From: Campylobacteraceae bacterium
Lineage (GTDB): Bacteria > Campylobacterota > Campylobacteria > Campylobacterales > Arcobacteraceae
DNA: 64,000 nt
NCBI GenBank assembly: GCA_013215945.1
Contig: JABSOM010000003.1
Location: forward strand, 213,987-277,986
Direction of reading: 5' to 3'
The notes under the pieces: generated by a model
Databases searched by the model: none
Seen by the model: only the letters and a program-made list of their open reading frames with translations
Told to the model about the DNA's origin: nothing
Made by a program: the position numbers and the translations under genes
Shown here: positions 1-64,000 of the stretch, piece by piece
Layout of the letters: every line of letters begins with the position of its first letter
Position numbering within the stretch: position 1 is the first letter of the stretch

Positions 1-1049
1 TGAATAAAGTTGATACAAAAGGAACGAAAGAACATTTAGAAAAACTAGGACTTGGGGTGAATACTTTAGGAAACTCGGTGACAGAAATGTTAATTTATAA
101 TAAAAAAATTGGTTTATCTTTAAACAGTTCTTCTGATTCTTTATTAAACAATGTTGATATTTTAAATCAAAATTCAACGGCAGCTGCCAGTTCTCTTGAA
201 GAAACTGCTGCTGCTTTAGAAGAAATAACCTCCACAATTGTAAGCAATTCAGATTCAATAGCAAAAATGAGCGAATATGCTACTTCTTTAACGCAATCTA
301 CAAAACAAGGTCAAGAATTAGCCAATAAAACTATGATAGCGATGGATGAAATTAACAATCAAGTTTCTTCTATTAGTGAAGCCATTAGTGTTATTGATCA
401 AATCGCTTTTCAAACCAATATTTTATCATTAAATGCAGCAGTAGAAGCAGCAACAGCAGGGGAAGCAGGAAAAGGGTTTGCAGTTGTAGCTCAAGAAGTA
501 AGAAACCTTGCCTCACGCTCAGCTGAAGCTGCCAATGAAATCAAAGCGTTGGTTCAAAATGCAAATAACAAAGCCAGCGAAGGAAAAGAAGTATCTTCTT
601 CTATGATTGAAGGATATTCATTATTAAATGAGAATATTATTAAAACCATTGAGTTGATCAAAACAGTTGAAGTTTCATCTAATGAACAAAAAGCAGGCAT
701 AGAACAAATTAATGATGCGGTTAACAAACAAGATCAGCAAACACAACAAATCGCAAGTGCAGCAAATGAAACCTATGATATTGCAATGGGGACCTCAAAT
801 ATATCTAAAGAAATTGTGCAAAGTACCAATGAAAAAGAATTTATAGGAAAAGAGAAAATTGTATTGGAAAATACAATTCCTTCAAATACAAGCCCGAAAA
901 TTACTTTTGCACCTGAGCTAAAAGAACTTGAAACAAAAAATGTTAGTAGAAATAATACAAATAGTATGCAAAAAGAATTGAAAAACTATGCGGGTAATAA
1001 TACTGCTTTTATTGAACAAAAACAAGATGAAGAATGGGAAAGTTTTTAA
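1..1049 (+). CDS. Methyl-accepting chemotaxis protein, C-terminal part (5' truncated by window)
   Basis: The reading frame is open to the left window edge (frame of base 3), so the sensor and membrane parts lie outside. What remains is the cytoplasmic signalling domain: a long coiled-coil hairpin with Ala/Glu-rich methylation helices (near [16 protein letters not shown]) and the highly conserved tip around [19 protein letters not shown], which contacts CheA and CheW. The C terminus, after a low-complexity linker, is DEEWESF, like the xWE(T/S)F CheR-docking pentapeptide of E. coli Tsr and Tar. A GTG at 57 could be read as a start, but the residues before it align with the same region of the full-length paralogue at 11346-13775, so the gene is cut by the window edge. 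Family is certain; ligand is unknown. Confidence 0.95.
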
Positions 1050-1063
1050 CCTTCTTCTAAAAA

Positions 1064-1696
1064 TTAGCGATGTGGTTGGGTGTAAAAATTAAACTTCCAA
1101 CCATCATCTCTTGGGTATTTATCTAAAGAGAAGTTTTTCCAAACTTTTTTGCATATAAATAAACCCCTCTCTTTACCCACTTTTGCAAAAATATGGGCTC
1201 TTCCAAAGTTGAGAGAAACACCTTTTCCATTTGCATACATATATGCAAGATTACAATTGGCTTTTTCATACTTCTTTTTTGATGAAGCTTCATAATATTT
1301 AACGGCTTTTTTATAGTCTTTTTTTACTGTTCTTCCATACGTATATAAATTTCCCATCATATTTAAAGCAGCTGCTTGTCCTTCTTTTGCAAGAGCATCA
1401 AATATTTCAAAGGCACGTTTTGGATTATAATATTTTGTATTTTTATTTAAGTAAATGACTCCAAGATTATATTTTGCTTTTTTATGCTCCAAAATGGCAG
1501 CTTTTTTTAAGTATAAATAGGCTTTTTTATAGTTTTTAGGAACAACATTTCCTAAATAATATGTTTTTCCTAATTCATAATAGGCTTCAACATCTTTTAT
1601 TTCTAAGCGTTTTTTATAATAATCAAAATCTTTTTTATTTATTATGTTTGCTTGCAAAAAAGAAATAATAAATAAAAAAGAAAATAGTAGTTTCAC
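1064..1696 (-). CDS. Secreted Sel1-like repeat protein
   Basis: A 210-residue protein with an N-terminal signal peptide ([16 protein letters not shown]) followed by about four Sel1/TPR-like repeats, recognisable by alternating [35 protein letters not shown] and [15 protein letters not shown] units. Such repeats are alpha-alpha solenoids that mediate protein contacts; no catalytic motif is visible. The likely start is GTG at 1696, which overlaps the stop of the alanine racemase gene (GTGA), so translation is probably coupled to alr. Periplasmic location is inferred from the signal peptide. Specific function unknown. Confidence 0.8.
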
Positions 1697-2715
1697 CTGA
1701 TTTCTTTTTTAATAGAAGGTTTTAATGATGTAAGTATTTCATATGAGATGGTATTATTAATTTTAGCAAGCTCTCTTACATCATTAAACAAACATACTTC
1801 ATTCTCTCCGCACGCTAATGATATATTATCCATTGAGACATTACCTAACAAATTATAGCCTTGAGCTGTCTTATATGCTTTATTAGAGTTATATCTAAAA
1901 AATCCATCGCCATATCCAATATCATAATTGGATACCATCATATCGCAAGGAGCTTCGAAAGTAGAAGAATAACCAATACGTTGTCCTTTTTTCAATAATC
2001 TTGTTGAAATCTTTTTTGCCCAGAGTTCTAATACGGGTTTTAACTTGGGTACGTTAAAAACACTGTTGCTTTCTAAGTAACCATATTGAGCAATACCAAT
2101 TCTGGCAAAATCATCTTCATAATTTTTACTTCTAAAAGTAGCGCTTGAGTTAGCAGAATGAAACTTAGGAATAGCTAAAGAAAGTTTTTCACATAATGTG
2201 AAAACAGTTTTTTTAACTCTTGCGAAATTACGGCGTTGCCAGTAAAAATCACTGGATAATTTGTCTGCACTACGGTGATGAGTGTAAACACCTGTAAGTA
2301 CAAGATTTCTTCTGCAGATACCTAAAATAGCTACCTCTATGTCCTTTTCCTGTATTCCATTTCTGTGCATTCCTGTGTCAACTTTAAGGTGAACCTTCGT
2401 GTTTTTAGGAAGTGTATTGATGTCAGATAAATCATTGATTGTGATGTGAAAAGCATGTGAATAAGTAGGGATATTAGTATCAGCAAGAATTAAGATTTCT
2501 TCAAAAAGGGATTCTATTACTTTGGCTTCATTGAAAAATTGTACTACAGCTTTCGTTATACCGAACTCTTTTGCTAAGGTAGCCATTTCTAATAAACCAT
2601 GTCCATAAGCATTATCTTTATAAACTACTGCAATTTTGTCTTTTGAACCCAGGTGATTGCTAAGAATTTGCAAATTTGCAAAATAATTTTCTTTGATTAA
2701 TACAATTTTTGACAT
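1693..2715 (-). CDS. alr: Alanine racemase
   Basis: A PLP enzyme that interconverts L- and D-alanine for peptidoglycan. The PLP-binding lysine is in [11 protein letters not shown] (Lys33; most family members have KANAYGHG), followed by the TIM barrel with the [13 protein letters not shown] segment, and the C-terminal beta domain contains the tyrosine-bearing motif [10 protein letters not shown] and [12 protein letters not shown]. At 340 residues it is slightly short for the family (about 350-370). The start ATG at 2715 has AAAGG a few bases upstream. The downstream Sel1 gene overlaps its stop codon. The Ala-to-Asp change after the lysine is unusual but outside the essential residues. Confidence 0.93.
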
Positions 2716-2780
2716 AAGAAACCTTTTGTTAATAAAATACTGTTTTATGACTATGAAAATAAGAGAATAGCATTATTCTC

Positions 2781-4607
2781 TTATTTAAAGTGATTAAATA
2801 CTAAATCACTGTCTTTTTTATTTAAAACCTCTTGCAATTTTAATGAGTTTGCTGTTTTAATTTCTTCAAAGGTTCCAAAATAGGAAAGCAGTTTTTTTAC
2901 TTTTCCTTCTCCTATTCCTTTGATTTGCAACAAGGATATTTGTTTATCTTCTGTTCTTTTTTGTTTTTTATGAAAGGAAATAACAAATCGGTGAGATTCG
3001 TCTCTTAGTCGTTGAACAAATTGTAAGCGTTGGTCACTTGGTTTTAGTTTCAGTTCAATATATTTCTCATTTTTTCTAAAATGAAGAATATCATGTGCAC
3101 TTCCTTTGGCTCTGTGTGACTTTGCATCAATTTTTTCTTTTGAAATAGCTATGGCTTCAAGATTAACCCCATGTGAAGCTATTAAATCATGTGCCAGTTT
3201 TAATAAAGTAGATCCCCCATCTAAAATCCATAAATCAGGAGCTTGATTTTTTTCAAAAGATTCAATTCTTCTTAAGAGTACTTCTCTCATTTGTCCATAC
3301 TCATCTTTTGCTTCCAGATTATAGTGTCTGTAATCACTTTTAATCCAGCCTTCTTGCCATACAACCATAGCACCAACTGTAGCTTGTCCCATCATATGAG
3401 AATTGTCAAAAGTTTCTATTCTATTAGGTGTCGTTTCTAAAGAAAATAAATCTTCTAATTTAAGATAAATATCTTCTGAGCTTTTAGTAGCTTCCAAGCG
3501 TAATAATTCACTACAATTGTTTAAAGCAATGGTCATTAAAGCATATTTTTTATCTTTTTTAGGAGAAATAATAGCTATTTTTTTATTAAATTTAGAATAT
3601 AAGAATTCTTCTAAATACTCTTTTTCATCTAAATCAATGGCTACTAGTATCTCTTTTGGTAAAATCGGTATTTCATTGTCATAATAATTTACAATAGCTC
3701 TGCTATAGGCTTCATTTAAATCCAAAGAAGAGTTGTCTTCTAAAAAATTGAGTTTAATAAAATCATAAGAAGAAGAGGTTAGTTTTCCTTCTCGTATAAA
3801 TAAACGTACTACCACTGCTTTTTTTGGTCCTGCTTTAATAGCAAATAAGTCAATATTCTCTCTTGTAGCTAAATCCATTCCTGATTTAATTTCAGATTTT
3901 TTGATGGTTTTTATTCTATCTCTCATTTTAAGAGCATCTTCAAATCTAAATTCTTCTGAAAACTTTTCCATTTTAAGTTTTAGTTCTACTATCAGTTTTT
4001 TTTTGTTATATACATATTCCAGCGCTGTTTTTATAAGAGAGGAATACTCTTCTTTTGTTATTTTTCCTTCGCATGGGGCATGGCATTTTTTTATTTGATA
4101 AAATAAACAGGCTTTTTTGCCTTTTACACAGGCTTTTTTTTGCACCAATGGAACCAAATCATAAATAGAAGCCAACATATCTCGAGCCCCAATTGAATAA
4201 GGTCCAAAATATTTAATATTTTTGCCTTTATATACTTTTCGTGTGATTTCCAAACGAGGAAAATCTTCATTATAATCAATATAAATATAAGGGTAGGTTT
4301 TATCATCGCGTAATAAAATATTGTATTTGGGTTTAAGTTGTTTAATTAAAGAGTTTTCAAGTATTAAAGCATCATTCTCATTGGGTGCAATAATCCACTC
4401 TAATGAAACTACTTCGCTAATCATTTTGAAAATTCTAGGACCTAATTTTTCAGCAGGAGCTAAAACAGGGCTAAATTTAAAATAAGATTTTACTCTGTTT
4501 TTTAAAACTTTCGCTTTTCCTATATAAAGAAGTCTTCCATTTTTATCAAAGTATTGGTATACACCAGCAGAGGTTGGAAGTTGTTTGAGTTTTTCTTCTA
4601 AAGTCAT
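2781..4607 (-). CDS. uvrC: Excinuclease ABC subunit C
   Basis: UvrC makes both incisions in nucleotide excision repair together with UvrA and UvrB. Domain order: N-terminal GIY-YIG nuclease (SAGVYQYFDKNGRLLYIGKA, with the Arg of KNRVKSYF and the Glu of NDALILENSL), a cysteine-rich segment, a UVR motif for UvrB binding (EEFRFEDALKMRDRI), the RNase H-like endonuclease domain (TFDNSHMMGQATVGAMVVW, LWILDGGST) and C-terminal helix-hairpin-helix DNA binding (QIKGIGEGKVKKLL). The frame extends to a TTG at 4622, but ATG at 4607 (MTLEEKLKQLP) fits the family N terminus better. Length about 608 residues is normal. It is a single gene, with a long hairpin directly upstream. Confidence 0.96.
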   Translation of the reverse strand: MTLEEKLKQLPTSAGVYQYFDKNGRLLYIGKAKVLKNRVKSYFKFSPVLAPAEKLGPRIFKMISEVVSLEWIIAPNENDALILENSLIKQLKPKYNILLRDDKTYPYIYIDYNEDFPRLEITRKVYKGKNIKYFGPYSIGARDMLASIYDLVPLVQKKACVKGKKACLFYQIKKCHAPCEGKITKEEYSSLIKTALEYVYNKKKLIVELKLKMEKFSEEFRFEDALKMRDRIKTIKKSEIKSGMDLATRENIDLFAIKAGPKKAVVVRLFIREGKLTSSSYDFIKLNFLEDNSSLDLNEAYSRAIVNYYDNEIPILPKEILVAIDLDEKEYLEEFLYSKFNKKIAIISPKKDKKYALMTIALNNCSELLRLEATKSSEDIYLKLEDLFSLETTPNRIETFDNSHMMGQATVGAMVVWQEGWIKSDYRHYNLEAKDEYGQMREVLLRRIESFEKNQAPDLWILDGGSTLLKLAHDLIASHGVNLEAIAISKEKIDAKSHRAKGSAHDILHFRKNEKYIELKLKPSDQRLQFVQRLRDESHRFVISFHKKQKRTEDKQISLLQIKGIGEGKVKKLLSYFGTFEEIKTANSLKLQEVLNKKDSDLVFNHFK

Positions 4608-4631
4608 AGCGCATTCTACCAAAAAAACCCA

Positions 4632-4774
4632 AAAAACCTTTGTAAAGTTGCGCCTTTTATCCTATTTCTGCGTTAGAATTTATTTTTGCTTACTCACATA
4701 CTACAGTATGCTCGCAAGCAAAAATAAATGCTGCCTTGAACTAGAATAAAATTCACAGCTTTACAAAGGTTTTT
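4632..4774. repeat. 143-nt long nested inverted repeat (giant hairpin)
   Basis: The outer arms are a perfect 16-bp inverted repeat (4632-4647 and 4759-4774, AAAAACCTTTGTAAAG). Inside, the arms stay similar over most of their length: ATTTATTTTTGCTT pairs perfectly with its complement, and the apex is CATACT-AC-AGTATG. The whole segment can fold into one long, slightly imperfect hairpin. It lies between the stop of the Crp-like gene (4817) and the start of uvrC (4607), so it may act as terminator, processing site or miniature mobile element. Confidence 0.8.
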
Positions 4775-4816
4775 ACAAAACTAGAATTTAAAACTAGAAT
4801 TAATAGTTAATGCCAC

Positions 4817-5425
4817 TTATTTTAAAAGCAGTATTTTACCTCTTTGTAGTTCTATGAATTGTTTATTTTTTAAGTCTTTTAATACTCTGCTTATTACTAC
4901 TCTTGATGTGCCTAAATGATTGGCTATTTGTTCATGGGTAATGGTAATAGTATTACTTTTATGTGAGCGTAAAAAATCCAGTATGCGGCTATCAAGTCTT
5001 TTAAATTTTATATCTTCTACTAAGGTGGTAAGCGCTGCAAATCGAAGGGTAAACATAGAAAAAATAAATTTTTGATACTTCATTGAGTTAATCATAAGGT
5101 ACTGTATTGTTTCTTTGGGAATCATCCAACCTTTAATATCGCTACTTGCTTCAGCCGTTGCAACTGCTTTTGTTTCTGACAGGGTGCTTGCAATATTCAC
5201 AATGCACTGTTCTCCTTGACAAAAATCATATAAAGGTATGGATTCATTAGTAGAAGTACTAATTGAAAGTTTGACACTACCTTCTATTAAATATAAAGTA
5301 TCTTTACATATATCATCTTCATAAAACAGTATGGTACCTTTTTTTACTTCGACATATTTTGAGCTAGCTTTTATCTTATCAACGTCTTTTTTATCTAAAT
5401 CCCTAAAAAAATCAAATGCTTCCAT
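4817..5425 (-). CDS. Crp/Fnr-family transcriptional regulator
   Basis: A 202-residue regulator with an N-terminal cyclic-nucleotide-binding-type beta-roll (about residues 8-120; VKKGTILFYEDD, LYLIEGSVKL) and a C-terminal winged helix (about 145-200; ITHEQIANHLGTSRVVISRVL is the recognition region). There is no N-terminal Cys cluster, so it is not an FeS-type FNR; the inducer cannot be read from the sequence. Campylobacterota have related regulators of nitrosative and redox stress (NssR type), which is only a suggestion here. It lies downstream of the cupin and ABM-like genes in the same direction with gaps of 58 and 76 bp, probably one operon. The only ribosome binding site is weak. Confidence 0.88.
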   Translation of the reverse strand: MEAFDFFRDLDKKDVDKIKASSKYVEVKKGTILFYEDDICKDTLYLIEGSVKLSISTSTNESIPLYDFCQGEQCIVNIASTLSETKAVATAEASSDIKGWMIPKETIQYLMINSMKYQKFIFSMFTLRFAALTTLVEDIKFKRLDSRILDFLRSHKSNTITITHEQIANHLGTSRVVISRVLKDLKNKQFIELQRGKILLLK

Positions 5426-5478
5426 ATCTTAACTCGCTTTTATTTATTTAATAGTATACAGAGATATATGCTGAATGT

Positions 5479-5498
5479 AAATGAAACTAATTTCATTT
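5479..5498. promoter_or_regulatory. Perfect palindrome upstream of the Crp-like gene
   Basis: AAATGAAA-CTAA-TTTCATTT has two perfect 8-bp arms around 4 bases and lies between the cupin stop and the Crp-like start. Size and symmetry suit a Crp/Fnr dimer operator (autoregulation), but a weak terminator of the cupin gene is also possible. Confidence 0.45.
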
Positions 5499-5501
5499 TT
5501 C

Positions 5502-6122
5502 TTATACTAAATGTCCTGTTTTTACAAAAATAATTGTTTCTTCTTCCACATAAGGAAAATGTTTACTTAGGTGAGGACTACGTGTCCAGTTTCCTTTTTC
5601 ATAAGAACCATGTTCATCTATAAATATACCACTTAATACAAATATTTCTTCTCCACCCCAATGACTGTGTGAAACAAAACGCTCATTCTTGGGCCATTTA
5701 ACCAAAGCTGCATTATCCCCTAATCCCATTACTTCCAAGTTTCCATGTCCTTTTGACCAAAAAGAAGTATTTGTATTAACAATACATTGCTCATCATCAC
5801 TAAAATAATTTTTTTTGCGAAATAATAAACAAGAACTTTCACTTGAAACAAATTTCTCTCTTTCTTTGGGTAGTCTTAGATAAGTACCTTTTTCAAATGA
5901 GCCAAATTCATTAATATACGTGCCTTCAAGTACAAATATTTCAACACTGTTTATTAGAGATGAATCATCATTTTTTACAGAATTTTTATTTATTTTAATA
6001 AGGGCAGTTTCTTTTATCCCCTCTTTTGACAAAATCTTTTTACAGACATTTTTATTCTTTAATTCTTCCCATTTTAATGTATTTGAATTAATTGAGACTC
6101 TTTTTTTATAATTGTTGTTCAT
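5502..6122 (-). CDS. Bicupin protein of the ChrR-like cupin family
   Basis: A 206-residue protein made of two similar cupin halves: EIFVLEGTYINEFGSFEKGT in the first and EIFVLSGIFIDEHGSYEKGN in the second, each continuing into a proline-containing turn (YLRLP, WTRSP). The second half has SHSHWGGEE, a likely metal-binding His/His/Glu set; the first half lacks the histidines, so probably only one half binds metal. This resembles the cupin domain of ChrR-type anti-sigma factors, but there is no sigma-binding N-terminal domain or adjacent sigma factor. AAAGG precedes the ATG. Role unknown; neighbours suggest stress sensing or redox chemistry. Confidence 0.7.
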   Translation of the reverse strand: MNNNYKKRVSINSNTLKWEELKNKNVCKKILSKEGIKETALIKINKNSVKNDDSSLINSVEIFVLEGTYINEFGSFEKGTYLRLPKEREKFVSSESSCLLFRKKNYFSDDEQCIVNTNTSFWSKGHGNLEVMGLGDNAALVKWPKNERFVSHSHWGGEEIFVLSGIFIDEHGSYEKGNWTRSPHLSKHFPYVEEETIIFVKTGHLV

Positions 6123-6180
6123 AATTTACCTTTGTTACTCGTTCTTTAGAAAAACCCTTCAAAAGAAAGGTTTTTAGCCT

Positions 6181-6474
6181 CTAAAACACAGAGTATATTC
6201 TTATTTCTGGGCTTTCTTCTAATAGTGGTGTTAATTCATTGACTACATCATTAGAAAAAATTTTACTTTCTAAATATGCTTGTGCGTTATTTACTGAATC
6301 AAAGCCATGTAATACTTGTACATCTTCATTTCTTATTAATAAGTCTTTTGATTTTGCACCTTTTACTTCCGTTAAAAAGGGTGCTTTATATTTTGTATAA
6401 ACTCCTACTGCTGCTTTTCTGTTTGTTTCATTTATTTTTAATGTAATCTCTAAAAATGTTTTTGACGTGTTCAT
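6181..6474 (-). CDS. Small dimeric alpha/beta-barrel-like (ABM-like) protein
   Basis: 97 residues with the beta-alpha-beta pattern of the antibiotic biosynthesis monooxygenase/ferredoxin-like barrel fold (FLEITLKIN, then a helix-strand arrangement, VLHGFDSVNNAQAYLES, ending EIRIYSVF). No active-site signature can be pointed to, so the fold assignment is tentative. AAAAGGA lies before the ATG. It is first in an apparent operon with the bicupin and the Crp-like regulator. The approximately 300 bases upstream (6475-6773) are very AT-rich and presumably hold its promoter; I see no clear operator there. Confidence 0.55.
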   Translation of the reverse strand: MNTSKTFLEITLKINETNRKAAVGVYTKYKAPFLTEVKGAKSKDLLIRNEDVQVLHGFDSVNNAQAYLESKIFSNDVVNELTPLLEESPEIRIYSVF

Positions 6475-6773
6475 TGTTTTTCCTTTTTTAAGTTAATGTT
6501 TAAAATAATCATTTTCTAAAAATTCTTATTTCACCTGGATTTATATGTAAAAACAATTGTTCTTTTTTTGTTAAGCTTTTTACGATTTAATTATAGAGAT
6601 TTTTTTTATTTTTGTCTGCAACATGTGTTACATAGAAATAAACGATTGGGGTGTAAGATATAAGAGCCAAATTAATGAAAGCATAATTTATGAATGTTAA
6701 TCCGAGTATTCTTATATAATTTTATTTATATATGTTTCTGTTATGATTGCAATAATATAAAAAAAGGATGTGT

Positions 6774-6935
6774 ATGTTTGAGTTAGAGTTTTTTATTTCT
6801 TTGATGATATCAGCAGTAATAGTATATTTTATTAGAAAAAAATTGGCTGCTAGAAAAAAAGTGAAAGAAGATTTTGCACCATTGAGACAAAAAGATATTA
6901 AAAAACGCCTCAAAAAAGAGAAGCGTTTAAAATAA
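6774..6935 (+). CDS. 53-residue single-span membrane protein
   Basis: A short reading frame beginning MFELEFFISLMISAVIVYF: one hydrophobic span of about 18 residues, then a strongly basic tail (RKK, KKRLKKEKRLK). An AAAAGG sequence is correctly spaced from the ATG at 6774 (an in-frame ATG at 6768 is too close to it), and the stop is immediately followed by a strong hairpin. Those three features make it a credible gene despite its size. It lies alone between the divergent ABM-like operon and the convergent outer-membrane gene. Function unknown; the topology is predicted N-out/C-in by the positive-inside rule. Confidence 0.6.
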   Translation: MFELEFFISLMISAVIVYFIRKKLAARKKVKEDFAPLRQKDIKKRLKKEKRLK

Positions 6936-6955
6936 GATTGTTTAACAATCTTATT
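6931..6955. terminator. Bidirectional intrinsic terminator
   Basis: Perfect 12-bp stem (AATAAGATTGTT and its complement) around a single T, followed by T-rich sequence on both strands. It lies between convergent genes: the 53-residue protein on plus and the barrel protein on minus. Confidence 0.8.
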
Positions 6956-7477
6956 TTAGAATTTATATTTTGTTACAAATAAAATATTGTTTGAACTTAA
7001 ATCATTGTCTGAGTTTGTATCTTTGTATCTGTACTCTAGACCTAAATCAAACTCTTTAGTTAAAGCATAATTTACTCCAAGCATTGCTTGATATACAAAA
7101 TATGTCTCATCATTTTCTCCGCTATCAAACTTAGCACTACCTAGTCCTAATCCAGCATAAGGAGTAAAATCAGAATCTAAGTTGAGATTATAAAAGCCAT
7201 TAATCATTAAATTATTAGTTTTGCCAGTGCCATTCACATTAGTATCAACATTTCTCCACTTATTCTTTTCATATGTGTATTCAAGTTCAATATCAAATTC
7301 TTGTATTTTAGTTCCTATTGCAAGAGTTAGTATTGATTCCCCTGAAAAATTAACACCCTTTACATTTGAATCTACACTAGATGTTCCTAAACCTAATTTT
7401 ACATACAACTCTTGTGAAAAAAGACTTGTACTAAGAGCTAGACTTAATAAACTTGTAATCGCTATTTTTTTTATCAT
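6956..7477 (-). CDS. Small outer-membrane beta-barrel protein
   Basis: 173 residues from the ATG at 7477 (AAAAGGAAACAAA just upstream; a longer frame to 7543 lacks a signal). A cleavable signal peptide (KKIAITSLLSLALSTSLFSQ) is followed by alternating amphipathic strands (LYVKLGLGTSS, DIELEYTYEKN, FTPYAGLGLGSAKF, FDLGLEYRYKD) and a C-terminal aromatic (TKYKF), the recognition feature for BAM insertion. This is the OmpA/OmpW-like 8-stranded porin-family pattern. Specific cargo or function cannot be inferred. Confidence 0.8.
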   Translation of the reverse strand: MIKKIAITSLLSLALSTSLFSQELYVKLGLGTSSVDSNVKGVNFSGESILTLAIGTKIQEFDIELEYTYEKNKWRNVDTNVNGTGKTNNLMINGFYNLNLDSDFTPYAGLGLGSAKFDSGENDETYFVYQAMLGVNYALTKEFDLGLEYRYKDTNSDNDLSSNNILFVTKYKF

Positions 7478-7653
7478 TTTGTTTCCTTTTAATTTGTGAA
7501 ATAATATTAAAAGTTCTTTTAAAATAAGCTTAAAAGTTATCACTATAATTAATTTGGTAAAAAAAGAACATTAATAGGTGACTTTTATAGCTGTACTTCT
7601 TTCTCTTATTTGTATATTTTGAAATTATGCTAAAATTCTTTAAAAAGAGAAAT

Positions 7654-8358
7654 ATGCCTGGCCGTTTAGTTATATATGATGATAGACCCTTTAAAGAAGA
7701 CTGTAAAAATCTAATACAATTAGATATGGTACAAAAGCTTACTCCTTCTTACAATATAGCTCCTACTCTTGCTCTTCCCGCCCTTTTAAACAATGGCAAC
7801 TATTTATACGGACATTTTGGTTTTTTACCTTCTTGGGCTAAGGATAGGACTTCTATGAATATAAATGCAAGGAGTGAAAGTATTTTTGAAAAAAAAACCT
7901 TTCGTGAAGCTTTTAAAAGCAGACGTTGTATTATTCCTATTAATGGGTTTTATGAATGGCAAAAAGAAAATAAAGAAAAAATACCTTTTTATGTTTCATC
8001 TTCTAAGAATGAGTATTTAGCACTTGCTGGTATTTGGGATGAATGGTTTGATAAAGATTTAAATATGAAAATAGTAACACTTGCTTTAATTACCTGTGAT
8101 GCCAATACCAAACTAGCTAAAATACATCATAGAATGCCAGTTGTATTAGAAAAACAAGATTTTCAAACATGGTTAAATTCCAGTGATATTCAAGAATTAA
8201 ATAAAATGTTTAGAATATATGAAAGCTCGAATATTAAGATGCAAGAAGTAAGAAAAGAAATAAATAAAGTTTCTTTTAACGAAGTTTCTTGTTTAGATGA
8301 AGTAGATAAAAAAGAAGAAATCAAAGAAGAAAAGATTTCTTCTCTTTTTGATTTATAA
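7654..8358 (+). CDS. SRAP (HMCES/YedK-type) protein with Pro in place of catalytic Cys2
   Basis: SRAP proteins bind abasic sites in single-stranded DNA and cross-link to them through the N-terminal amine and thiol of Cys2. This protein has the full fold: NARSES (DNA-contact Asn/Arg), GFYEW (active-site Glu), and HHRMPVVL (active-site His). The start ATG at 7654 follows AAAAAGAGA, while the in-frame ATG at 7627 has no ribosome site, so the protein begins MPGR where the family begins MCGR. Thus after Met removal the N terminus would be proline. The C terminus is a charged Glu/Lys tail (DEVDKKEEIKEEK). Family assignment is firm; chemistry is open. The gene ends overlapping the convergent GGDEF/EAL gene by 6 bases. 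Confidence 0.9.
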   Translation: MPGRLVIYDDRPFKEDCKNLIQLDMVQKLTPSYNIAPTLALPALLNNGNYLYGHFGFLPSWAKDRTSMNINARSESIFEKKTFREAFKSRRCIIPINGFYEWQKENKEKIPFYVSSSKNEYLALAGIWDEWFDKDLNMKIVTLALITCDANTKLAKIHHRMPVVLEKQDFQTWLNSSDIQELNKMFRIYESSNIKMQEVRKEINKVSFNEVSCLDEVDKKEEIKEEKISSLFDL

Positions 8359-10338
8359 CCACTCTTTTAAGGGTTTTGGTTTTCCTAGGAAATAACCTTG
8401 CCCATAGGTGATTCCTATTTTTGTAAGTTCATCTACATCTTCTTGTGTTTCTACATATTCAGCAACTGTTTCTTGTTTTTTCAAAGTAGCAATTTCATGT
8501 ATGTATTTTATAACTGCTTTATCCATAGGATCATTGTGCATATCTTTAATAAAAGAACCATCTATTTTTATAATATCAAAAGGAAGACTTTTCAAATATT
8601 CAAAAGAGGCCATTCCTGTACCAAAATCATCCAATGCCAAACCAATGCCAACACTTTTTAACCAAGATATAAATTCATTGGCTAAAGAGAAATTTCCAAT
8701 AGCTGAGGTCTCTGTTACTTCTAATTCCAATTTTTCCCAAGGAAAATCAAAATACTCAATGGCTTCTTTTATTTTTTTCTGGAAAGTAGGGTTGTTTAAA
8801 GAAGCACCATCTAAGTTAATATGTACAGAGTGCAAGTTTTTTAAATGTTTTTTATCTTTACTTACTTTTTCTAAATAAGTCCATAATACATACATATCAA
8901 TATCACACATTAATTGATATCTATTGGCGGTAGGTAAAAAACTATCAGGTGGAATAAAATTTCCTTCTTTATCCCACATTCTAATTAATATCTCATAAGA
9001 ATACTTTTCACTTTTTTCTTGTAAAGGAACAATAGCTTGAGCAAAGAGCTCAAATCTTGAACCTTCTTCTCCTGCTAGAGCTTCTTTAATATTAGAAGCT
9101 GTTTGTACTTCAGCATCAAAACGTTTAGTGATTTCATCATTTTTTTCATAAATATAGGCTGTGTTTTTTCCAAGAGTTTTTGCTGTATATAAAGAACTGT
9201 TTCCGATTTTTGTTAATTCTTTGAGTGTGTATTCATTGGCTTTAAAACAAACCACCCCAATACTAGAACTAACACTGTTGGCTTTTTGTTCCCATACAAA
9301 ACGATAATCACTTAAGAGTTGAACACTTTTTTCAATGAGTTCATTTAATTCATCTTTTGTTTTAATACTTAATAAAACAACAAAATGATCTCCATCCACT
9401 CTTGCAAAAACAGAATCATCTTTTAGGGTTTGCGCATAAGAATGAGCAATCATTTTTAAGAGTTTATCTCCTGCATGATACCCCAGTGTTTCATTGATTA
9501 ATTTGAAGTTATCAATATTAATATTTAACATACAATATTGGAGATTACTATCGCTTCTTAACATTTTTTTCAGCTCTTTTTCAAAATAAAAACGATTAAA
9601 AGTTCCCGTTAATTCATCATGACTGGCTTGGTAAATTAGTTGTTGAGAAGAGGTAAAAATTTGTTTCATCATGGTATTAAAACCATCGAATAATTCTTTT
9701 ATTTCATTTTTCGCCTGTGTTTTTAGAGGAGTGATTTCTTCTTTTGTAGGATCATATGAAGAAATAGAATGACTTAAAAGTGCAAAAGGTTTAGTATAAC
9801 TCTTACTTAAATATAAAGATATGAAAAAACTTAAAATCAATGCAAAAGGAAAAATCAAAAAGATAATAAACAAATCTCTTTTTTGCCTTTCTTGGTATTG
9901 TTTCAGATTCATATTTAATATAGTATGCCCAAAAGAATAATTATCAGCAGAAATATCTTGTTTTATATATAAATTGTCTTGAGTGAAAAATATTTTATTT
10001 TTTACCAGTTGATCGTGGTACATAAAAATGGCTTCTGTTTGTTCATATTGATAAAGCTCTTTTGAATCATTGTCATAAACAACCAAACCATCAAGATTTT
10101 CAAAGCCTGTTAAACGATAATTTATATCTGAGAATTGATCGGCATTAGAAGCTATTATTACTTTTAATAAATCATTGTTCAAGGATTTAACAAGGGTTTT
10201 TGCTTGATCTATTGCCAGATGTTCTCTGTCTTGTTTGTACAAACGCTCAACTATGAATAAAGTACTAGCTTCAATAACAATAACCAAAAAGGTCATTATT
10301 AAAATAAGTTGAATTTTTAGTGAAAATTTAGCCCACAT
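8353..10338 (-). CDS. Membrane GGDEF-EAL protein (LapD/MoxY-type sensor)
   Basis: 661 residues: TM1 (about 9-28), a periplasmic domain of about 120 residues, TM2 (about 153-173), HAMP, GGDEF, EAL. The GGDEF signature reads ARVDGDHF, so diguanylate cyclase activity is doubtful. The EAL domain keeps the catalytic set: YEILIR (the EAL Glu), NLDG, LEVTE, LDDFGTG, IKIDGSF, AEYVE and QGYFLG, so it may still hydrolyse cyclic-di-GMP, unlike true LapD, which only binds it. No LapG protease or adhesin is nearby. The downstream order suggests co-transcription with the secreted rhodanese 5 bases upstream. Role: c-di-GMP turnover or sensing in response to a periplasmic signal. Confidence 0.88.
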   Translation of the reverse strand: MWAKFSLKIQLILIMTFLVIVIEASTLFIVERLYKQDREHLAIDQAKTLVKSLNNDLLKVIIASNADQFSDINYRLTGFENLDGLVVYDNDSKELYQYEQTEAIFMYHDQLVKNKIFFTQDNLYIKQDISADNYSFGHTILNMNLKQYQERQKRDLFIIFLIFPFALILSFFISLYLSKSYTKPFALLSHSISSYDPTKEEITPLKTQAKNEIKELFDGFNTMMKQIFTSSQQLIYQASHDELTGTFNRFYFEKELKKMLRSDSNLQYCMLNINIDNFKLINETLGYHAGDKLLKMIAHSYAQTLKDDSVFARVDGDHFVVLLSIKTKDELNELIEKSVQLLSDYRFVWEQKANSVSSSIGVVCFKANEYTLKELTKIGNSSLYTAKTLGKNTAYIYEKNDEITKRFDAEVQTASNIKEALAGEEGSRFELFAQAIVPLQEKSEKYSYEILIRMWDKEGNFIPPDSFLPTANRYQLMCDIDMYVLWTYLEKVSKDKKHLKNLHSVHINLDGASLNNPTFQKKIKEAIEYFDFPWEKLELEVTETSAIGNFSLANEFISWLKSVGIGLALDDFGTGMASFEYLKSLPFDIIKIDGSFIKDMHNDPMDKAVIKYIHEIATLKKQETVAEYVETQEDVDELTKIGITYGQGYFLGKPKPLKEWL

Positions 10339-10343
10339 AATCG

Positions 10344-11201
10344 TTATTTTGACAAATTAGTTATAGGCAAAGAATCATCATTTCCCCACTCTTTCCAAGA
10401 AGCATCATAATTAGATACATCATAACCTAATTCTCTAAGCGCAAAATAGTTCATAGCAGCAACTCTTCCAATGTCACAATATACAACTACTTTTTTATTT
10501 TTATTAAGACTTTTATAGGTTTCTCTTAGTTGTTTTTTATTTTTAAGTACTTGATAATTATTAGAATAATTTATATTGTGTGTTGCCGCAATATGTGAAG
10601 CTGATTTTATATGACCAAATCTTTTTGCCGCAGATTTTTTTCCAAGATATGCATCATAAATACGTGCATCAACGATTTCAACATTGGGGTTTTTTGTAGC
10701 AATTTGTGTTGTAAATTTTGTAGCTAAACGTTGATTATTGATTCTTACAATATAGTCACTTTTTTTTATATCTCGTATATTTGTTTGAATGGGATTTTTT
10801 GTATTAAGCCACTGTTCATAACCTGCATTTAAAAGTTTTACATTTGAAAATCCATAAACTTCAAGTGTCCAGAATAATCTTGCAGCATCAAAATAGGTAC
10901 CATTATCATAAATAATGATTTCATCATTTATATTTAGACCTAAGTTTCTGATTATTGTTTGCATTTTATTAGGTGCAACTACTTTTCCATTTAGCTCTTG
11001 ATGTTCATATGTCAAGTTTATTGGGAAGTTAAGGGCATTTTTAATATGGCCTTTTAAATAATATCGTTGACTTCTTGTATCTAAAATTTTATAGTTATCA
11101 AGATTCTTATTTAATTCTTCTTGATTTATTCTTAAACTTTTTGCTTCTAAAGCAAGATTCAAAAATAAAAAAAGCAATATAAGTTTTGCAAATTTTTTCA
11201 T
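10344..11201 (-). CDS. Periplasmic two-domain rhodanese (sulfurtransferase)
   Basis: 285 residues with a signal peptide (LILLFLFLNLALEAKS), an N-terminal inactive rhodanese domain (KILDTRSQRYYLKGHIKNAL) and a C-terminal active domain with Cys242 in VVVYCDIGRV (family loop CxxGxR/T; here CDIGRV). Thiosulfate or 3-mercaptopyruvate sulfurtransferases have this architecture. Secretion suggests a role in periplasmic sulfur handling. It ends 5 bases before the GGDEF/EAL start, implying an operon. Substrate cannot be fixed because the active loop differs from both CRKGVT and CGSGVT types. Confidence 0.85.
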   Translation of the reverse strand: MKKFAKLILLFLFLNLALEAKSLRINQEELNKNLDNYKILDTRSQRYYLKGHIKNALNFPINLTYEHQELNGKVVAPNKMQTIIRNLGLNINDEIIIYDNGTYFDAARLFWTLEVYGFSNVKLLNAGYEQWLNTKNPIQTNIRDIKKSDYIVRINNQRLATKFTTQIATKNPNVEIVDARIYDAYLGKKSAAKRFGHIKSASHIAATHNINYSNNYQVLKNKKQLRETYKSLNKNKKVVVYCDIGRVAAMNYFALRELGYDVSNYDASWKEWGNDDSLPITNLSK

Positions 11202-11238
11202 AATAGTCCTTTTACGTTATTATACATAAAACAATTTT

Positions 11239-11270
11239 AAAAGAAATAAATATTATTATTTATTTCTTTT
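11239..11270 (-). terminator. Intrinsic terminator of the chemoreceptor gene
   Basis: Perfect 13-bp inverted repeat (AAAAGAAATAAAT and complement) around ATTATT, followed on the minus strand by a short T-rich stretch. It lies downstream of the chemoreceptor stop (11346) and upstream of the rhodanese start. Confidence 0.6.
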
Positions 11271-11345
11271 GTTGTTTTACAATATCAGTTGATATTATTA
11301 AATATTATATAATGCAATTGTTTGTTAAGTGTTAAGGAATTAATT

Positions 11346-13775
11346 TTAAAAACTTTCCCATGTTTCATTATTATCTTGAATGCTTTCTTTTTTTACACTT
11401 GATTTTGTTTTCACAAGAATAGTATCTGTCGTTTTTACAATATTTTTTGAAGATAAAGCTTGTACTTCTTCCATGTTTTTTGCTTTTACGTCATCTTTTC
11501 CTGGGAACTCTTTTTTATTAGCATCGCTTACAACTACTTTAGCAATAGTATCTGTTTGTTTGGCAACATCATAGGTTCTGTTTGATATTTCTGCATTTTC
11601 TTGTGTTTTTTGATCTAAAGCATTAATGGCATCATTTATTTGTTCAATACCCGTTTTTTGTTCTGCACTTGAATTTTCTACATCTTTAATAAGTTCAATG
11701 GTTTTTACAATATTGTGTTGAAGTCCTTCATAACCTTTTATCATATTAGAAGTAATGTTTTTGCCTTCTTTTGCTTTGTTTTTAGCATTTTCAACAAGTG
11801 TTTTAATTTCTTCTGCTGCTTGAGCCGATCTATTTGCTAGATTTCTAACTTCTTGAGCAACTACTGCAAACCCTTTTCCTGCTTCCCCTGCTGTTGCTGC
11901 TTCTACTGCTGCATTTAAAGATAAGATATTGGTTTGAAAAGCAATTTGATCAATAATTAAAATGGCATCATTAATAGCATTTACTTCTGCATCAAGTTGA
12001 TTCATAGAAGTACTTGTTTCTTCTGCTTGTTTTTCTCCTTTTTTGGCGGAGTTTTCTAATTCTTTGGCATAAGAAGCCATTTTTGCAATGCTTTGAGAAT
12101 TTTGTACAATGTTTGAAGTTATTTCTTCAACAGCTGCTGCTGTTTCTTCTAAAGCAGCAGCAGAGGTATTGGCATTTGTATTTAGTAGGTCCACATTTTC
12201 TAATAAAATATCCGTACTCTCATCTAAAGTAAGGCCATTGGTTTTGTTTTCGATTAGCATTTGAATGCTTGCTTCTCCTAAAAAATTAATACCATTGGCT
12301 AATTCTAAGATATGTTTGGTAATACCCTTCGTTTCTACTTTTGGGTGGTAGTTAAATTCACTGTATTGTTTAAGAACTAAAAGAATGTTTTCTATATTAT
12401 TTTCAAGATTTGAACCCATTTGGTTTAATAATGAACTTAGTTTTTGCAAAGAAGGATTAGACGTTGTATTAGATACTCTTTGCGATAAATCTCCTTTTTC
12501 AAATTCATTAAGAATAGAAATAGTTTCATCAATGACTTTGTTATCTTCTTCAATTATTTTTTGTGTTTTTATGATATTTTCATTAACAACGAAGGACATT
12601 TTTCCAATTTCATCATGACTTAAAATATTTAAATGCTCTACTTCTTTTTTTTCTTTATTTAAATAAGCAAAAAAACTGAGTAAACCTTCTTGAAAAGAGT
12701 TTAGGGGTTTAATAATAATTTTATTAATAAGTACGTAAATCATAATAGAAATCAATACTAATAAAATAAAAGCAATAAGGACAATTTCAATACCTAAGGC
12801 TTGAGGTACTTCTAATACTTCTATTTCATCAATTTCTGATAATATTGCCCATTTTATGTCTTTGGATATTTTAATGGAATCATAGGCTGATAAAACAAGG
12901 TTATTATTGTAATCAAGGATTATTTTTGTATTGTTTTTTCCTTTGAGCGCAGCTAGTGAAGCTTCTGTTTTAACCTGTCCTAAGGCAGTGTTTGAAAAAG
13001 ATGCTTGTACCGTGTGGTTTTTTGGATCTAAATAGGAGTCACTTCTCATTAAAAAGTCTTGCCCTACTAAATAATCTTCTTGTGATTTTCCATAACCTTT
13101 TCTGAAGTGCATAATATCATTAATGTCTTTATTTGAAATTTGAAAAACAATAATTCCTTTTATTTCCTCATCTTGAAAAAGAGGAGCGCCTAGGAACATG
13201 GTCGCTTTATTGTTATTAACGCTGTATTTTTGCATATCAATAAAAGTGGCTTTTTTGTTCTCTAGGGTTTTTTTCCAAATCAAGGCAAGAGGGCTGTTTT
13301 TTAAATCACCAAATTTTAAATTACTTCCATAATCACTTAATTTAGAAGCGCTATATAAAACATGGCCTGTACTTGCATTGATTAGATAGATATCGTTGTA
13401 TCCATACTCTTGTACAAAATTTTGAAAAAAGTTTTCATGGGGATCTGTTGCTTCTTTAACACTTATAATACTGACATCAAATTTTTCATCTTCTTCGACA
13501 TCCAAATCATCAAAAAGATTTCCCAAATCATATAATAATTCATCGGAATTAGAACCTTTACTTAAAACATTGATGTCTTTGATTCTTTGCTCAAAATAAT
13601 TCTTTACTTGTTTGGCTTTATTATCTCTTGCAGATCGTAAAGAATCATAACTTTTTTTCATAAGAGATTCTTTGGCTTTATTAACCGAAACATAACCCAA
13701 AACGGCAGATAAAAATGCCAGTGAAAAGAGGGTGATAAACAGTATCTTAGATTTAATTGTGAGGTTTTTTAACAT
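11346..13775 (-). CDS. Methyl-accepting chemotaxis protein with dCache-like sensor
   Basis: 809 residues: TM1 near residues 10-30, a large periplasmic domain (about 35-325) with the Cache-like pattern [20 protein letters not shown] and [21 protein letters not shown]2 (about 328-352), HAMP, a linker helix, then the cytoplasmic hairpin with the tip [19 protein letters not shown]. The C-terminal pentapeptide is TWESF, matching the xWE(T/S)F CheR-binding tether. The signalling part is closely similar to the truncated receptor at 1-1049, so the two are paralogues. Monocistronic, with a terminator at 11239-11270. Ligand unknown. Confidence 0.94.
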
Positions 13776-13933
13776 GATAGATTTCCTTAGCCCATAGTAA
13801 TAATTAATGTAATTAGTTTATCGAAAAAAAACAAAAATAATACGTACAGGGACTAAAATTTCAATTATTGTAAGAATAATAATTTTTAAAAACATTATTA
13901 ATGAATTTTAAGATAAAAATAATTTATACGTTC

Positions 13934-14278
13934 TTAATGAAGAAAACAATACTTAAAATAATCATGTGTAATATAATGTTCATAATGATCAATGTCATGA
14001 TACGATATTGTAGATATCTCAAGTTCTTTAAAAACATCTTTTATTACTGAAATAGCCTCTTTATCAGCAGAGTAAATAATAGATTTATTTCCCATATTTC
14101 CAATTATAATCTTATTTGTTCGTGTTAATATTGTACTAATATTTGTATCCCAATATTCTGCTAATGCATCAATTTCAGATAATTCTTCTGAACGATGATC
14201 CCAGTTAGAACATAAATCTGGTAATAATCCACACGTTTTTATATCATCAAAATCTAAAGTAATTCCATGCAGTTTCAC
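13934..14278 (-). CDS. Hypothetical protein, 114 residues
   Basis: Not recognised. The start is GTG at 14278 with a well-placed AAGGAG. The protein is acidic, soluble and has a C-terminal patch rich in His and Tyr (YHDIDHYEHYITHDYFKYCFLH) with two Cys near the N terminus (CGLLPDLC). The His-rich end could bind metal, but this is only a composition argument. It sits alone between the chemoreceptor and the next unknown gene with AT-rich gaps on both sides. Confidence 0.6.
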   Translation of the reverse strand: MKLHGITLDFDDIKTCGLLPDLCSNWDHRSEELSEIDALAEYWDTNISTILTRTNKIIIGNMGNKSIIYSADKEAISVIKDVFKELEISTISYHDIDHYEHYITHDYFKYCFLH

Positions 14279-14396
14279 AATAAACTCCTTATTTATTAGT
14301 TATATAAACTATTTTATCTAAGATTTAAAAAGATAATTTGTATAATAATTAATTAGTTTTAAATACTAAGAATTATTATAGTTAATTCTTTTATCT

Positions 14397-14999
14397 TTAA
14401 GAATTCATGAAAATAGCCAAAGATAGAAGTGCAAGAATCAGAAATATTAGTTTAAAGGGTATTTTCCCCTTATTTTCTTGTTTCTTTTTTAAGGCATTTT
14501 CTATGTCTTCTTGTGCCTGTGTAATTTCTTGTAAAAAACATCTACAATAAGCAGAAGTACAAGTATGCTCCAAAATTTCATTAATATCTTCATCAATAGA
14601 AAAAACACGCTCGCTTAGGCTTTCACAGCCTTTACAGGTTTTTTCATCACAAGAGTGTTTTAGTTTAAAATACAAAACTCCTGATTTTTTAAATTCATCA
14701 ATGCTTGTTTTTTTGTATTCAAGTGTTCTGATTTTATGAAATAAATTTGATAAAAGTGACTTTGGATTTAATCCAAGTATCTGTTCTTTTTCAAAAACAT
14801 TAATAAGCTCTTTGGTAAATTCAATATTGTTATCTAATTGCAGCTCTTCTTTTTCTTCTTTATTTAAAAGGTTTTTACTTTCATTTAGATTAATAGTGTG
14901 CTCAATATGTTGTTTAACAATTTCTTTTGTACTTTGTTTAAAATAATGCTGTTTATCAAATTCTTGATTAAAAAATTTATCTAAAGAAGCAGTTTTCAT
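14397..14999 (-). CDS. Tail-anchored protein with Cys cluster
   Basis: 200 residues: a charged helical N-terminal half, a cysteine-rich module (CDEKTCKGCESL about residues 117-128, then HTCTSAYCRC about residues 145-154) and a C-terminal transmembrane helix (IFLILALLSLAIFM). Spacing and the terminal CRC resemble the zinc-binding region at the end of phage Mu F/SPP1 gp7-type head proteins (CxxC-LxG...HxxCRC), but the rest is not phage-like. AAGGA precedes the ATG. Function unknown; probably a membrane-attached metal-binding protein. Confidence 0.65.
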   Translation of the reverse strand: MKTASLDKFFNQEFDKQHYFKQSTKEIVKQHIEHTINLNESKNLLNKEEKEELQLDNNIEFTKELINVFEKEQILGLNPKSLLSNLFHKIRTLEYKKTSIDEFKKSGVLYFKLKHSCDEKTCKGCESLSERVFSIDEDINEILEHTCTSAYCRCFLQEITQAQEDIENALKKKQENKGKIPFKLIFLILALLSLAIFMNS

Positions 15000-15211
15000 A
15001 ATAAATCCTTATAAATATAGAGTAAAACGTACTACTTACTCTCTATATCATATCAAAGTAAATATAAATTTTTGAATAAAAATAATATCTAATAATAAAA
15101 TTAGATATTATAAATGTAAAGACTGTTTTTGTATTAACGATATATTTAGATATTAGATTACGTTATTTTTATAAGTGACTACATTTAAGTAAGCTGCAAA
15201 GGAAAAAGGAC

Positions 15212-16900
15212 ATGAGCCCTAATAAAGTTGTTCAAAATTTATTAGAAGAAGCTATTCATAAATATAAAATAAAAGATTTCAAAACATCAAAAAAACTATT
15301 GGAAAATATATTAAAAATAGAAAAAAATAATTATGCAGCACTTAATAACCTAGGGCATATTAATAAGGGTTTGGGAAATTTAAAAGAAGCTTTATCTTAT
15401 TATATCCAAGCCCTTAAATTAAATCCGAACAATGCAATGAATTATAATAATTTAGGAATTGTATACGAGGGATTAAAAGACTATAAACGAGCAAAAGAAG
15501 CTTATAAAATGGCTATTAAAATCAATCCTAAGTTTTCAAAAGCTATTACTAATATGGGTGTGATTTTATACAAAGAAAAAAAATATAAAGAAGCAATAAA
15601 TATTTTTAATATTGCTTTAGCTGTTGATGAAAATTATCATGAATTACACAGTAATATAGGTGCGTGTTTTAACAAATTAAAAGACTACGACAAAGCAATA
15701 GCGTCTTTAGAGAAAACAATTAAACTACTGCCCCATCATGCCGGAGCGTATACAAATTTAGGAAATGTTTACAATAAAACATTTAATTACAAAAAAGCTT
15801 CACAACTTCATGAAAAATCTATTGTACTTAATCCTAAAGGTTTTCATGCTTACAGTAATGTGGGCACTTCCTATAAATACCTTGGCTTAAGTAAAAAAGC
15901 CATAACAGCGTATTTAAAAGCTATATCGTTACATCCCAATTTTGTTAATGCACATTTTGATCTAGCAAGCATGTATTTATCGCAAGGAGAGTTTGAAAAG
16001 GGATGGGAAGAGTATGAGTGGCGCTTTAAAAAAGAAGGAATGTTTTCTCATCTTCTTAAGTATAAAGATATCTTTTCAAAAACCATGCTAAAAAAAGAGA
16101 TGAATATAGAAGGCAAAACCCTTTTACTTCATTGTGAACAAGGTTTTGGGGACTCCCTTCAGTTTATTCGTTTTTTAGTGCCTTTAAAGAAAAAATTTAA
16201 ATGTAAAATAGCAGTAAAATGTAGAAATGAATTAAAAGAATTATTCAAATGTCTAAAAGAAATTGATATTTTAGTATCAAGAAGTGAAAAAACTCCTTCT
16301 TTTGATGTGCATTTACCAATAATGAGTTTGCCTTATATTTTAGAAATGAAAAATACAAATGAACTGCCCAAAACAAAAGCATATTTACAAACAAAAGTAA
16401 ATAAAAAATATAAGATCAAAAAAGAAAAAGGCAAAATAAATATAGGTATTTGCTGGAGTGCTTCGCTTACAGGTGAAAGTTATGAAGGAAAAGTATTTGC
16501 TTTAAAATACCTAGAAGATTTTATTAATTCTAAGAATATAAATGTATACTCCTTACAAGTAGGATCCCAAAAAGCGGATATTAAAAAACTTTCTTATGAA
16601 GATAAAATTATTGATTTAAGTGCCCACTTAAGTGATTTCTCACAAACAGCTTCTTTAATGAAAAGTATGGATCTTATTATTTCACCTGATACTTCTGTTG
16701 CACATTTAGCAGGAGCCTTAAATAAACCTGTTTGGATTCTTTTGAAAAAAATTCCAGATTGGAGATGGGGGAATAAAGGCTTAAGTACTCCATGGTATCC
16801 AAGTGCTACTCTTTTTAGACAAAAAACAGCAAGAGTTTGGAGTGATGTTTTTGAATCCATGTCTGAAAAACTTTACGAAAATTTTAACATAAAAATATAA
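15212..16900 (+). CDS. TPR protein with C-terminal glycosyltransferase (GT9/OGT-like) domain
   Basis: 562 residues. The first ~270 are about seven consecutive TPRs (AALNNLGHINKGLGNLKEAL, AMNYNNLGIVYEGLKDYKRA and so on). A GWEEYEWRF segment links to a GT-B domain with KTLLLHCEQGFGDSLQFIRF and the nucleotide-binding C-terminal signature SPDTSVAHLAGALNKPVWIL, as in heptosyltransferase-like/OGT-like bacterial proteins. Such proteins often glycosylate protein or add surface sugars; acceptor is unknown. AAGGAAAAAGGA lies before the ATG. It is on the opposite strand from, and convergent with, the regulatory end of the polysaccharide locus. The 212 bases upstream are AT-rich with no clear motif. Confidence 0.88.
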   Translation: MSPNKVVQNLLEEAIHKYKIKDFKTSKKLLENILKIEKNNYAALNNLGHINKGLGNLKEALSYYIQALKLNPNNAMNYNNLGIVYEGLKDYKRAKEAYKMAIKINPKFSKAITNMGVILYKEKKYKEAINIFNIALAVDENYHELHSNIGACFNKLKDYDKAIASLEKTIKLLPHHAGAYTNLGNVYNKTFNYKKASQLHEKSIVLNPKGFHAYSNVGTSYKYLGLSKKAITAYLKAISLHPNFVNAHFDLASMYLSQGEFEKGWEEYEWRFKKEGMFSHLLKYKDIFSKTMLKKEMNIEGKTLLLHCEQGFGDSLQFIRFLVPLKKKFKCKIAVKCRNELKELFKCLKEIDILVSRSEKTPSFDVHLPIMSLPYILEMKNTNELPKTKAYLQTKVNKKYKIKKEKGKINIGICWSASLTGESYEGKVFALKYLEDFINSKNINVYSLQVGSQKADIKKLSYEDKIIDLSAHLSDFSQTASLMKSMDLIISPDTSVAHLAGALNKPVWILLKKIPDWRWGNKGLSTPWYPSATLFRQKTARVWSDVFESMSEKLYENFNIKI

Positions 16901-17023
16901 TATTGAAGGAAAGAACATCATAAATTAAAAGAACGAGTGTTTCTTAGATTCTTTTGTCCTCAAAATCACTCTGTACTTTAATTGGGCTTTTCTTAGTTGG
17001 TTTTTAATGTAAGTGTGAGTATT

Positions 17024-18136
17024 TTAATTTTTTTGAAAATTCATTATAAACCTTGCACCCTTATCTCCATTTTCTACATTTAAGTGTGAGCCAAAACTGG
17101 CTTCAATGACAAGTCTTGCCATATAAAGACCCACTCCTGTGCCCTTGTCTTTTGTTGTGAAATAAGGATTAAATATTTTATTCTTTAAACTATGGGGTAC
17201 TCCACCTGCATTATCTTCAATAAAGAATTCAATACAATCATCATTTTTAAAACTTTTAATTTGTATTTCTTTTTTTATTATTTTATTTTCAACCAGTGCT
17301 TCTTTTGCATTAGAAATAAGATTTATTAAGACTTGTTCAAACTCTGATTCTGTACCATAAATATATTTTTCTTGAATATCCATTAGAATCTTTATTTCAT
17401 TTTCCTCCAATTGTTTTTTCATTAAATTTAATATTTTATTAACAGAAACTTCAATACTAAAATCTTTTTTTAATTTATTTGGGTTGAAATAATCTCTAAA
17501 ATCATCAATAGTTTTACTTAAAAATTGAATTTGAAATTTGGTGCTTTCATCAAAATCTTTTACAAACTCTTCATTTATTTCATTAAAATCAAAAGAACTT
17601 TTTATATCCTGACAATAAAGAGAGAGAATGTTTAAGGGTTGTTTTAATTGATGAGATATCACATTTATCATTTCTCCCATTGCCGCCATTTTAGACTGAT
17701 AGATAATTATTTCATTTTTTTGGTTTAGTTCGTTTTCTCTCATAATTTTATCTTCAAAAAGTTTGATATAAACCCTTAATTTTGAAGTGAATAATGCATT
17801 ATTAATTGGTTTGGTTATATATTCAATGGCTCCTAAATCATAGCCTTTTTGTTGATATTCATCTTTATCATAAATACCTGTAATAAAAATCACTGGTATA
17901 TCTCGTATTTTATCTATTCCTTTTAAATATTCTGCAAATTCAAAACCATCAATATCTGGCATTTGAATATCTGTAAGGATTAAATTGATATCTTTTTTCA
18001 TAAGTTTGTCAATTGCGTCTTGAGCACTTTTAGAAACTTCAATCTTAACATCAAATTCATCTAAAATCATAAGAGATAAAGCGTCTAAATTTTGTTCTAT
18101 ATCATCAACAAGCAAAATTGTAAATAATTGTTTCAT
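17024..18136 (-). CDS. Receiver-histidine kinase hybrid
   Basis: 370 residues: an N-terminal receiver with phospho-acceptor Asp56 (LILTDIQMPDIDGFEF, Lys of ITKP conserved), a HisKA dimerisation helix with His162 (NVISHQLKQPLN), and HATPase_c with N box (EQVLINLISNAKEAL) and G boxes (DNAGGVP, GTGVGLYMARL). No membrane span or sensory domain: the kinase is controlled by its own receiver, so it sits inside a phosphorelay. It is the last gene of the regulatory unit that begins at 22488, 8 bases downstream of the OmpR-type regulator. Confidence 0.93.
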   Translation of the reverse strand: MKQLFTILLVDDIEQNLDALSLMILDEFDVKIEVSKSAQDAIDKLMKKDINLILTDIQMPDIDGFEFAEYLKGIDKIRDIPVIFITGIYDKDEYQQKGYDLGAIEYITKPINNALFTSKLRVYIKLFEDKIMRENELNQKNEIIIYQSKMAAMGEMINVISHQLKQPLNILSLYCQDIKSSFDFNEINEEFVKDFDESTKFQIQFLSKTIDDFRDYFNPNKLKKDFSIEVSVNKILNLMKKQLEENEIKILMDIQEKYIYGTESEFEQVLINLISNAKEALVENKIIKKEIQIKSFKNDDCIEFFIEDNAGGVPHSLKNKIFNPYFTTKDKGTGVGLYMARLVIEASFGSHLNVENGDKGARFIMNFQKN

Positions 18137-18144
18137 CTTTTTAC

Positions 18145-18795
18145 CTACTTTTTTATTATATATCCAACACCACGGACATTTTTAATTAATTCAAAATCGA
18201 TATGTTTTCTTATATCTCTTATATGACTAGAAATAGTATGCATGTCTTTAAAAGCATCTTCATAAATAAAATCTGCAATAGTATCAAAGGATAAAACTCT
18301 GCCTATATTTTTAATCAATAAATACAAAATTTCATTTTGTTTTTTTGATAAAATAATCATTTTTTTCTCTTTGAATAACTGCTTTTCAATTAAGTCATAT
18401 TTATATCCATTTTGAAATTCAATGTAATCTTTAAAATGAAAATTTTTTATTATAGCATCCATTCTTAACTCTAATTCCGCGAGTTCAAATGGTTTTTTTA
18501 GATAATCGCTGCAACCAAGGGCATAGGCTTTTTTAATATTGGAGATATCCACCATTGCACTTATCATAATGACAGGAAAATCAATCTTTTTGTCTCTTAA
18601 AAATTCCAATACTTCAAAACCATCAACATTTGGCACGTTAATATCAAAAATAAAAAAATCAAAGTCATAAAGATTAACATCGTCTAACATATGTAAACCA
18701 TCATCAAAACCAATTATTTCATGACCTTTTAATGTAAAATATTTTTCAATATGTTTTTTTAATAAAAAGTCGTCTTCAAGTAATAAAATTTTCAT
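18145..18795 (-). CDS. OmpR/PhoB-family response regulator
   Basis: 216 residues: receiver domain (EDD near residues 7-9, phospho-acceptor Asp51 in FFIFDINVPNVDGFE, Lys in LKKPFE) and a C-terminal winged helix (about 125-215; LSKKQNEILYLLIKN, TISSHIRDIRKHI, VRGVGYIIKK). This is the only sequence-specific DNA-binding regulator in the polysaccharide locus. Family members usually bind direct repeats with 11-bp period; such repeats stand before five transcription units of this locus, including its own. Start overlaps the preceding kinase stop by 4 bases (ATGA). That it binds these boxes is my inference. Confidence 0.93.
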   Translation of the reverse strand: MKILLLEDDFLLKKHIEKYFTLKGHEIIGFDDGLHMLDDVNLYDFDFFIFDINVPNVDGFEVLEFLRDKKIDFPVIMISAMVDISNIKKAYALGCSDYLKKPFELAELELRMDAIIKNFHFKDYIEFQNGYKYDLIEKQLFKEKKMIILSKKQNEILYLLIKNIGRVLSFDTIADFIYEDAFKDMHTISSHIRDIRKHIDFELIKNVRGVGYIIKK

Positions 18796-19823
18796 TTTTC
18801 TTCTTTATAAATGAAGCTAAATTTTGTAAAATTATTGACAGACTTAACTTTAACTTCAATTTTATTTTTTTTGCATACTTGCGCAACGATATCCAATCCA
18901 ATACCTAAACCAAAATGATTGCTGTCTTCTTGAAAAAGATTTTTAAATATTTCATCTTTGTTTTTGATAATTCTACCTTGGTTTGAAATTGAAAAAACAA
19001 TTTTATCATTTCTGTTTTTTACTTTTATTTTTATAGTGGTATTAGGACTTGCATATTTAATAGCATTGGATAGTACATTTAAAAGTAACCTTTTTAATTC
19101 TACATCATTTATATAAATCATTGGATTTTCAATTTCATTGTCAAATGAAAACGTAATATATTTTGTTTTTGCAAGAGGTTTAAAATATTTAATCTGTTTT
19201 TCTATAAATAAATCCAGTTCTAACCATCTGGGATCAAAAGGGCTGATTTCTTTTTTAATAGCATAATAAATATCGTCAGAAACCACATTTAAATTGATCA
19301 TTGCTGCTTTAATACTATCCATATACTCACTGGTCCCATACTCTAATGTTTGCATCTCAATTCCTGTTTGAATGACACTTAAAGGTGTATATATTTCGTG
19401 AAAAGATTTTTCAAGCAAATTATTCAAAGAAGAAATAATTATACTTGTTTGAAGATGTGCTTTGACCCTAATTATCACTTCTTGTTCATTAAAAGGTTTT
19501 GGAATATAATCAATACCTCCCACTTCAAAAGCTTTAACTTTGTCTTCTATATTGGTAAGTGCTGATAAAAATATGACAGGGATATCTTTTAAATTCTTGT
19601 CTTTTTTTAAATTCTTGCAGGTTTCATAACCATCAATTATAGGCATCATAATATCCAGTAGTATTAAGTCTGGTTGGATGTTTTTTGCGATTTCAATGCC
19701 TTTTAATCCATCTTTAGCCATGAATAATTCATAACCATGTTTATCAAGCATATGTCTTAATACATTGATATTTTCTGAAACATCGTCTATTATAAGTATT
19801 TTTTTATTTAATGTTTTTTTCAT
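18792..19823 (-). CDS. Receiver-histidine kinase hybrid
   Basis: 343 residues: receiver with Asp57 (LILLDIMMPIIDGYE, IPKPF), then a short H-box region with His142 in KSFHEIYTPLSV, where the usual Arg after His-Glu-x is Tyr, and HATPase_c (LKRLLLNVLSNAIKYA, FGLGIGLDIVAQVC). Cytosolic, with no sensory domain other than the receiver. Four-base overlaps with both neighbours show a tight operon. The variant H box may lower kinase activity or favour phosphatase activity; this is inference. Confidence 0.92.
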   Translation of the reverse strand: MKKTLNKKILIIDDVSENINVLRHMLDKHGYELFMAKDGLKGIEIAKNIQPDLILLDIMMPIIDGYETCKNLKKDKNLKDIPVIFLSALTNIEDKVKAFEVGGIDYIPKPFNEQEVIIRVKAHLQTSIIISSLNNLLEKSFHEIYTPLSVIQTGIEMQTLEYGTSEYMDSIKAAMINLNVVSDDIYYAIKKEISPFDPRWLELDLFIEKQIKYFKPLAKTKYITFSFDNEIENPMIYINDVELKRLLLNVLSNAIKYASPNTTIKIKVKNRNDKIVFSISNQGRIIKNKDEIFKNLFQEDSNHFGLGIGLDIVAQVCKKNKIEVKVKSVNNFTKFSFIYKEEK

Positions 19824-21226
19824 AATACATCTGCTTCAATTTTATTTATTATTTCTTCAAAATTATAGTTATTAAGGTATTTTTTTAATACTTTTTTAGA
19901 TTTCTGATTATTTATTTTTTCCATAATCTGAGATAACTTTTTATATTGTCCTAGTTTTGCATACTTAAGGATGTCTTGTTTTAACGCTTCATCCTCAATT
20001 ACTATAAAATCATTTGCAACTCTTATACTCATTTTATCCTCAAATTCGAATTCTTTACCACTAAAAAAAATCAAAGCCTGCTCAATATCACTGAAACTAT
20101 AGGGTTTTATTATATAATTTGTAAAGTACTGGCTAAGTAATTTTAAGTCTTCACTCATAACAGATGCGGTTAGCGCAATAAGAGGTAATTTTTTATTTGT
20201 TTTTTGTATATGTTTTACAATATCAATTGAATTATTATTACCAAGGTTCGTATCCAGAAAAATCATATCAACAGACTTATTTTGTAAATAATTTAAAAGT
20301 TCATCTTCTTTGTTAAATATTTCATATTTTATTTTCTTAGAATTTAAATAAGATTCAAGAATTGATTTTTCTTTATCTATTCTTTTGCCTATTAAAATGA
20401 AAAGTTCATTGTTCTTTTTGAGCGATTTTATTTCTTTAAGTTCAAAAACCTCTTTATTGAAAGCAAGAAAATTTTCTTTAGAAGATTCACATTTAATCAC
20501 AAAAGAAAACTTACTTCCTTCATTTTTCATGGAATCGATTTTTAATTCACTTCCTAGGGCTATTATATTTTTATTTGCAATGGCTAGTCCTAAACCATTG
20601 CCTTCGTAATCATTGCTTTCTTGTGTTCTGATGTAATTCTCAAAGATTTTTTCTTGCATGGATTTTTCAATACCTACCCCTGTGTCAATAACTTCAAATA
20701 AAATACTGTTATCATCCTTTTTTTTACAATTAAAAACCACACTACCTTTGTGTGTGAATTTTATTGCATTTCCAACAATATTCAAAAGAATGTAGAAGAG
20801 TTTATTTTTGTCACTTTTTATAATAAAATCAGGCTGCAATTCATTATTAAGTACTATTTTAATATTTTTTGAAAGAGCAATAGATTCAAAGATAGAATAT
20901 ATATTAGTAATAAGTGTATTTAATTCAAAGTCACTAATGTTCAACTTTTTTAAGCCTACATTTTTACTAATATTAATTATTTCATTGATTAAATCTATCA
21001 TATGTGTGCTTGCATCTAAAATTTTATCAATAAGCTCTTCTTGTTCATCATTTAAGAATTTATTTTTTGATAAAATTTGTGTATGACCATAAATTGAATT
21101 TAAGAGGGTTCTTACATCATGTGATATATTAGATATGAAAATATCTCGGGAATTGTCATTGGATTGTATTTTCATCTCTTTGATTATTGTAATAAGTTCT
21201 TTTTTTGTCAAGGTATTATAATCCAT
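19820..21226 (-). CDS. Hybrid histidine kinase with C-terminal receiver
   Basis: 468 residues from ATG 21226 (AGGATTTATT precedes it; a GTG at 21244 is less likely). HisKA with His36 (ISNISHDVRTLLNSI), HATPase_c (YILLNIVGNAIKFT, GVGIEKSM, GNGLGLAIANKNI), then a receiver (about 270-390; MIFLDTNLGNNN, LTAS, IKPYS) and a short helical C-terminal region of about 60 residues that could be a reduced Hpt or linker, without a convincing phosphohistidine motif. There is no membrane segment; the input is unknown. It heads the kinase series and would feed the two receiver-kinases and the OmpR-type regulator. Confidence 0.9.
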   Translation of the reverse strand: MDYNTLTKKELITIIKEMKIQSNDNSRDIFISNISHDVRTLLNSIYGHTQILSKNKFLNDEQEELIDKILDASTHMIDLINEIINISKNVGLKKLNISDFELNTLITNIYSIFESIALSKNIKIVLNNELQPDFIIKSDKNKLFYILLNIVGNAIKFTHKGSVVFNCKKKDDNSILFEVIDTGVGIEKSMQEKIFENYIRTQESNDYEGNGLGLAIANKNIIALGSELKIDSMKNEGSKFSFVIKCESSKENFLAFNKEVFELKEIKSLKKNNELFILIGKRIDKEKSILESYLNSKKIKYEIFNKEDELLNYLQNKSVDMIFLDTNLGNNNSIDIVKHIQKTNKKLPLIALTASVMSEDLKLLSQYFTNYIIKPYSFSDIEQALIFFSGKEFEFEDKMSIRVANDFIVIEDEALKQDILKYAKLGQYKKLSQIMEKINNQKSKKVLKKYLNNYNFEEIINKIEADVL

Positions 21227-21257
21227 AATAAATCCTATAATCACTAAATAAATTAAG

Positions 21258-22142
21258 TCACAAGTTTAAAAGGTGAAGGGAATTTGATGAAACAAATTTC
21301 TTATCAATATTATATACTTTTTTATTATTTTTATCAACTATTGCATTTGCTAAAATTAACTTTTCATCAAATTTCAAATTTTTATTAATATATGTATTGT
21401 CATAAACAATAGAATTTGTTATTTCACAATGTGATTGAATAAAAACATTGGGGTTTAAAACAGTATTCGGACCTATTTTTGAGTTTTCACAAACTTTTAC
21501 ATTGTCCATAATAATGACGGGAGCAATAAGTTCGCATCCACTTTCAATTTCAACATTTTTTCCAATAAGAATTCCTTTCTCATTGTTATAACCCAGCAAA
21601 AAATATTTATCATTTAAATTCTTAAAAATAAGATTTGAAATATGAAAATAATCTTCAACAGAAGTCATTTCTTTTAAATGTAATACGTTTTTTTGTTTAA
21701 AAGTATTTATGTTAATATTTTTAAGGTGATTTTTTATATAAAATATTTTAAAACTTTTGTCTCTAAAGAGGGTGTTTTGGGATGAATTGAAAAAGGTATT
21801 GTCAATTAGATTGAAATTATTTTTTATAAAACCAAAATTTTCAATAATTATTAATTCTTCATCTTTGAAGATATCAAAGTTTCTTAAATATGATTTTTCA
21901 CTGCTGTAACTTTTGATAAATGTTATCTCAAAATTGAGTGTATCTATGGTATTAAGCTTCTTCTTTAAATCCAAAGGATCATTACTAGCAATAAATACCT
22001 CTTTAATTCCAAGCTGATATAAAAAATCAAAATAATAAGCAAGCAGTATTTTCCCACATATTTTTAAAAATAGTATTTCATCTATAAAGTTTAAGGCATT
22101 TTCTTTATGCTCTTTGTTGCATACTTGTATTACTGCTCTCAT
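21258..22142 (-). CDS. Degenerate sugar nucleotidyltransferase-like protein with hexapeptide repeats
   Basis: 294 residues. The N-terminal part has the layout of a GlmU/RfbA-like nucleotidyltransferase (FLKICGKILLAYYFDFLYQL followed by IKEVFIAS), but the signature loop LAAGxGTRL near the N terminus is missing (MRAVIQVCNKEHKEN), so transferase activity is unlikely. The C-terminal part has left-handed beta-helix turns (GILIGKNVEIESGCELIAP, IGPNTVLNPNVFIQ). The ATG at 22142 follows AAGGAG and lies 38 bases inside the end of the STAS gene in another frame. Location between a STAS protein and kinases suggests a regulatory or scaffolding role rather than metabolism. Confidence 0.65.
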   Translation of the reverse strand: MRAVIQVCNKEHKENALNFIDEILFLKICGKILLAYYFDFLYQLGIKEVFIASNDPLDLKKKLNTIDTLNFEITFIKSYSSEKSYLRNFDIFKDEELIIIENFGFIKNNFNLIDNTFFNSSQNTLFRDKSFKIFYIKNHLKNININTFKQKNVLHLKEMTSVEDYFHISNLIFKNLNDKYFLLGYNNEKGILIGKNVEIESGCELIAPVIIMDNVKVCENSKIGPNTVLNPNVFIQSHCEITNSIVYDNTYINKNLKFDEKLILANAIVDKNNKKVYNIDKKFVSSNSLHLLNL

Positions 22143-22488
22143 TGTGTTTCTCCTTATTAAAACTATTTAAAGCTTCAACTTCATTTTTATAAATTTCAAA
22201 TAAAGAGTCAACTCTTGTAATTTCAAAAACAATTTTAGGTTGATTTATTAGATTTATGAGCTTTATTTGCGTATTATTTTTCATTGTTATTTTTAAGCAG
22301 TTGATAATATAACTGAGTCCAGCAGAGTCAAGTAATTCTAGTTTCTCTAAATCAAATATATAATTTTTGCTGGTATCAACCTTTGAAATCACATCACTTT
22401 TTATGGCTTTAATTGTATCTGAAGTCAAACTGCCATTGAATCTCACTATTATAATATCTTGTTTGTTCTCATAGTTTATACTAAACAT
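22105..22488 (-). CDS. STAS-domain anti-anti-sigma-type protein
   Basis: 127 residues, one STAS domain: strand FSINYENKQDIIIVRFNG, then LEKLELLDSAGLSYIINCL, where the Ser of DSAG is the standard phosphorylation site for an RsbW/SpoIIAB-type kinase. The usual partner could be the RsbW-like kinase at 36097-36504. The last ~12 residues overlap the next gene in a different frame. It is the first gene of the regulatory transcription unit and has an AAGGAG site and the conserved promoter box (22513-22546) upstream. Confidence 0.88.
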   Translation of the reverse strand: MFSINYENKQDIIIVRFNGSLTSDTIKAIKSDVISKVDTSKNYIFDLEKLELLDSAGLSYIINCLKITMKNNTQIKLINLINQPKIVFEITRVDSLFEIYKNEVEALNSFNKEKHNESSNTSMQQRA

Positions 22489-22512
22489 AATAACTCCTTC
22501 ATTCTTTTATAA

Positions 22513-22546
22513 ATTATAAACAAACAAATTGCAAGTACTTTGCAAA
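22513..22546 (-). promoter_or_regulatory. Polysaccharide-locus promoter box, copy D
   Basis: On the minus strand: TTGCA-N6-TTGCA (direct repeat, 11-bp period; also the dyad TGCAA-N5-TTGCA), then exactly 11 bases, then TATAAT (22513-22518). A predicted start lies about 15-20 bases before the STAS ATG at 22488. This is the best copy of the five; the upstream repeat also stands at a plausible -35 distance overlap. Confidence 0.75.
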
Positions 22547-24472
22547 TCAATAAGAACCTTTTGAAAAAAACACAGCAGGAATTGTTTTAAGTAAAAGAAT
22601 AATATCGTATACAAAACCATGTTCTTTTATGTATTTTTTGTCCATAATCACCTGCTGTTTAAAAGGTATTTCACTTCGACCACTTACTTGCCAAATACAA
22701 GTAATTCCTGGTTTAATATCTAAACGTTTTCTGTCTTCTATACTATATTCTTCAACCTCACTTATAATTGGTGGTCGTGGCCCCACTAAACTCATCTCAC
22801 CTCTTAATACATTGAATAATTGTGGCAGTTCATCAAGGCTTGTTTTTCTGATAAATTTCCCTACTTTTGTAATTCTTGGATCATCTTTCATTTTAAAAGT
22901 TATCCCATCTTTTGATTCATTTTTTTGTACTAATTGTGTTTTTAAAGCAGAGGCATGCATTATCATTGATCTAAATTTATACATTTTAAATATTTTTCCA
23001 TTTTTTCCTACTCTGTTTTGACAAAAAAGAAAAGAGCCTTTAGATTCAATTCTAATAACAAGCCCAAGTACACAAAAGAGTGGTAAAAGTAGAAATAACA
23101 TAAGACCAGAAACAACAATGTCCATTAATCTTTTGAAGAAAGAAGAACAATTTAATTTAAGTTTCCATAAGATATTTTTGTATTTATAATGAAATGTATG
23201 TGCGTCATAGTTTTTTAAATAACTCTCAATCAAAATATTTTTATTAGAACTCTTTTTATATTGATACACCCCATATAAAAATTGGGGGTTTCCTATAAGA
23301 TACCTTTTCCACATTCTTTGTGGTTCTTGTAACATTCTATACGTCCACTCAAAACCAATTTCTCTTATAAAAAGAGGGGCTCTTTTTATAGATTTTGAAT
23401 AAAAATCAAACAAACCTCCTACTCCCAAAAACAGCTTTGCATCAATTTTATTTTTGTATTTTTCAATAAAAGCTTCTTGCACAGAAGCTCCTAAAGCAAC
23501 AAATAAAATATCCGCTTTTGATTGATTTATATCTCGTATTAATTGGGGAATATCTTGTTTTTGTACATAACCATGATGTACTCCCACAATTTGTAATGTT
23601 TTGTATTTTTTCAATAATTCGTCTTTTGCTCTTTGTGCAAGGCCTTTTTTAGCACCATAAAGATATATTTTATAATCTTGTTTTTGGGCCAGAGAACAAA
23701 TATAAGGAAATAAGTCGGTTCCATTTAAATTTTCTTTTAAAGGATTATCTAAGATATTACAGGCAATATTAATACCGCTACCATCAGGCAATATATAATC
23801 ACCTTTTTGCAAAATGTGTTTATAAACAGGATCCTTTTGACTTTTATTTAAACAATCCGCATTAACAAAATAGAGCGATTTTTTTTCTTTTTTGTCTACT
23901 GCATTTTTTATATTTTTTAATATCTCTATTCTTGTTAAATTATCAAATTCGATATCAAATAATTTTACTTTTGAACGGTAATTGATTATTTTTTTATAAT
24001 ATAAAAGAGAAATTAAGGATTTAATAAGTATTTTAAAATCGTAAAAGAAACTTCTATGTTTCAAATACTCTTTGTTACATTTGTATATTGAGGTATTAGG
24101 AATTTTATTATTTTTATGTACAAACCAAAGACTACACAGTCCAATTTTATTTTCATTTGTTTCATAAGAAGATTTTTCTTGACACTTAGCCAAGCCCACA
24201 AGTGAGATATCTCCTTTTAATATGTAATAAAACAAAGGAATATTTCTCGCAAATAGGGGCTCTGTATTATATACATAGAATTTTTCTTGTTTATTTATAA
24301 TAATACTTCTAAAAACATCTTTTTTTAAAAACATTTTATTTTTTATGAGATAATAAAAGAACAATAAAAATCCAAAACTTAAGACGCATAAAGATAAGAG
24401 ATATTCAAGACAACGTTTTTGAATACTGTAAAAATTTATTTTTTTCATAAAGTTTAATAATTTTTTTTGCAT
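22547..24472 (-). CDS. Tripartite initiating glycosyltransferase: decayed PGT + WecG/TagA-type + polyprenyl glycosylphosphotransferase
   Basis: 641 residues from ATG 24472 (GGAGATGTC upstream). Residues ~15-120 resemble a shortened bacterial sugar transferase: two hydrophobic segments and IPLFYYILKGDISLVGL, matching LPQLFNVLRGEMSLVGPRPP of the intact copy but without catalytic residues. Residues ~165-400 are a WecG/TagA/CpsF transferase (LFVNADCLNKS-like region, ILPDGSGINIA, NGTDLFP, LFVALGASVQEAFI, GVGGLFDF). Residues ~445-641 are an intact WcaJ/WbaP-type PGT: TM, FKMYKFRSM, KTSLDELPQLFNVL, SLVGPRPP, GITCIWQVSGR. It should load the first sugar phosphate on undecaprenyl phosphate and add the second sugar. 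Its start overlaps the end of the preceding glycosyltransferase by 68 bases. Confidence 0.88.
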   Translation of the reverse strand: MQKKLLNFMKKINFYSIQKRCLEYLLSLCVLSFGFLLFFYYLIKNKMFLKKDVFRSIIINKQEKFYVYNTEPLFARNIPLFYYILKGDISLVGLAKCQEKSSYETNENKIGLCSLWFVHKNNKIPNTSIYKCNKEYLKHRSFFYDFKILIKSLISLLYYKKIINYRSKVKLFDIEFDNLTRIEILKNIKNAVDKKEKKSLYFVNADCLNKSQKDPVYKHILQKGDYILPDGSGINIACNILDNPLKENLNGTDLFPYICSLAQKQDYKIYLYGAKKGLAQRAKDELLKKYKTLQIVGVHHGYVQKQDIPQLIRDINQSKADILFVALGASVQEAFIEKYKNKIDAKLFLGVGGLFDFYSKSIKRAPLFIREIGFEWTYRMLQEPQRMWKRYLIGNPQFLYGVYQYKKSSNKNILIESYLKNYDAHTFHYKYKNILWKLKLNCSSFFKRLMDIVVSGLMLFLLLPLFCVLGLVIRIESKGSFLFCQNRVGKNGKIFKMYKFRSMIMHASALKTQLVQKNESKDGITFKMKDDPRITKVGKFIRKTSLDELPQLFNVLRGEMSLVGPRPPIISEVEEYSIEDRKRLDIKPGITCIWQVSGRSEIPFKQQVIMDKKYIKEHGFVYDIILLLKTIPAVFFSKGSY

Positions 24473-25544
24473 GACATCTCCAATCATATTGTTTCGCTCT
24501 TTGCAAACCCGCTTTTTTCATTTGTGTTTGCAATTTTTCATTGTAAAGAACCATCATTATTGTGTTTTTTATGTTTATTTCATCGTATTCGTCAAAGAAA
24601 AAACAAACATCTTTTCCTATTTCTATTAAAGATGAGTTTGAAGCACATGCAACAGGTACGTTCATTGCCATTGCTTCGATTAAAGGAATTCCAAATCCCT
24701 CGTAAAGGGAAGGGAAAACAAACAGTTTCGCACGTGAAAAAAGAAAAGGCATGTCTTCATTTTTTACAAAACCAAGAAATTTTATGTGTTTTTTATCTTT
24801 AGATTTATTTACGTATTCATGAATGAAATTGGCATTTCCACAATCACTTCCTACCAACACCAGGTCATAGGTATTCTTAAGTTCTAAAGGCAAATTTTCG
24901 TAGGCTTTTATAAGATTAATATGGTTTTTTCCTGGATGCTCAATTCTAGATATGTATAAAATATATTTAGAAGTAAGATTAAACTTTCTTGTTTTTGTTG
25001 TTTTATTTTTATCATATAATTTTTTGTCAAATCCATTTGGATTGACTATTATATTTTCCTCTTTTACTTTTAAATACTTCAACATATCACTTTTTGTATT
25101 ATTGCTTACTGCAACAATTTTATCAATACCCCTTAAAAAAAGAGGAATAAAATGTTTTATATAGAACATTCTAAAACAATCGTATTTTTTCTTGATATAA
25201 AACTGTGATAAATCATGAAAACTAGCAATAGTATATAAAGGATAATATATCATGAGCCTTCTATTTGCTGCAGGTAAAAAAATGAAATCATATTTATTTG
25301 ATATTAAAAAAGGCAAAATAATAAAATGAAATAATATATTTAAAGCTGTGTGTTTTAAGAGATCTGGATATACAATAAAATGGATATTTTTATGTGTTCT
25401 TGTATAGTTTTTTATATCACTTTTTAAAATAGCCAAATATATTTCATTGTTTAAGGCTAAATTGAACACGCAGTTTTCGATATAGTTTGAAATTCCAGAT
25501 TTACCTTGATCAAAAACCAAAGCACTTACAAATATTTTATACAT
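24405..25544 (-). CDS. GT4-family glycosyltransferase
   Basis: 379 residues, GT-B fold of group 1 (GT4). N-terminal domain with IDKIVAVSNNTKSDMLKYL, C-terminal donor domain with KYILYISRIEHPGKNH, KIKFLGFVKNEDMPFLF-type region and the EX7E motif (FPSLYEGFGIPLIEAMAM). Probably adds a sugar from GDP- or UDP-sugar to the lipid-linked repeat on the inner face of the membrane. AAGGATTTAAG is upstream of the ATG, and promoter box C lies just before it. It heads a two-gene unit with the initiating transferase. Confidence 0.92.
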   Translation of the reverse strand: MYKIFVSALVFDQGKSGISNYIENCVFNLALNNEIYLAILKSDIKNYTRTHKNIHFIVYPDLLKHTALNILFHFIILPFLISNKYDFIFLPAANRRLMIYYPLYTIASFHDLSQFYIKKKYDCFRMFYIKHFIPLFLRGIDKIVAVSNNTKSDMLKYLKVKEENIIVNPNGFDKKLYDKNKTTKTRKFNLTSKYILYISRIEHPGKNHINLIKAYENLPLELKNTYDLVLVGSDCGNANFIHEYVNKSKDKKHIKFLGFVKNEDMPFLFSRAKLFVFPSLYEGFGIPLIEAMAMNVPVACASNSSLIEIGKDVCFFFDEYDEINIKNTIMMVLYNEKLQTQMKKAGLQRAKQYDWRCHAKKIIKLYEKNKFLQYSKTLS

Positions 25545-25565
25545 CTTAAATCCTTGTATTAATGA

Positions 25566-25599
25566 ATACTACGATTGTTTTATGCAAATACATTGCATT
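25566..25599 (-). promoter_or_regulatory. Polysaccharide-locus promoter box, copy C
   Basis: Minus strand: ATGCA-N6-TTGCA with 11-bp period (dyad TGCAA-N5-TTGCA), 11 bases, then the -10-like TAGTAT (25566-25571). The ATG of the glycosyltransferase follows at 25544. Confidence 0.7.
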
Positions 25600-25654
25600 A
25601 TATTTTAAAAAAATCAAGGATCTTATATATTTACAAGATCCATCTTTGAAATAT

Positions 25655-26533
25655 TTATTGATAATTCCCATATGTAGGTTCTTTATCTTTATTCTTTTTT
25701 CGTTTAATACCATTTTTATGTCCTAAATAATAGGCATAATGGTAAACCAAACGGAAAATCAATGTTTTAAAAAAACCAAATACATCAAAATATTTTAAAT
25801 GAAAAATAAAATCATGAAAAATAGAAGTGAGATAATTTTTAATCACTGTAAAAACATTTAATTTTAAATCAAAAATATAGGCATCTGCTTCCCCCTCAAC
25901 ATATTTTCTATTAAACAGCTGCTTAAAATTATAATTGTGAGAATGCATTACTAAAGCCTCTTTTACATATTGAATGTGATATCCTTTTTCTTTGATATCT
26001 ATTGCCCATTTTGTATCCTCAGAAGCCCAAGATTGGGTATAAAAAGGAACTTCTTTCCAAACCTCTCTTTTAATTGCAGCAAGAGGAAGAGAAAAGTGCA
26101 TCCATTCTGGTTTTTCTCCCATAGGAAAAGAAACTTCATAATCTCTTCTAACCCATAACATTGCTTCAGGACGGCAAACTTGTCTTGCAAACACGGCATG
26201 TGTATTTTTGTTCACCAGCCCATCCAATAAAAGCTGTAAGGTATTAGGTAAAAGCATGATACAGTCTGAATTTAGAAAAACAACAACATCGTTATTGCAT
26301 TTTTGTAAAACATAATTAATTACTTTTCCGGGATGATATTCTTGTGCTTTTATTTTTACAAGAGTATGTTTATATTTGGAACATTTTTCCAAGGTATCAT
26401 CTTTTGAACCTGAATCAACAATGATCAAATCAAAATGCGTAAAGCTTTGTGAAAATAAAGCTTTTAAACTTTGATCTATTATTAATGAAGAATCTTTTGT
26501 TCTCATTATTATTGAAACGCGTTTATCAAACAT
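25655..26533 (-). CDS. GT2-family glycosyltransferase
   Basis: 292 residues, GT-A fold: VSIIMRTKDSSLIIDQSLKA, LIIVDSGSKDDTLEKC, the metal-binding DxD-like VVFLNSDCI, and WASEDTKWAIDIKEKGY as the acceptor-side ED motif. A C-terminal membrane-proximal helix region without clear TM spans suggests peripheral attachment. It is the last gene of the unit starting at 29704, overlapping the deacetylase-like gene by 8 bases. Donor and linkage cannot be told from the sequence. Confidence 0.92.
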   Translation of the reverse strand: MFDKRVSIIMRTKDSSLIIDQSLKALFSQSFTHFDLIIVDSGSKDDTLEKCSKYKHTLVKIKAQEYHPGKVINYVLQKCNNDVVVFLNSDCIMLLPNTLQLLLDGLVNKNTHAVFARQVCRPEAMLWVRRDYEVSFPMGEKPEWMHFSLPLAAIKREVWKEVPFYTQSWASEDTKWAIDIKEKGYHIQYVKEALVMHSHNYNFKQLFNRKYVEGEADAYIFDLKLNVFTVIKNYLTSIFHDFIFHLKYFDVFGFFKTLIFRLVYHYAYYLGHKNGIKRKKNKDKEPTYGNYQ

Positions 26534-27350
26534 GACTTACTCCTTTTTTATTCAATAGCTCGCTCATATGAATATTTTCACACGTAGAGATATATTCCAA
26601 TATTTCATCCACTTTTTCAAACTTATCACACAAATACATTGTGATTGGATGGATAATGACATTTGATAAAAGCCCTTTTTGTTCATTTTCTTTTAATTGA
26701 TTTAAAAGCATTTCGCTCCACTCCTCGATATAATAAGAATTGGGACCAAAATCATCACTCCAGTTATATCTTTTTTGCCAGGTTTTAATCCATTTAGGTG
26801 TTCGTTCTGCATGAATTAGATGTTCATGGTCGGGAATAATATTGATAGGCAAATTGTATAATCCTGTTTTATGTTTTTGAAGTCCATAGGAGTTTTTTGA
26901 AACACCATCAGAACATATTTTTATGCCTGCTTTAAAAAGAACTTCTTCCGTGTTTACTCCATGCATATACATATGATTTCTCCATACTTTAATCGTTTTT
27001 CCAGACATTTTATAAATGATATCCATGGTTTTTAAAACGTCTTTTCTTTGAATCCATTTGGGACCATTATAATTTTTTGTCAATTTATTCCAAACACGAT
27101 GAAAAAACTCATATTCAAAAGCATTATAATTATGTCCTCCTGTTTCAATTAAGGGGTTATATATAATGGACGAGACATCATCAAACTCTTCTAAAAAAGA
27201 TTTTCCTGTTATAAAACAGGTCATTTTCACCTTATGTTTTTCCAAGCGTTTTAAAAAAGCGCGTGCTGTTTGCATTTCAGTGATATCACAATGTTTTTGA
27301 TTAAGCGTTTTTAGACTTTTATGGTGCAAATCACCTGTTAAACAAATCAT
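26526..27350 (-). CDS. Polysaccharide deacetylase-like protein with incomplete metal site
   Basis: 274 residues from ATG 27350 (TAAAGG upstream; an earlier in-frame start at 27371 lies within the preceding gene). The NodB-like (CE4) pattern is visible: ICLTGDLHH near the start (first Asp), VKMTCFITGKSFLE (the TFF strand), IETGGHNYNAFEY (motif 2) and VWRNHMYMHG (motif 3, normally RxPxG). Motif 2 should be H-x3-H, but here the second His is Ala, so one metal ligand is missing. It may be a weak or altered deacetylase, or a binding protein. The cytoplasmic location (no signal) is also uncommon for CE4 enzymes. Confidence 0.7.
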   Translation of the reverse strand: MICLTGDLHHKSLKTLNQKHCDITEMQTARAFLKRLEKHKVKMTCFITGKSFLEEFDDVSSIIYNPLIETGGHNYNAFEYEFFHRVWNKLTKNYNGPKWIQRKDVLKTMDIIYKMSGKTIKVWRNHMYMHGVNTEEVLFKAGIKICSDGVSKNSYGLQKHKTGLYNLPINIIPDHEHLIHAERTPKWIKTWQKRYNWSDDFGPNSYYIEEWSEMLLNQLKENEQKGLLSNVIIHPITMYLCDKFEKVDEILEYISTCENIHMSELLNKKGVSHV

Positions 27351-27360
27351 AAATAAACCT

Positions 27361-28548
27361 TTATAAACCATATTCTTTAAAAGAGAAATTATTGTTTACA
27401 TATTTTCCCCAATATAAAAGATATTGTTGTTTTAATAATGTGGAATCACTTGTGTTAATATGAAAAAAACTATTGAGTACATCGGTATTTTTATCTTGCA
27501 TTCCAAACGCTACATAAGGAAAAAGAAGGGGAAGCACTCCTTTGTATCCAAGCATTTTTACTCTTAATCTATTTGTTAAACTCAAGTTTTTTATCACATG
27601 ATTGGGCAAAAATAAATTGCGTATATTTTTTAAAACCATTTTAAGACTTAAGTTATGAGATAAAGAGTTTGACAAAGCAGTTTCAAAATAACCTTGCCAT
27701 TTGATATCTTTTTTTTGTAAAGACATTGCTTCACAGTTTAAATGTATTTGTTTGAGTATCTCTTTTACCTCATTTTGAAAGTCAATCAAATTAAGTTGTA
27801 AATATTTTTGATAATTGGGCTCAAACCTAAAAGCCATTGCGTCATCATACATTTTTTTAAAATTTTCATCAATATTTTTTTGATTTCTCATACGTATTTT
27901 TTTTTCAACATAAGAATAATGGTACTGCCCTTGATAGTATAAAAGAGCATCTCCATATCCTATGATTGCTTTTACACAATGTTTAATTATGGTTTTTAAA
28001 TCTTTCATTGTATGGTCTTTTTTCGCAAGTATCAAATCATTGATCGTAAGAAGGGTTCCTCTGTTTACCATCAAGTTACGTATATCCCAATCGGGTATAT
28101 TTTCAATATCAAAACGGCTCATATGCGTAAAAAAAGAGAAGTCGCCATTAATAACTTTATGACCATATTTCATATCATAGGTGATGACCAAAGGTTCACA
28201 TATTCTTAATTTAAATTCACCAATAAGTGAGAGATCAAAATCAATGTTAAAATGGCTGCAATGACTTGCGATTATTGAGTGAATGTTATTTTTAAGTTCG
28301 ATTTCTTTTGTCTTGCCAATATTTTTAGAAACAATCAAAAAATCTAAATTGTTATGGGGGAATTCCACATTCTGAATTTTTATTACACCTCCTTCACCTC
28401 TTCCATAACCTCCAATTAAAATCACACATGTATACGATGAAGAAACAATAGATGCTTCAATGTCACTGGAAATATCATTCAAGAGTTTTGTCATTTTCTC
28501 TTCAAAATGTACACTTCCTTTAAGACTTAATTTTCCAAAAGATTTCAT
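27361..28548 (-). CDS. Polymerase-beta-type nucleotidyltransferase-like protein
   Basis: 395 residues from ATG 28548 (AAGGAG upstream, one base after the preceding stop). The N-terminal ~120 residues have a Pol-beta NTase signature: VILIGGYGRGEGG, then NNLDFLIV, where the usual DxD is NxD, and a possible third acidic site in INIDFDLSLIG. The rest is helical and unlike known domains (YGDALLYYQGQYHYSY, AFRFEPNYQKYLQL). It is not one of the sugar nucleotidyltransferases of polysaccharide synthesis. Its place between glycosyltransferases suggests a modification (for example phospho-linked decoration) or regulation; this is inference. Confidence 0.65.
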   Translation of the reverse strand: MKSFGKLSLKGSVHFEEKMTKLLNDISSDIEASIVSSSYTCVILIGGYGRGEGGVIKIQNVEFPHNNLDFLIVSKNIGKTKEIELKNNIHSIIASHCSHFNIDFDLSLIGEFKLRICEPLVITYDMKYGHKVINGDFSFFTHMSRFDIENIPDWDIRNLMVNRGTLLTINDLILAKKDHTMKDLKTIIKHCVKAIIGYGDALLYYQGQYHYSYVEKKIRMRNQKNIDENFKKMYDDAMAFRFEPNYQKYLQLNLIDFQNEVKEILKQIHLNCEAMSLQKKDIKWQGYFETALSNSLSHNLSLKMVLKNIRNLFLPNHVIKNLSLTNRLRVKMLGYKGVLPLLFPYVAFGMQDKNTDVLNSFFHINTSDSTLLKQQYLLYWGKYVNNNFSFKEYGL

Positions 28549-28549
28549 T

Positions 28550-29704
28550 TTAAACTCCTTGTAATTTTTGATTGAAGATGTCAATCAAGTTATTTATATG
28601 TGTTTGGCTTTTAAAGTTATGTTGCGTACTTTTAAAAGCATTGAGGCAAAAATTTTTATGCAAGCTGGGATTTGAAATTAGGTCATTTATCTTAAGAGCC
28701 AAATCCTGCGCATTATTTGACTCAAAAAGAAAACCATTGTTGCCATGGATTAACCACTCTTTGATTGCTCCCACATTAGCAGCAATCACAGGAAGTCCGG
28801 CTTTTAAAGCTTCAACACCTGTTAAATTAAATGTTTCAGGTGTTCTGCTTGGCACAATTAAACAATAAGCACGTTGATAATAAAATAACAGTTTTTCATG
28901 CTCAATTTGTCCAATGAATTCGACTCGTTCTTCTATTTTTAATTTTTGGGCATAGTGTTTAAGAAATTCTTCTTGTGCTCCAGATCCTATGATTTTCAAA
29001 GAATATGATTTATCAATATTTTTCATTGCATTTAATAAAATATCTATACCTTTACCTGTAACTAATTGTCCCACATACAACAATGTTTTACTCTTGTTAA
29101 TATTCATACTGTTTTTATATTCAACATTGTCGTTTGCATACAAAGGATTGATCATTATTTTTGATGCTTCAAAATGATGAAGTTTTAAATGTTCTTTCAT
29201 ATAGGATGATGCGACAATAAAAAGATCTAAACGTTTGTTGATATCTTGCAGTTTTTGAAGTTTCCCCAAACTTGCTATTTTAAATCCATCTTGGGTTTTT
29301 TTGATAAATCCCAAACACGAATAACAGTCTAAACCTGTTTTACAAATACACGTTTTTTTACTCAAGGTTTTGTATTTATGTTCTCTTAAACAAAACAATT
29401 TATGATCATGATAAAATCTTATTTTTTTAACCTTAGACTTCATAATCTCTTCATAACTGGCATAATCATGTAACTGATGTATATATAAGAGGTCAGGATT
29501 AATATTTTGTATTTGTTCTTTGATACAAAGCAAAGGAAAAGCACTGTCAAATATATCAAGAAATTCATTTTCTACCTCAATATTTGGATCATAAAGAAGT
29601 GAAGATTTGATACCTTTTTTATTTAAATGTTTAACGGTATTGTAAATATACTGTTCTGCACCGCCACCTCTTGAAGCTTTATTGTTTATCCATAAAACAT
29701 GCAT
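28550..29704 (-). CDS. GT4-family glycosyltransferase
   Basis: 384 residues from ATG 29704 (AAAGGAGATGCG just upstream). Starts VLWINNKASRGGGAEQYIY, the typical GT4 glycine-rich acceptor loop; C-terminal domain SKTLLYVGQLVTGKGIDILL and the EX7E motif VPSRTPETFNLTGVEAL. A Cys-rich patch (KTCICKTGLDCYSCLG) in the N-terminal half, typical of a subset of GT4 enzymes, may bind metal. Leads the unit with the NTase-like, deacetylase-like and GT2 genes, behind promoter box B. Confidence 0.92.
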   Translation of the reverse strand: MHVLWINNKASRGGGAEQYIYNTVKHLNKKGIKSSLLYDPNIEVENEFLDIFDSAFPLLCIKEQIQNINPDLLYIHQLHDYASYEEIMKSKVKKIRFYHDHKLFCLREHKYKTLSKKTCICKTGLDCYSCLGFIKKTQDGFKIASLGKLQKLQDINKRLDLFIVASSYMKEHLKLHHFEASKIMINPLYANDNVEYKNSMNINKSKTLLYVGQLVTGKGIDILLNAMKNIDKSYSLKIIGSGAQEEFLKHYAQKLKIEERVEFIGQIEHEKLLFYYQRAYCLIVPSRTPETFNLTGVEALKAGLPVIAANVGAIKEWLIHGNNGFLFESNNAQDLALKINDLISNPSLHKNFCLNAFKSTQHNFKSQTHINNLIDIFNQKLQGV

Positions 29705-29727
29705 CGCATCTCCTTTATCAATACAAA

Positions 29728-29761
29728 ATTTTAACCTTCTTTTATGCAAATAAATTGCAAA
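29728..29761 (-). promoter_or_regulatory. Polysaccharide-locus promoter box, copy B
   Basis: Minus strand: TTGCA-N6-TTGCA (11-bp period; dyad TGCAA-N5-TTGCA), 11 bases, then TAAAAT (29728-29733). The glycosyltransferase ATG is at 29704. It occupies the short gap after the stop of the double glycosyltransferase (29772). Confidence 0.72.
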
Positions 29762-29771
29762 TTCTTAAGAG

Positions 29772-32159
29772 TTATTTGCAACTAAGCATTTGTCTGTATA
29801 TTGAGTTTATTTGAGAATTGATTAATGACGTATCAAATGTTAAAACAGTCTTTTTCGCATTTTCTATCAAGGTATTTCTTAGGGATTCATTTTGTATCAA
29901 AAGAAGTAGGTTTTTTTCTAAAGATTCTATTGAATTATTTTTAAAAATCAATGCGTCTTTTTTATCTTTAATACTATTACAAACACCTGCAATGTTACTT
30001 ACAATTACAGGCAGAGAGCTGGCCCAAGCTTCAAGAACAACAATACCAAAAGGTTCGTGAGTTGAGGGAAGAATCAAAACATTTGAATTTAAATAAAGAT
30101 CAATTAATTCTTTTGACTCAGGTTTAAGATGAGTAATAAAAGTAATATATTTCTCTAAAGAATGTTTATAAATATATTCTTTTATTTCTTTATAATAAAC
30201 TTTGTCCGTAATATTTCCTGCAAAGAATATATGGATATTTTTGTTTTTTATCTTATTTAATACTTTCAATACTAACAATTGATTTTTTTGTAAATCAATT
30301 CTGGCACTAAGCAAACAGATAAAGGTTTTATCATTTAAAGCATATTTTTTTCGTATATTTTGATTTTTAGCTTTTGAAAAAGTAGCAATATCTACACTGT
30401 TTGGCAATAAAAAAATGTTTTTATTTGTATTGTTTTTTTTGAGTTTGTTATACTCTTCTTTATTCAAACATATAACTGCATTTGAATCTTTTATTACTCT
30501 TCGAGAACCAAAGATCAAACCCAGAATTTTACCCCACTCCAAACTATTTGTAAAAGAATTATTCTGAGTATTGTTTATATTTCTGTTATAAACACCTCCA
30601 TGAATGGAGACAATATAAGGAATATTGCGTATTTTGCAAACAATTCTTGCAATTGCTCCTATTCTTTTAAAGGTATGTAAATGTATCAAATCGATATTCT
30701 TTTTGAATAAGAGAGAAAACAACAAAGAAAAAGAAAATACATTTCCACCAATAAGATTTAATTTTTCTTTTACTTTTGTGCCTAAATTAATATAAGGATA
30801 AAAATAGCTGAATCTTTTGATTTTAATTCCCCTCATACTTTCTGTATGTTGTGTATTTAATATTGTAGTTGTGTATACTTCTGAATTAATATGAAACTTT
30901 TTTAAGCCTAGAGCATAAGACATAATCACATTCTCCGTTCCACCCCAATGTGTTTGTGTGAAACGTCTGGGAATATGAATAACATTTATCTCTTTTACTT
31001 TTAGATTGTTTATGAAAGCATATAGTTTTTTTGATACTTGTTCTTGTGAATGGTTTGTTACAACATAAGAGTAGGCTTTTATTCCAGCTTTTTTGCATTC
31101 ATTTGTATTACGCGCCAATGCTAGAAATTTTGAAGCAATATTTTTTGCCCCTTCTTCAATAAAAATACAATCTTTCATATCTAGTCCCTCCGCACCAATA
31201 GGAGTTGTTAAAATAGTTTTTTTTAAAAAAGCTGTTTCAAGTATTCTTGTTAATGTTCCCGATGCGATTACAAGAGGCAAAAAAACAAATTCACTTGCTT
31301 TGATATAAGCACTTAAATCATCCACTTCTCCCACAAACTCAATGTTTGCATATACTTTATCGTAGAGGATGGTTTTATTTTTTCCGATGACCAGGATTTT
31401 TATATTTTCTTGAATCAGAAAATCTTTTATCAAAGGATAGATTTTATTTATTATAAAGGCATAGGCACTCGTATTAACTGTTGAATTTAACATTCCATAA
31501 AACAGAATAAACCTGTTTTTATTTTTGCTTTCTTTGAGTGGTTTAAGCTCATGAACTACATTGGGTAATACCTTGTGTTGTTTGATATTTGCTAGCTTGT
31601 ATTTGTTTTTTACCAAGTGTATTTCTTCTTCATTGGTATAAAAAAAGGTAAAATTATTCTTTAAGAATTTTTTCTCAAAATAATACAGTTTTAAATACTC
31701 GATTAAAAAATATCTGTTTTTTAAACTTTTATTGTTTTTCCATGCTTCGTAACATATGCGAGAACTTAACATATCTACATCAATAATTATCTGAGAAAAT
31801 GGCAGAATTTTATTTGCAATATTTGCTAATATTGCCGTTGAATTAAATTTAAAAACCAACAAGTCATATTGATTTATGCCTAGTATTTCTTTAAAATAAT
31901 CGAGGTATCTTTTATTAAAACCATAGAGAGCTTGGGGCAAATAAAAAGAACTTTTTTCACTTTTTATAAGATACATTTTATTGATTTTATGTTTTTCTAA
32001 AATTTCACTTTTATACTCTTTATCTTCAATAAGAAGTATGTCCGTATCATATTTTAAACATAAAGACTCAAATAAGAATTTACTTCTATTTTTATCTCCC
32101 CCACAAAGTCCTAAAAATGGTCTGTCTATGTATAAAACTTTTAGTTTTTTAGTTTTCAT
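29772..32159 (-). CDS. Double glycosyltransferase: two GT4-type domains fused
   Basis: 795 residues. Domain 1 (about 1-385): YIDRPFLGLCGGDKNRS, RFILFYGMLNSTVNT and LPLVIASGTLTRILETAF, a GT4-like fold of the type with a weak EX7E. Domain 2 (about 390-795): VIHIPRRFTQTHWGGTENVI acceptor loop, FICLLSARIDLQKNQLLVL and LPSTHEPFGIVVLEAWASS with canonical EX7E. The fusion probably adds two consecutive sugars. The start overlaps the preceding NTase gene by 11 bases. Donors unknown; GDP-mannose is one candidate since its synthesis is encoded just upstream. Confidence 0.9.
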   Translation of the reverse strand: MKTKKLKVLYIDRPFLGLCGGDKNRSKFLFESLCLKYDTDILLIEDKEYKSEILEKHKINKMYLIKSEKSSFYLPQALYGFNKRYLDYFKEILGINQYDLLVFKFNSTAILANIANKILPFSQIIIDVDMLSSRICYEAWKNNKSLKNRYFLIEYLKLYYFEKKFLKNNFTFFYTNEEEIHLVKNKYKLANIKQHKVLPNVVHELKPLKESKNKNRFILFYGMLNSTVNTSAYAFIINKIYPLIKDFLIQENIKILVIGKNKTILYDKVYANIEFVGEVDDLSAYIKASEFVFLPLVIASGTLTRILETAFLKKTILTTPIGAEGLDMKDCIFIEEGAKNIASKFLALARNTNECKKAGIKAYSYVVTNHSQEQVSKKLYAFINNLKVKEINVIHIPRRFTQTHWGGTENVIMSYALGLKKFHINSEVYTTTILNTQHTESMRGIKIKRFSYFYPYINLGTKVKEKLNLIGGNVFSFSLLFSLLFKKNIDLIHLHTFKRIGAIARIVCKIRNIPYIVSIHGGVYNRNINNTQNNSFTNSLEWGKILGLIFGSRRVIKDSNAVICLNKEEYNKLKKNNTNKNIFLLPNSVDIATFSKAKNQNIRKKYALNDKTFICLLSARIDLQKNQLLVLKVLNKIKNKNIHIFFAGNITDKVYYKEIKEYIYKHSLEKYITFITHLKPESKELIDLYLNSNVLILPSTHEPFGIVVLEAWASSLPVIVSNIAGVCNSIKDKKDALIFKNNSIESLEKNLLLLIQNESLRNTLIENAKKTVLTFDTSLINSQINSIYRQMLSCK

Positions 32160-33318
32160 TTGGAATTCTTTGTTTTAATAAGGATGAAATACTTGTTTCA
32201 AGTGGGGTTTTATTCTTTTTTACTCGAATGTCTTCAACAAGCCAATTCATTTCACATTCTTGTGTATCAAGAAAATTTCCATCTAAAGATATAATAGAAT
32301 CTGAGAAAATTATTTTATTTTCTATAGAAGCAGGAAAAGTAATTTTTTTATAGTCATCAATTATAGATTTTTTTATTAAAACATTTTTTTCGATATGGCA
32401 ATTTGATCCAATCATACAAGGCCCTATAATAGTTACGCCTTCATCTATTTTTGTTGAAGAACCTATAAAAACAGGAGGAATGATAGTGACTTTTTCAAAA
32501 TCTATTTTTACATTTAATCCAACAAAAATGCCTTTTTTAATTTCTTGTGCAAATATATTGTAATTTTTGATTTCTCCTTTTAATATTGCAGATGTTGCAT
32601 AATAAAAGTCATTCACATTACCAATGTCTATCCATTCATAAGGAATATTTACTCCATAGATATTTAATTTTTTTGAAACAAGTTTAGGAAGTAATTGACT
32701 TCCTATATCGTATTCTCTGTCTTTTGGAATGTAATCAAATATTTCTGGTTCAAAAACATAAATCCCCGTATTTGCTAAAGTAGAAGAAGCTTCTTCCCTG
32801 CTTGGTTTTTCTTGAAAAGAGATTATTTTATCTTCTTTATCTAGTTCTACAATGCCATATTTGCTGACATTTTTTAAAGAAACATTTTTCAAAGCAATAG
32901 TAACAAGTGATTTTTTTTCTTTGTGTATTTTTATTACTTTTTTTATATCTAAATCAATTAATGCATCTGCACATAATACTAAAAATGTATCATCAAAGAA
33001 TTGATTGTCATCTTGAATTTTTTTCATTCCTCCTGCACTACCAAGTGCTTTGGGAATTAATTCCTTGTTTACTTTTTCGCCCTCAAAAGAATAAGCAATA
33101 TGAACACCAAATCTACTACCGTTTCCAAAATATTGTTCAATTTGGGTAGAGAGATAACTTGTATTTATTATAATTTCTGTGATTCCATTGTTTTTTAAAT
33201 GTTCAATTATTGATTCTAAAACAGGCTTTTGAAGAAGAGGAATCATGGGTTTTGGAATATTGTTTGTAATAGGTTTAACCCTAGTTCCTCTACCCGCAGC
33301 CAAAATCATTGCTTTCAT
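32149..33318 (-). CDS. Sugar-1-phosphate nucleotidyltransferase with beta-helix tail
   Basis: 389 residues. Intact nucleotidyltransferase signature MKAMILAAGRGTRVKPIT with the lysine of IPKPMIPL, the metal site FLVLCADALIDLD and EKPSREEASSTLANTG. The C-terminal ~130 residues are hexapeptide (left-handed beta-helix) turns (IIPPVFIGSSTKIDEGVTIIGP). This is the layout of mannose-1-phosphate guanylyltransferase (GMPP-like) or glucose-1-phosphate thymidylyl/uridylyltransferase relatives; sugar specificity is uncertain. It follows manC by 10 bases, so two NDP-sugar activators are encoded side by side. Confidence 0.9.
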   Translation of the reverse strand: MKAMILAAGRGTRVKPITNNIPKPMIPLLQKPVLESIIEHLKNNGITEIIINTSYLSTQIEQYFGNGSRFGVHIAYSFEGEKVNKELIPKALGSAGGMKKIQDDNQFFDDTFLVLCADALIDLDIKKVIKIHKEKKSLVTIALKNVSLKNVSKYGIVELDKEDKIISFQEKPSREEASSTLANTGIYVFEPEIFDYIPKDREYDIGSQLLPKLVSKKLNIYGVNIPYEWIDIGNVNDFYYATSAILKGEIKNYNIFAQEIKKGIFVGLNVKIDFEKVTIIPPVFIGSSTKIDEGVTIIGPCMIGSNCHIEKNVLIKKSIIDDYKKITFPASIENKIIFSDSIISLDGNFLDTQECEMNWLVEDIRVKKNKTPLETSISSLLKQRIPNEN

Positions 33319-33328
33319 CTTTTATCCT

Positions 33329-34720
33329 TTATCCTATTCGTTTGTAATCATCTTTGTATCTTACAATATCATCTTCTTCAAGATAATCCCCGACTTGGAC
33401 TTCTACTAAGAGTAAATCAATTTTGCCTTTATTTGCTAATCTGTGTTTCGTACCCATAGGAATATAAACAGATTCATTGACACAAACAAGTTTTTTATTT
33501 TTTCCAATAGTAACCGTAGCTGTTCCACTTAATACAATCCAGTGTTCACTTCTGTGATAATGTTTTTGTAAAGAGAGGCGTTGTTTTGGTTTAACTAAAA
33601 TAGTTTTAAATTTATAATTGTCTTTACTTTCTAATAAATTATAACTGCCCCATGGTCTATGAACTAAAGGATGATCTTGCGTTATTGATGAACCTTGGGC
33701 ATTTAATTTATTGACAAGCTCTTTAACATCTTCACATTTACCTCTTTTTGCAATTAACAATGCATCCGCGGTATCAACTACTATTAAATCATCAACATTT
33801 GAAAGTACAACTTTTTTTCCATTTGCTAGTACTAAATTATTGCTAGAGTTCATTAATAGGGGTTTTTCATTTTTATAGCTGATTGCATTTGTTTTTTCTT
33901 TAGGCAATTCATCATAAATAGCATCAAAACTTCCCACATCATTCCAAGAGAATTCTGATTTGACAATTCTTAACTTATGAGAGTTTTCCATAACCGCACA
34001 ATCAATGCTTATGTCTGGGATACTTCCCATTAATTCACTGTTTAAAAATAAGGGTTTTGATTTTTCGACACTTTTAAATGCATAAATACACATTTCATAA
34101 ACATCTAATGCATGTTCTAAGGCTTCACTTAATAAATTTTCAGCTTTAAAACAAAACATTCCACTGTTCCAGAAGTATCCCTCTTGTGTATATTCTCTTG
34201 CTTTTTCAATATCAGGTTTTTCGTAAAATTTTTCAACATCTTCGTTCGGTGCTTTTATATAACCATAACCTGTGTTCGCATCTAAGGCTTTTATACCAAA
34301 AATACTAATAAAACCCTCTTTTGAATTCAGAAGTGCTTTATTTACAGATTTTTGATAATCTTTGTCGCCCTTAATGGTATGATCACAAGGAGTCACAAAA
34401 AGTACTTCATTTTTATCTACATATAAACTTGCTATTATAATAGCAGCCGCTGTATTTCTTCCAATAGATTCTAAAATAAATTCAACATTTATCTTCAAAG
34501 AAAAATCATTTATTATTTGACTGATTTGTTCTTTTGCAATAAAATAGTTTTGTTCATTACAAACAATTAAAAACTTATTTGTAAAAACTTTATTTCTTAA
34601 AATGGTATTTTGAAATAAAGAGTATTTAGATGTAAGTTTTATGAATTGTTTGGGCATATGGCTTCTTGAAATGGGCCAAAGTCTTGTACCATTTCCGCCA
34701 GATAATATTACATTTGTCAT
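33329..34720 (-). CDS. manC: Mannose-1-phosphate guanylyltransferase / mannose-6-phosphate isomerase
   Basis: 463 residues, bifunctional type II GMP/PMI: N-terminal pyrophosphorylase TNVILSGGNGTRLWPISR with FVTPCDHTI and the EKPD metal/nucleotide site, FSWNDVGSFDA; C-terminal cupin PMI domain HRPWGSYNLLE, LSLQKHYHRSEHWIVLSG (metal-binding His/Glu). Makes GDP-mannose from mannose-6-phosphate intermediates (phosphomannomutase is not in the window). GDP-mannose is the only activated sugar that can be assigned in the locus. The start is preceded by GGAGG and by promoter box A. Confidence 0.94.
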   Translation of the reverse strand: MTNVILSGGNGTRLWPISRSHMPKQFIKLTSKYSLFQNTILRNKVFTNKFLIVCNEQNYFIAKEQISQIINDFSLKINVEFILESIGRNTAAAIIIASLYVDKNEVLFVTPCDHTIKGDKDYQKSVNKALLNSKEGFISIFGIKALDANTGYGYIKAPNEDVEKFYEKPDIEKAREYTQEGYFWNSGMFCFKAENLLSEALEHALDVYEMCIYAFKSVEKSKPLFLNSELMGSIPDISIDCAVMENSHKLRIVKSEFSWNDVGSFDAIYDELPKEKTNAISYKNEKPLLMNSSNNLVLANGKKVVLSNVDDLIVVDTADALLIAKRGKCEDVKELVNKLNAQGSSITQDHPLVHRPWGSYNLLESKDNYKFKTILVKPKQRLSLQKHYHRSEHWIVLSGTATVTIGKNKKLVCVNESVYIPMGTKHRLANKGKIDLLLVEVQVGDYLEEDDIVRYKDDYKRIG

Positions 34721-34757
34721 TTTGCACCTCCAACAAGTTAAACGACTTATATTTAGA

Positions 34758-34791
34758 AGTTTTCCATAAGAAGTTGCAAATAAAATGCAGA
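34758..34791 (-). promoter_or_regulatory. Polysaccharide-locus promoter box, copy A (weakest -10)
   Basis: Minus strand: CTGCA-N6-TTGCA (TGCA to TGCA is 11 bp) ahead of manC. At the position where the other copies have a -10 hexamer (11 bases on) it has only AAAACT (34758-34763), a poor match. It is therefore the weakest member, but spacing and location upstream of the unit's first gene (start 34720) agree. Confidence 0.55.
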
Positions 34792-34831
34792 AGAGAAAGA
34801 GGAGTAAATTAAGTAAAAAATATTTTATATA

Positions 34832-36085
34832 TTATAAAAATTTTGTGATAAGGATAGTAGTATCGTCATTTTTTTCTTTTTCTTTTATAAAGTTTTCTAA
34901 AGAATACGTAATACTGTTTAAAAGCTGAGAGGCAGTTTTTTTAGTGTTTTTTTTAATTGTTTCTGTGAGTCTGTTCATGCCATACATTTCTTGATTTTCA
35001 TTGATAGCTTCATTTAAACCATCTGTATATAACACCATAAAATCGTTTTTAGAAATACTTTTTGTTAGAACTTGATATTCCCTTTTTTCAAATATTCCCA
35101 AAGGAATGGATATTGAACGTAAATGTTCCAAAGAATCTTTCTTTGAATTGTAATATAAAATATCATTGTGTCCTGCACCGATATAAGCGATTCTATTCTC
35201 TTTTTCATAAAACTTGATAAAAAAGGCAGTAATAAAAAAACTGTTATTTTTTGCATCAGAACATACCATATCATTGATATGTTCAACTTGATCTTGAAAA
35301 GAAGAGGCTGTGGATAAAATAGCTCTGCATATCCCTCTAAAACTACTCATATTAATAGCTGGACCAAGGCCGTGACCCGATACATCAGCTATTACAATAT
35401 TGATCGCTTTATCACTTGAAACAAAAAAATCATAATAATCTCCACCTACAAATTGTGCAGCCTCAAAATGTGTTGCAATCTGCATTTTATTACTACTAGG
35501 TATCTCTTTTGGTAGAAAATTTTGCTGCACCTTTTGTGCTATCATCATTTCTTCTTTTAAATACTTGGCTTTTTTAACTTCTTCCAGTGATTTTAATAAA
35601 ATAATATTTTTTTCTTCTAATTCTTTGGTTCTTTGTTTTACCAAATCTTCTAAGTTTGTTTTGTATTGTATATTTTCGCGTGTATATTTTATTTGCATCA
35701 ATATTTTATAAAGAACATCAAAAAGTTTATCATGCACAATGGGTTTGAAAATAAAACCGTCAACACCCAGTTCTATCGCTTGTGTTAAAAAATTGATATC
35801 AGCATAAGAAGATAAGAATATGACTCTTTGTGATTTATAAACTTGTTTGATTGAAATAACCATTTCTAGGCCATTAAGTTTAGCCATAACAATATCACTT
35901 ATAACCAAATCAAATTTATGTTTCATATATAAAGCCAAACCATCTTGCCCATTTGAAGCAGTATGAACTTCTTTAAATATTTTTGTAAATAAGTTGTATG
36001 TTTTTTTTCGAGCTATATCATTGTCTTCTACATATAAAACAGTAATACCTTTGGCTAATTCTCTTAATTCAATTAAATTTTGCAT
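34832..36085 (-). CDS. Receiver-PP2C phosphatase (RsbU/SpoIIE type)
   Basis: 417 residues: receiver with Asp64 (LVISDIVMAKLNGLEM, IFKPI), a coiled-coil linker (about 125-185), and a SpoIIE-type PP2C domain with all metal motifs: FVGGDYYDFF, IADVSGHGLGPAINM, YTDGLNEAIN and DDTTILI. It should dephosphorylate a STAS protein when its receiver is phosphorylated, linking the two-component system to the partner switch. It is last in the trio STAS (36510)-kinase (36097)-phosphatase, separated by 5 and 11 bases. Confidence 0.93.
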   Translation of the reverse strand: MQNLIELRELAKGITVLYVEDNDIARKKTYNLFTKIFKEVHTASNGQDGLALYMKHKFDLVISDIVMAKLNGLEMVISIKQVYKSQRVIFLSSYADINFLTQAIELGVDGFIFKPIVHDKLFDVLYKILMQIKYTRENIQYKTNLEDLVKQRTKELEEKNIILLKSLEEVKKAKYLKEEMMIAQKVQQNFLPKEIPSSNKMQIATHFEAAQFVGGDYYDFFVSSDKAINIVIADVSGHGLGPAINMSSFRGICRAILSTASSFQDQVEHINDMVCSDAKNNSFFITAFFIKFYEKENRIAYIGAGHNDILYYNSKKDSLEHLRSISIPLGIFEKREYQVLTKSISKNDFMVLYTDGLNEAINENQEMYGMNRLTETIKKNTKKTASQLLNSITYSLENFIKEKEKNDDTTILITKFL

Positions 36086-36096
36086 ACTATTACCGC

Positions 36097-36504
36097 CTAT
36101 TCATACTGCATAACTAAGGTTACGCTGTTTTTATTAAATATGACTTCATCGCAAAAGTGTTTCATTAGCATTATTCCACGCTTTGATTCTTTGTAAATAT
36201 CTTCTTTTTTGATTTTTGATATATCCAGAGCTTGGTTTTCTGCTAATATTCCTTTTCCTTCATCTTCAATGGTAATCTTTAATTTTTTATCCAGACAATA
36301 ATAAATATTAACAAACTTTTTTTCATTCAATTTATTGCCATGTATAATTGCATTTGTGATTGCTTCTTGAAGGCCTAAGATAATACTTTGATATTTTTTC
36401 TCATTTTTAAAGAATGACTTGAGGTCCGCTTCAATCCAGGTCATTACTCTTTTTATATTTTTAAGATTACTTGTTATTGTCATGTTTGAAGTAAACTTTT
36501 TCAT
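36097..36504 (-). CDS. RsbW/SpoIIAB-type anti-sigma kinase
   Basis: 135 residues, HATPase_c of the GHKL family: LGLQEAITNAIIHGN (N box), LKITIEDEGKGI (G1 box) and SKRGIMLMKHFCDEV (G2 box). Such kinases bind a target and phosphorylate a STAS antagonist on Ser. No sigma factor gene is adjacent, so the target may be a non-sigma partner, as in other Gram-negative partner switches. The operon position between STAS and phosphatase is decisive for the annotation. Confidence 0.88.
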   Translation of the reverse strand: MKKFTSNMTITSNLKNIKRVMTWIEADLKSFFKNEKKYQSIILGLQEAITNAIIHGNKLNEKKFVNIYYCLDKKLKITIEDEGKGILAENQALDISKIKKEDIYKESKRGIMLMKHFCDEVIFNKNSVTLVMQYE

Positions 36505-36509
36505 ACTAT

Positions 36510-36830
36510 TTATCTTAGATTAATAAAAGTGTCAAGCTTAGTGACATTAAATATCTCTTGTATAAAAGTACTACTGTTTATGATAGTCAAGTTTTGATTT
36601 TTTGATAGTAGTTTTTTATAGATATTTATAATCATAGCCAAACCCGAACTGTCTATAAAATTTATGGAAGAAAAATCAAGTTCAAGTTCTTCTAATTCGC
36701 TTTCTTGAATTTCTAGTACATAGGGGCTTAATAAGCCTTGAATCTCTTTTAAATTCGTAGCATCAATTCTATCATCATCAATAAAAATTATTTGTATTTG
36801 AGTATTAGACTTTTTAATATTTAAATTCAT
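36510..36830 (-). CDS. STAS-domain anti-anti-sigma-type protein
   Basis: 106 residues, a single STAS domain: VLEIQESELEELELDFSSIN and FIDSSGLAMIINIYKKL with the phosphorylatable Ser in DSSG. It is the RsbV/SpoIIAA partner of the adjacent kinase, and a second STAS protein (22105-22488) shares the locus. The gap from the flippase stop (36872) is about 40 bases with no promoter box, so it is probably read through from the flippase operon. Confidence 0.88.
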   Translation of the reverse strand: MNLNIKKSNTQIQIIFIDDDRIDATNLKEIQGLLSPYVLEIQESELEELELDFSSINFIDSSGLAMIINIYKKLLSKNQNLTIINSSTFIQEIFNVTKLDTFINLR

Positions 36831-36871
36831 TCTTTAGCTCCTAAATATTCTATACGTAAAACAATTATACA

Positions 36872-38422
36872 TTAATTATATTTAATAGTTTTTTTTTTGC
36901 TTAAAATAGATTCTTTTATAAAACACTTGGCTTTTTGTTTATCACTTTTATTTAAGAAACATAAATAATAAAACATAAGATACAATATTAAGGACAAGAA
37001 GCCATAAGCGATTAAATGTATAAATGATATTTCTCCAAAGAATTTGGATACATAAAATAAAACAGTATAAACAATTAAACCTGTAAACATATTTTTAAAC
37101 ACAGCTTTTTTCAGATAAAGAAAAACAGAGATTCCAGAAAATTTACAAGCAACAGGAATATTATAAACAATAGCCAAAATAACATTTGGTATTAACGTAC
37201 CAATAGCAACTCCTATAATTGAATAGTATTGAATCAAGTATATACTTAAGAATAAATTCATTACTGCTTCAATAATAGCAACGACTGTTAATTGTTTGTG
37301 TTTGTTACACATCAATAACACTTGAACACTGCTGCTTCTTAAAGCAACCAATATATACATGGAAACTAATAATATTTTTGCAGTTAATATTACATCCCTA
37401 TCATTAATATTTAACCAAAAATATAAAAGCTCTTCTATAAATAAAAAAGAAGGAACCATTAACATAGTTGAAATAAAAGCTACAATTTGATTGGACTGTA
37501 ATAAAACTTTTGAAAGTTTATCTTTATTCGAAGAGCTGAAAAGTGCAGCACTAATGGGGCCAATTATATCATGTATTTGCGTTGAAAATTGTCTGAATAA
37601 TTCACTTATTCTTGAAACAATTTGGTAAAAACCAACCAAAGCAAAACTTGAAAAAACGGAAATAACTATTTGATCTGTTTTAAAAATAATCAAATTTGAA
37701 AACATCACAATATAAGCAAAAAAAGAAAAACTCATTACTTCTTTTACTTTATTTTTTTGGAATAAGTTTGGTGATATTATTAAAGAGGGAATCTTTTTAT
37801 ATACATATATTGCCATAAATATATTTGTAAAGAATTGCACAAGAATAGCTCCTATTGCCATTACTAAAAGTGAGGAATAAACAGTAACGGAAATGTAAAT
37901 AATGATAAAATTTAATATCAAAAAAATCATATCAATATTGTTTCTTAAAGGAATTTCTCTAAGACCTCTTAATATCTCTTTAAAAAAACCAAAAGGAAAA
38001 ATAAGTGTTGTTCCAAAACCAAAAATCATAAAAATAGTTTTGTAATATTCAAGAGATTCAGAGGATGTAAATACAAATATTTTTTCAAGGTTAAAAGCCA
38101 TGATGAGGGTAAAAATAAAGATACCTAAGGACAAGAGTACGTAAGAGAAAAAAATAGTTGAAATCAACTTATTATAATTTTCCCACTCATTTTTTTCTAA
38201 AGCTTCACTGGTTGCTTTTTGTACTGCTGTACCAAAACCAAAATCTAATAAAACCGAATATCCAAAAATACTCCACAAGAGTGCCCAAAATCCATATTCT
38301 TCATTGTTTATTCCTAAAAAGATTATCCTAATTAGAAATAAAGAAAGAAGAATTTTTAGGATTAGAAAAATATAATTGGAAACACTGCTTTTTATCAAAA
38401 CCTCATTAATATTGAGTGTCAT
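36872..38422 (-). CDS. Wzx-type polysaccharide flippase
   Basis: 516 residues, about 12-14 hydrophobic spans with short charged loops, in the oligosaccharide/polysaccharide transporter (MOP) layout: NYIFLILKILLSLFLIRIIF at the N terminus, YGFWALLWSIFGYSVLLDFG, and LSRI-like SRISELFRQFSTQIHDII between spans. It should flip undecaprenyl-linked repeat units to the periplasm. No sequence motif proves substrate; assignment rests on family pattern and context with polymerase and export genes. Start overlaps the preceding glycosyltransferase stop by 4 bases. Confidence 0.88.
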   Translation of the reverse strand: MTLNINEVLIKSSVSNYIFLILKILLSLFLIRIIFLGINNEEYGFWALLWSIFGYSVLLDFGFGTAVQKATSEALEKNEWENYNKLISTIFFSYVLLSLGIFIFTLIMAFNLEKIFVFTSSESLEYYKTIFMIFGFGTTLIFPFGFFKEILRGLREIPLRNNIDMIFLILNFIIIYISVTVYSSLLVMAIGAILVQFFTNIFMAIYVYKKIPSLIISPNLFQKNKVKEVMSFSFFAYIVMFSNLIIFKTDQIVISVFSSFALVGFYQIVSRISELFRQFSTQIHDIIGPISAALFSSSNKDKLSKVLLQSNQIVAFISTMLMVPSFLFIEELLYFWLNINDRDVILTAKILLVSMYILVALRSSSVQVLLMCNKHKQLTVVAIIEAVMNLFLSIYLIQYYSIIGVAIGTLIPNVILAIVYNIPVACKFSGISVFLYLKKAVFKNMFTGLIVYTVLFYVSKFFGEISFIHLIAYGFLSLILYLMFYYLCFLNKSDKQKAKCFIKESILSKKKTIKYN

Positions 38423-39570
38423 AAAATATCCTTTTGGGCAGTGCGTACTAAAACATTTTCAACTTCTTTTTTTACACTTAAAAGATTGAATTTTTCAAAT
38501 ACTTTAAGGAAAGCTGCATTTCTTAAGTTCTCGTACAAAACAGTATTACTGTGTATTTTAAGTATTTTTTTTGTCAAATCATTAACATCTTCATTTTTAA
38601 AGAGCAAACCGTCTTTATTGTGAGTAATAATTTCAGCAGGTCCATAAGCATTTGTAGCAATAACTACTACACCTGCTGCCATTGCTTCAATTATGACCAA
38701 TCCAAAAGGTTCTCTCATTCGTGTGGGCATTAACAAAACATCATAGTTTTTGTAGTATTTGTTTATATCCTCTTTTTTACCACAAAACTTCACTTCTTTG
38801 TCCAAATTCAAAACCTTAATGATTTTTTTACATTTATTTATATAACCTTCATGGCCTTCTCCGTATATATGAAGTTCAAAATTAAAGAAACCTCTGTCTT
38901 TTAAATTACTCAAGGCTTTTAACGCCAAATCCAAACCTTTGCTATAGTCAATTCTGCCGCAAAACATATATCTTATTTTTTTGCTCAAGTTGCTTTTTTG
39001 TTTTTGATATATCTTGACGCCATTGGGAATAACATAGGTCTTTTTTGCCAAATATTTGTTTTTCATCTCTTTTTCAATCCACTTTGAGACACAAATTGAT
39101 GGGGAGAATTCCACAAAAGAACCCACGAAAAAAGGCAAATAATTTTTAATACTTCTTTTTAATTTAGCAAAAATTGTATTTTGGAAATAACCCTTCATCC
39201 ACAAATCTCCAATTTCAAATACTTTTTTTATCTGAAGTTTCTGAACAGCAAGGGCAGGGGAAAGGGAAATCAAACGAAGAGACCAAAAATAGACCAAATC
39301 AGGTGTGATTTTTTTTATTAATTCTTGGGTGAGCTCATAATTATAAACTTCAACCTTGTGTTTATCAAAATAAGAAGGGTTTTCATAATTGATATATTTT
39401 AATTTTCTGTAAATTTCCTCAAACTCTATGCTCTCATTTTTATAATTGCCTGTTAATACATAGACTTCATGCCCACAATCTTTTAAATATTGTACGGTAT
39501 CAAAACAAGCCACTTCGTAACCCCCAATGTAATAAGGAGGGTAATAATTGCTGATAACTAAAATTTTCAT
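38419..39570 (-). CDS. GT4-family glycosyltransferase
   Basis: 383 residues from ATG 39570 (AAAGGATGCACA upstream; a longer frame to 39615 lies in the neighbouring gene). Starts ILVISNYYPPYYIGGYEV, the typical acceptor loop; C-terminal donor domain KIRYMFCGRIDYSKGLDLAL and MPTRMREPFGLVIIEAMAAG with canonical EX7E. Cytosolic; probably peripheral on the membrane. Order after the polymerase and a small membrane protein. Confidence 0.92.
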   Translation of the reverse strand: MKILVISNYYPPYYIGGYEVACFDTVQYLKDCGHEVYVLTGNYKNESIEFEEIYRKLKYINYENPSYFDKHKVEVYNYELTQELIKKITPDLVYFWSLRLISLSPALAVQKLQIKKVFEIGDLWMKGYFQNTIFAKLKRSIKNYLPFFVGSFVEFSPSICVSKWIEKEMKNKYLAKKTYVIPNGVKIYQKQKSNLSKKIRYMFCGRIDYSKGLDLALKALSNLKDRGFFNFELHIYGEGHEGYINKCKKIIKVLNLDKEVKFCGKKEDINKYYKNYDVLLMPTRMREPFGLVIIEAMAAGVVVIATNAYGPAEIITHNKDGLLFKNEDVNDLTKKILKIHSNTVLYENLRNAAFLKVFEKFNLLSVKKEVENVLVRTAQKDIL

Positions 39571-39583
39571 TGTGCATCCTTTA

Positions 39584-40051
39584 TTATTTGAGTAAATGGC
39601 CGTCAAACAAATCAACTCCTATGAGTGATTTTATATAATATAAAGCCAAAAAGATTGCAAAAACCAAAGATAATGCAACACTTAAGACAAATATTGATGA
39701 AATAAACATCAAGAAAAGTTCCCAGATGAAATTTTTATTGAATTGTCTGCTTTTATCTCTTTTTTCATGTCCCAAATAAAAAGTAATATAAAAGAGTTTA
39801 AAAAACCAAAAACAAATATTTATTTCAATGACTTTTTTAGTTTGTCTGGGAAGAGCAAGATTTATCAATCTTTTGCTTTCTCTTTTTTGTTCATTGTTCA
39901 TACTCTCTTCAATCAAAGGATTTATTTTTGAAAAAATAAAATCTTCACTAATAGAGGGAAAACCTAGGCTCTCATTATTTTCGCAAGGAGACTGTTTTTG
40001 TATACTTGCTGTACTGCTTTCACTGCTTGACGTTTCATTTACTGTTTTCAC
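39584..40051 (-). CDS. Hypothetical membrane protein, 155 residues
   Basis: Not recognised. The N-terminal ~70 residues are Ser/Glu-rich and polar, followed by a hydrophobic segment (INICFWFFKLFYITFYLG) and a long C-terminal span (LFLMFISSIFVLSVALSLVFAIFLALYYI). It overlaps the polymerase gene by 17 bases and lies 13 bases before the glycosyltransferase, so it is clearly part of the operon. It might be an accessory to the polymerase, or a regulator of chain assembly; this rests on position only. Confidence 0.7.
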   Translation of the reverse strand: MKTVNETSSSESSTASIQKQSPCENNESLGFPSISEDFIFSKINPLIEESMNNEQKRESKRLINLALPRQTKKVIEINICFWFFKLFYITFYLGHEKRDKSRQFNKNFIWELFLMFISSIFVLSVALSLVFAIFLALYYIKSLIGVDLFDGHLLK

Positions 40052-41360
40052 TTGAAATCCTTTCTTTTATTATTCTGCTAATTGCACCAATGACTGCGAA
40101 TATAAACATTAGTTGATAAAAATTGTTTGTTTGTTTGAGTACCCACTCTAAAGAAGATTGTAAATAAATACTTAATAAAGCCCCAATCAATGCAATACAT
40201 ATATATCTGTATTTGCGCCACTTACCACGTTTTAATTTCATATAATTATTCAGGTTTTTAAAATAAAAAAATACAAGCATGAAACTAAACACAGCTAAAT
40301 TCACCCATCCTGTTTCTGCTGCTATCATTAAATAAACTGTTTCAACCAAACCGCCTTTTTCTTCATCATCTATTCTTTTTATATGATTGCCATAAGTATA
40401 AGGAGGGTTTATTTTCAAAGCAAAATTATTAAGACCAATGCCGAATATTTTGTCATTTGCCATATTTTGTGCCGCTTTTGCTAAAATCAGCCTTACACTA
40501 ACCGATTCTTTAGGTGCTGTTCTAATGCGCTCCATAATAGTATCGCTGGCTTTAAATAAAACGCCTGTTCCTAAGATCATAAGCAGACCTGCCACTCCCA
40601 CTTTTCTCCAAGAGAATTTATGGGCGTAAGACAGAATGAAAATTATGAAAATTGAAAGACTAAATAAAACCATACCTGCTCGTGAAAGAGTGGATAAAAT
40701 ATTTATGGCACAAGACCCAAATGCAAGGGTCCATAAAAAAAGATTGGATTTTTTAACATTTAACAAATAAGAGAGAAAAAAACTGCCGTAAACAATTAAA
40801 TACATAACCAGAGAGTTTTGATGGGGAAAAGGTCCTCTTGCTTGAAACATTCCTTCAAAATATTTTTGTTTTAATACCAATACGGTTATAAAGAATACAA
40901 TGAAACACATATATTTTAAAAATTCTTCAATATCTTTAAAAGAACGAATCAAATTATAAATGACAAAAAAGTATAAATACATTCGCAACATTTTCCACAG
41001 TTCAAAAAAGGAATAAATATATATGTCACTGTTTATAATAGAAATACAAGAAAAAGTAAAATACATAAAATACAAAGAACTTCCAAGAGGTAAAGATAAA
41101 GGATATTTTTCACGTCTGCTAAAAAGTACAAGTAACATTATCATGGCAGTAATATCTACCAAACCTATTTCAAAACCTTTTGAAGTCCCTCTGTAAAGCT
41201 CCATAGAAAAAAAGTTTATATCTTCTGTACTGGCAGTAAAAAAAAGCAATAAAAACCATAAGAGTTTTTCTACTTTAGGAAATCTTTTTGCCAGCATAAA
41301 AGCAATAGGAATTCCTAAAAATATTACAATAAAAAATATAATATATTTAAACTCAGTCAT
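40035..41360 (-). CDS. Wzy-like polymerase / O-antigen ligase family protein
   Basis: 441 residues with about 11 hydrophobic spans and one large periplasmic loop (about residues 275-345) containing IFGIGLNNFALKINPPYTYG and GGLVETVYLMIAAETGW, the pattern of O-antigen ligase/Wzy (PF04932-type) proteins: FGIGxNNF followed by HN-type residues and an E-T-G-W stretch. PFPHQNSLVMYLIVYG upstream is another family feature. Most probably polymerises repeat units in the periplasm. No exosortase or PEP-CTERM gene is in the window. Confidence 0.88.
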   Translation of the reverse strand: MTEFKYIIFFIVIFLGIPIAFMLAKRFPKVEKLLWFLLLFFTASTEDINFFSMELYRGTSKGFEIGLVDITAMIMLLVLFSRREKYPLSLPLGSSLYFMYFTFSCISIINSDIYIYSFFELWKMLRMYLYFFVIYNLIRSFKDIEEFLKYMCFIVFFITVLVLKQKYFEGMFQARGPFPHQNSLVMYLIVYGSFFLSYLLNVKKSNLFLWTLAFGSCAINILSTLSRAGMVLFSLSIFIIFILSYAHKFSWRKVGVAGLLMILGTGVLFKASDTIMERIRTAPKESVSVRLILAKAAQNMANDKIFGIGLNNFALKINPPYTYGNHIKRIDDEEKGGLVETVYLMIAAETGWVNLAVFSFMLVFFYFKNLNNYMKLKRGKWRKYRYICIALIGALLSIYLQSSLEWVLKQTNNFYQLMFIFAVIGAISRIIKERISSENSK

Positions 41361-41369
41361 GATATACCT

Positions 41370-41900
41370 TTAAAGCACTTTTCTGTATTTAATGACTTTG
41401 GCTGGAATACCAACCACCACCGCATATTTTGGTGTATCTTTTAGTACCACACTGTTTGCACCAATTCTGCTGTAATCATCAAGAAGAATTTTTCCAAGAA
41501 TTTTTGCTCCGGTTCCAATTTCTACATAATCTCCCAAGGTTGGATTTGATGTTTCATGTTCTTCTCCTCTATCTCCTAGAGTAACGCCTTGGTGAATAAT
41601 ACAATTGTGACCAATGATGGCATATTCTCCAATGACTACACCGCTTGGATGAGGAAGATATAATCCTCCTTGTATTTTGGCTCCTTTTGCTATATCACAG
41701 CCAAAAAGAACAAAATTTATCGTTGAAAATATTTTGGCTATTATTCCCAAATGACTCTGCTGAAAAAAACTTGAAATGCGAAATAAGATGACAGGGTACA
41801 TTCTTGGATTTAGTACCATGAAATAATCTTTTATTCCCAATGTCTCTTTATTCCTAAACATAGAAATATCTTCTTTTATTAATATAAATAAATTTTTCAT
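41370..41900 (-). CDS. Serine acetyltransferase-like O-acetyltransferase
   Basis: 176 residues with hexapeptide beta-helix turns (GVVIGEYAIIGHNCIIHQGV, GDYVEIGTGAKILGKILL, SRIGANSVVL) in the CysE/EpsC style, but without the N-terminal CysE domain, and VVVGIPAKVIKYRKVL at the C terminus (VxGxPAK). The His of GHNCIIHQ is the likely catalytic base. Here it probably acetylates a polysaccharide sugar or precursor rather than serine. It is 1 base upstream of the polymerase side and between Wza-like and polymerase genes. Confidence 0.85.
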   Translation of the reverse strand: MKNLFILIKEDISMFRNKETLGIKDYFMVLNPRMYPVILFRISSFFQQSHLGIIAKIFSTINFVLFGCDIAKGAKIQGGLYLPHPSGVVIGEYAIIGHNCIIHQGVTLGDRGEEHETSNPTLGDYVEIGTGAKILGKILLDDYSRIGANSVVLKDTPKYAVVVGIPAKVIKYRKVL

Positions 41901-41901
41901 T

Positions 41902-43017
41902 TTAATCTCCTGTTATTATTTCTTTAAGTAAAAATGTATTTAACACGGCATCCAAACTTGGCATTATCAATCCCAAAATAGTATTCCAGTCACCTAATTT
42001 GCTAGAAGAGATAAAAACAATATCATTGGGTTTAATCCTAAAATCTTTTTGTTTTCCCTCAATTATTTTTGTCAAGTTTGCAACATAAACAATAGGATTG
42101 GTTAAATTTCCTCTTATAATTGCCACTTCATCTATATTTGCACTTGTTTTATATCCTTTTGCGTAGGTTATTAATTGAAGCAAAGTCATTTTTTCTTTGA
42201 AGCCAAAATGACCCGGTTCTTTTACTTCTCCTAATACATAAACCTCACTGTTTAAAGCAGAAGGAATATAGATATAATCTTTATCTTCTAAAGGAATATT
42301 ATGCAAAGGATTGCCTTTTCTTACTAACTCTATAAAATTAACCGGTAATACTTTATTGTCTCTTCTTATATACGCATGTTCTAAATCTGCCAACTCAACC
42401 GTATTATTTTCAAAAATACCAATAGAGAGACCTTGCGCCATTGCAATACTGTCTATTACTTTGCTATTGTTCGTAATTGCATATCTTCCTGGTTCATTAA
42501 TTTTCCCCAAGATAGTAAAACTCTCACTTTTTAATTCATAAAGTACAAGAGAAATTATGGGATTAATTAAAAACTTACGAAGTTTAAATGAAAGCTCTTT
42601 CATCGCTTCATTAACGCTTAATCCTGCTATTGTCACATCTCCAACTAATTGCAACGTCACTGTTCCATCTGGTTTTACTACTGCACCTTTTATATTTAAT
42701 TCAGGCTCCCCATAAACAAAAACATTAAACTTGTCACCCACTCCTATTTTATAATCCTCTTTTTTCTTGATATGTAAAAGAAGAAGTTCTTTTTTAATTT
42801 CATTTTCATTTTTGCCTCCATATAAAATGTCAAAATCTTTTTCAATAACTACATATTTTTCTTTTTTTTCAAGCGTTCTTTTTAGGGAGTTTTCTGTGTT
42901 ATTGGTTTTTTTGTTTATAACACTCATTTCAGGTTTAGGACTGGGAATACAACCTGCATAAAAAACAAAAATCACTAAAAACAATAAATATTTAAATATA
43001 TTTTTTATGAATAACAT
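41902..43017 (-). CDS. Wza-type polysaccharide export lipoprotein
   Basis: 371 residues. Signal peptide with lipobox FYAGC near residue 23 followed by IPSPKPEM, so it is a lipoprotein. Then a Poly_export domain (YKIGVGDKFNVFVYGEPELN, VKPDGTVTLQLVGDVTIAG) and two SLBB domains (FTILGKINEPGRYAITNN, EVYVLGEVKEPGHFGFKEKM). The C-terminal part, including PNDIVFISSSKLGDWNTILG, may form the outer-membrane helix of the channel. Forms the exit pore with the Wzc-like protein; gene start overlaps its neighbour by 26 bases. Confidence 0.94.
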   Translation of the reverse strand: MLFIKNIFKYLLFLVIFVFYAGCIPSPKPEMSVINKKTNNTENSLKRTLEKKEKYVVIEKDFDILYGGKNENEIKKELLLLHIKKKEDYKIGVGDKFNVFVYGEPELNIKGAVVKPDGTVTLQLVGDVTIAGLSVNEAMKELSFKLRKFLINPIISLVLYELKSESFTILGKINEPGRYAITNNSKVIDSIAMAQGLSIGIFENNTVELADLEHAYIRRDNKVLPVNFIELVRKGNPLHNIPLEDKDYIYIPSALNSEVYVLGEVKEPGHFGFKEKMTLLQLITYAKGYKTSANIDEVAIIRGNLTNPIVYVANLTKIIEGKQKDFRIKPNDIVFISSSKLGDWNTILGLIMPSLDAVLNTFLLKEIITGD

Positions 43018-44971
43018 TGAGTACTCCTTTAATGTTTTTTATTCCTTTTTTTCTCATCGTTGTAATCAATTCTTTTAAATCTCTTCTGTTAGAAACTCTG
43101 TATTTACAGATTAAACAGACAAAACTTGCAAAATTTGCTAGGGAAGAAAAAAGAAAGGGATTGGACTGGCTGTTTGATACTTCTAAAAATATATAATCAT
43201 ATTCACTTTGATTCAAACTCTTAAAGAAATGCTGCAGACTTTTTACATCTGCTAAGTCATATCTATTTTTTTGATTTATTAAAAGATATGCTTTATCTAC
43301 CTTGTCATTTATTTTATTAAACAAAGAATAATTAATGTTTTTTTCATAAAACAAAGCATCATTCAAGAGCGCATTTTTTGTTTCTTCTTCATTTTTTGAG
43401 ATGCTTTGGATAAATAAAACTTTTTTATTTTGGCGAGATAAGAGCTGCATTAGTTTTTCAATGACAAAGGTTTTTCCTGTATGTGAAACATCACTTCCAA
43501 AAATAACTGTTTTAGGTGCATCAAATTTTCCACAAGTATTTATGAAATTATCAAAAAAATGCATAGAATATTTGATGTTTAGATCACTTGTTTCTTTCTC
43601 ATCTAATAATGTTCCCAATACCTCTATCTTAAATCTTTTTTCTAAATCAAAACTCTCTTTTATTTTGTTATTAAAAAACTCTAGGAGTAAAATACTGGCA
43701 ATTGATAAGGAAAGACCTAAAAACCCGAACATTAAGATGATGGCTTTTCTGTAAGTAGGTTGTGCATATTTGGGTGGTGTTGCATATTCTAAGAATTTGA
43801 AATCCTCTAAAGATGATTCTAATGCCATTTTTAGTTCATTCAATCTGTTTGTGACTTTATACATCAAATCTGTATCTTGACTCAAGTTTGACTCTATAAT
43901 TTTAAATTCTTTTTCTAAATGATTTAAATCTTTAATTTCTTCTTGTATGAAACTTTGTTGTTTTACTAGATTTTTCATTCTTGTATGACTTGATATTATT
44001 CCAATTTGACTTTTTGCTTCTTCAATTTTCAGCGCCGTCACTACTGGATTATTTCCAAAGGTTGTTTCATCAGGTATTGTTTTTGTATTATTTTTATTAA
44101 ATAATTCTTTTTCCATAATCAAAATCTCATCTGTGATTTTTTTTACTTTTGGATTCAAGAGAGTATATCTCTGTTTTAATTTTCGTAATTCTTTTTTCTT
44201 ATTTTCTAAGTTTTTTATATTGGCTGATCTTACTGTATATTTGAGTTGGACTTGTAAAGGAATATTTTTTAAACTTCTTTTTATCTCCTGTACTTTACTT
44301 GCAAACTCTTTTTGTGCGATTTTACTTTCAATAAGACTCAAATCAATTTCATTTAACTGTTTGTATTTGTACTCTTTTTGTATTCTTATAGATAAGACTT
44401 TATGTTTTTTAATAAATTTTTCTTTTTTTTGTAGAGACAAATCAATGTTTTTTTGTATTTTATTTTTTTCTTTTGCATAATAGTGATAAATCTCTTTTGT
44501 TGCAGCATTTTGTACTTCATAAAAATTCTTTAAAAATATTTCACTTAGTACATTTGCTCCTTTAACCGCTTTTTTAATATCTTTATTGCTGTATCTTATT
44601 TCTATGATGTCTGAATTTCTTCCTCTTTTGATTTCAAAAGCAGAGTAAAGTTTTTCAACGGTGCTATCAAGATTCAATACTTGAATCACTTCGCTTAGAT
44701 TTTTTCTGGTTCTTATTGTTTGTAAAGCGGTATCATAATTAAAGTTCTGGAATTTATAAGGAACATCTCGTGGCATCGATATTTTCTTGTCATATCTGAT
44801 TAATTTAACGGTTGCTTTATACGTTGGTTTAATCAGATTTTTTGAAAGAAAAATTCCTGCAATTAAAGAAAAAAGGGTAATAACTAAAATAAGCAGAGAT
44901 TTATATCTTAATACTTTTAAATAATAGTATGGGTTGATTAAAAAACCGTTATCTATATTATCTTTTTTCAT
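42992..44971 (-). CDS. Wzc-like chain-length/export protein with degenerate ATPase
   Basis: 659 residues from ATG 44971 (AAAGAGATTAATA upstream). N-terminal TM and Wzz domain (LKVLRYKSLLILVITLFSL), a long periplasmic coiled coil with KKIKN-like helices, a second TM preceded by the proline-rich PPKYAQPTYRKA (family motif), then a cytosolic domain with Walker A-like SDVSHTGKTF. The Walker A' Asp region reads VLFIQSIS and the Walker B region YDYIFLEVSN, both without the expected Asp residues, and the C terminus has no tyrosine cluster, so tyrosine kinase activity is doubtful. It likely still couples polymerase to export pore. Confidence 0.88.
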   Translation of the reverse strand: MKKDNIDNGFLINPYYYLKVLRYKSLLILVITLFSLIAGIFLSKNLIKPTYKATVKLIRYDKKISMPRDVPYKFQNFNYDTALQTIRTRKNLSEVIQVLNLDSTVEKLYSAFEIKRGRNSDIIEIRYSNKDIKKAVKGANVLSEIFLKNFYEVQNAATKEIYHYYAKEKNKIQKNIDLSLQKKEKFIKKHKVLSIRIQKEYKYKQLNEIDLSLIESKIAQKEFASKVQEIKRSLKNIPLQVQLKYTVRSANIKNLENKKKELRKLKQRYTLLNPKVKKITDEILIMEKELFNKNNTKTIPDETTFGNNPVVTALKIEEAKSQIGIISSHTRMKNLVKQQSFIQEEIKDLNHLEKEFKIIESNLSQDTDLMYKVTNRLNELKMALESSLEDFKFLEYATPPKYAQPTYRKAIILMFGFLGLSLSIASILLLEFFNNKIKESFDLEKRFKIEVLGTLLDEKETSDLNIKYSMHFFDNFINTCGKFDAPKTVIFGSDVSHTGKTFVIEKLMQLLSRQNKKVLFIQSISKNEEETKNALLNDALFYEKNINYSLFNKINDKVDKAYLLINQKNRYDLADVKSLQHFFKSLNQSEYDYIFLEVSNSQSNPFLFSSLANFASFVCLICKYRVSNRRDLKELITTMRKKGIKNIKGVLNVIHKKYI

Positions 44972-46106
44972 TATTAATCTCTTTTTCCATAACACGTCTA
45001 ATATCTGTTATGCTTTGTATTTCGTCATCTATTGTTGTGCTTGAGAACATTAATGCATTTGAATCTTTATGGTCAGGGTGAAAACCGTGCATTCCTGGTA
45101 TTACTTTTAATCCAAAATAACTGGGATTGATTAATATGCCAGGTTTGGTTAAAAAGAATACTTCTCCAAAACGATTGCCTTCAAAAAAAACATGCATTTT
45201 TTTCAACTCATCATGTGTAACAATAGAGCCTTCTTCAACATTTTCAAGAATTCCTTGTATTTTAATTTTTGCAGTTTCATTCATAAACCAGAATCTGGCC
45301 ATGGTAGAATCATACATTGCAACATAATCTTTTCCATACTCTAAATTACTTTCTTCTATAGAAGAAATTAAATCAATACTTCCTGTTGTATCACACATTC
45401 CATGGTCACTGAAAATATGTAGGCTCACTTCATCATAATGATTACACGCATGCATATACACATCTTCTATTTGTTCTTCTAACCATAAAAGTTTATTTTT
45501 GGTCTCATCTTTTTGTGTACCATAGGTATGCATAACACCATCAAGAGTAGGAAGGTACAAATAAGTAAATTCTATTTCTTTTTTTTCTATCTCTTTTTTT
45601 AAAACATTAATGTTATATGTTTCACTTTTTCTCCAGTTGGAACAGTGGTAAGGGATATTATTTTCCACACACCAGTCAAAAATGGTATCCGTTTTTAATA
45701 TTCCTTTGGGAACAAAATAGTCTCTTTTCTCAAGATAATCAAAATAAGGAAGATATTTAAAAGGCACACTGTAAAGCTCAAAATATCCTGTATAACCATA
45801 AAATATTTTTATTAATTTACTCAAATAATGTCTTGGTCTAAAACGATCAAAAATTATCTTAGGCAAAAAGGATAAATACTTAAAAAATTTAAAAGGAGAG
45901 TTTTTAGGATCGTAATAAAAGCTTGACCAGTGAGTATGTTCATCCGGATAACGTCCCGTAAGAATGGAAGGATCAGCTGCAGAAGAAAAACCAAAGGTCG
46001 TTTTTAAAGGTTTTGCATCTTTTATAATTGAGAGATTAAAACCGTGTTTTTTATATACCTCCCAGCCAAAACCATCAATAAAAACAAAAAGTGATAACTT
46101 TTTCAT
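44958..46106 (-). CDS. Alkaline phosphatase-superfamily phosphodiesterase/phosphatase
   Basis: 382 residues from ATG 46106 (AAAGGATGTAAC upstream). Type I phosphodiesterase/nucleotide pyrophosphatase pattern: metal-binding SLFVFIDGFGW at the N terminus, FSSAADPSILTGRYPDEH (nucleophile loop, with Ser or Thr), THWSSFYYDPKNS, FSDHGMCDTTGS (metal His/Asp) and PGMHGFHPDH near the C terminus. No signal peptide. First gene of the polymerase-export-flippase operon; it may remove or add a phosphodiester-linked group on the polysaccharide or hydrolyse an NDP-sugar. Function inferred by context only. Confidence 0.82.
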   Translation of the reverse strand: MKKLSLFVFIDGFGWEVYKKHGFNLSIIKDAKPLKTTFGFSSAADPSILTGRYPDEHTHWSSFYYDPKNSPFKFFKYLSFLPKIIFDRFRPRHYLSKLIKIFYGYTGYFELYSVPFKYLPYFDYLEKRDYFVPKGILKTDTIFDWCVENNIPYHCSNWRKSETYNINVLKKEIEKKEIEFTYLYLPTLDGVMHTYGTQKDETKNKLLWLEEQIEDVYMHACNHYDEVSLHIFSDHGMCDTTGSIDLISSIEESNLEYGKDYVAMYDSTMARFWFMNETAKIKIQGILENVEEGSIVTHDELKKMHVFFEGNRFGEVFFLTKPGILINPSYFGLKVIPGMHGFHPDHKDSNALMFSSTTIDDEIQSITDIRRVMEKEINNEKR

Positions 46107-46132
46107 GTTACATCCTTTTTTCAATTTTTATG

Positions 46133-46166
46133 ATTGTAATAAATAAGTGTGCAAACAAAATGCAAA
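46133..46166 (-). promoter_or_regulatory. Polysaccharide-locus promoter box, copy E
   Basis: Minus strand: TTGCA-N6-TTGCA (11-bp period), exactly 11 bases, then TACAAT (46133-46138). The first gene of the largest unit starts at 46106, about 20 bases after the predicted transcription start. Confidence 0.72.
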
Positions 46167-46357
46167 AAAGAATAGGTATTTTTTATCAAATATTCAGAGA
46201 AAAAGAAAACTCTTTCACTTTTAATGATTTTATATCTTGGATTTATTTTAGGTAGTTGTTTTTTAGAGCTCTTGTGATGCTAAAGTATTTGCTCTTTTGT
46301 ATGAGCTTTGAATCTCAAAGGATTTAGGATTGTATCTCTAGAATTTTCTTGAGTATT

Positions 46358-46585
46358 TTATATATCAATAAGAGTATCAAAAATATCTGTTTGTTGTTTC
46401 CCTATTTTCTTTTTGTGAAATATGGATGTTTTTTCTATATTTTCACTTTCAGATTTAAGTTTAAAATCTATAATTTGTTTTTCAAAAGACTTTTCTAAGT
46501 AATGGGAAAAATCTACATCATCTTTGCACGTATGCTTTAAGAGTGAACTTTTCTTGCAAGAATTTATATTATTATGAATTTTCAT
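46358..46585 (-). CDS. Hypothetical protein, 75 residues
   Basis: Not recognised. AAAGGATAAAT directly precedes the ATG, favouring a real gene. It is hydrophilic, Lys/Ser-rich, with two Cys in the first 20 residues (NSCKKSSLLKHTCKDD) and ends with QQTDIFDTLIDI. No signal peptide or membrane segment. It is flanked on both sides by AT-rich sequence containing fragments of the dispersed repeat (near 46255 and 46740), typical of a decaying accessory region. Confidence 0.45.
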   Translation of the reverse strand: MKIHNNINSCKKSSLLKHTCKDDVDFSHYLEKSFEKQIIDFKLKSESENIEKTSIFHKKKIGKQQTDIFDTLIDI

Positions 46586-46737
46586 ATTTATCCTTTATTA
46601 GGATTATATTGCACTTATGTGAAGAAAGTGTTTATTTAAATTATTAAAATTACCCTCTTTTTTATTCTAAGAAACTTCTATTTTAGACTAGATAAAGAGG
46701 GGAACAAGCAAAGGTGGTGATTACCCCCTTTTTTAAG

Positions 46738-46790
46738 TGACTGGATTTAGAGCTAATATAAAGCTATCGCATTCGTTCTTTTTGTCACAT
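46738..46790 (+). repeat. Dispersed-repeat fragment in the 46586-46883 gap
   Basis: TGACTGGATTTAGAGCT and following bases (GCTATCGCATTCGTTC) resemble TGGCTGGTTTTAGAGCT...GCTAACGCATTCCGTTC at 50482-50525. A weaker relative (TTTTAGAGCTC...GATGCTAAAG) lies at about 46260-46300. Apart from this, the ~300-base gap before the nitrilase gene shows nothing recognisable. Confidence 0.5.
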
Positions 46791-46883
46791 TTATCTAAAA
46801 TATATTGATAACCACATAGAATTACTTTTAATATAAATAAAGGTGTAGTTTCTTTTGTTATATGTCAAGATAAAATATCTTCT

Positions 46884-47819
46884 TTATTCGGAACTTTTTT
46901 TAATAAAATGTATACCTGCTCTTTCTTCTTCATTTACACTTAGTTTGAAGATATCTGGACGAGAATAATGTCCTGTTGGATCCATGTCATAACGTGCTTT
47001 TACAATATCATCTAAGTTGATTTCTGCAGAAATAATTCCTTCTTCATTGTATAAAGGACCTGCAATAATCTCGCCCATAGGAGAAATAATGACACTTCCT
47101 CCTTTAATAATAGGTTTATCTTTAGGCCATTTTTCACTTTTCACATAAGAATTTTCTGGTGCTTTTATAAATTGACAAGCACTGATTAGAAAAACCCTAC
47201 CTTCATATGCAATGTGTTTCATACTTGACTGCCAAATCTCACGATCATCCACAGTGGATGCACACCATATTTCAATTCCTTTAGTATACATAGCTGTTCG
47301 TAATAGTGGCATATAGTTTTCCCAGCAGATTGCAGATCCTATTTTCCCAACATATGTTTCTATTACTGGTAGGGTAGAACCATCTCCTTTGGCCCAAATT
47401 AGTCTTTCACTGGCAGTGGGCATTAGTTTTCTATGTTTTGCAAGTATTTTTCCTTTTTCAGATATAAATACTGTTGTGCAATACAAGGTGGTATTGTCTC
47501 TTTCAATAATACCTATTATCATTGAGGTATTGCAACGTTTTGCTAATTTTGAAAGTGCAAGTATTTCTGGACCCTCGATTTTTATGGATTCTTTCCAATA
47601 ATTTAAGAATTCTTCTCTGCCTTCGTCTGTTCTAAATCCAACTTTAGTACCAAAGTCTGAACCTTTTGGATAACCTCCTAATAATGCTTCTGGCATGACG
47701 AGTAAATCACAATTGGATTTTAGAATATCTTTTTCATAATCCAATATCTTTTCTACTGTTGCTTTTGTTCCTTTGTCATGGCTTCCAATTTGTAATGCTG
47801 CAATAATTCTTTTTCTCAT
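46884..47819 (-). CDS. Nitrilase (carbon-nitrogen hydrolase)
   Basis: 311 residues with the catalytic triad: Glu in [17 protein letters not shown], Lys in [15 protein letters not shown] and Cys in [14 protein letters not shown]. The HRKLMPTxxERLIWxxGDGS and [10 protein letters not shown] strings are those of true nitrilases (nitrile to acid plus ammonia), rather than amidases or cyanide-specific forms, which I cannot exclude. ATG 47819 has AAAAGGATACGT before it. It is divergent from a LysR regulator, which probably controls it. No aldoxime dehydratase or other nitrile-pathway gene is nearby. Confidence 0.92.
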
Positions 47820-47843
47820 ACGTATCCTTTTAAAATATATAGC

Positions 47844-47895
47844 GAGTAATTAAGCAAAAGTATATTAAAATTTTTAATCTAATGTCAAATTACTC
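47844..47895. promoter_or_regulatory. Spaced inverted repeat between nitrilase and LysR genes
   Basis: GAGTAATT (47844-47851) and AATTACTC (47888-47895) are perfect 8-bp complements separated by 36 bases in the divergent promoter region. LysR regulators contact two spaced sites, so this could be the operator pair; the alternative is chance in AT-rich DNA. Confidence 0.4.
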
Positions 47896-47925
47896 ATGAT
47901 TATTACTTATATAAAGGAAACTTAT

Positions 47926-48753
47926 ATGGACTCAAATCTTCTCAAAATATTTACAAGTGTTGTTGAAAAAAAAAGCATTACTTTAGGTGCTAAAAAGCTT
48001 AAAGTGACGCAATCAAACGTTACATTAAGAATTAAACAGCTTGAAAAAACATTAGGATTTTTAGTGTTTCACAGAACTTCCAAAGGTATCGTATTAACAA
48101 CACAAGGGGAGGAATTACTTCCTTTTGCCAAGGATATTGTGCAAAAAATGGAAGAAATAGAAGTTAGAATGAAAAATATTAAAGTTCAAAACTCATTAAG
48201 ACTTGCCTCAACCTATTCAAATGCAAGTATTCGATTAATTTCATTTTTAAAACAAATCAATACTGATTTTCCAAGTATGCAAGTAGATATTATTACCAAT
48301 AATACCTTGCCTATTATTCAGTTATTGCTTGATTATAAAATAGACATTGCTTTTATTAATCATGAACCAAAGAACAAAGACTTGCTTGTGTTAAATACAT
48401 TTGATAATGAATTATTATTATTGGAATCAAAACAAAAATCAACAAACAAAACTATTTTAGCCTATGGACCAAGCTGTGCATTTTACAAAGCAATGAAAGA
48501 CTATTATACACATCTCGATATTACAGAATATAAAACAATCGAAATAGAAGATTTTGAGATTATTCTTTCTTGTATAGAGTTAGGAATGGGGAGATCTCTT
48601 ATTCCAAAATCCATTGTTAAAAAATTCGGATATTTAAGTAAATTGAAACTGACACCCCTTTCCAAAAATATTGTAGATGTACCTACTTGTTTAGTTTGTA
48701 GAAAAGACAATCTTCCTAAGATTAGTGAATATTTGAAAAAATTACAATTATAA
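47926..48753 (+). CDS. LysR-family transcriptional regulator
   Basis: 275 residues from ATG 47926 (TAAAGGAAACTTAT upstream; a longer frame starts at 47896). N-terminal winged helix MDSNLLKIFTSVVEKKSITL, LKVTQSNVTLRIKQLEKTLG, VFHRTSKGIVLT, followed by the LysR substrate-binding domain (about 85-275). Divergent from the nitrilase, which it probably regulates in response to a nitrile or product; the inducer is unknown. The effector domain ends LVCRKDNLPKISEYL, typical of full-length members. Confidence 0.92.
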   Translation: MDSNLLKIFTSVVEKKSITLGAKKLKVTQSNVTLRIKQLEKTLGFLVFHRTSKGIVLTTQGEELLPFAKDIVQKMEEIEVRMKNIKVQNSLRLASTYSNASIRLISFLKQINTDFPSMQVDIITNNTLPIIQLLLDYKIDIAFINHEPKNKDLLVLNTFDNELLLLESKQKSTNKTILAYGPSCAFYKAMKDYYTHLDITEYKTIEIEDFEIILSCIELGMGRSLIPKSIVKKFGYLSKLKLTPLSKNIVDVPTCLVCRKDNLPKISEYLKKLQL

Positions 48754-48800
48754 AGAATAAATCTTTGACTAAATTTATGATATAATTTAGCATAAAAGGG

Positions 48801-48823
48801 ATAAATAGATATCATAAATAGAT
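48801..48823 (+). promoter_or_regulatory. ATAAATAGAT direct repeat upstream of hipB
   Basis: ATAAATAGAT occurs at 48801-48810 and 48814-48823, 13 bp apart, followed by an inverted ATTTAT, just before the GTG start at 48848. A TATAAT lies at 48781-48786. Position suits a HipB operator, but this is only a motif observation. Confidence 0.35.
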
Positions 48824-48847
48824 TCATTTATTCTAAAAGGGTAAATT

Positions 48848-49150
48848 GTGATTGAATTAATGAGTCCATATGATATTATGGAAAAATTTGTTGAAGGTAT
48901 AGAAAAACAAAGAGTTAGAAAAAATATGACACAAGTGGATTTATACAAAGCTGCTGGTATGTCTGCTAAATCATATGCTAATTATATAAGCAGTAAAAAC
49001 ACAAAATTTGAAAATATTATTAAGCTTATGATTGCTCTTGATATGACATCAAAGTTAGACATATTACTTACACAAGAAAAGTACATATCTCTTGATGAAA
49101 TTAGAAATCAAAAAAAACAAAAAGTAAGAAAAAGAGTAAGAAAAGGATAA
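48848..49150 (+). CDS. hipB: HipB-like antitoxin (XRE family)
   Basis: 100 residues, one XRE helix-turn-helix (about 13-75): KQRVRKNMTQVDLYKAAGMS and ENIIKLMIALDM. A basic C-terminal tail (KKQKVRKRVRKG) could bind DNA or the toxin. GTG start (AAAGGG upstream); an ATG at 48860 is the alternative. Three bases upstream of hipA: the standard hipBA arrangement, in which HipB represses the operon and neutralises HipA. Confidence 0.85.
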   Translation: MIELMSPYDIMEKFVEGIEKQRVRKNMTQVDLYKAAGMSAKSYANYISSKNTKFENIIKLMIALDMTSKLDILLTQEKYISLDEIRNQKKQKVRKRVRKG

Positions 49151-49153
49151 AAC

Positions 49154-50413
49154 ATGCAAGAAATTAATGCCTATATTTATGGCAAAAAAATAGGAACAAT
49201 GATTGAGCATGAAGGAAGAGTTTATTTTGAGTATGAAAAAGAGTTTAAATTAGAAGGCTTAGAAATATCACCTATTAAACTGCATACTACAAAAACAAAA
49301 GATGCTTATAGCAGCTCAGATCAAATTGGACTTTATCATGGAATTGCGGGAGTGTTCTTTGATTCTTTACCTGATAAACATGGTATGCCTTTTATTGACA
49401 GATATTTTGAAAAAAAAGGACTTAGAGCTTTTGAAATGACTATTTTGCATAAACTTGCATTTATTGGAAATAGGGGTATGGGAGCTATTGAATACTTGCC
49501 AAAAGAAGAAGACCTTCCTTTGTCTTCTGATTTTGCAATTAATGCAAAAAAAGCATATGAGGAAATGAAACAAAGCTTAGAAAAAGATGATTCTTCAATT
49601 GAAGCGTTAATGAATATTAGGCAAAGTGTATCACCTGTTGGTGGGGCTAGACCTAAGATGCTTGTGCAATATAACTATGTGAGCAGTGAGATTAGACTAA
49701 ACAAAACGGCTTTACACCCTGGATATAAAAGAGCAATTATTAAATTTGATGAAGTTTATGAGTATATGGGAAGTATTGGTTTAACAAGGCTTGAATATAT
49801 ATCAATGAGTATGGCAAAAGAAATAGGAATAAATACAGCTCAATTTCAATTAATTAATGAAGGTAGCTCTAAACATTTACTTGTAAAAAGATTTGATAGA
49901 GATGATAATGATGAAAAAATACATATGTGTACAGCGTCAGGATTAATGCATCTTGATATCTCTATTTTAAAAGCTACCTCTTATGAACAACTATTTATGC
50001 TTACAAGAAATGTGTGTAAGTCCCAAGAAGATGTAGAAGAACTTTTTAAACGAATGATATTAAATATTCTGATTTTAAATTTTGATGACCATGCAAAAAA
50101 CTTTGCATATTTAATGGACAGAAGTGGAAAATGGAGTTTGTCACCAGCTTATGATATTACCTATTCAAAAGGTGTAATGAAAGCACATACTACAAGCATT
50201 GCAGGAAAAGATTTAAATATTACAAGAGCTGATGTTCTAAAAATTGCAAAGAATCAAGCTATTAAAACAATACATGCTTCAAAAATTATTGATGATTGTA
50301 TAAAAGTTGCAAAAACTTTTGAAGATAAAGCGATAGCTATTGCGCTAGATGCGGATACTAGAATAGAGTGTAAAAAAAATATTGATAGCCAAATAGAATT
50401 GCTTTTAGTATAA
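49154..50413 (+). CDS. hipA: HipA-like serine/threonine kinase toxin
   Basis: 419 residues. HipA N-terminal domain (GIAGVFFDSLPDKHGMPFI), phosphate-binding loop SPVGGARPKMLV, LVKRFDRDD, and catalytic NFDDHAKNFAYL and SPAYDITYS motifs in the C-terminal lobe, all matching the HipA kinase family that phosphorylates GltX in E. coli (target here unknown). Length is normal for single-gene HipA (~440). The antitoxin is upstream by 3 bases. Nothing marks it as broken; the downstream ~1 kb is repeat-rich non-coding DNA. Confidence 0.9.
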   Translation: MQEINAYIYGKKIGTMIEHEGRVYFEYEKEFKLEGLEISPIKLHTTKTKDAYSSSDQIGLYHGIAGVFFDSLPDKHGMPFIDRYFEKKGLRAFEMTILHKLAFIGNRGMGAIEYLPKEEDLPLSSDFAINAKKAYEEMKQSLEKDDSSIEALMNIRQSVSPVGGARPKMLVQYNYVSSEIRLNKTALHPGYKRAIIKFDEVYEYMGSIGLTRLEYISMSMAKEIGINTAQFQLINEGSSKHLLVKRFDRDDNDEKIHMCTASGLMHLDISILKATSYEQLFMLTRNVCKSQEDVEELFKRMILNILILNFDDHAKNFAYLMDRSGKWSLSPAYDITYSKGVMKAHTTSIAGKDLNITRADVLKIAKNQAIKTIHASKIIDDCIKVAKTFEDKAIAIALDADTRIECKKNIDSQIELLLV

Positions 50414-50935
50414 AGAATTTACTATCGTGTCCACGAAATGTGAAGAGCTCTTAAAAAGTGGATATTCTCTCTTCATTTTAAATGGCTGGTTTTAGAGCTC
50501 ATAAAATGCTAACGCATTCCGTTCCTTACTTTTCTTTATTGAAAGAAACGTAACAAAAGAAGCAACTGCCATATTGTTAAAGGCTTACAGCTCCCCTCGC
50601 TTGTTATTTATTGTTTCTGCCTTGCGGAACTCCCTAAAACGTGCATTAAAGCACCTTTCTTAACGGTCAAACAGTCCTCATGCTGTTTCGAAACAATAAA
50701 TAAACGCTCGGCTTCAACAAAGGCAGGATTTCCGCTCCTCGTATACTAAAAATAACTTCTTCTTTTAAAAGATAAAAGAGCACAGAACATATATTAAGTA
50801 AAATAACTTTTCATTGGGCTCTTCCCCTGACTTTGAGAAAGCTAAATTTTTTTATTTTTTAGCGAAAAAAGGTGAAAACTGTTAGAGCGTAAGAAATGTG
50901 CTCTTTAGCACGTTTTAGTGAGTTTTTGAACCTAT

Positions 50936-51065
50936 CTAACAAATAAAAACATTTAGGAACCCGAAGGGCTTTATCAACTCGTCAGTTGCTTCTTTTTGTT
51001 TCTTTTTCTGACAACTAAGAAAAAGAAAAAAGCGCAAAGGTAACTTTGTATGAGCTCTTAAAACA
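50936..51065. repeat. 130-bp direct repeat, copy 1
   Basis: Starts CTAACAAATAAAAACATTT and ends GAGCTCTTAAAACA. It differs from copy 2 (51160-51289) at only a few positions. Internally it has the inverted TTCTTTTTC/GAAAAAGAA pair and AGTTGCTTC. Confidence 0.85.
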
Positions 51066-51080
51066 ATAATTATATTATGA

Positions 51081-51154
51081 AAAAGTGGAGATTCATTCTC
51101 TGGGGTGTAATTTTTGAGCTCTTAAAAGTGGAGATTCATTCTCTGGGGTGTAAT
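51081..51154. repeat. Two copies of a 31-bp repeat (period 43)
   Basis: AAAAGTGGAGATTCATTCTC followed by TGGGGTGTAAT occurs at 51081-51111 and again at 51124-51154. A diverged relative (AAAAGTGGATATTCTCTCTTC) lies near 50455. Confidence 0.8.
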
Positions 51155-51159
51155 TATAG

Positions 51160-51289
51160 CTAACAAATAAAAATATTTAGGAACCCGAAGGGCTTTTTCA
51201 ATTCGTCAGTTGCTTCTTTTTGTTTCTTTTTCTGACAATTAAGAAAAAGAAAAAAGCGCAAAGGTTACTTTGTATGAGCTCCTAAAACA
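51160..51289. repeat. 130-bp direct repeat, copy 2
   Basis: Same 130-bp unit as 50936-51065, ending GAGCTCCTAAAACA. High identity suggests a recent duplication or gene conversion. Confidence 0.85.
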
Positions 51290-51435
51290 AAAGTCGTAAG
51301 CTTGTTTTGGTACATTTTGAAACAAGTGAATAACAGATTAATTCGTCTAGTAAATAAATTAAAGGTGACTATCCCCATTTATTAATATTATTAGTTGCTT
51401 AGTTATGTATAATATTGAAAAATTAAAGATTAATT

Positions 51436-52131
51436 ATGCACAAAAATTCATATAGTAAATTATCACATGGAATTACAAATATCATTTTAATGATTCTTCT
51501 AGCTGTCGGAGGAGTACTGTTGATTACATTTTTTAGCTACTTTTTTAATTATTTAGCTAATAATAGTTTAAGTATACTATTGAATGAAAGAGGTTCTTTA
51601 CTTTCGGCAGGATGTTTACTTCTTGCATCACAAATAGCAGGTTTTTCTGTGATAGCCTCTATAAATAATGCAAAAGAAATTGAGGCTAGGAATGAGAAGT
51701 TGGTAGAAATAAAAGAACACAAAATAATTTTAACTTACTATCAAGCTCTTCACTTTGAGATGAAACATCATCGAGAAGAAATGAAAGGTAATATGGATTT
51801 TATAAAAGATATAAAAACTATATCAAAATTGTATTATTCTTTATCTACTAAATATTACATTGAGATTTATAGTGAATTAATAGTAAAGTTAGAGAATATT
51901 GAACTTCATAAAACTACATCAGTTGAAATTTTATCTCATATTATGATATTTAAATCGTTTATTGCTACTCTTAAAAGACAAACTTACTTATTTGATAACT
52001 ACGAACATAGTGAAATAGAATGTACTAAAGTGATAAGTGCATTTACTAAGGTATTGGATACTAGTGAAGGGGTGTTCGAAGTGATAAAAGAAGTTATTAG
52101 TATTTGTGAATCTAAACAAATAAAAGTTTAA
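51436..52131 (+). CDS. Hypothetical membrane protein, 231 residues
   Basis: Not recognised. Two N-terminal hydrophobic segments (ITNIILMILLAVGGVLLITFF and LLSAGCLLLASQIAGFSVIA) followed by about 140 residues of charged, helical, probably cytoplasmic sequence. The ribosome site is weak (AAAGATTAATT). Its stop is immediately followed by the first copy of the 320-bp repeat. It lies in the accessory region and could be part of the same foreign block. Confidence 0.55.
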   Translation: MHKNSYSKLSHGITNIILMILLAVGGVLLITFFSYFFNYLANNSLSILLNERGSLLSAGCLLLASQIAGFSVIASINNAKEIEARNEKLVEIKEHKIILTYYQALHFEMKHHREEMKGNMDFIKDIKTISKLYYSLSTKYYIEIYSELIVKLENIELHKTTSVEILSHIMIFKSFIATLKRQTYLFDNYEHSEIECTKVISAFTKVLDTSEGVFEVIKEVISICESKQIKV

Positions 52132-52132
52132 G

Positions 52133-52447
52133 AGGATAGGTATCTTTAATACAAAAAAGTACTTTTTTAATAAGTTAATATGAAATATAATAGAAGGGCA
52201 TTTAAGGATTGTTATTGATTCTTTTAATTAAAGAAGCGTTTTCTTTAACTCTTTTTTTCACTTTTATCATTAGCATCCACATCATCACGATCTTCATCCA
52301 TATTCATAAAATAATCCATAGCTTTTTGCTCTTGATACTTCTTAAAACGATAAATAAAATAAATTGTAAGTGCAATATCTGCTAATATAAATAAAACAAA
52401 TTCTATTTCCATTTTTTAACCTTGTATCAATAATATGTAGATGATTT
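52133..52447. repeat. ~320-bp direct repeat, left copy
   Basis: Begins GGATAGG near 52135, contains AATAAGTTAATATGAAATAT and a minus-strand small gene, and ends TATGTAGATGATTTT. Its partner is 53953-54276, 1820 bp away. Differences are scattered substitutions and a short insertion in the small gene. It brackets the AbiEii-like module together with the partner. Confidence 0.88.
52245..52412 (-). CDS. 55-residue membrane protein, left paralogue
   Basis: Begins MEIEFVLFILADIALTIYFI, one or two hydrophobic segments, then YRFKKYQEQKAMDYFMNMDE and an acidic/charged tail ending DKSEKKS. AAGG precedes the ATG at 52412. The right copy (54066-54239) encodes the same protein with a 2-residue longer tail. 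Conservation of the membrane part against variation only in the tail suggests both were, or are, under selection. Function unknown. Confidence 0.6.
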   Translation of the reverse strand: MEIEFVLFILADIALTIYFIYRFKKYQEQKAMDYFMNMDEDRDDVDANDKSEKKS

Positions 52448-52567
52448 TAACGTGGCAACTGAGGTGTAATTTTCATATTTGTATTTTACTCTAAGTTAAA
52501 ATTTATTCCCTACACTTTTACACAAAAACCTCAAACTTAAATTAATAGAACTACAAAAAATAGCATA

Positions 52568-52596
52568 TTGACATATGTCCGATAATCGGATAAAAT
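52568..52596 (+). promoter_or_regulatory. Promoter with palindromic operator in the spacer
   Basis: TTGACA (52568-52573), a 17-bp spacer, TAAAAT (52591-52596). The spacer contains the perfect palindrome TCCGAT-A-ATCGGA (52578-52590). A bound repressor would block RNA polymerase directly. The predicted helix-turn-helix of the first gene product is the obvious repressor. Confidence 0.75.
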
Positions 52597-52623
52597 AAAA
52601 GAAACTAGAGAGGTAAATATATT

Positions 52624-53202
52624 ATGACAGCACCTGAAATGAGCAAATCATTTAATTTAGCAAGTAGTACAATTAATGACTGGAAAAAACCTAGTAGTAG
52701 AAAAAATAAATTATATAAATATTTAGAATCTTCATCTAGTCCACTAGTAAATAGTATAAGCTATTATAGTGGTACTGTTGCATTAAATTTATATGATTCC
52801 AAAGAGAGTGGAGATTGGCATAGTTCTATTGCTGTTAAATCTATAGAAACAGGACAGTCTAAGTCACCTTTTTTTATTATTAATAACAATTCAAAATTAA
52901 ACACTATTGAATATTTAGGACTTGATGGTATTGTTGATTACTCAAAAGAAATTATTGAAATGGGTATTGAAAATTTTAACAATATTGTACTGGTAGCAAA
53001 GCCATATAGAGCTATTGCTGATATGCTTTTATATACTATTATTAATAATAGAAGTTCAAGTTTTATAGAAGTAGATAATTGGATTCCTCGTAGAAAAGAA
53101 AAACTAGAAATATTTAGAATTTTAGGAAATGCTAGAGATAAATTATCAAAAGTACAAAAAAAACAATTAACACAAATGAGAGCAGACTATGGAATTAACT
53201 AA
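52624..53202 (+). CDS. Putative antitoxin/repressor of an AbiEii-type module
   Basis: 192 residues. The first ~30 residues look like a short helix-turn-helix (TAPEMSKSFNLASSTINDW), followed by a part I do not recognise but with the shape of type IV antitoxins/AbiEi-like partners (SISYYSGTVALNLYDSKESG, EKLEIFRILGNARDKL). Overlaps the toxin-like gene by 14 bases, so expression is coupled. The palindromic promoter 30 bases upstream fits autorepression. Sequence alone does not establish antitoxin activity. Confidence 0.62.
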   Translation: MTAPEMSKSFNLASSTINDWKKPSSRKNKLYKYLESSSSPLVNSISYYSGTVALNLYDSKESGDWHSSIAVKSIETGQSKSPFFIINNNSKLNTIEYLGLDGIVDYSKEIIEMGIENFNNIVLVAKPYRAIADMLLYTIINNRSSSFIEVDNWIPRRKEKLEIFRILGNARDKLSKVQKKQLTQMRADYGIN

Positions 53203-53839
53203 TATTGAAAAAGACCATTATTTATTTATGACTAGTATTGTTAAGTCATTGGCGGATACACCATATGTGTTAAAAGGGGGAACTGCATTAATGTTTGGAT
53301 ATGACTTAGATAGATTCTCAGAGGATTTAGATTTTGATTCTATAAAGAAGTTAAATTTAGAAACAAAGATTCGTGAGAGTTTGCCCCATGGCTTTGAAAT
53401 AATAGCTATTACAAAACCAAAAGATACGGATACGGTGCAAAGGTATAAAGTTCATTATAAAACTTTAAATGGAAATAGAAGACTTAAAATAGAAACATCA
53501 TATAGAACAAAAGAGATTGATATAAATGATTACACTTTAATAAAAGAGATGCAAATATATAATATTGATTTTCTTTTGGACAATAAACTTTTAGCATCAC
53601 ATGATGGACTTAGTCCAAGAACTACAGCACGAGATTTATATGATATTGATTTTATTGTTAAAAATTTTTCAGATGTAATCAATGATAGTTTTATAAGAAG
53701 GTTAAATGAATTTACCCTAGATAATAGTGCTTTATTAGAAAGGTTTGAAGATGCTTATAATGAAGATCTATTAGTCAATAGTAAAGTTGAATTGGATGAT
53801 TTAATTATTAGATTATCTAAGAATATAAAACAACTATAA
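53189..53839 (+). CDS. AbiEii/AbiGii-family nucleotidyltransferase (toxin-like)
   Basis: 216 residues. The signature of this family is clear: VLKGGTALMFGYDLDRFSED followed by LDFDS (GGTAL...RxSEDLDFD), then RLKIETSYRT and LDNKLLASHDGLSPR with R-x-x-DLYD, which is TARDLYDIDFI. Members are GTP-dependent nucleotidyltransferases that modify tRNA or other targets as toxins in abortive infection. Present as the second gene with a putative antitoxin, and bracketed by direct repeats. The phage-defence role is inference. Confidence 0.85.
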   Translation: MELTNIEKDHYLFMTSIVKSLADTPYVLKGGTALMFGYDLDRFSEDLDFDSIKKLNLETKIRESLPHGFEIIAITKPKDTDTVQRYKVHYKTLNGNRRLKIETSYRTKEIDINDYTLIKEMQIYNIDFLLDNKLLASHDGLSPRTTARDLYDIDFIVKNFSDVINDSFIRRLNEFTLDNSALLERFEDAYNEDLLVNSKVELDDLIIRLSKNIKQL

Positions 53840-53952
53840 TCCCCAGCACTCTAAAAACTATTAAAATAGATTATTTATTCTTGAAAATAATGCTTGTAGT
53901 TTAAATGATTTCTCAATTTTTATAAAATAATTCTATCTGCATATAAATAAAT

Positions 53953-54276
53953 GGGATAGGCACCATTAATTTTAAAAGTGTACTTTCTTAATAAGTTAAT
54001 ATGAAATATAATAGAAGGGTACTTAAGGATTGTTATTGATTCTTTTAACTAAAGAAGCATTTTATTTAACTCTTTTTTTCACTTTTATCATTAGTTTTAG
54101 CATCAGTATCATCACTATCGTCATCCATATTCATAAAATAATCCATAGCTTTTTGTTCTTGATACTTCTTAAAACGATAAATAAAATAAATTGTAAGTGC
54201 AATATCTGCTAATATAAATAAAACAAATTCTATTTCCATTTTGTAACCTTGTATCAATAATATGTAGATGATTTTT
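53953..54276. repeat. ~320-bp direct repeat, right copy (next to tRNA-Leu)
   Basis: Same unit as 52133-52447, starting GGGATAGG and ending GTAGATGATTTT, 15 bases short of the 3' end of tRNA-Leu (54292). The tRNA-proximal copy is probably the original. Confidence 0.88.
54066..54239 (-). CDS. 57-residue membrane protein, right paralogue
   Basis: Starts ATG 54239 (AAGG at the right distance; a longer frame to 54257 lacks this). Same as the left paralogue through MDYFMNMDDD, then DSDDTDAKTNDKSEKKS. One membrane span with a charged tail. Transcription is downstream of, and in the same direction as, tRNA-Leu. Confidence 0.6.
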   Translation of the reverse strand: MEIEFVLFILADIALTIYFIYRFKKYQEQKAMDYFMNMDDDSDDTDAKTNDKSEKKS

Positions 54277-54291
54277 TGTGAATTTTATAAG

Positions 54292-54378
54292 TGGTACCCG
54301 TACTCGGACTTGAACCGAGAAGACCGTGAAGTCACCGGATTTTGAATCCGGCGTGTTTACCAATTTCACCATACGGGC
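54292..54378 (-). tRNA. tRNA-Leu (anticodon CAA)
   Basis: On the minus strand: GCCCGTATGGTG, D loop AAATTGGTAAAC, anticodon stem-loop CCGGA-TTCAAAA-TCCGG (CAA at the anticodon), a long variable arm, TTCGGTTCAA-type T arm (CTCGGTTCAAGTCCGAG) and acceptor end TACGGGT-A-CCA. The long variable arm supports a class II leucine tRNA. CCA is encoded. The 1:72 pair would be G:U. Confidence 0.95.
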
Positions 54379-54543
54379 ATGTGGATGAGATTATAAGAAA
54401 TTTATACTTAAGTACTCTTTATATTTCAAAAGAATTTCATAAAAGATGATTTTTTACAATTAATTTAAAAATTAAAAACTTTCTAATTGAATATATACTA
54501 AAATACGAAAAGAAAGTCTTAATAAAGACTAAGAAGGTTAAAC

Positions 54544-55194
54544 ATGCATGACAAAAAACTATTAGAAGAAATAAAAACTATATACGCTTTAAATAAAAAT
54601 ATTAAAAGTATGGTCGATGATTTAGAACATAATGTAAATATTGCATATTGGGCAAATAAACTGTGCAGTGATGATTTTAATAATAATTTAGAAATCGCAG
54701 AAGCGTTATTTGATGAAGCAGTAGAAAATGCCAATGAGTTTAGAGACTATAAAGAGCTTGCTTTTTATGTGGGTAGAAGTTCTGGTATTAATGACAAAGA
54801 CTGGGCAAAAGAATTACTTGATATTACGATTACCAAAATTACCAATGTTAGAGATTTAAGAAATTTAGCAGATGCTCTTGCTAATAAAGATTCTGGGTAC
54901 ACTGATGAAAATATAGCAGCTACTTTATACAAAGAATGTATACAAAAAGCTTCTAATGCTTATGGGTTTTATTGTATTGCCGATTCTTTATGTGATCCTT
55001 CTTTATTAAATGATAAGGACTGGGCAAAAGAACTGTATTTAAAGGCCATTGAGGTAGCACAAACGGCTGAAGAACTAACATGCATAGCAGATGCTATTGC
55101 TGATGAAGATGGTTATAATGATGAAACATGGGCAAATGAATTGCATGCAGTTGCTTATGAACATGAGAACCAAGAAAGTGAAAAGAAAAGCTAA
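54544..55194 (+). CDS. Hypothetical repeat protein, 216 residues
   Basis: Acidic soluble protein with about five imperfect 33-37-residue helical repeats, seen as DKDWAKELL...A (DKDWAKELLDITI, DKDWAKELYLKAI, DETWANELHAVAY) and LADALANKD/IADSLCDP/IADAIADED. This alpha-solenoid type is related to TPR/Sel1-like repeats and mediates protein binding. AAGG precedes the ATG. Lone gene after tRNA-Leu, with a terminator at its stop. No partner is visible. Confidence 0.75.
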   Translation: MHDKKLLEEIKTIYALNKNIKSMVDDLEHNVNIAYWANKLCSDDFNNNLEIAEALFDEAVENANEFRDYKELAFYVGRSSGINDKDWAKELLDITITKITNVRDLRNLADALANKDSGYTDENIAATLYKECIQKASNAYGFYCIADSLCDPSLLNDKDWAKELYLKAIEVAQTAEELTCIADAIADEDGYNDETWANELHAVAYEHENQESEKKS

Positions 55195-55209
55195 ACAATA
55201 GCTTTTCTT
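55183..55209 (+). terminator. Intrinsic terminator
   Basis: Stem AAGAAAAGCTA/TAGCTTTTCTT around AACAA, overlapping the stop of the repeat-protein gene. The T tract after it is weak (AAATAATTTT), so efficiency may be moderate. Confidence 0.6.
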
Positions 55210-55310
55210 AAATAATTTTATAAATCTTCATTATAAAGATATAAAGTTAGGCTTATTAAGTAAACTGTAAACTAAGATTTTGTACATTACGGTTTAAGAA
55301 TAGGAAAATT

Positions 55311-55589
55311 ATGAATATAATAATACAAGAAATATACAAAGCGAATAAAGAAAAAGAAAAAGATCTTCAAATACTTCTCACGAAACTTCTTTTTTCTTCG
55401 GTACAAGAAGAAGGATGTGTTTGTTTTGAAGTATATCAAAGTGATGAAGATACAGCTGAGTTTTTGGTTTATACTGAATTTAAAGATAAAGAAGCGCTAA
55501 GCGCACATGAAGAAAGTTTTCATATCAATATGTTTAATACTAAATCACAAGAATTAGTAGCAAAAAAAGAAGTTTTACCAACACTTTAA
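55311..55589 (+). CDS. ABM-domain (YgiN-like) quinol monooxygenase-type protein
   Basis: 92 residues with the ferredoxin-like barrel: IIIQEIYKANKEKEKDLQI, then EEGCVCFEVYQSDED, FLVYTEFKDKEAL and AHEESFHINMF (the ESxH-xxF motif of the family). These small dimeric proteins act as quinol monooxygenases or in electrophile protection, but most are uncharacterised. AGGAAAATT precedes the ATG. Unlinked to the similar small protein at 6181-6474. Confidence 0.85.
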   Translation: MNIIIQEIYKANKEKEKDLQILLTKLLFSSVQEEGCVCFEVYQSDEDTAEFLVYTEFKDKEALSAHEESFHINMFNTKSQELVAKKEVLPTL

Positions 55590-55615
55590 AAGATTTCTTT
55601 TAAAAGTTGGTTTTT
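55578..55615 (+). terminator. Intrinsic terminator
   Basis: CCAAC...TTTAAAAGA/TCTTTTAAA...GTTGG with a small bulge, followed by TTTTT. It serves the ABM gene and reaches the end of the convergent SprT-like gene. Confidence 0.6.
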
Positions 55616-56091
55616 CCAAAAACAATATCATTGTTTTTTACAAATCTCTCACATCTCAAACCCTGAAGTTTTTTACACACCTTTTGCCATTCTTTTGAAT
55701 GTCCTGCTTTCTTTTTTGAAAAAAGTTTTAATTTAAAAATCATAGCATGAGCATATTCATGAGGTAAAACATCATCAATCATATAATCTAAACTTTCTTG
55801 AAATCTTTTTTTATTTAAATAAATTTTTATTTCTCCCTTGGAATAGGATGTCAATCCAAAAAGATTAGAAGGCAATTCATTGGAGATAATAATAGGAAAA
55901 GCAACGTGTATTTTATAATGTTTGTAAACAAGGTTTTTTAATGCTTGTTCTTTGTTTTTGATTTGATTAATAATACTTGTTTTTAGTTCTTGATTGGAGA
56001 ATTGATAATTGTTATACCATGAATAGATTAAAAAACAAATACTAACAAAAATGATAATTTGAAAGTATCTTTTTAATCTATGAATAAACAT
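55600..56091 (-). CDS. Membrane-anchored SprT-like zinc metalloprotease
   Basis: 163 residues: a N-terminal TM (YFQIIIFVSICFLIYSWY) and a C-terminal SprT-like domain with the zinc motif DVLPHEYAHAM (HExxH) and GHSKEWQKVCKKLQG (third ligand His in GHS), then CERF. SprT/SPRTN-like proteases are usually soluble; here the domain is probably in the periplasm or on the membrane. It is directly adjacent (1 base) to a membrane J-domain gene upstream, so the two likely work together. Substrates unknown. Confidence 0.85.
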   Translation of the reverse strand: MFIHRLKRYFQIIIFVSICFLIYSWYNNYQFSNQELKTSIINQIKNKEQALKNLVYKHYKIHVAFPIIISNELPSNLFGLTSYSKGEIKIYLNKKRFQESLDYMIDDVLPHEYAHAMIFKLKLFSKKKAGHSKEWQKVCKKLQGLRCERFVKNNDIVFGKTNF

Positions 56092-56529
56092 TTAAGCGAA
56101 AGTTTTCATTAATACATCTTTATGATGATTGAGTTCTTTCATTAAAGTATCGTCATGAGAATTTACATCTGGATGATATTTTTTTGCTAATTCTTTGTAT
56201 TTCTTTTTTATTTCATCTTTACTGGGATCGTTTGCAAAACCAAAAAAATCTTTTGCTTTTTTTATTTCATCATGCATAGGGGCTTGTGTAAAATTAGTAT
56301 TAAAGTTATTGAAGTTTGCTCCATTGGCATTAAAATCGCCTTGTTTAAACTGAAATTTATAACCTTGAGACATTTTTTTTAATTTTTTAAATACAAAAAA
56401 ATAAAATAATGTTGAAATGAGTAGTATTACGCCAATAAAAGCCATAAAATTTGTAAATATTAAATACAATAAAAATAAAGTAATACCTGTTTTAAGTAGT
56501 CTATTTAATGTATATTGGAAGTTGTTCAA
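56092..56529 (-). CDS. Membrane-anchored J-domain protein
   Basis: 145 residues: two hydrophobic segments near the N terminus (FLLYLIFTNFMAFIGVILLI) and a C-terminal J domain DFFGFANDPSKDEIKKKYKE then AKKYHPDVNSHDD with the HPD motif. DnaJ type III co-chaperones present DnaK at a specific place. A Gly/Asn-rich linker (GANFNNFNTN) separates the two. In one unit with the SprT-like protease. Confidence 0.86.
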   Translation of the reverse strand: MNNFQYTLNRLLKTGITLFLLYLIFTNFMAFIGVILLISTLFYFFVFKKLKKMSQGYKFQFKQGDFNANGANFNNFNTNFTQAPMHDEIKKAKDFFGFANDPSKDEIKKKYKELAKKYHPDVNSHDDTLMKELNHHKDVLMKTFA

Positions 56530-56747
56530 TGATGACCTTTGTATCTTTTACTTATTATAATGAATTAATACAAAAAATGACTTAAAGTAAGACTTAAGTG
56601 CATAAAGTCTTTACACTTCTTTTCTGCTACAAAAAAAGAAAAACTTAATTAAAATCCTCTTATAAAAGAATAAACTAATAGTAAAATTACTACAATAAAG
56701 CAGAACATCAAGATGTTTAATTACACACAGGCATATTAGGAACAAGA

Positions 56748-57011
56748 ATGGATTATGTTGCGTTTGAAAAAGCTATAGACTTTTTAGGAATATTAACACG
56801 AACATCAAAAAAAGATTTGAAAAAAAAATATTTAAAATTGTCAAAAAAATATCATCCAGACAGTGAAACAGGTTCTACACTTAAGTTTCAAGAACTACAA
56901 GAAGCCTATGATTTAGTATATGCTTATATGGATAGTTTTGAATTTTTGTGTACGGAAGAAGAATTTATGGAGCAAAATCCATTTTTCTCAAATTATAAAA
57001 ATTGGAAATAG
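56748..57011 (+). CDS. Small J-domain protein
   Basis: 87 residues, essentially a J domain (AIDFLGILTRTSKKDLKKKY, LSKKYHPDSETG with HPD, FQELQEAYDLVYAYM). No Gly/Phe, zinc or client domain, so it is a type III co-chaperone of DnaK. Divergent from the membrane J-domain gene 218 bases away, and it overlaps the longer frame of the next gene; a functional link with ADP-ribosylglycohydrolase is possible. Confidence 0.85.
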   Translation: MDYVAFEKAIDFLGILTRTSKKDLKKKYLKLSKKYHPDSETGSTLKFQELQEAYDLVYAYMDSFEFLCTEEEFMEQNPFFSNYKNWK

Positions 57012-57019
57012 GAGTTATT

Positions 57020-57877
57020 ATGTATGAAAACAAAGTAAGAGATTTGGTTTTAGCAAGTATTGTTGCAGATGCTTATTGTTTAGGAAGCCATTGGGTATAT
57101 GATGAAAATGACTTAAAAAATTTAAAAGTAAATTGGGAAGAATTAAACAATCCACATGCTATGTGGCACAAAGGTAAAGTTGCGGGTGATTTTACACATT
57201 ATGGAGACCAAACACACTTTTTTTACAACTACGCAAAAGACAAAGAAGTTTTTGATGTAGCAGATTATTTAAAAGAGTGGAGTTTTAAAATGACTTCTTA
57301 TGATGGTTATGTTGATGGGGCTACAAGAGAAACGCTTGCAAATTTAGAAAATCAAGAAGAATCACCTTTTGGGTCTACGTCAAATGATTTATCAATTGTA
57401 TCAAGAATTGTGCCTTTACTGCTTTTATCTTCTTCTAAAGAAGAATTTTTATCTAATGTTGAGGCTTTTGTAAGTGCTACTCATAATTCTACTTTGTGTA
57501 AAGACGCAAGTAAATATTTTGCACTTGTTTTATTAGATGTTTTAGAAGGCAGTGATATTTTAGAATCTTTTACAAAACACAAAGAGAGTTTCTCTAGTAA
57601 TTTCCAAGGTTATGTTGAAGAGGGTATAGCTTCTAAACATGGAGCTACTTTTGATGTTATTAGAGAATTTGGACCTGCTTGTGGTACGGATGAAGGTTTT
57701 CCAGGTCTTATTCATATCCTTGCAAAATATGACAATTTTGAAGATGCAATGATTTTTAATGCAAAAGCAGGAGGAGATAATTCTGCTAGAGCTATGATTA
57801 TAGCTGCTTTATTTGCAGCAAAAGATGGAATAAAAAATATTCCAAAAGCCTGGTTACAAACAAAGCTTTTAGTATAA
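57020..57877 (+). CDS. ADP-ribosylglycohydrolase-like protein (J1-crystallin subgroup)
   Basis: 285 residues from ATG 57020 (AGGAGTTATT upstream). Family fold: VLASIVADAYCLGSHWVYD (usual GDAxG replaced by ADAYCLG), YGDQTHFF (usual TDDT) and AGGDNSARAMIIAALFAA (usual GGDTDT). Two of the metal-site acidic residues of true ARH enzymes are missing, as in J1-crystallin-like and other divergent members. Hydrolase activity on ADP-ribose is therefore uncertain. Ends at a bidirectional hairpin. No ADP-ribosyltransferase gene is in the window. Confidence 0.83.
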   Translation: MYENKVRDLVLASIVADAYCLGSHWVYDENDLKNLKVNWEELNNPHAMWHKGKVAGDFTHYGDQTHFFYNYAKDKEVFDVADYLKEWSFKMTSYDGYVDGATRETLANLENQEESPFGSTSNDLSIVSRIVPLLLLSSSKEEFLSNVEAFVSATHNSTLCKDASKYFALVLLDVLEGSDILESFTKHKESFSSNFQGYVEEGIASKHGATFDVIREFGPACGTDEGFPGLIHILAKYDNFEDAMIFNAKAGGDNSARAMIIAALFAAKDGIKNIPKAWLQTKLLV

Positions 57878-57902
57878 AAACAAACTATAAATAGTTTGTT
57901 TT
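57877..57902. terminator. Bidirectional intrinsic terminator
   Basis: AAAACAAACTA/TAGTTTGTTTT stem around TAAA, with T-runs on both strands, between the convergent ADP-ribosylglycohydrolase-like and DsbA-like genes. Confidence 0.85.
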
Positions 57903-58528
57903 TAAAAATATCTGTTTTGGGACAAATTAATAATTTGTTTCAAAATATTGTCTTTATTATTGTAGTCAATATTAATAGGGTAGGCTTCTTTTTTGTATTT
58001 TAATACTAAAGAAGGAAAACCCTGAACACGAAGTGTACTTTTTAGCTTTAAATCCGCTTGAAATAAAGAAAGAACTTCTTGTGAATATAAATCTTTTTTA
58101 AATTTCACAGCTTCTAGACCAATTTCTTTAGCACATGAAACTAAAGTATCTTCATTAGATGGATTCTTTGCTTTTAAATAATAAGCTTCTTGAATAGCAC
58201 TTATCATTTGTTCTTCTTTATTTTGAAGTCTTGCTGCAATTACTGCTTGACATGAAAGATAGGTTGAGCGTCTTGGTTTGTTGACTCTCCAATATTCATG
58301 ATTAAACTTAGTTCCTGTATATAAAGTGATTTGTTGCCAAATACTTTCTAGTTTTTCCTGCATTTCTATAGCCATTGGCTCATCATTGTGAGGTGCTAAT
58401 CCCCCTGCAACATAAACAATATCAATATCACTTGATAATTCATTTTTAACTTCGTCAAAGGTTTTTTTAAACCCATAACACCATGAACACATAGGATCAT
58501 ATACATAATATAAGGTAATTTTCATCAT
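57902..58528 (-). CDS. DsbA-family (FrnE-like) thioredoxin-fold protein
   Basis: 208 residues with thioredoxin fold: strand ITLYYVYDPMCSWCYGF, active site CSWC near residue 12-15 directly after the first strand, an inserted helical domain and the cis-Pro region RVQGFPSLVLKY. No signal peptide, so it acts in the cytoplasm, as FrnE-like proteins do. Likely a dithiol-disulfide oxidoreductase of unknown partner. Convergent to the ADP-ribosylglycohydrolase-like gene. Confidence 0.88.
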   Translation of the reverse strand: MMKITLYYVYDPMCSWCYGFKKTFDEVKNELSSDIDIVYVAGGLAPHNDEPMAIEMQEKLESIWQQITLYTGTKFNHEYWRVNKPRRSTYLSCQAVIAARLQNKEEQMISAIQEAYYLKAKNPSNEDTLVSCAKEIGLEAVKFKKDLYSQEVLSLFQADLKLKSTLRVQGFPSLVLKYKKEAYPINIDYNNKDNILKQIINLSQNRYF

Positions 58529-58604
58529 AAAACATGATATCCAATTTCCAATTAAGTTAATTTGAATATAAAAACTTTATAATAAAATAAAAATAGGAGC
58601 CTGA

Positions 58605-59021
58605 ATGAAAAGATTATTTAGCAAGTTTATTGAAGATAAACTGTATATTGAAATTACTATTGCTTCTGTTTTATTCCTTGTAGCTATGTATACCAATAAA
58701 ATGATAGATTTTATTATTTATATGTTGTATTTTATAATTTTCCTAGAAATTGTACGTGCAGTTATTAATTATATAAGAGAACAAAGGGTAATTTTATCTC
58801 TTTTAGTAGATGCTTTTATAATCTTAAGTTTACGAGAATTTATTGTAAATGTAGTAAAAATTAATGATCTGGAGTTAAGTACTTTTGATGAGGTTTTAAA
58901 AAGCGGTTTGAATTTTAATTTGCTAATTCTTGCAGGTACTATTTTATTTTTACTTTTTGTACGCTTTTTAGCGGTTAAAACTTCTCAACAATATTTGCTT
59001 GGAAAGAAAAAAAATGATTGA
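58605..59021 (+). CDS. PsiE-family membrane protein
   Basis: 138 residues with four hydrophobic segments: ITIASVLFLVAMYTNKMIDF, YMLYFIIFLEIVRAVINYI, LSLLVDAFIILSLREFIVNV and LLILAGTILFLLFVRFLAV. Central REFIV and C-terminal VRF match the phosphate-starvation-inducible PsiE family (function uncertain). AGGAG precedes the ATG. Its stop overlaps the radical SAM start by 8 bases. Confidence 0.78.
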   Translation: MKRLFSKFIEDKLYIEITIASVLFLVAMYTNKMIDFIIYMLYFIIFLEIVRAVINYIREQRVILSLLVDAFIILSLREFIVNVVKINDLELSTFDEVLKSGLNFNLLILAGTILFLLFVRFLAVKTSQQYLLGKKKND

Positions 59022-59898
59022 ATATAATATGCCTTTATACAGACCCCCAGCAGAAGCTAATTCTTTTATTTTACAAGTAACCTTAGGCTGTTCTTATAAC
59101 AAATGCTCTTTTTGTACGATGTACGAAAATAAAGAGTATAAGGTGCGAAAACTGGAAGATATTCTAGATGAAATAGAAGTAATGGCAAGACTTAAACCAG
59201 ATACTAAAAGAGTTTTTTTAGCAGATGGGGATGTACTAAATGTGGATGCTGTACATATTTTAAAAATTTTAGATGCTTTGCTTCTTAATTTTCCTAAACT
59301 ACAGCGTGTATCTGCTTATGCTTCTGCTTTTAATTTAGTAAAAAAAACCAATGAAGAATTACTTTTATTAAAAGAAAAAAAACTTTCACTTGTTTATTAT
59401 GGTATTGAGAGCGGAGATTTTGAATTATTAAAAGCCATTGATAAAAGTATAAAACCTACAAAAATGATTGAAGGTTTAAATAAAGCAAGTGCTGCGGGAC
59501 TTAAAATATCAGCTATGGTGATTTTAGGTTTGGGAGGAAAAAGCAGAAGTAAAGAACATATACATAATACAGCTGCTTTAATCAATGCGTGTAAAATAAC
59601 GTACTTATCTACGCTTGAACTTGGTTTTGAAAAAAACAGAAAAGACTTATTTTATAAACGATTTGAAAAAAAACTGGGGGAATTTACTTTTTTAACCCAA
59701 GAAGAAATGTTAAAAGAACAAGTTTTGTTAATATCCTTAATAAATCCCCCAAAAGCAGTTATTTTTAGATCCAACCATGCTTCCAATACCTTTGCATTAA
59801 AAGGTGTTTTACCCAAAGATAAATTGCGTTTAATGGATGAGTTAAAATTTGTTTTAAAGAATTATGATTTATCAAGTACAAAAATGAGTTTTGAATAA
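59014..59898 (+). CDS. Radical SAM protein
   Basis: 294 residues from ATG 59014 (GGAAAGAAAAAAA upstream). Cluster motif GCSYNKCSFC (CxxxCxxC) at about residues 30-40, preceded by FILQVTLGCSY; EPR-like SLVYYGIESGDFELLKAI and GLKISAMVILGLGGK are the SAM-barrel features. No B12-binding or extra FeS domain is visible. Members of this subgroup (Elp3-like radical SAM proteins with QVTLGCSYNKCSFC) are uncharacterised. Followed by a strong terminator. Confidence 0.9.
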   Translation: MIEYNMPLYRPPAEANSFILQVTLGCSYNKCSFCTMYENKEYKVRKLEDILDEIEVMARLKPDTKRVFLADGDVLNVDAVHILKILDALLLNFPKLQRVSAYASAFNLVKKTNEELLLLKEKKLSLVYYGIESGDFELLKAIDKSIKPTKMIEGLNKASAAGLKISAMVILGLGGKSRSKEHIHNTAALINACKITYLSTLELGFEKNRKDLFYKRFEKKLGEFTFLTQEEMLKEQVLLISLINPPKAVIFRSNHASNTFALKGVLPKDKLRLMDELKFVLKNYDLSSTKMSFE

Positions 59899-59899
59899 G

Positions 59900-59936
59900 A
59901 TTATAAAACATTGAGATACACTCAATGTTTTATAAT
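59900..59936 (+). terminator. Strong intrinsic terminator (16-bp stem)
   Basis: ATTATAAAACATTGAG and its perfect complement around ATACA, between the radical SAM gene and the convergent xth gene; it probably serves both. Confidence 0.85.
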
Positions 59937-59948
59937 AGAGCTTAAGTA

Positions 59949-60740
59949 TTAAAGTTTAATTTCTAATACAATAGGGCAGTGATCACTTCCCATTACGTCA
60001 CTTAAAATATAAGCATCAGAAATATTATCTTTTAAATCATCACTAACATAAAAGTAATCAATTCTCCATCCTACATTATTCGCACGTGCATTTGCTCTGT
60101 AAGACCACCATGAATAATGATCAGGTTCATTGCCTTTAATATGTCTAAAGGTATCAATATATCCACAAGCTATGAATTTATCCATCCACTCTCGCTCCAT
60201 TGGTAAAAATCCAGATATTTTCTCATTGGCTTTTGGACGTGCTAAATCTATTGCAGTGTGAGCTGTATTAACATCTCCACATACAATAATTGATTTACCT
60301 TCTTTTTTAAGATTCTCACAATAGTTTAAAAATCTGTCATAAAATTCCATCTTGTATACAAGTCTTTCATCTTTGCTTTGACCATTTGGAAAATAGACAT
60401 TAAAAAATGCAATATCTTTATCTCCAAGTGTAAAATGTACTTCATTAATACGGCCTTCATCCAATACATCAACATCTGGACAATTTCCTTGAAAACTTAA
60501 TTCAATATCTGTAAAAAGTGCTGTTCCACTTCTTCCTTTAATAGCCGATTGGCTACCTACTAAATTCTTATACTCTTTTTCAAAAATAGAAGAAGGAATT
60601 TGCTCAATTTGAGATTTAGTTTCTTGAACACCTAATAAATGAATATCGTCTTCATCAACCCATTTTAAGGCTTCTTTTTTATCAACTGCTCTAATACCAT
60701 TTACATTCCATGATATAAATTTATATGTTTTATTTGCCAT
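59949..60740 (-). CDS. xth: Exodeoxyribonuclease III / AP endonuclease
   Basis: 263 residues from ATG 60740 (GAGAAAAAAA upstream). Endonuclease/exonuclease/phosphatase fold: KFISWNVNGIRA, GVQETKSQIEQIP (metal Glu), FNVYFPNGQ, VCGDVNTAHTAIDLARPK (catalytic Asp/Asn), RIDYFYVSDDL and GSDHCPIVLEI (catalytic Asp-His). This is the XthA/ExoA group of base-excision repair. It overlaps the upstream small secreted protein by 11 bases. Confidence 0.93.
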   Translation of the reverse strand: MANKTYKFISWNVNGIRAVDKKEALKWVDEDDIHLLGVQETKSQIEQIPSSIFEKEYKNLVGSQSAIKGRSGTALFTDIELSFQGNCPDVDVLDEGRINEVHFTLGDKDIAFFNVYFPNGQSKDERLVYKMEFYDRFLNYCENLKKEGKSIIVCGDVNTAHTAIDLARPKANEKISGFLPMEREWMDKFIACGYIDTFRHIKGNEPDHYSWWSYRANARANNVGWRIDYFYVSDDLKDNISDAYILSDVMGSDHCPIVLEIKL

Positions 60741-60948
60741 TTTTTTTCTCTTTATCATTTTTTATTTTGTCTATTTTTATTTCGTCAATTTCTATTAGTT
60801 TTTTCTTTTGCCCAAAAGGAGAATTTACTGTATTAGAAAAAGGACTCTTTTTAGAGAAAGAGTCATAGTTTCCACCATGCATATCAATATTATTATGCGT
60901 TGAAGCTATTATATACGTACTTAATAAGATACTTAGTAAGATTTTCAA
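60730..60948 (-). CDS. Small secreted protein, 72 residues
   Basis: N-terminal signal peptide (KILLSILLSTYIIASTHN) followed by a polar ~55-residue mature chain (HGGNYDSFSKKSPFSN, then a basic tail KIDKIKNDKEKKNGK). Not recognised. It overlaps xth by 11 bases and may be in one mRNA. Predicted periplasmic. AAGGAG is present before the ATG. Confidence 0.55.
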   Translation of the reverse strand: MKILLSILLSTYIIASTHNNIDMHGGNYDSFSKKSPFSNTVNSPFGQKKKLIEIDEIKIDKIKNDKEKKNGK

Positions 60949-60977
60949 AATAACTCCTTTCTTTGGATTTTAACATA

Positions 60978-61005
60978 AAAATATTTACAATACTGTAAAT
61001 ATTTT
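60978..61005 (-). terminator. Intrinsic terminator
   Basis: AAAATATTTAC/GTAAATATTTT (11 bp) just after the small membrane protein gene; the last base pairs overlap its stop codon. Confidence 0.6.
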
Positions 61006-61249
61006 AGCTCTTTTTGTCTTTTTTATTTTTGTACATACCATATAAGGTAATAATAATCCAAAACACTTCAATAATAAATGAACCAAGGTTAAAATGAACA
61101 AAAAGTGATATTAATAATAAAATGGCACCTACTAAATTAAGTAACTGGTAATATAAACTGTTGTGAGAATATTTCCCCATTTGTAATATATAGTATGCCC
61201 ATACAATAAAAATCATACCTATAAAACCAATAATTTGATATATATCCAT
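61004..61249 (-). CDS. Small multi-span membrane protein, CBU_0592-like
   Basis: 81 residues with three hydrophobic segments: IIGFIGMIFIVWAYYILQMG, LLNLVGAILLLISLFVHF and IIEVFWIIITLYGMYK. The layout GFIGMIxIVxAY..NLxGAxLL...FxIxxxFW recalls the CBU_0592 family, which has no known function. AAAGG precedes the ATG. Confidence 0.7.
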   Translation of the reverse strand: MDIYQIIGFIGMIFIVWAYYILQMGKYSHNSLYYQLLNLVGAILLLISLFVHFNLGSFIIEVFWIIITLYGMYKNKKDKKS

Positions 61250-61352
61250 ATTTGACCTTTCTTTTAAAAAACGGTAGATTATATCAAAAACACTTTATTT
61301 TTATATAAGTTTTTTAAGATATTTTATAATTATTATATTTTTAAGGGTGTAA

Positions 61353-62069
61353 ATGTATGAAGAACTGATTTTAGGCTTATTGACTTTTTTTACTTCTACT
61401 GTTGCAGGTATTGTTGGTATTGGAGGAGGGATGATGTTAGTTGCGATTCTTCCTTCTTTTTTGCCTTTAAATGCTTTGATTCCTGTTCATGGTTTAACCC
61501 AAATGTCCAGTAATCTTTCTCGTGCTGTTTTTGGTTATAAAGATATTAGAACAGAAGTGATTCCTAAGTTCTTATTGGGCTCTTTTTGTGGAATATCTGT
61601 TTTTGCAAGTATTATTTATTATATCTCTTTAGAATATGTACCTTTATTTATAGGTGTTTATATATTATTGTCTTTGTGGTCAGATAAATTTAATGAAAAA
61701 ATAAAACGTTATGAAAGCTATTTTTTAGCAGGATTTTTTCAAACAGGTTTGTCTATTATAGTAGGAGCTACGGGACCTTTGACTATGACTCTTTTATTAA
61801 AAGACTATAAAGAAAAAGACCAAGTAGTTGCAACAGGTGCAGCATTAATGGGAATAACTCATAGCTTAAAAGTATTTGTTTTTATTTTCTTTGGTTTTGT
61901 ATTTTCTGATTATATTAGTATTTTAATAGCTATGATAATAGGCGCAGTAGCAGGTTCCTATGCAGGAACACAATTAAGAAATAAAGTAAATGGTAAAAAG
62001 TTTTTATTGATATTAAAACTTTTATTATCTGCACTTGCAATTAAATTAATTATAGGATTATTAATATGA
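61353..62069 (+). CDS. TauE/SafE-family membrane permease
   Basis: 238 residues with eight hydrophobic segments and the duplicated family motif: LLTFFTSTVAGIVGIGGGMM near the N terminus, and FFQTGLSIIVGATGPLTMTL in the second half. These proteins export sulfite, sulfoacetate or other small anions; substrate here unknown. Shorter than many members. Overlaps the MFS gene start by 4 bases, so the two form an operon. Confidence 0.88.
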   Translation: MYEELILGLLTFFTSTVAGIVGIGGGMMLVAILPSFLPLNALIPVHGLTQMSSNLSRAVFGYKDIRTEVIPKFLLGSFCGISVFASIIYYISLEYVPLFIGVYILLSLWSDKFNEKIKRYESYFLAGFFQTGLSIIVGATGPLTMTLLLKDYKEKDQVVATGAALMGITHSLKVFVFIFFGFVFSDYISILIAMIIGAVAGSYAGTQLRNKVNGKKFLLILKLLLSALAIKLIIGLLI

Positions 62070-63244
62070 TGAAAAAACTTTTTAGCTCAAAAATAGCTCT
62101 TTTATATATTATGAGTATCTCAATGATATTTTCGTTTTCTGCTTGGATGAGTATGTTAAACAATTTTATTATTGAACAGGCTTCTTTTGACGGTTCCCAA
62201 GTAGGTATTTTACAGAGTTTAAGAGAAATTCCTGGCTTTTTGGCTTTTACTGTTATTTTAGTTCTTCTTATAATTGCTCAACAACGACTTGCTTATATAT
62301 CTATGATGCTTTTAGGTTTTGGGGTTTTTATTACAGGAATGTTTCCTTCTGTTTTGGGTTTATACCTTACTACCATTATTATGTCAACAGGTTTTCATTA
62401 TTTAGAAACAATAAATCAATCCTTGAGTTTGCAATGGTTAAAAAAGGAAACGGCACCTATTGTTTTAGGGAAAATATCAGCTGTAAAATCTTTTGTGGGT
62501 TTAATTGTTTTCGCTCTCATTTATGTAATGATGAAATTCTATTCTTTAGAATATAAATACGTATATGCTTTTTTTGGAGCAGGAACCTTTATTTTAGGTA
62601 TTTTATCTTGGTATATGTTTGAACACTTTAAAGATGATATTGTTCAAGAAAAAAAACTCGTACTTAAAAAAGAGTATTGGTTGTTTTATTTATTGACTTT
62701 TTTTGCAGGCGCAAGAAGACAGATATTTGTTGTTTTTGCTGGGTTTTTATTGGTAGAAAAGTTTGGTGTGAATATTCATAATATGGTTATTCTGCTTTTT
62801 ATAAATGCAGTACTTAATATGTACTTAGCACCAAAGATTGGAAGATTTATTGTTAAATACTCGGAGCGATTAACGCTAAGACTAGAATATATTGGTTTAG
62901 TACTTGTCTTTACTTCTTATGCTTTTGTGGATAATTTATATTTTGCTTGTTTTTTATATGTGCTTGATCATTTATTATTTTCAATGGCAATAGCATTAAA
63001 AACATATTTTCAAAAAATTGCAGATCCAAAAGATATTGCAAGTGCATCTGCTGTATCTTTTACTATTAATCATATAGCTGCTGTATTTTTACCTGCGCTA
63101 CTTGGATTAATATGGTTATATTCTTATTCTTTGGTTTTTATTATAGGTGCAAGTATTGCAATTATCTCCGTTTTCCTTTCTTATTTAATACCAAAAGATC
63201 CAATAAAGGGTTTTGAAACCACCTTATGTAAAAAACAAAATTAA
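62066..63244 (+). CDS. MFS-family transporter
   Basis: 392 residues, about 11-12 hydrophobic segments in two halves (ALLYIMSISMIFSFSAWM, IPGFLAFTVILVLLIIAQ; second half LLTFFAGARRQIFVVFAGFL, FIINAVLNMYLAP-like region). The lysine-rich central loop (FKDDIVQEKKLVLKKEYW) separates the halves. No substrate signature. Translational coupling with the TauE/SafE gene (ATGATG at the junction) suggests joint transport function. Strong terminator follows. Confidence 0.82.
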   Translation: MMKKLFSSKIALLYIMSISMIFSFSAWMSMLNNFIIEQASFDGSQVGILQSLREIPGFLAFTVILVLLIIAQQRLAYISMMLLGFGVFITGMFPSVLGLYLTTIIMSTGFHYLETINQSLSLQWLKKETAPIVLGKISAVKSFVGLIVFALIYVMMKFYSLEYKYVYAFFGAGTFILGILSWYMFEHFKDDIVQEKKLVLKKEYWLFYLLTFFAGARRQIFVVFAGFLLVEKFGVNIHNMVILLFINAVLNMYLAPKIGRFIVKYSERLTLRLEYIGLVLVFTSYAFVDNLYFACFLYVLDHLLFSMAIALKTYFQKIADPKDIASASAVSFTINHIAAVFLPALLGLIWLYSYSLVFIIGASIAIISVFLSYLIPKDPIKGFETTLCKKQN

Positions 63245-63267
63245 AAGTGAAGGAACTTCACTTTTAA
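63241..63267 (+). terminator. Intrinsic terminator
   Basis: Perfect 12-bp inverted repeat TTAAAAGTGAAG/CTTCACTTTTAA around GAA, overlapping the MFS stop. It ends the operon before the rRNA promoter. Confidence 0.82.
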
Positions 63268-63305
63268 TGAATTTAAAAATTTAAACCATCTTTAAGAAAA
63301 ACCCC

Positions 63306-63334
63306 TTGACAAAGAGACTAAAACCTCCTATAAT
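63306..63334 (+). promoter_or_regulatory. Ribosomal RNA operon promoter
   Basis: TTGACA (63306-63311), 17-bp spacer, TATAAT (63329-63334): a consensus sigma-70 promoter about 270 bases before the 16S gene. Confidence 0.88.
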
Positions 63335-63355
63335 TCCCGTCCAAATCAAGTGTGA

Positions 63356-63397
63356 CACTTTAAAGTGACAGATGAGAGACTGGATGATCTTTAACAA
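63356..63397 (+). promoter_or_regulatory. rrn leader: palindrome and boxA antitermination site
   Basis: CACTTTAAAGTG (63356-63367) is a short palindrome (boxB-like), followed by TGATCTTTAACAA (63385-63397), one base from the classical boxA TGCTCTTTAACAA. They lie in the leader between the promoter and the 16S gene. The rest of the leader (63398-63605) shows no further recognisable motif. Confidence 0.7.
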
Positions 63398-63605
63398 CTT
63401 AAGGTTTATAAATGTAATTTTTATAAACTGAATATGATACTTCAAATGTGAACCAAACACATTTAAAACAAATAAAAAAAATATGAAGACATTTAATATG
63501 TTCTTCGTCTATTTTTGAGTGATAATTTTGAAACTGATGATGTTTAATAGATGTAAGTCTAGAAGATATTATTAACTACAAAAAAAAGCTAGAATCAGGC
63601 ACCAA

Positions 63606-64000
<395 letters not shown>

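Follow-up and report, generated by a model that had tools for sequence, protein, structure and literature searches.

Three described systems bear on the locus analysed here. In the available text of the respective sources, PhoB comprises a receiver and a winged helix and binds a 22-bp site of two direct repeats, each of 7 bp followed by 4 A/T-rich bp (PMC4971064), and the E. coli pho box usually replaces the -35 element near a sigma-70 -10 element (PMC4971064). Repeats of 7 bp plus 4 bp amount to an 11-bp period. In Vibrio fischeri syp, SypG is sigma-54-dependent and acts together with an enhancer sequence, and SypE controls SypA, a STAS protein, at a level below transcription (PMC12369376). 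The Fap operon encodes a C39-like FapD and a COG4313-like FapF, and FapC carries three 37-aa repeats (PMC6173800).

A predicted 26-gene polysaccharide locus of a relative of Arcobacter was examined within the window, meaning the whole 64-kb stretch of DNA that was analysed. Judged by its sequence, it resembles PhoB-controlled systems in combining a receiver-winged-helix regulator with 11-bp repeats and a box in the -35 place. The pho box half-site is TGTCA and the Pho regulon consists of phosphate genes, whereas the half-sites here are TGCA and the targets polysaccharide/matrix genes; the kinases of this locus also differ from PhoR. Like syp, as far as the available text describes it, the locus joins polysaccharide genes to a response regulator of their own, and genes for STAS, RsbW-like kinase and SpoIIE-type phosphatase proteins lie beside them. 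Unlike syp, where SypG depends on sigma-54, this locus would be controlled from the -35 position by an OmpR-type protein, and the STAS, RsbW-like and receiver-phosphatase functions are separate proteins (34832-36830, 22105-22488). By analogy this suggests the same circuit logic, namely a dedicated regulator with a partner-switching module, driven by a different activator class. To our knowledge, the control of biofilms in free-living Campylobacterota has been little described. Comparison across genomes indicates that the regulator is most likely a PhoB-style activator dedicated to the biofilm matrix, usually controlling its own operon; regulators of this kind are known, and neither this regulon nor the replacement of polysaccharide by Fap-like genes as its output was found in the literature searched.

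Direct reading placed all five boxes on the minus strand, with the 34-bp layout and at the coordinates given in the preliminary description (Table 1). That description had assigned TTGCA as the first half-site throughout, which held at boxes 1, 3 and 5 but not at box 2 (CTGCA) or box 4 (ATGCA), and the core common to the five is TGCA-N7-TGCA followed by 11 bases and a -10 hexamer. Start codons follow 21–37 nt past the hexamer and 38–54 nt past the second TGCA. Four gaps in the locus exceed 50 bp (58, 64, 110 and 111 bp) and each holds a box, the fifth box lying at the upstream end of the locus, while at the other 21 of the 25 junctions the genes overlap or stand no more than 41 bp apart, and none of these has a box. 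In the consensus scan no terminator-like stem was found at the three internal gaps other than that of box 4, so transcription may run on from one unit into the next. As TGCA is self-complementary the boxes can be read both ways, and their orientation is set by the -10. The 11-bp direct-repeat period and the placement in the -35 position at a fixed distance from the -10 together correspond to a putative PhoB-type promoter.

Table 1. Boxes, genes and units of the polysaccharide locus, in window coordinates.
Feature	Position	Strand	Remarks
Box 1, TTGCA-N6-TTGCA-N11-TACAAT	46133..46166	-	Precedes phosphodiesterase-like/Wzz-like/Wza/Wzy unit; kept in G001, G002, G003, G036
Box 2, CTGCA-N6-TTGCA-N11-AAAACT, weak -10	34758..34791	-	Precedes ManC unit
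Box 3, TTGCA-N6-TTGCA-N11-TAAAAT	29728..29761	-	Precedes GT4 (399-aa frame) unit; kept in G001, G002, G003, G036
Box 4, ATGCA-N6-TTGCA-N11-TAGTAT	25566..25599	-	Precedes GT4 (379 aa)/WecG-sugar transferase unit
Box 5, TTGCA-N6-TTGCA-N11-TATAAT	22513..22546	-	Precedes STAS/kinase/regulator unit; kept in G001, G002, G003, G036
Terminator-like stem-loop and T tail, between GT2 gene and box 4	25618..25641	-	Consensus scan only
Box-1 unit, first part: phosphodiesterase-like, Wzz-like (below cut-off), Wza, hexapeptide transferase, Wzy	34832..46124	-	
Box-1 unit, rest: protein without Pfam match, GT4, Wzx, STAS, RsbW-like, receiver-SpoIIE phosphatase	34832..46124	-	
Box-2 unit: ManC, NTP transferase, double GT4	29772..34720	-	
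Box-3 unit: GT4, protein without Pfam match, polysaccharide deacetylase, GT2	25655..29749	-	
Box-4 unit: GT4 and WecG/Bac_transf fusion	22547..25544	-	
STAS protein	22105..22488	-	First gene of regulator unit
Hexapeptide-repeat protein, 294 aa	21258..22142	-	
Hybrid histidine kinase-receiver, 474 aa	19820..21244	-	
Receiver-HATPase protein, 343 aa	18792..19823	-	Gene overlaps regulator gene by 4 bp
OmpR/PhoB-family response regulator, receiver PF00072 and Trans_reg_C PF00486	18145..18795	-	Proposed box binder; profiles, alignment, tree
Receiver-histidine kinase, 370 aa, HisKA below cut-off	17024..18136	-	Last gene of regulator unit

A comparison of orthologous loci, put forward earlier as a check, was run and all five boxes recur at the same junctions in a second genus (G036). 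There 40 of 40 core positions and 10 of 10 tested -10 positions are identical, against roughly 31% of flanking DNA; identity amounts to 23 of 35 positions inside the box, 17 of 55 in the N11 spacer and 60 of 195 upstream. Box 4 is kept in G001, G003 (hexamer CATTAT) and G036 in a comparison made without G002, and box 2 likewise retains its weak -10, as AAAACT in G000–G003 and GAAACT in G036. Among genomes added later, G295, G104 and G263 have boxes with a -10 at 11 bases at their regulator loci, and G393 and G228 (41-43%) have looser boxes there, with TTTAAT as the -10 and facing a receiver/chemotaxis operon rather than matrix genes. Whole-genome scans placed 4 of 6 matches within 9 kb of the regulator in G295, 4 of 6 within 12 kb in G104, where another nearby match is intragenic, and, in G263, 5 of 11 inside 20 kb of sequence at the polysaccharide locus. 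The hexamer at locus L083 is TAGAGT.

The earlier suggestion of autoregulation gains strong support from this comparison, as a box stands at the head of the regulator's unit in 12 of the 16 genomes (its own included) with judgeable upstream DNA, one of the 12 boxes carrying a mismatch and G393 and G228 being unclear. Box 5 is the proposed autoregulatory promoter of the regulator unit. No box was found ahead of the regulator operon in G295 and L082/G411. None was found either at L085, whose 6.5-kb contig begins with the regulator, or at L044/G040, where the upstream side is cut off and about 19 kb of downstream sequence was covered.

Frequencies were assessed by counting. TGCA pairs at 11 bp numbered 32 in 189 kb from nine regulator loci, compared with a shuffle mean of 2.65, and with these 32 boxes read both ways the -10 offset peaked at exactly 11 (21 of 64 readings). 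A box with a -10 was present near 9 of 11 relatives of the regulator, two loci of one genus (the window and G003) included, versus 0 of 71 loci of more distant OmpR-type regulators; L078/G001, L079/G003, L080/G002 and L082/G411 are the same contigs, judging by length, and were each counted once. These counts and the second-genus footprint are the less selected tests. L186 was picked because of its box match. In a first scan of short, 3.6-kb regulator loci no box was found, the own-genome stretch stopping before the nearest box. A table of 37 sites gave a half-site consensus of approximately YTGCAATYTWT, in which the TGCA columns were fixed by the search and the -10 columns are biased because sites were picked for an in-register -10. 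The definition of the latter was loose, having been widened after sites were seen, and admits AAAACT, NATAAT and TTTAAT. Scanning for the sigma-70 consensus found no more sites than in shuffled sequence.

A scan of the 3.24-Mb genome with NTGCA-N6-TTGCA-N11-TANNNT returned 5 exact matches, 4 in the locus and 1 elsewhere. The latter (C14:15449) was dropped as a site, since it lies antisense inside a 106-aa frame. C9:105557 (TTGCATTCTTTTTGCA) was likewise dropped, as it has no in-register -10 and overlaps a gene start, and one-mismatch matches such as TTGCACAGTTTTTACACA (C4:14933, C17:42239), which have a good promoter context but a different second half-site, were left uncounted.

As had been noted, 18145-18795 is the only Trans_reg_C gene of the locus by Pfam, 2 of the 26 products being without a match, and both of its domains score above the cut-off. 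D51, the predicted phosphate-accepting aspartate, and the conserved lysine K101 are invariant in 17 aligned regulator proteins. In a tree the regulator's relatives form one clade on one side of a 100/99 branch, with labels assigned after the boxes had been seen, 22 of the 71 control loci used, the near copy G002 omitted and L085 and G040 set apart as not assessable for boxes. The candidate recognition helix core TI[SA]SH[IVL]RDIR occurs in all 14 tree rows of at least 57% identity, and the controls differ. In the other loci with sequence covered next to the regulator, its neighbour is a relative of the receiver-HATPase protein. The receiver-histidine kinase that closes the regulator unit has no counterpart found after the regulator in G036. 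In a tblastn search of plasmids no orthologue was among the matches listed, the best of which had 37% identity. As the box tracks the clade through several families of Campylobacterota and the helix is near-constant within it, the earlier proposal of a PhoB-type promoter bound by this regulator has strong comparative support. We consider that the five boxes are very probably binding sites of the 18145-18795 regulator, from which it would activate all five units, its own included, in the -35 position.

A repressing regulator, or one acting with either sign depending on phosphorylation, is the least improbable of the other readings and still unlikely. Position alone gives no sign, and the -10 hexamers of boxes 1, 3, 4 and 5 are fair and might act unaided; the box nevertheless occupies the -35 place, and five genomes preserve box 2's weak -10, as would be expected of an activator-dependent promoter. 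Another regulator, for example a paralogous OmpR-type protein encoded elsewhere, might instead use the boxes with the local one as a mere neighbour, and this we regard as rather less probable again. With 50 scored matches for OmpR-type regulators in G000 cross-binding is possible, a boxed TolC-like gene in G001 adjoins another OmpR-type gene, and G018 and G039 have 4 exact matches each while having no close relative of the regulator. Against this, the regulator, its receiver-HATPase partner and the hybrid kinases stay with the boxes at loci that have no polysaccharide genes (L084, G104, G295, L082), and the 71 control loci are empty. Five close carriers moreover have 3–6 exact genome matches each, 17 of 24 in the locus, versus 50 in all, about one per genome, in 52 genomes that lack a close relative. 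On the other side, exact matches number 1, 1 and 0 in G058, G059 and G040, the more distant carriers, no more than in non-carriers.

The preliminary description had also considered, and argued against, variant -24/-12 sigma-54 elements, and we too find these very improbable. The sigma-54 consensus has GG at -24. The spacing of the two GC dinucleotides, 11 bp, fits that consensus, as does the TTGCA of the second element, but the first element has T in place of the sigma-54 G (TG, not GG) at five of five sites, the -10 keeps a fixed register, four half-sites follow one another at 11-bp steps in L082, and none of the 26 locus products was identified as an NtrC-type protein. In an AT-rich genome short intergenic sequences may resemble one another by chance or through shared ancestry, but as an account of the boxes this is hardly credible. 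TGCA repeats do arise by chance, as the antisense match and the average of about one match per non-carrier genome illustrate, but box-bearing loci occur also at 37-46% GC, and the shuffle and control counts together with the contrast between core and other intergenic DNA in G036 already refute this reading unless the counts are in error.

Under activation by the local regulator, two phosphorylated monomers would occupy the TGCA half-sites in head-to-tail order and bring a sigma-70-type RNA polymerase to a promoter lacking its own -35 element. The adjoining kinases and receiver proteins would pass phosphate to the regulator, whose control of its own operon would create positive feedback, and the whole circuit may serve as a biofilm-matrix switch. 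The entire biofilm coat is probably turned on in one step by the regulator, and an unlinked surface protein probably along with it. The claim that no copy lies outside the locus held within the 64-kb window but failed in the genome, where a convincing unlinked copy at contig C10:77156 precedes a lipoprotein-like gene. This box was seen first in G000 and G036 and subsequently ahead of the nearest homologues encoded by G002 and G003 (4 of 4, leaving out L224–L227, which comprise a weak match in G025 and second pieces of genes that had been covered). The predicted regulon extends past the locus. A recognisable box makes a biofilm-matrix regulon readable straight from genomes and helps to find more matrix genes; it was through the box that the lipoprotein-like and TolC-like genes came to light.

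In other families the genes found alongside regulator and box are Fap-like (amyloid-type) rather than polysaccharide genes. A matrix master switch across Campylobacterota, in which one regulator and one box, with a near-constant helix over several families, control an exchangeable product, is somewhat favoured; the product would be polysaccharide in the loci of Arcobacter type, Sulfurimonas type and G263 versus an amyloid-type fibre in G104, G295 and the one locus of Nitratiruptor type, with unlinked surface lipoproteins in addition. The pair of box and regulator lets one ask how a DNA code persists while its output shifts from sugar polymer to amyloid-type fibre. In a possible parallel to Fap, the box-bearing stretches of G104, G295 and L084 contain genes for N/Q-rich repeat proteins whose N-terminus is signal-like, for a C39 peptidase and for a porin-like protein of PF13557, with PF03412 above the cut-off in 3 of 3 loci and PF13557 in 1 of 3. 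Unlike the three 37-aa repeats that the available text gives for FapC, the repeats are of about 75-90 aa in proteins of 536-1279 aa.

The polysaccharide locus of the window comprises 26 genes on the minus strand, encoding Wzx, Wzy, Wza and Wzz-like proteins, glycosyltransferases, sugar-nucleotide enzymes and a partner-switching set. A preliminary description had assigned five PhoB-like boxes to it, that is TTGCA half-sites at an 11-bp period followed by 11 bases and a -10, and had named a single OmpR/PhoB-type regulator. All five boxes were confirmed by sequence check exactly where they had been placed, and this regulator alone among the four two-component proteins of the locus has a Trans_reg_C domain. 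Boxes occupy all four intergenic gaps longer than 50 bp and, in the fifth case, the upstream end of the locus; at the remaining 21 of 25 junctions the genes either overlap or are separated by no more than 41 bp. Ahead of box 4 lies a terminator-like stem. A HipBA-like pair adjoins the locus: its first member is a 100-aa frame that looks HTH-like by eye, its second a HipA-type protein (PF07804, PF13657).

Features of the polysaccharide locus and its surroundings (window positions)
Feature	Position	Remark
Polysaccharide locus	17.0-46.1 kb	minus strand
Box 1	46133-46166	
Box 2	34758-34791	
Box 3	29728-29761	
Box 4	25566-25599	
Box 5	22513-22546	
OmpR/PhoB-family regulator	18145-18795 (-)	
Partner-switching set (receiver-SpoIIE phosphatase, RsbW-like kinase, STAS; second STAS)	34832-36830 and 22105-22488	inside polysaccharide locus
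HipBA-like pair	48848-50413	adjoins locus

The preliminary description had also called for orthologous loci to be compared, and this comparison supports it. Gene order is kept in same-genus genomes G003 and G002 over the fetched extent, is identical in G001 in the compared part (gene of a 407-aa protein through the last kinase) and is kept in G036, of another genus and with a regulator 70% identical, except for one additional 171-aa frame and a last kinase without counterpart. Boxes are present at the corresponding five junctions in G001, G003 and G036 and at all four fetched junctions of G002. Between the window's own genome (G000) and G036 identity was 40/40 in the core and 10/10 at the tested -10 positions versus 23/35 in the within-box spacer, 17/55 in the N11 spacer and 60/195 upstream which, as judged from the alignment, is a clean footprint of the boxes.

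Nine loci with regulators at least 57% identical were compared with two more at 46-47% and 71 control loci. TGCA pairs 11 bp apart numbered 32 in the nine loci against a shuffle mean of 2.65, and 18 in 1.07 Mb of control loci (3.2 when scaled), with the -10 offset peaking at 11 (21 of 64 readings). Copies with a -10 numbered 4, 3, 4, 1, 1, 1, 6, 1 and 0 in the nine loci, 0 and 1 in the two more distant ones and none in the controls (0/71). A class-wide search found relatives of the regulator at E <= 1e-50 in 9 of 397 genomes, G000 included; the six previously unseen were fetched, one of which (G411) is the genome of locus L082. Boxes with a -10 at 11 bases were present in G295, G104 and G263; in G393 and G228 (regulators 41-43% identical) a divergent gap contains a box whose -10 is TTTAAT. 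Across 24 pieces, 104 box readings (52 boxes read both ways) were obtained, of which 46 had an in-register -10, loosely defined; 37 of these 46 had a start codon 34-64 nt further on. In the regulator tree 16 box-bearing rows and 2 not assessable form one side of a branch with support 100/99. The candidate recognition helix, located by alignment alone, reads TI[SA]SH[IVL]RDIR in 14/14 rows at or above 57%, T[MI]A[TS]HMRDL in G040 and G059 and TI[LI]STMR[DN]L in G393 and G228; it differs in 22 controls. These sequence comparisons indicate that the box follows the regulator across loci.

A whole-genome scan, likewise proposed earlier, was run with patterns. The locus holds 4 of the 5 exact matches that NTGCA-N6-TTGCA-N11-TANNNT had in the 3.24 Mb of G000; the other, antisense within a frame, was rejected. 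Allowing one mismatch, the TTGCA/TTGCA form had 18 matches, including an unlinked promoter-type copy at C10:77156 in the genome; the earlier statement that no copy lies outside the locus is true of the window but not genome-wide. TGCA-N6-TTGCA-N11-TANNNT, scanned over 60 genomes, gave 24 matches in five close carriers (17 in the locus) and 50 in 52 other genomes (at most 4 each); a chance background therefore exists. More distant carriers G058, G059 and G040 had 1, 1 and 0, and the pattern is thus too strict for judging them. Matches to the clustering pattern TGCA-N7-TGCA-N12-ANNAT numbered 10 in G000 (5 in the locus, two of these being one box), 5 in G036 (2 in the locus, 1 at a lipoprotein-like gene), 6 in G295 (4 within 9 kb of the regulator), 6 in G104 (4 promoter-like, within 12 kb), 11 in G263 (5 within 20 kb at a polysaccharide locus, one an opposite-strand second reading of a box), 4 in G411 (2 at the regulator) and 7 in G058 (1 at the regulator). 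Part of the background is explained by an inverted repeat, TGCAACTWAGTTGCA, which resembles a binding site for some other regulator and occurs at C4:101697 and C4:107077 of G000 and in G002, G008, G011, G012, G015, G025, G029 and G036. Two other genes (L165 1434(+), L166 1772(-)) are preceded by TTGCACA/TTTACACA repeats whose -10 stands at 11 bases; these repeats, which occur in G001 too, are probably the boxes of a further OmpR-type regulator. G039, without a close regulator, has four TTGCAC-type direct repeats with a -10 (C1:598353, 820325, 946602, 2139605).

The C10:77156 copy has its -10 at 11 bases and its second half-site 44 nt upstream of the start of a 394-aa gene, whose product was called lipoprotein-like by eye and has no Pfam match. 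Its G036 counterpart (46% identical) also has a box, and boxes were then sought and found upstream of the closest homologues in G002 (45%) and G003 (44%). No box was found in the fetched DNA of weaker relatives L223, L228, L229 and L230 (L224 was left out), and G001 gave no homologue match. A TolC-like gene has a box in both G001, where it adjoins another OmpR-type gene, and G002; the two copies are 98% identical (L159 2385, L160 2444), and the gene is absent at that level from G000 and G003. Boxes precede glycosyltransferase, sugar-transferase, STAS, ManC and other genes in L086 (a Sulfurimonas MAG), and relatives of PDE388, GT4x2, GT4_379, WecG and NTP transferase in G263, where the gene in the STAS position, whose 117-aa product lacks a Pfam match, has a box with one mismatch. 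A search of open-access literature found no paper that joins Arcobacter exopolysaccharide with direct repeats and a response regulator, and this regulon is not described in the titles and abstract beginnings of work on Campylobacterota biofilm and OmpR (12 of 372 matches), on Sulfurimonas/Arcobacter exopolysaccharide or on Fap in Epsilonproteobacteria; a paper on TTGCA direct repeats and OmpR concerns a Sinorhizobium system.

In G104, G295, L084 (a Nitratiruptor MAG) and L082/G411 boxes lie upstream of genes for N/Q-rich repeat proteins (536-1279 aa) whose N-terminus is signal-like. The box-bearing stretches of G104, G295 and L084 encode a C39 peptidase (3/3 above cut-off) and a PF13557 protein (1/3 above cut-off). 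This resembles the Fap operons, in which a C39-like FapD occurs with a FapF similar to COG4313 channels (PMC6173800); amyloid formation is putative here. A box lies immediately upstream of the C39 gene in G295 and upstream of a 94-aa gene and then the C39 gene in G104; a G411 gene on another contig, which by eye resembles C39, carries a box of its own. Between divergent genes at L082 13903-14005, one encoding the 1279-aa repeat protein, lie a series of four TGCA half-sites spaced exactly 11 bp apart and a further box.

We propose that the phosphorylated regulator would bind two TGCA half-sites head to tail at the -35 position and recruit polymerase to the -10, with phosphate presumably supplied by kinases of its own operon; the four half-sites of L082 would suit cooperative binding of this kind. 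The partner-switching set resembles Vibrio fischeri SypE/SypA as a counterpart made of separate proteins and may act after transcription, by analogy with SypE, which acts on SypA below syp transcription (PMC12369376).

Autoregulation, as suggested in the preliminary description, is consistent with the sequence of most carriers. A correctly oriented box heads the regulator unit in 12 cases: G000, G001, G002, G003, G036, L081, L084, L083, L086, G104, G059/L045 and G263. In L083 it lies at 147 nt and has a weak -10, in L086 it stands several genes ahead, in G104 and G059/L045 the distance is greater, and the G263 box has one mismatch. No box was found ahead of the unit in G295 or L082/G411; L085, G058 (L043) and G040 had no upstream DNA and were left out of the count. 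The position of the -10 in G393 and G228 speaks for the facing operon rather than the regulator side. At L184 12434(+) and L185 8241(-), in two genomes with regulators 41-43% identical, a TGCA box with TTTAAT faces a receiver-gene operon which in L184, where scanned, also has CheW, MCP, CheA-like and CheR genes.
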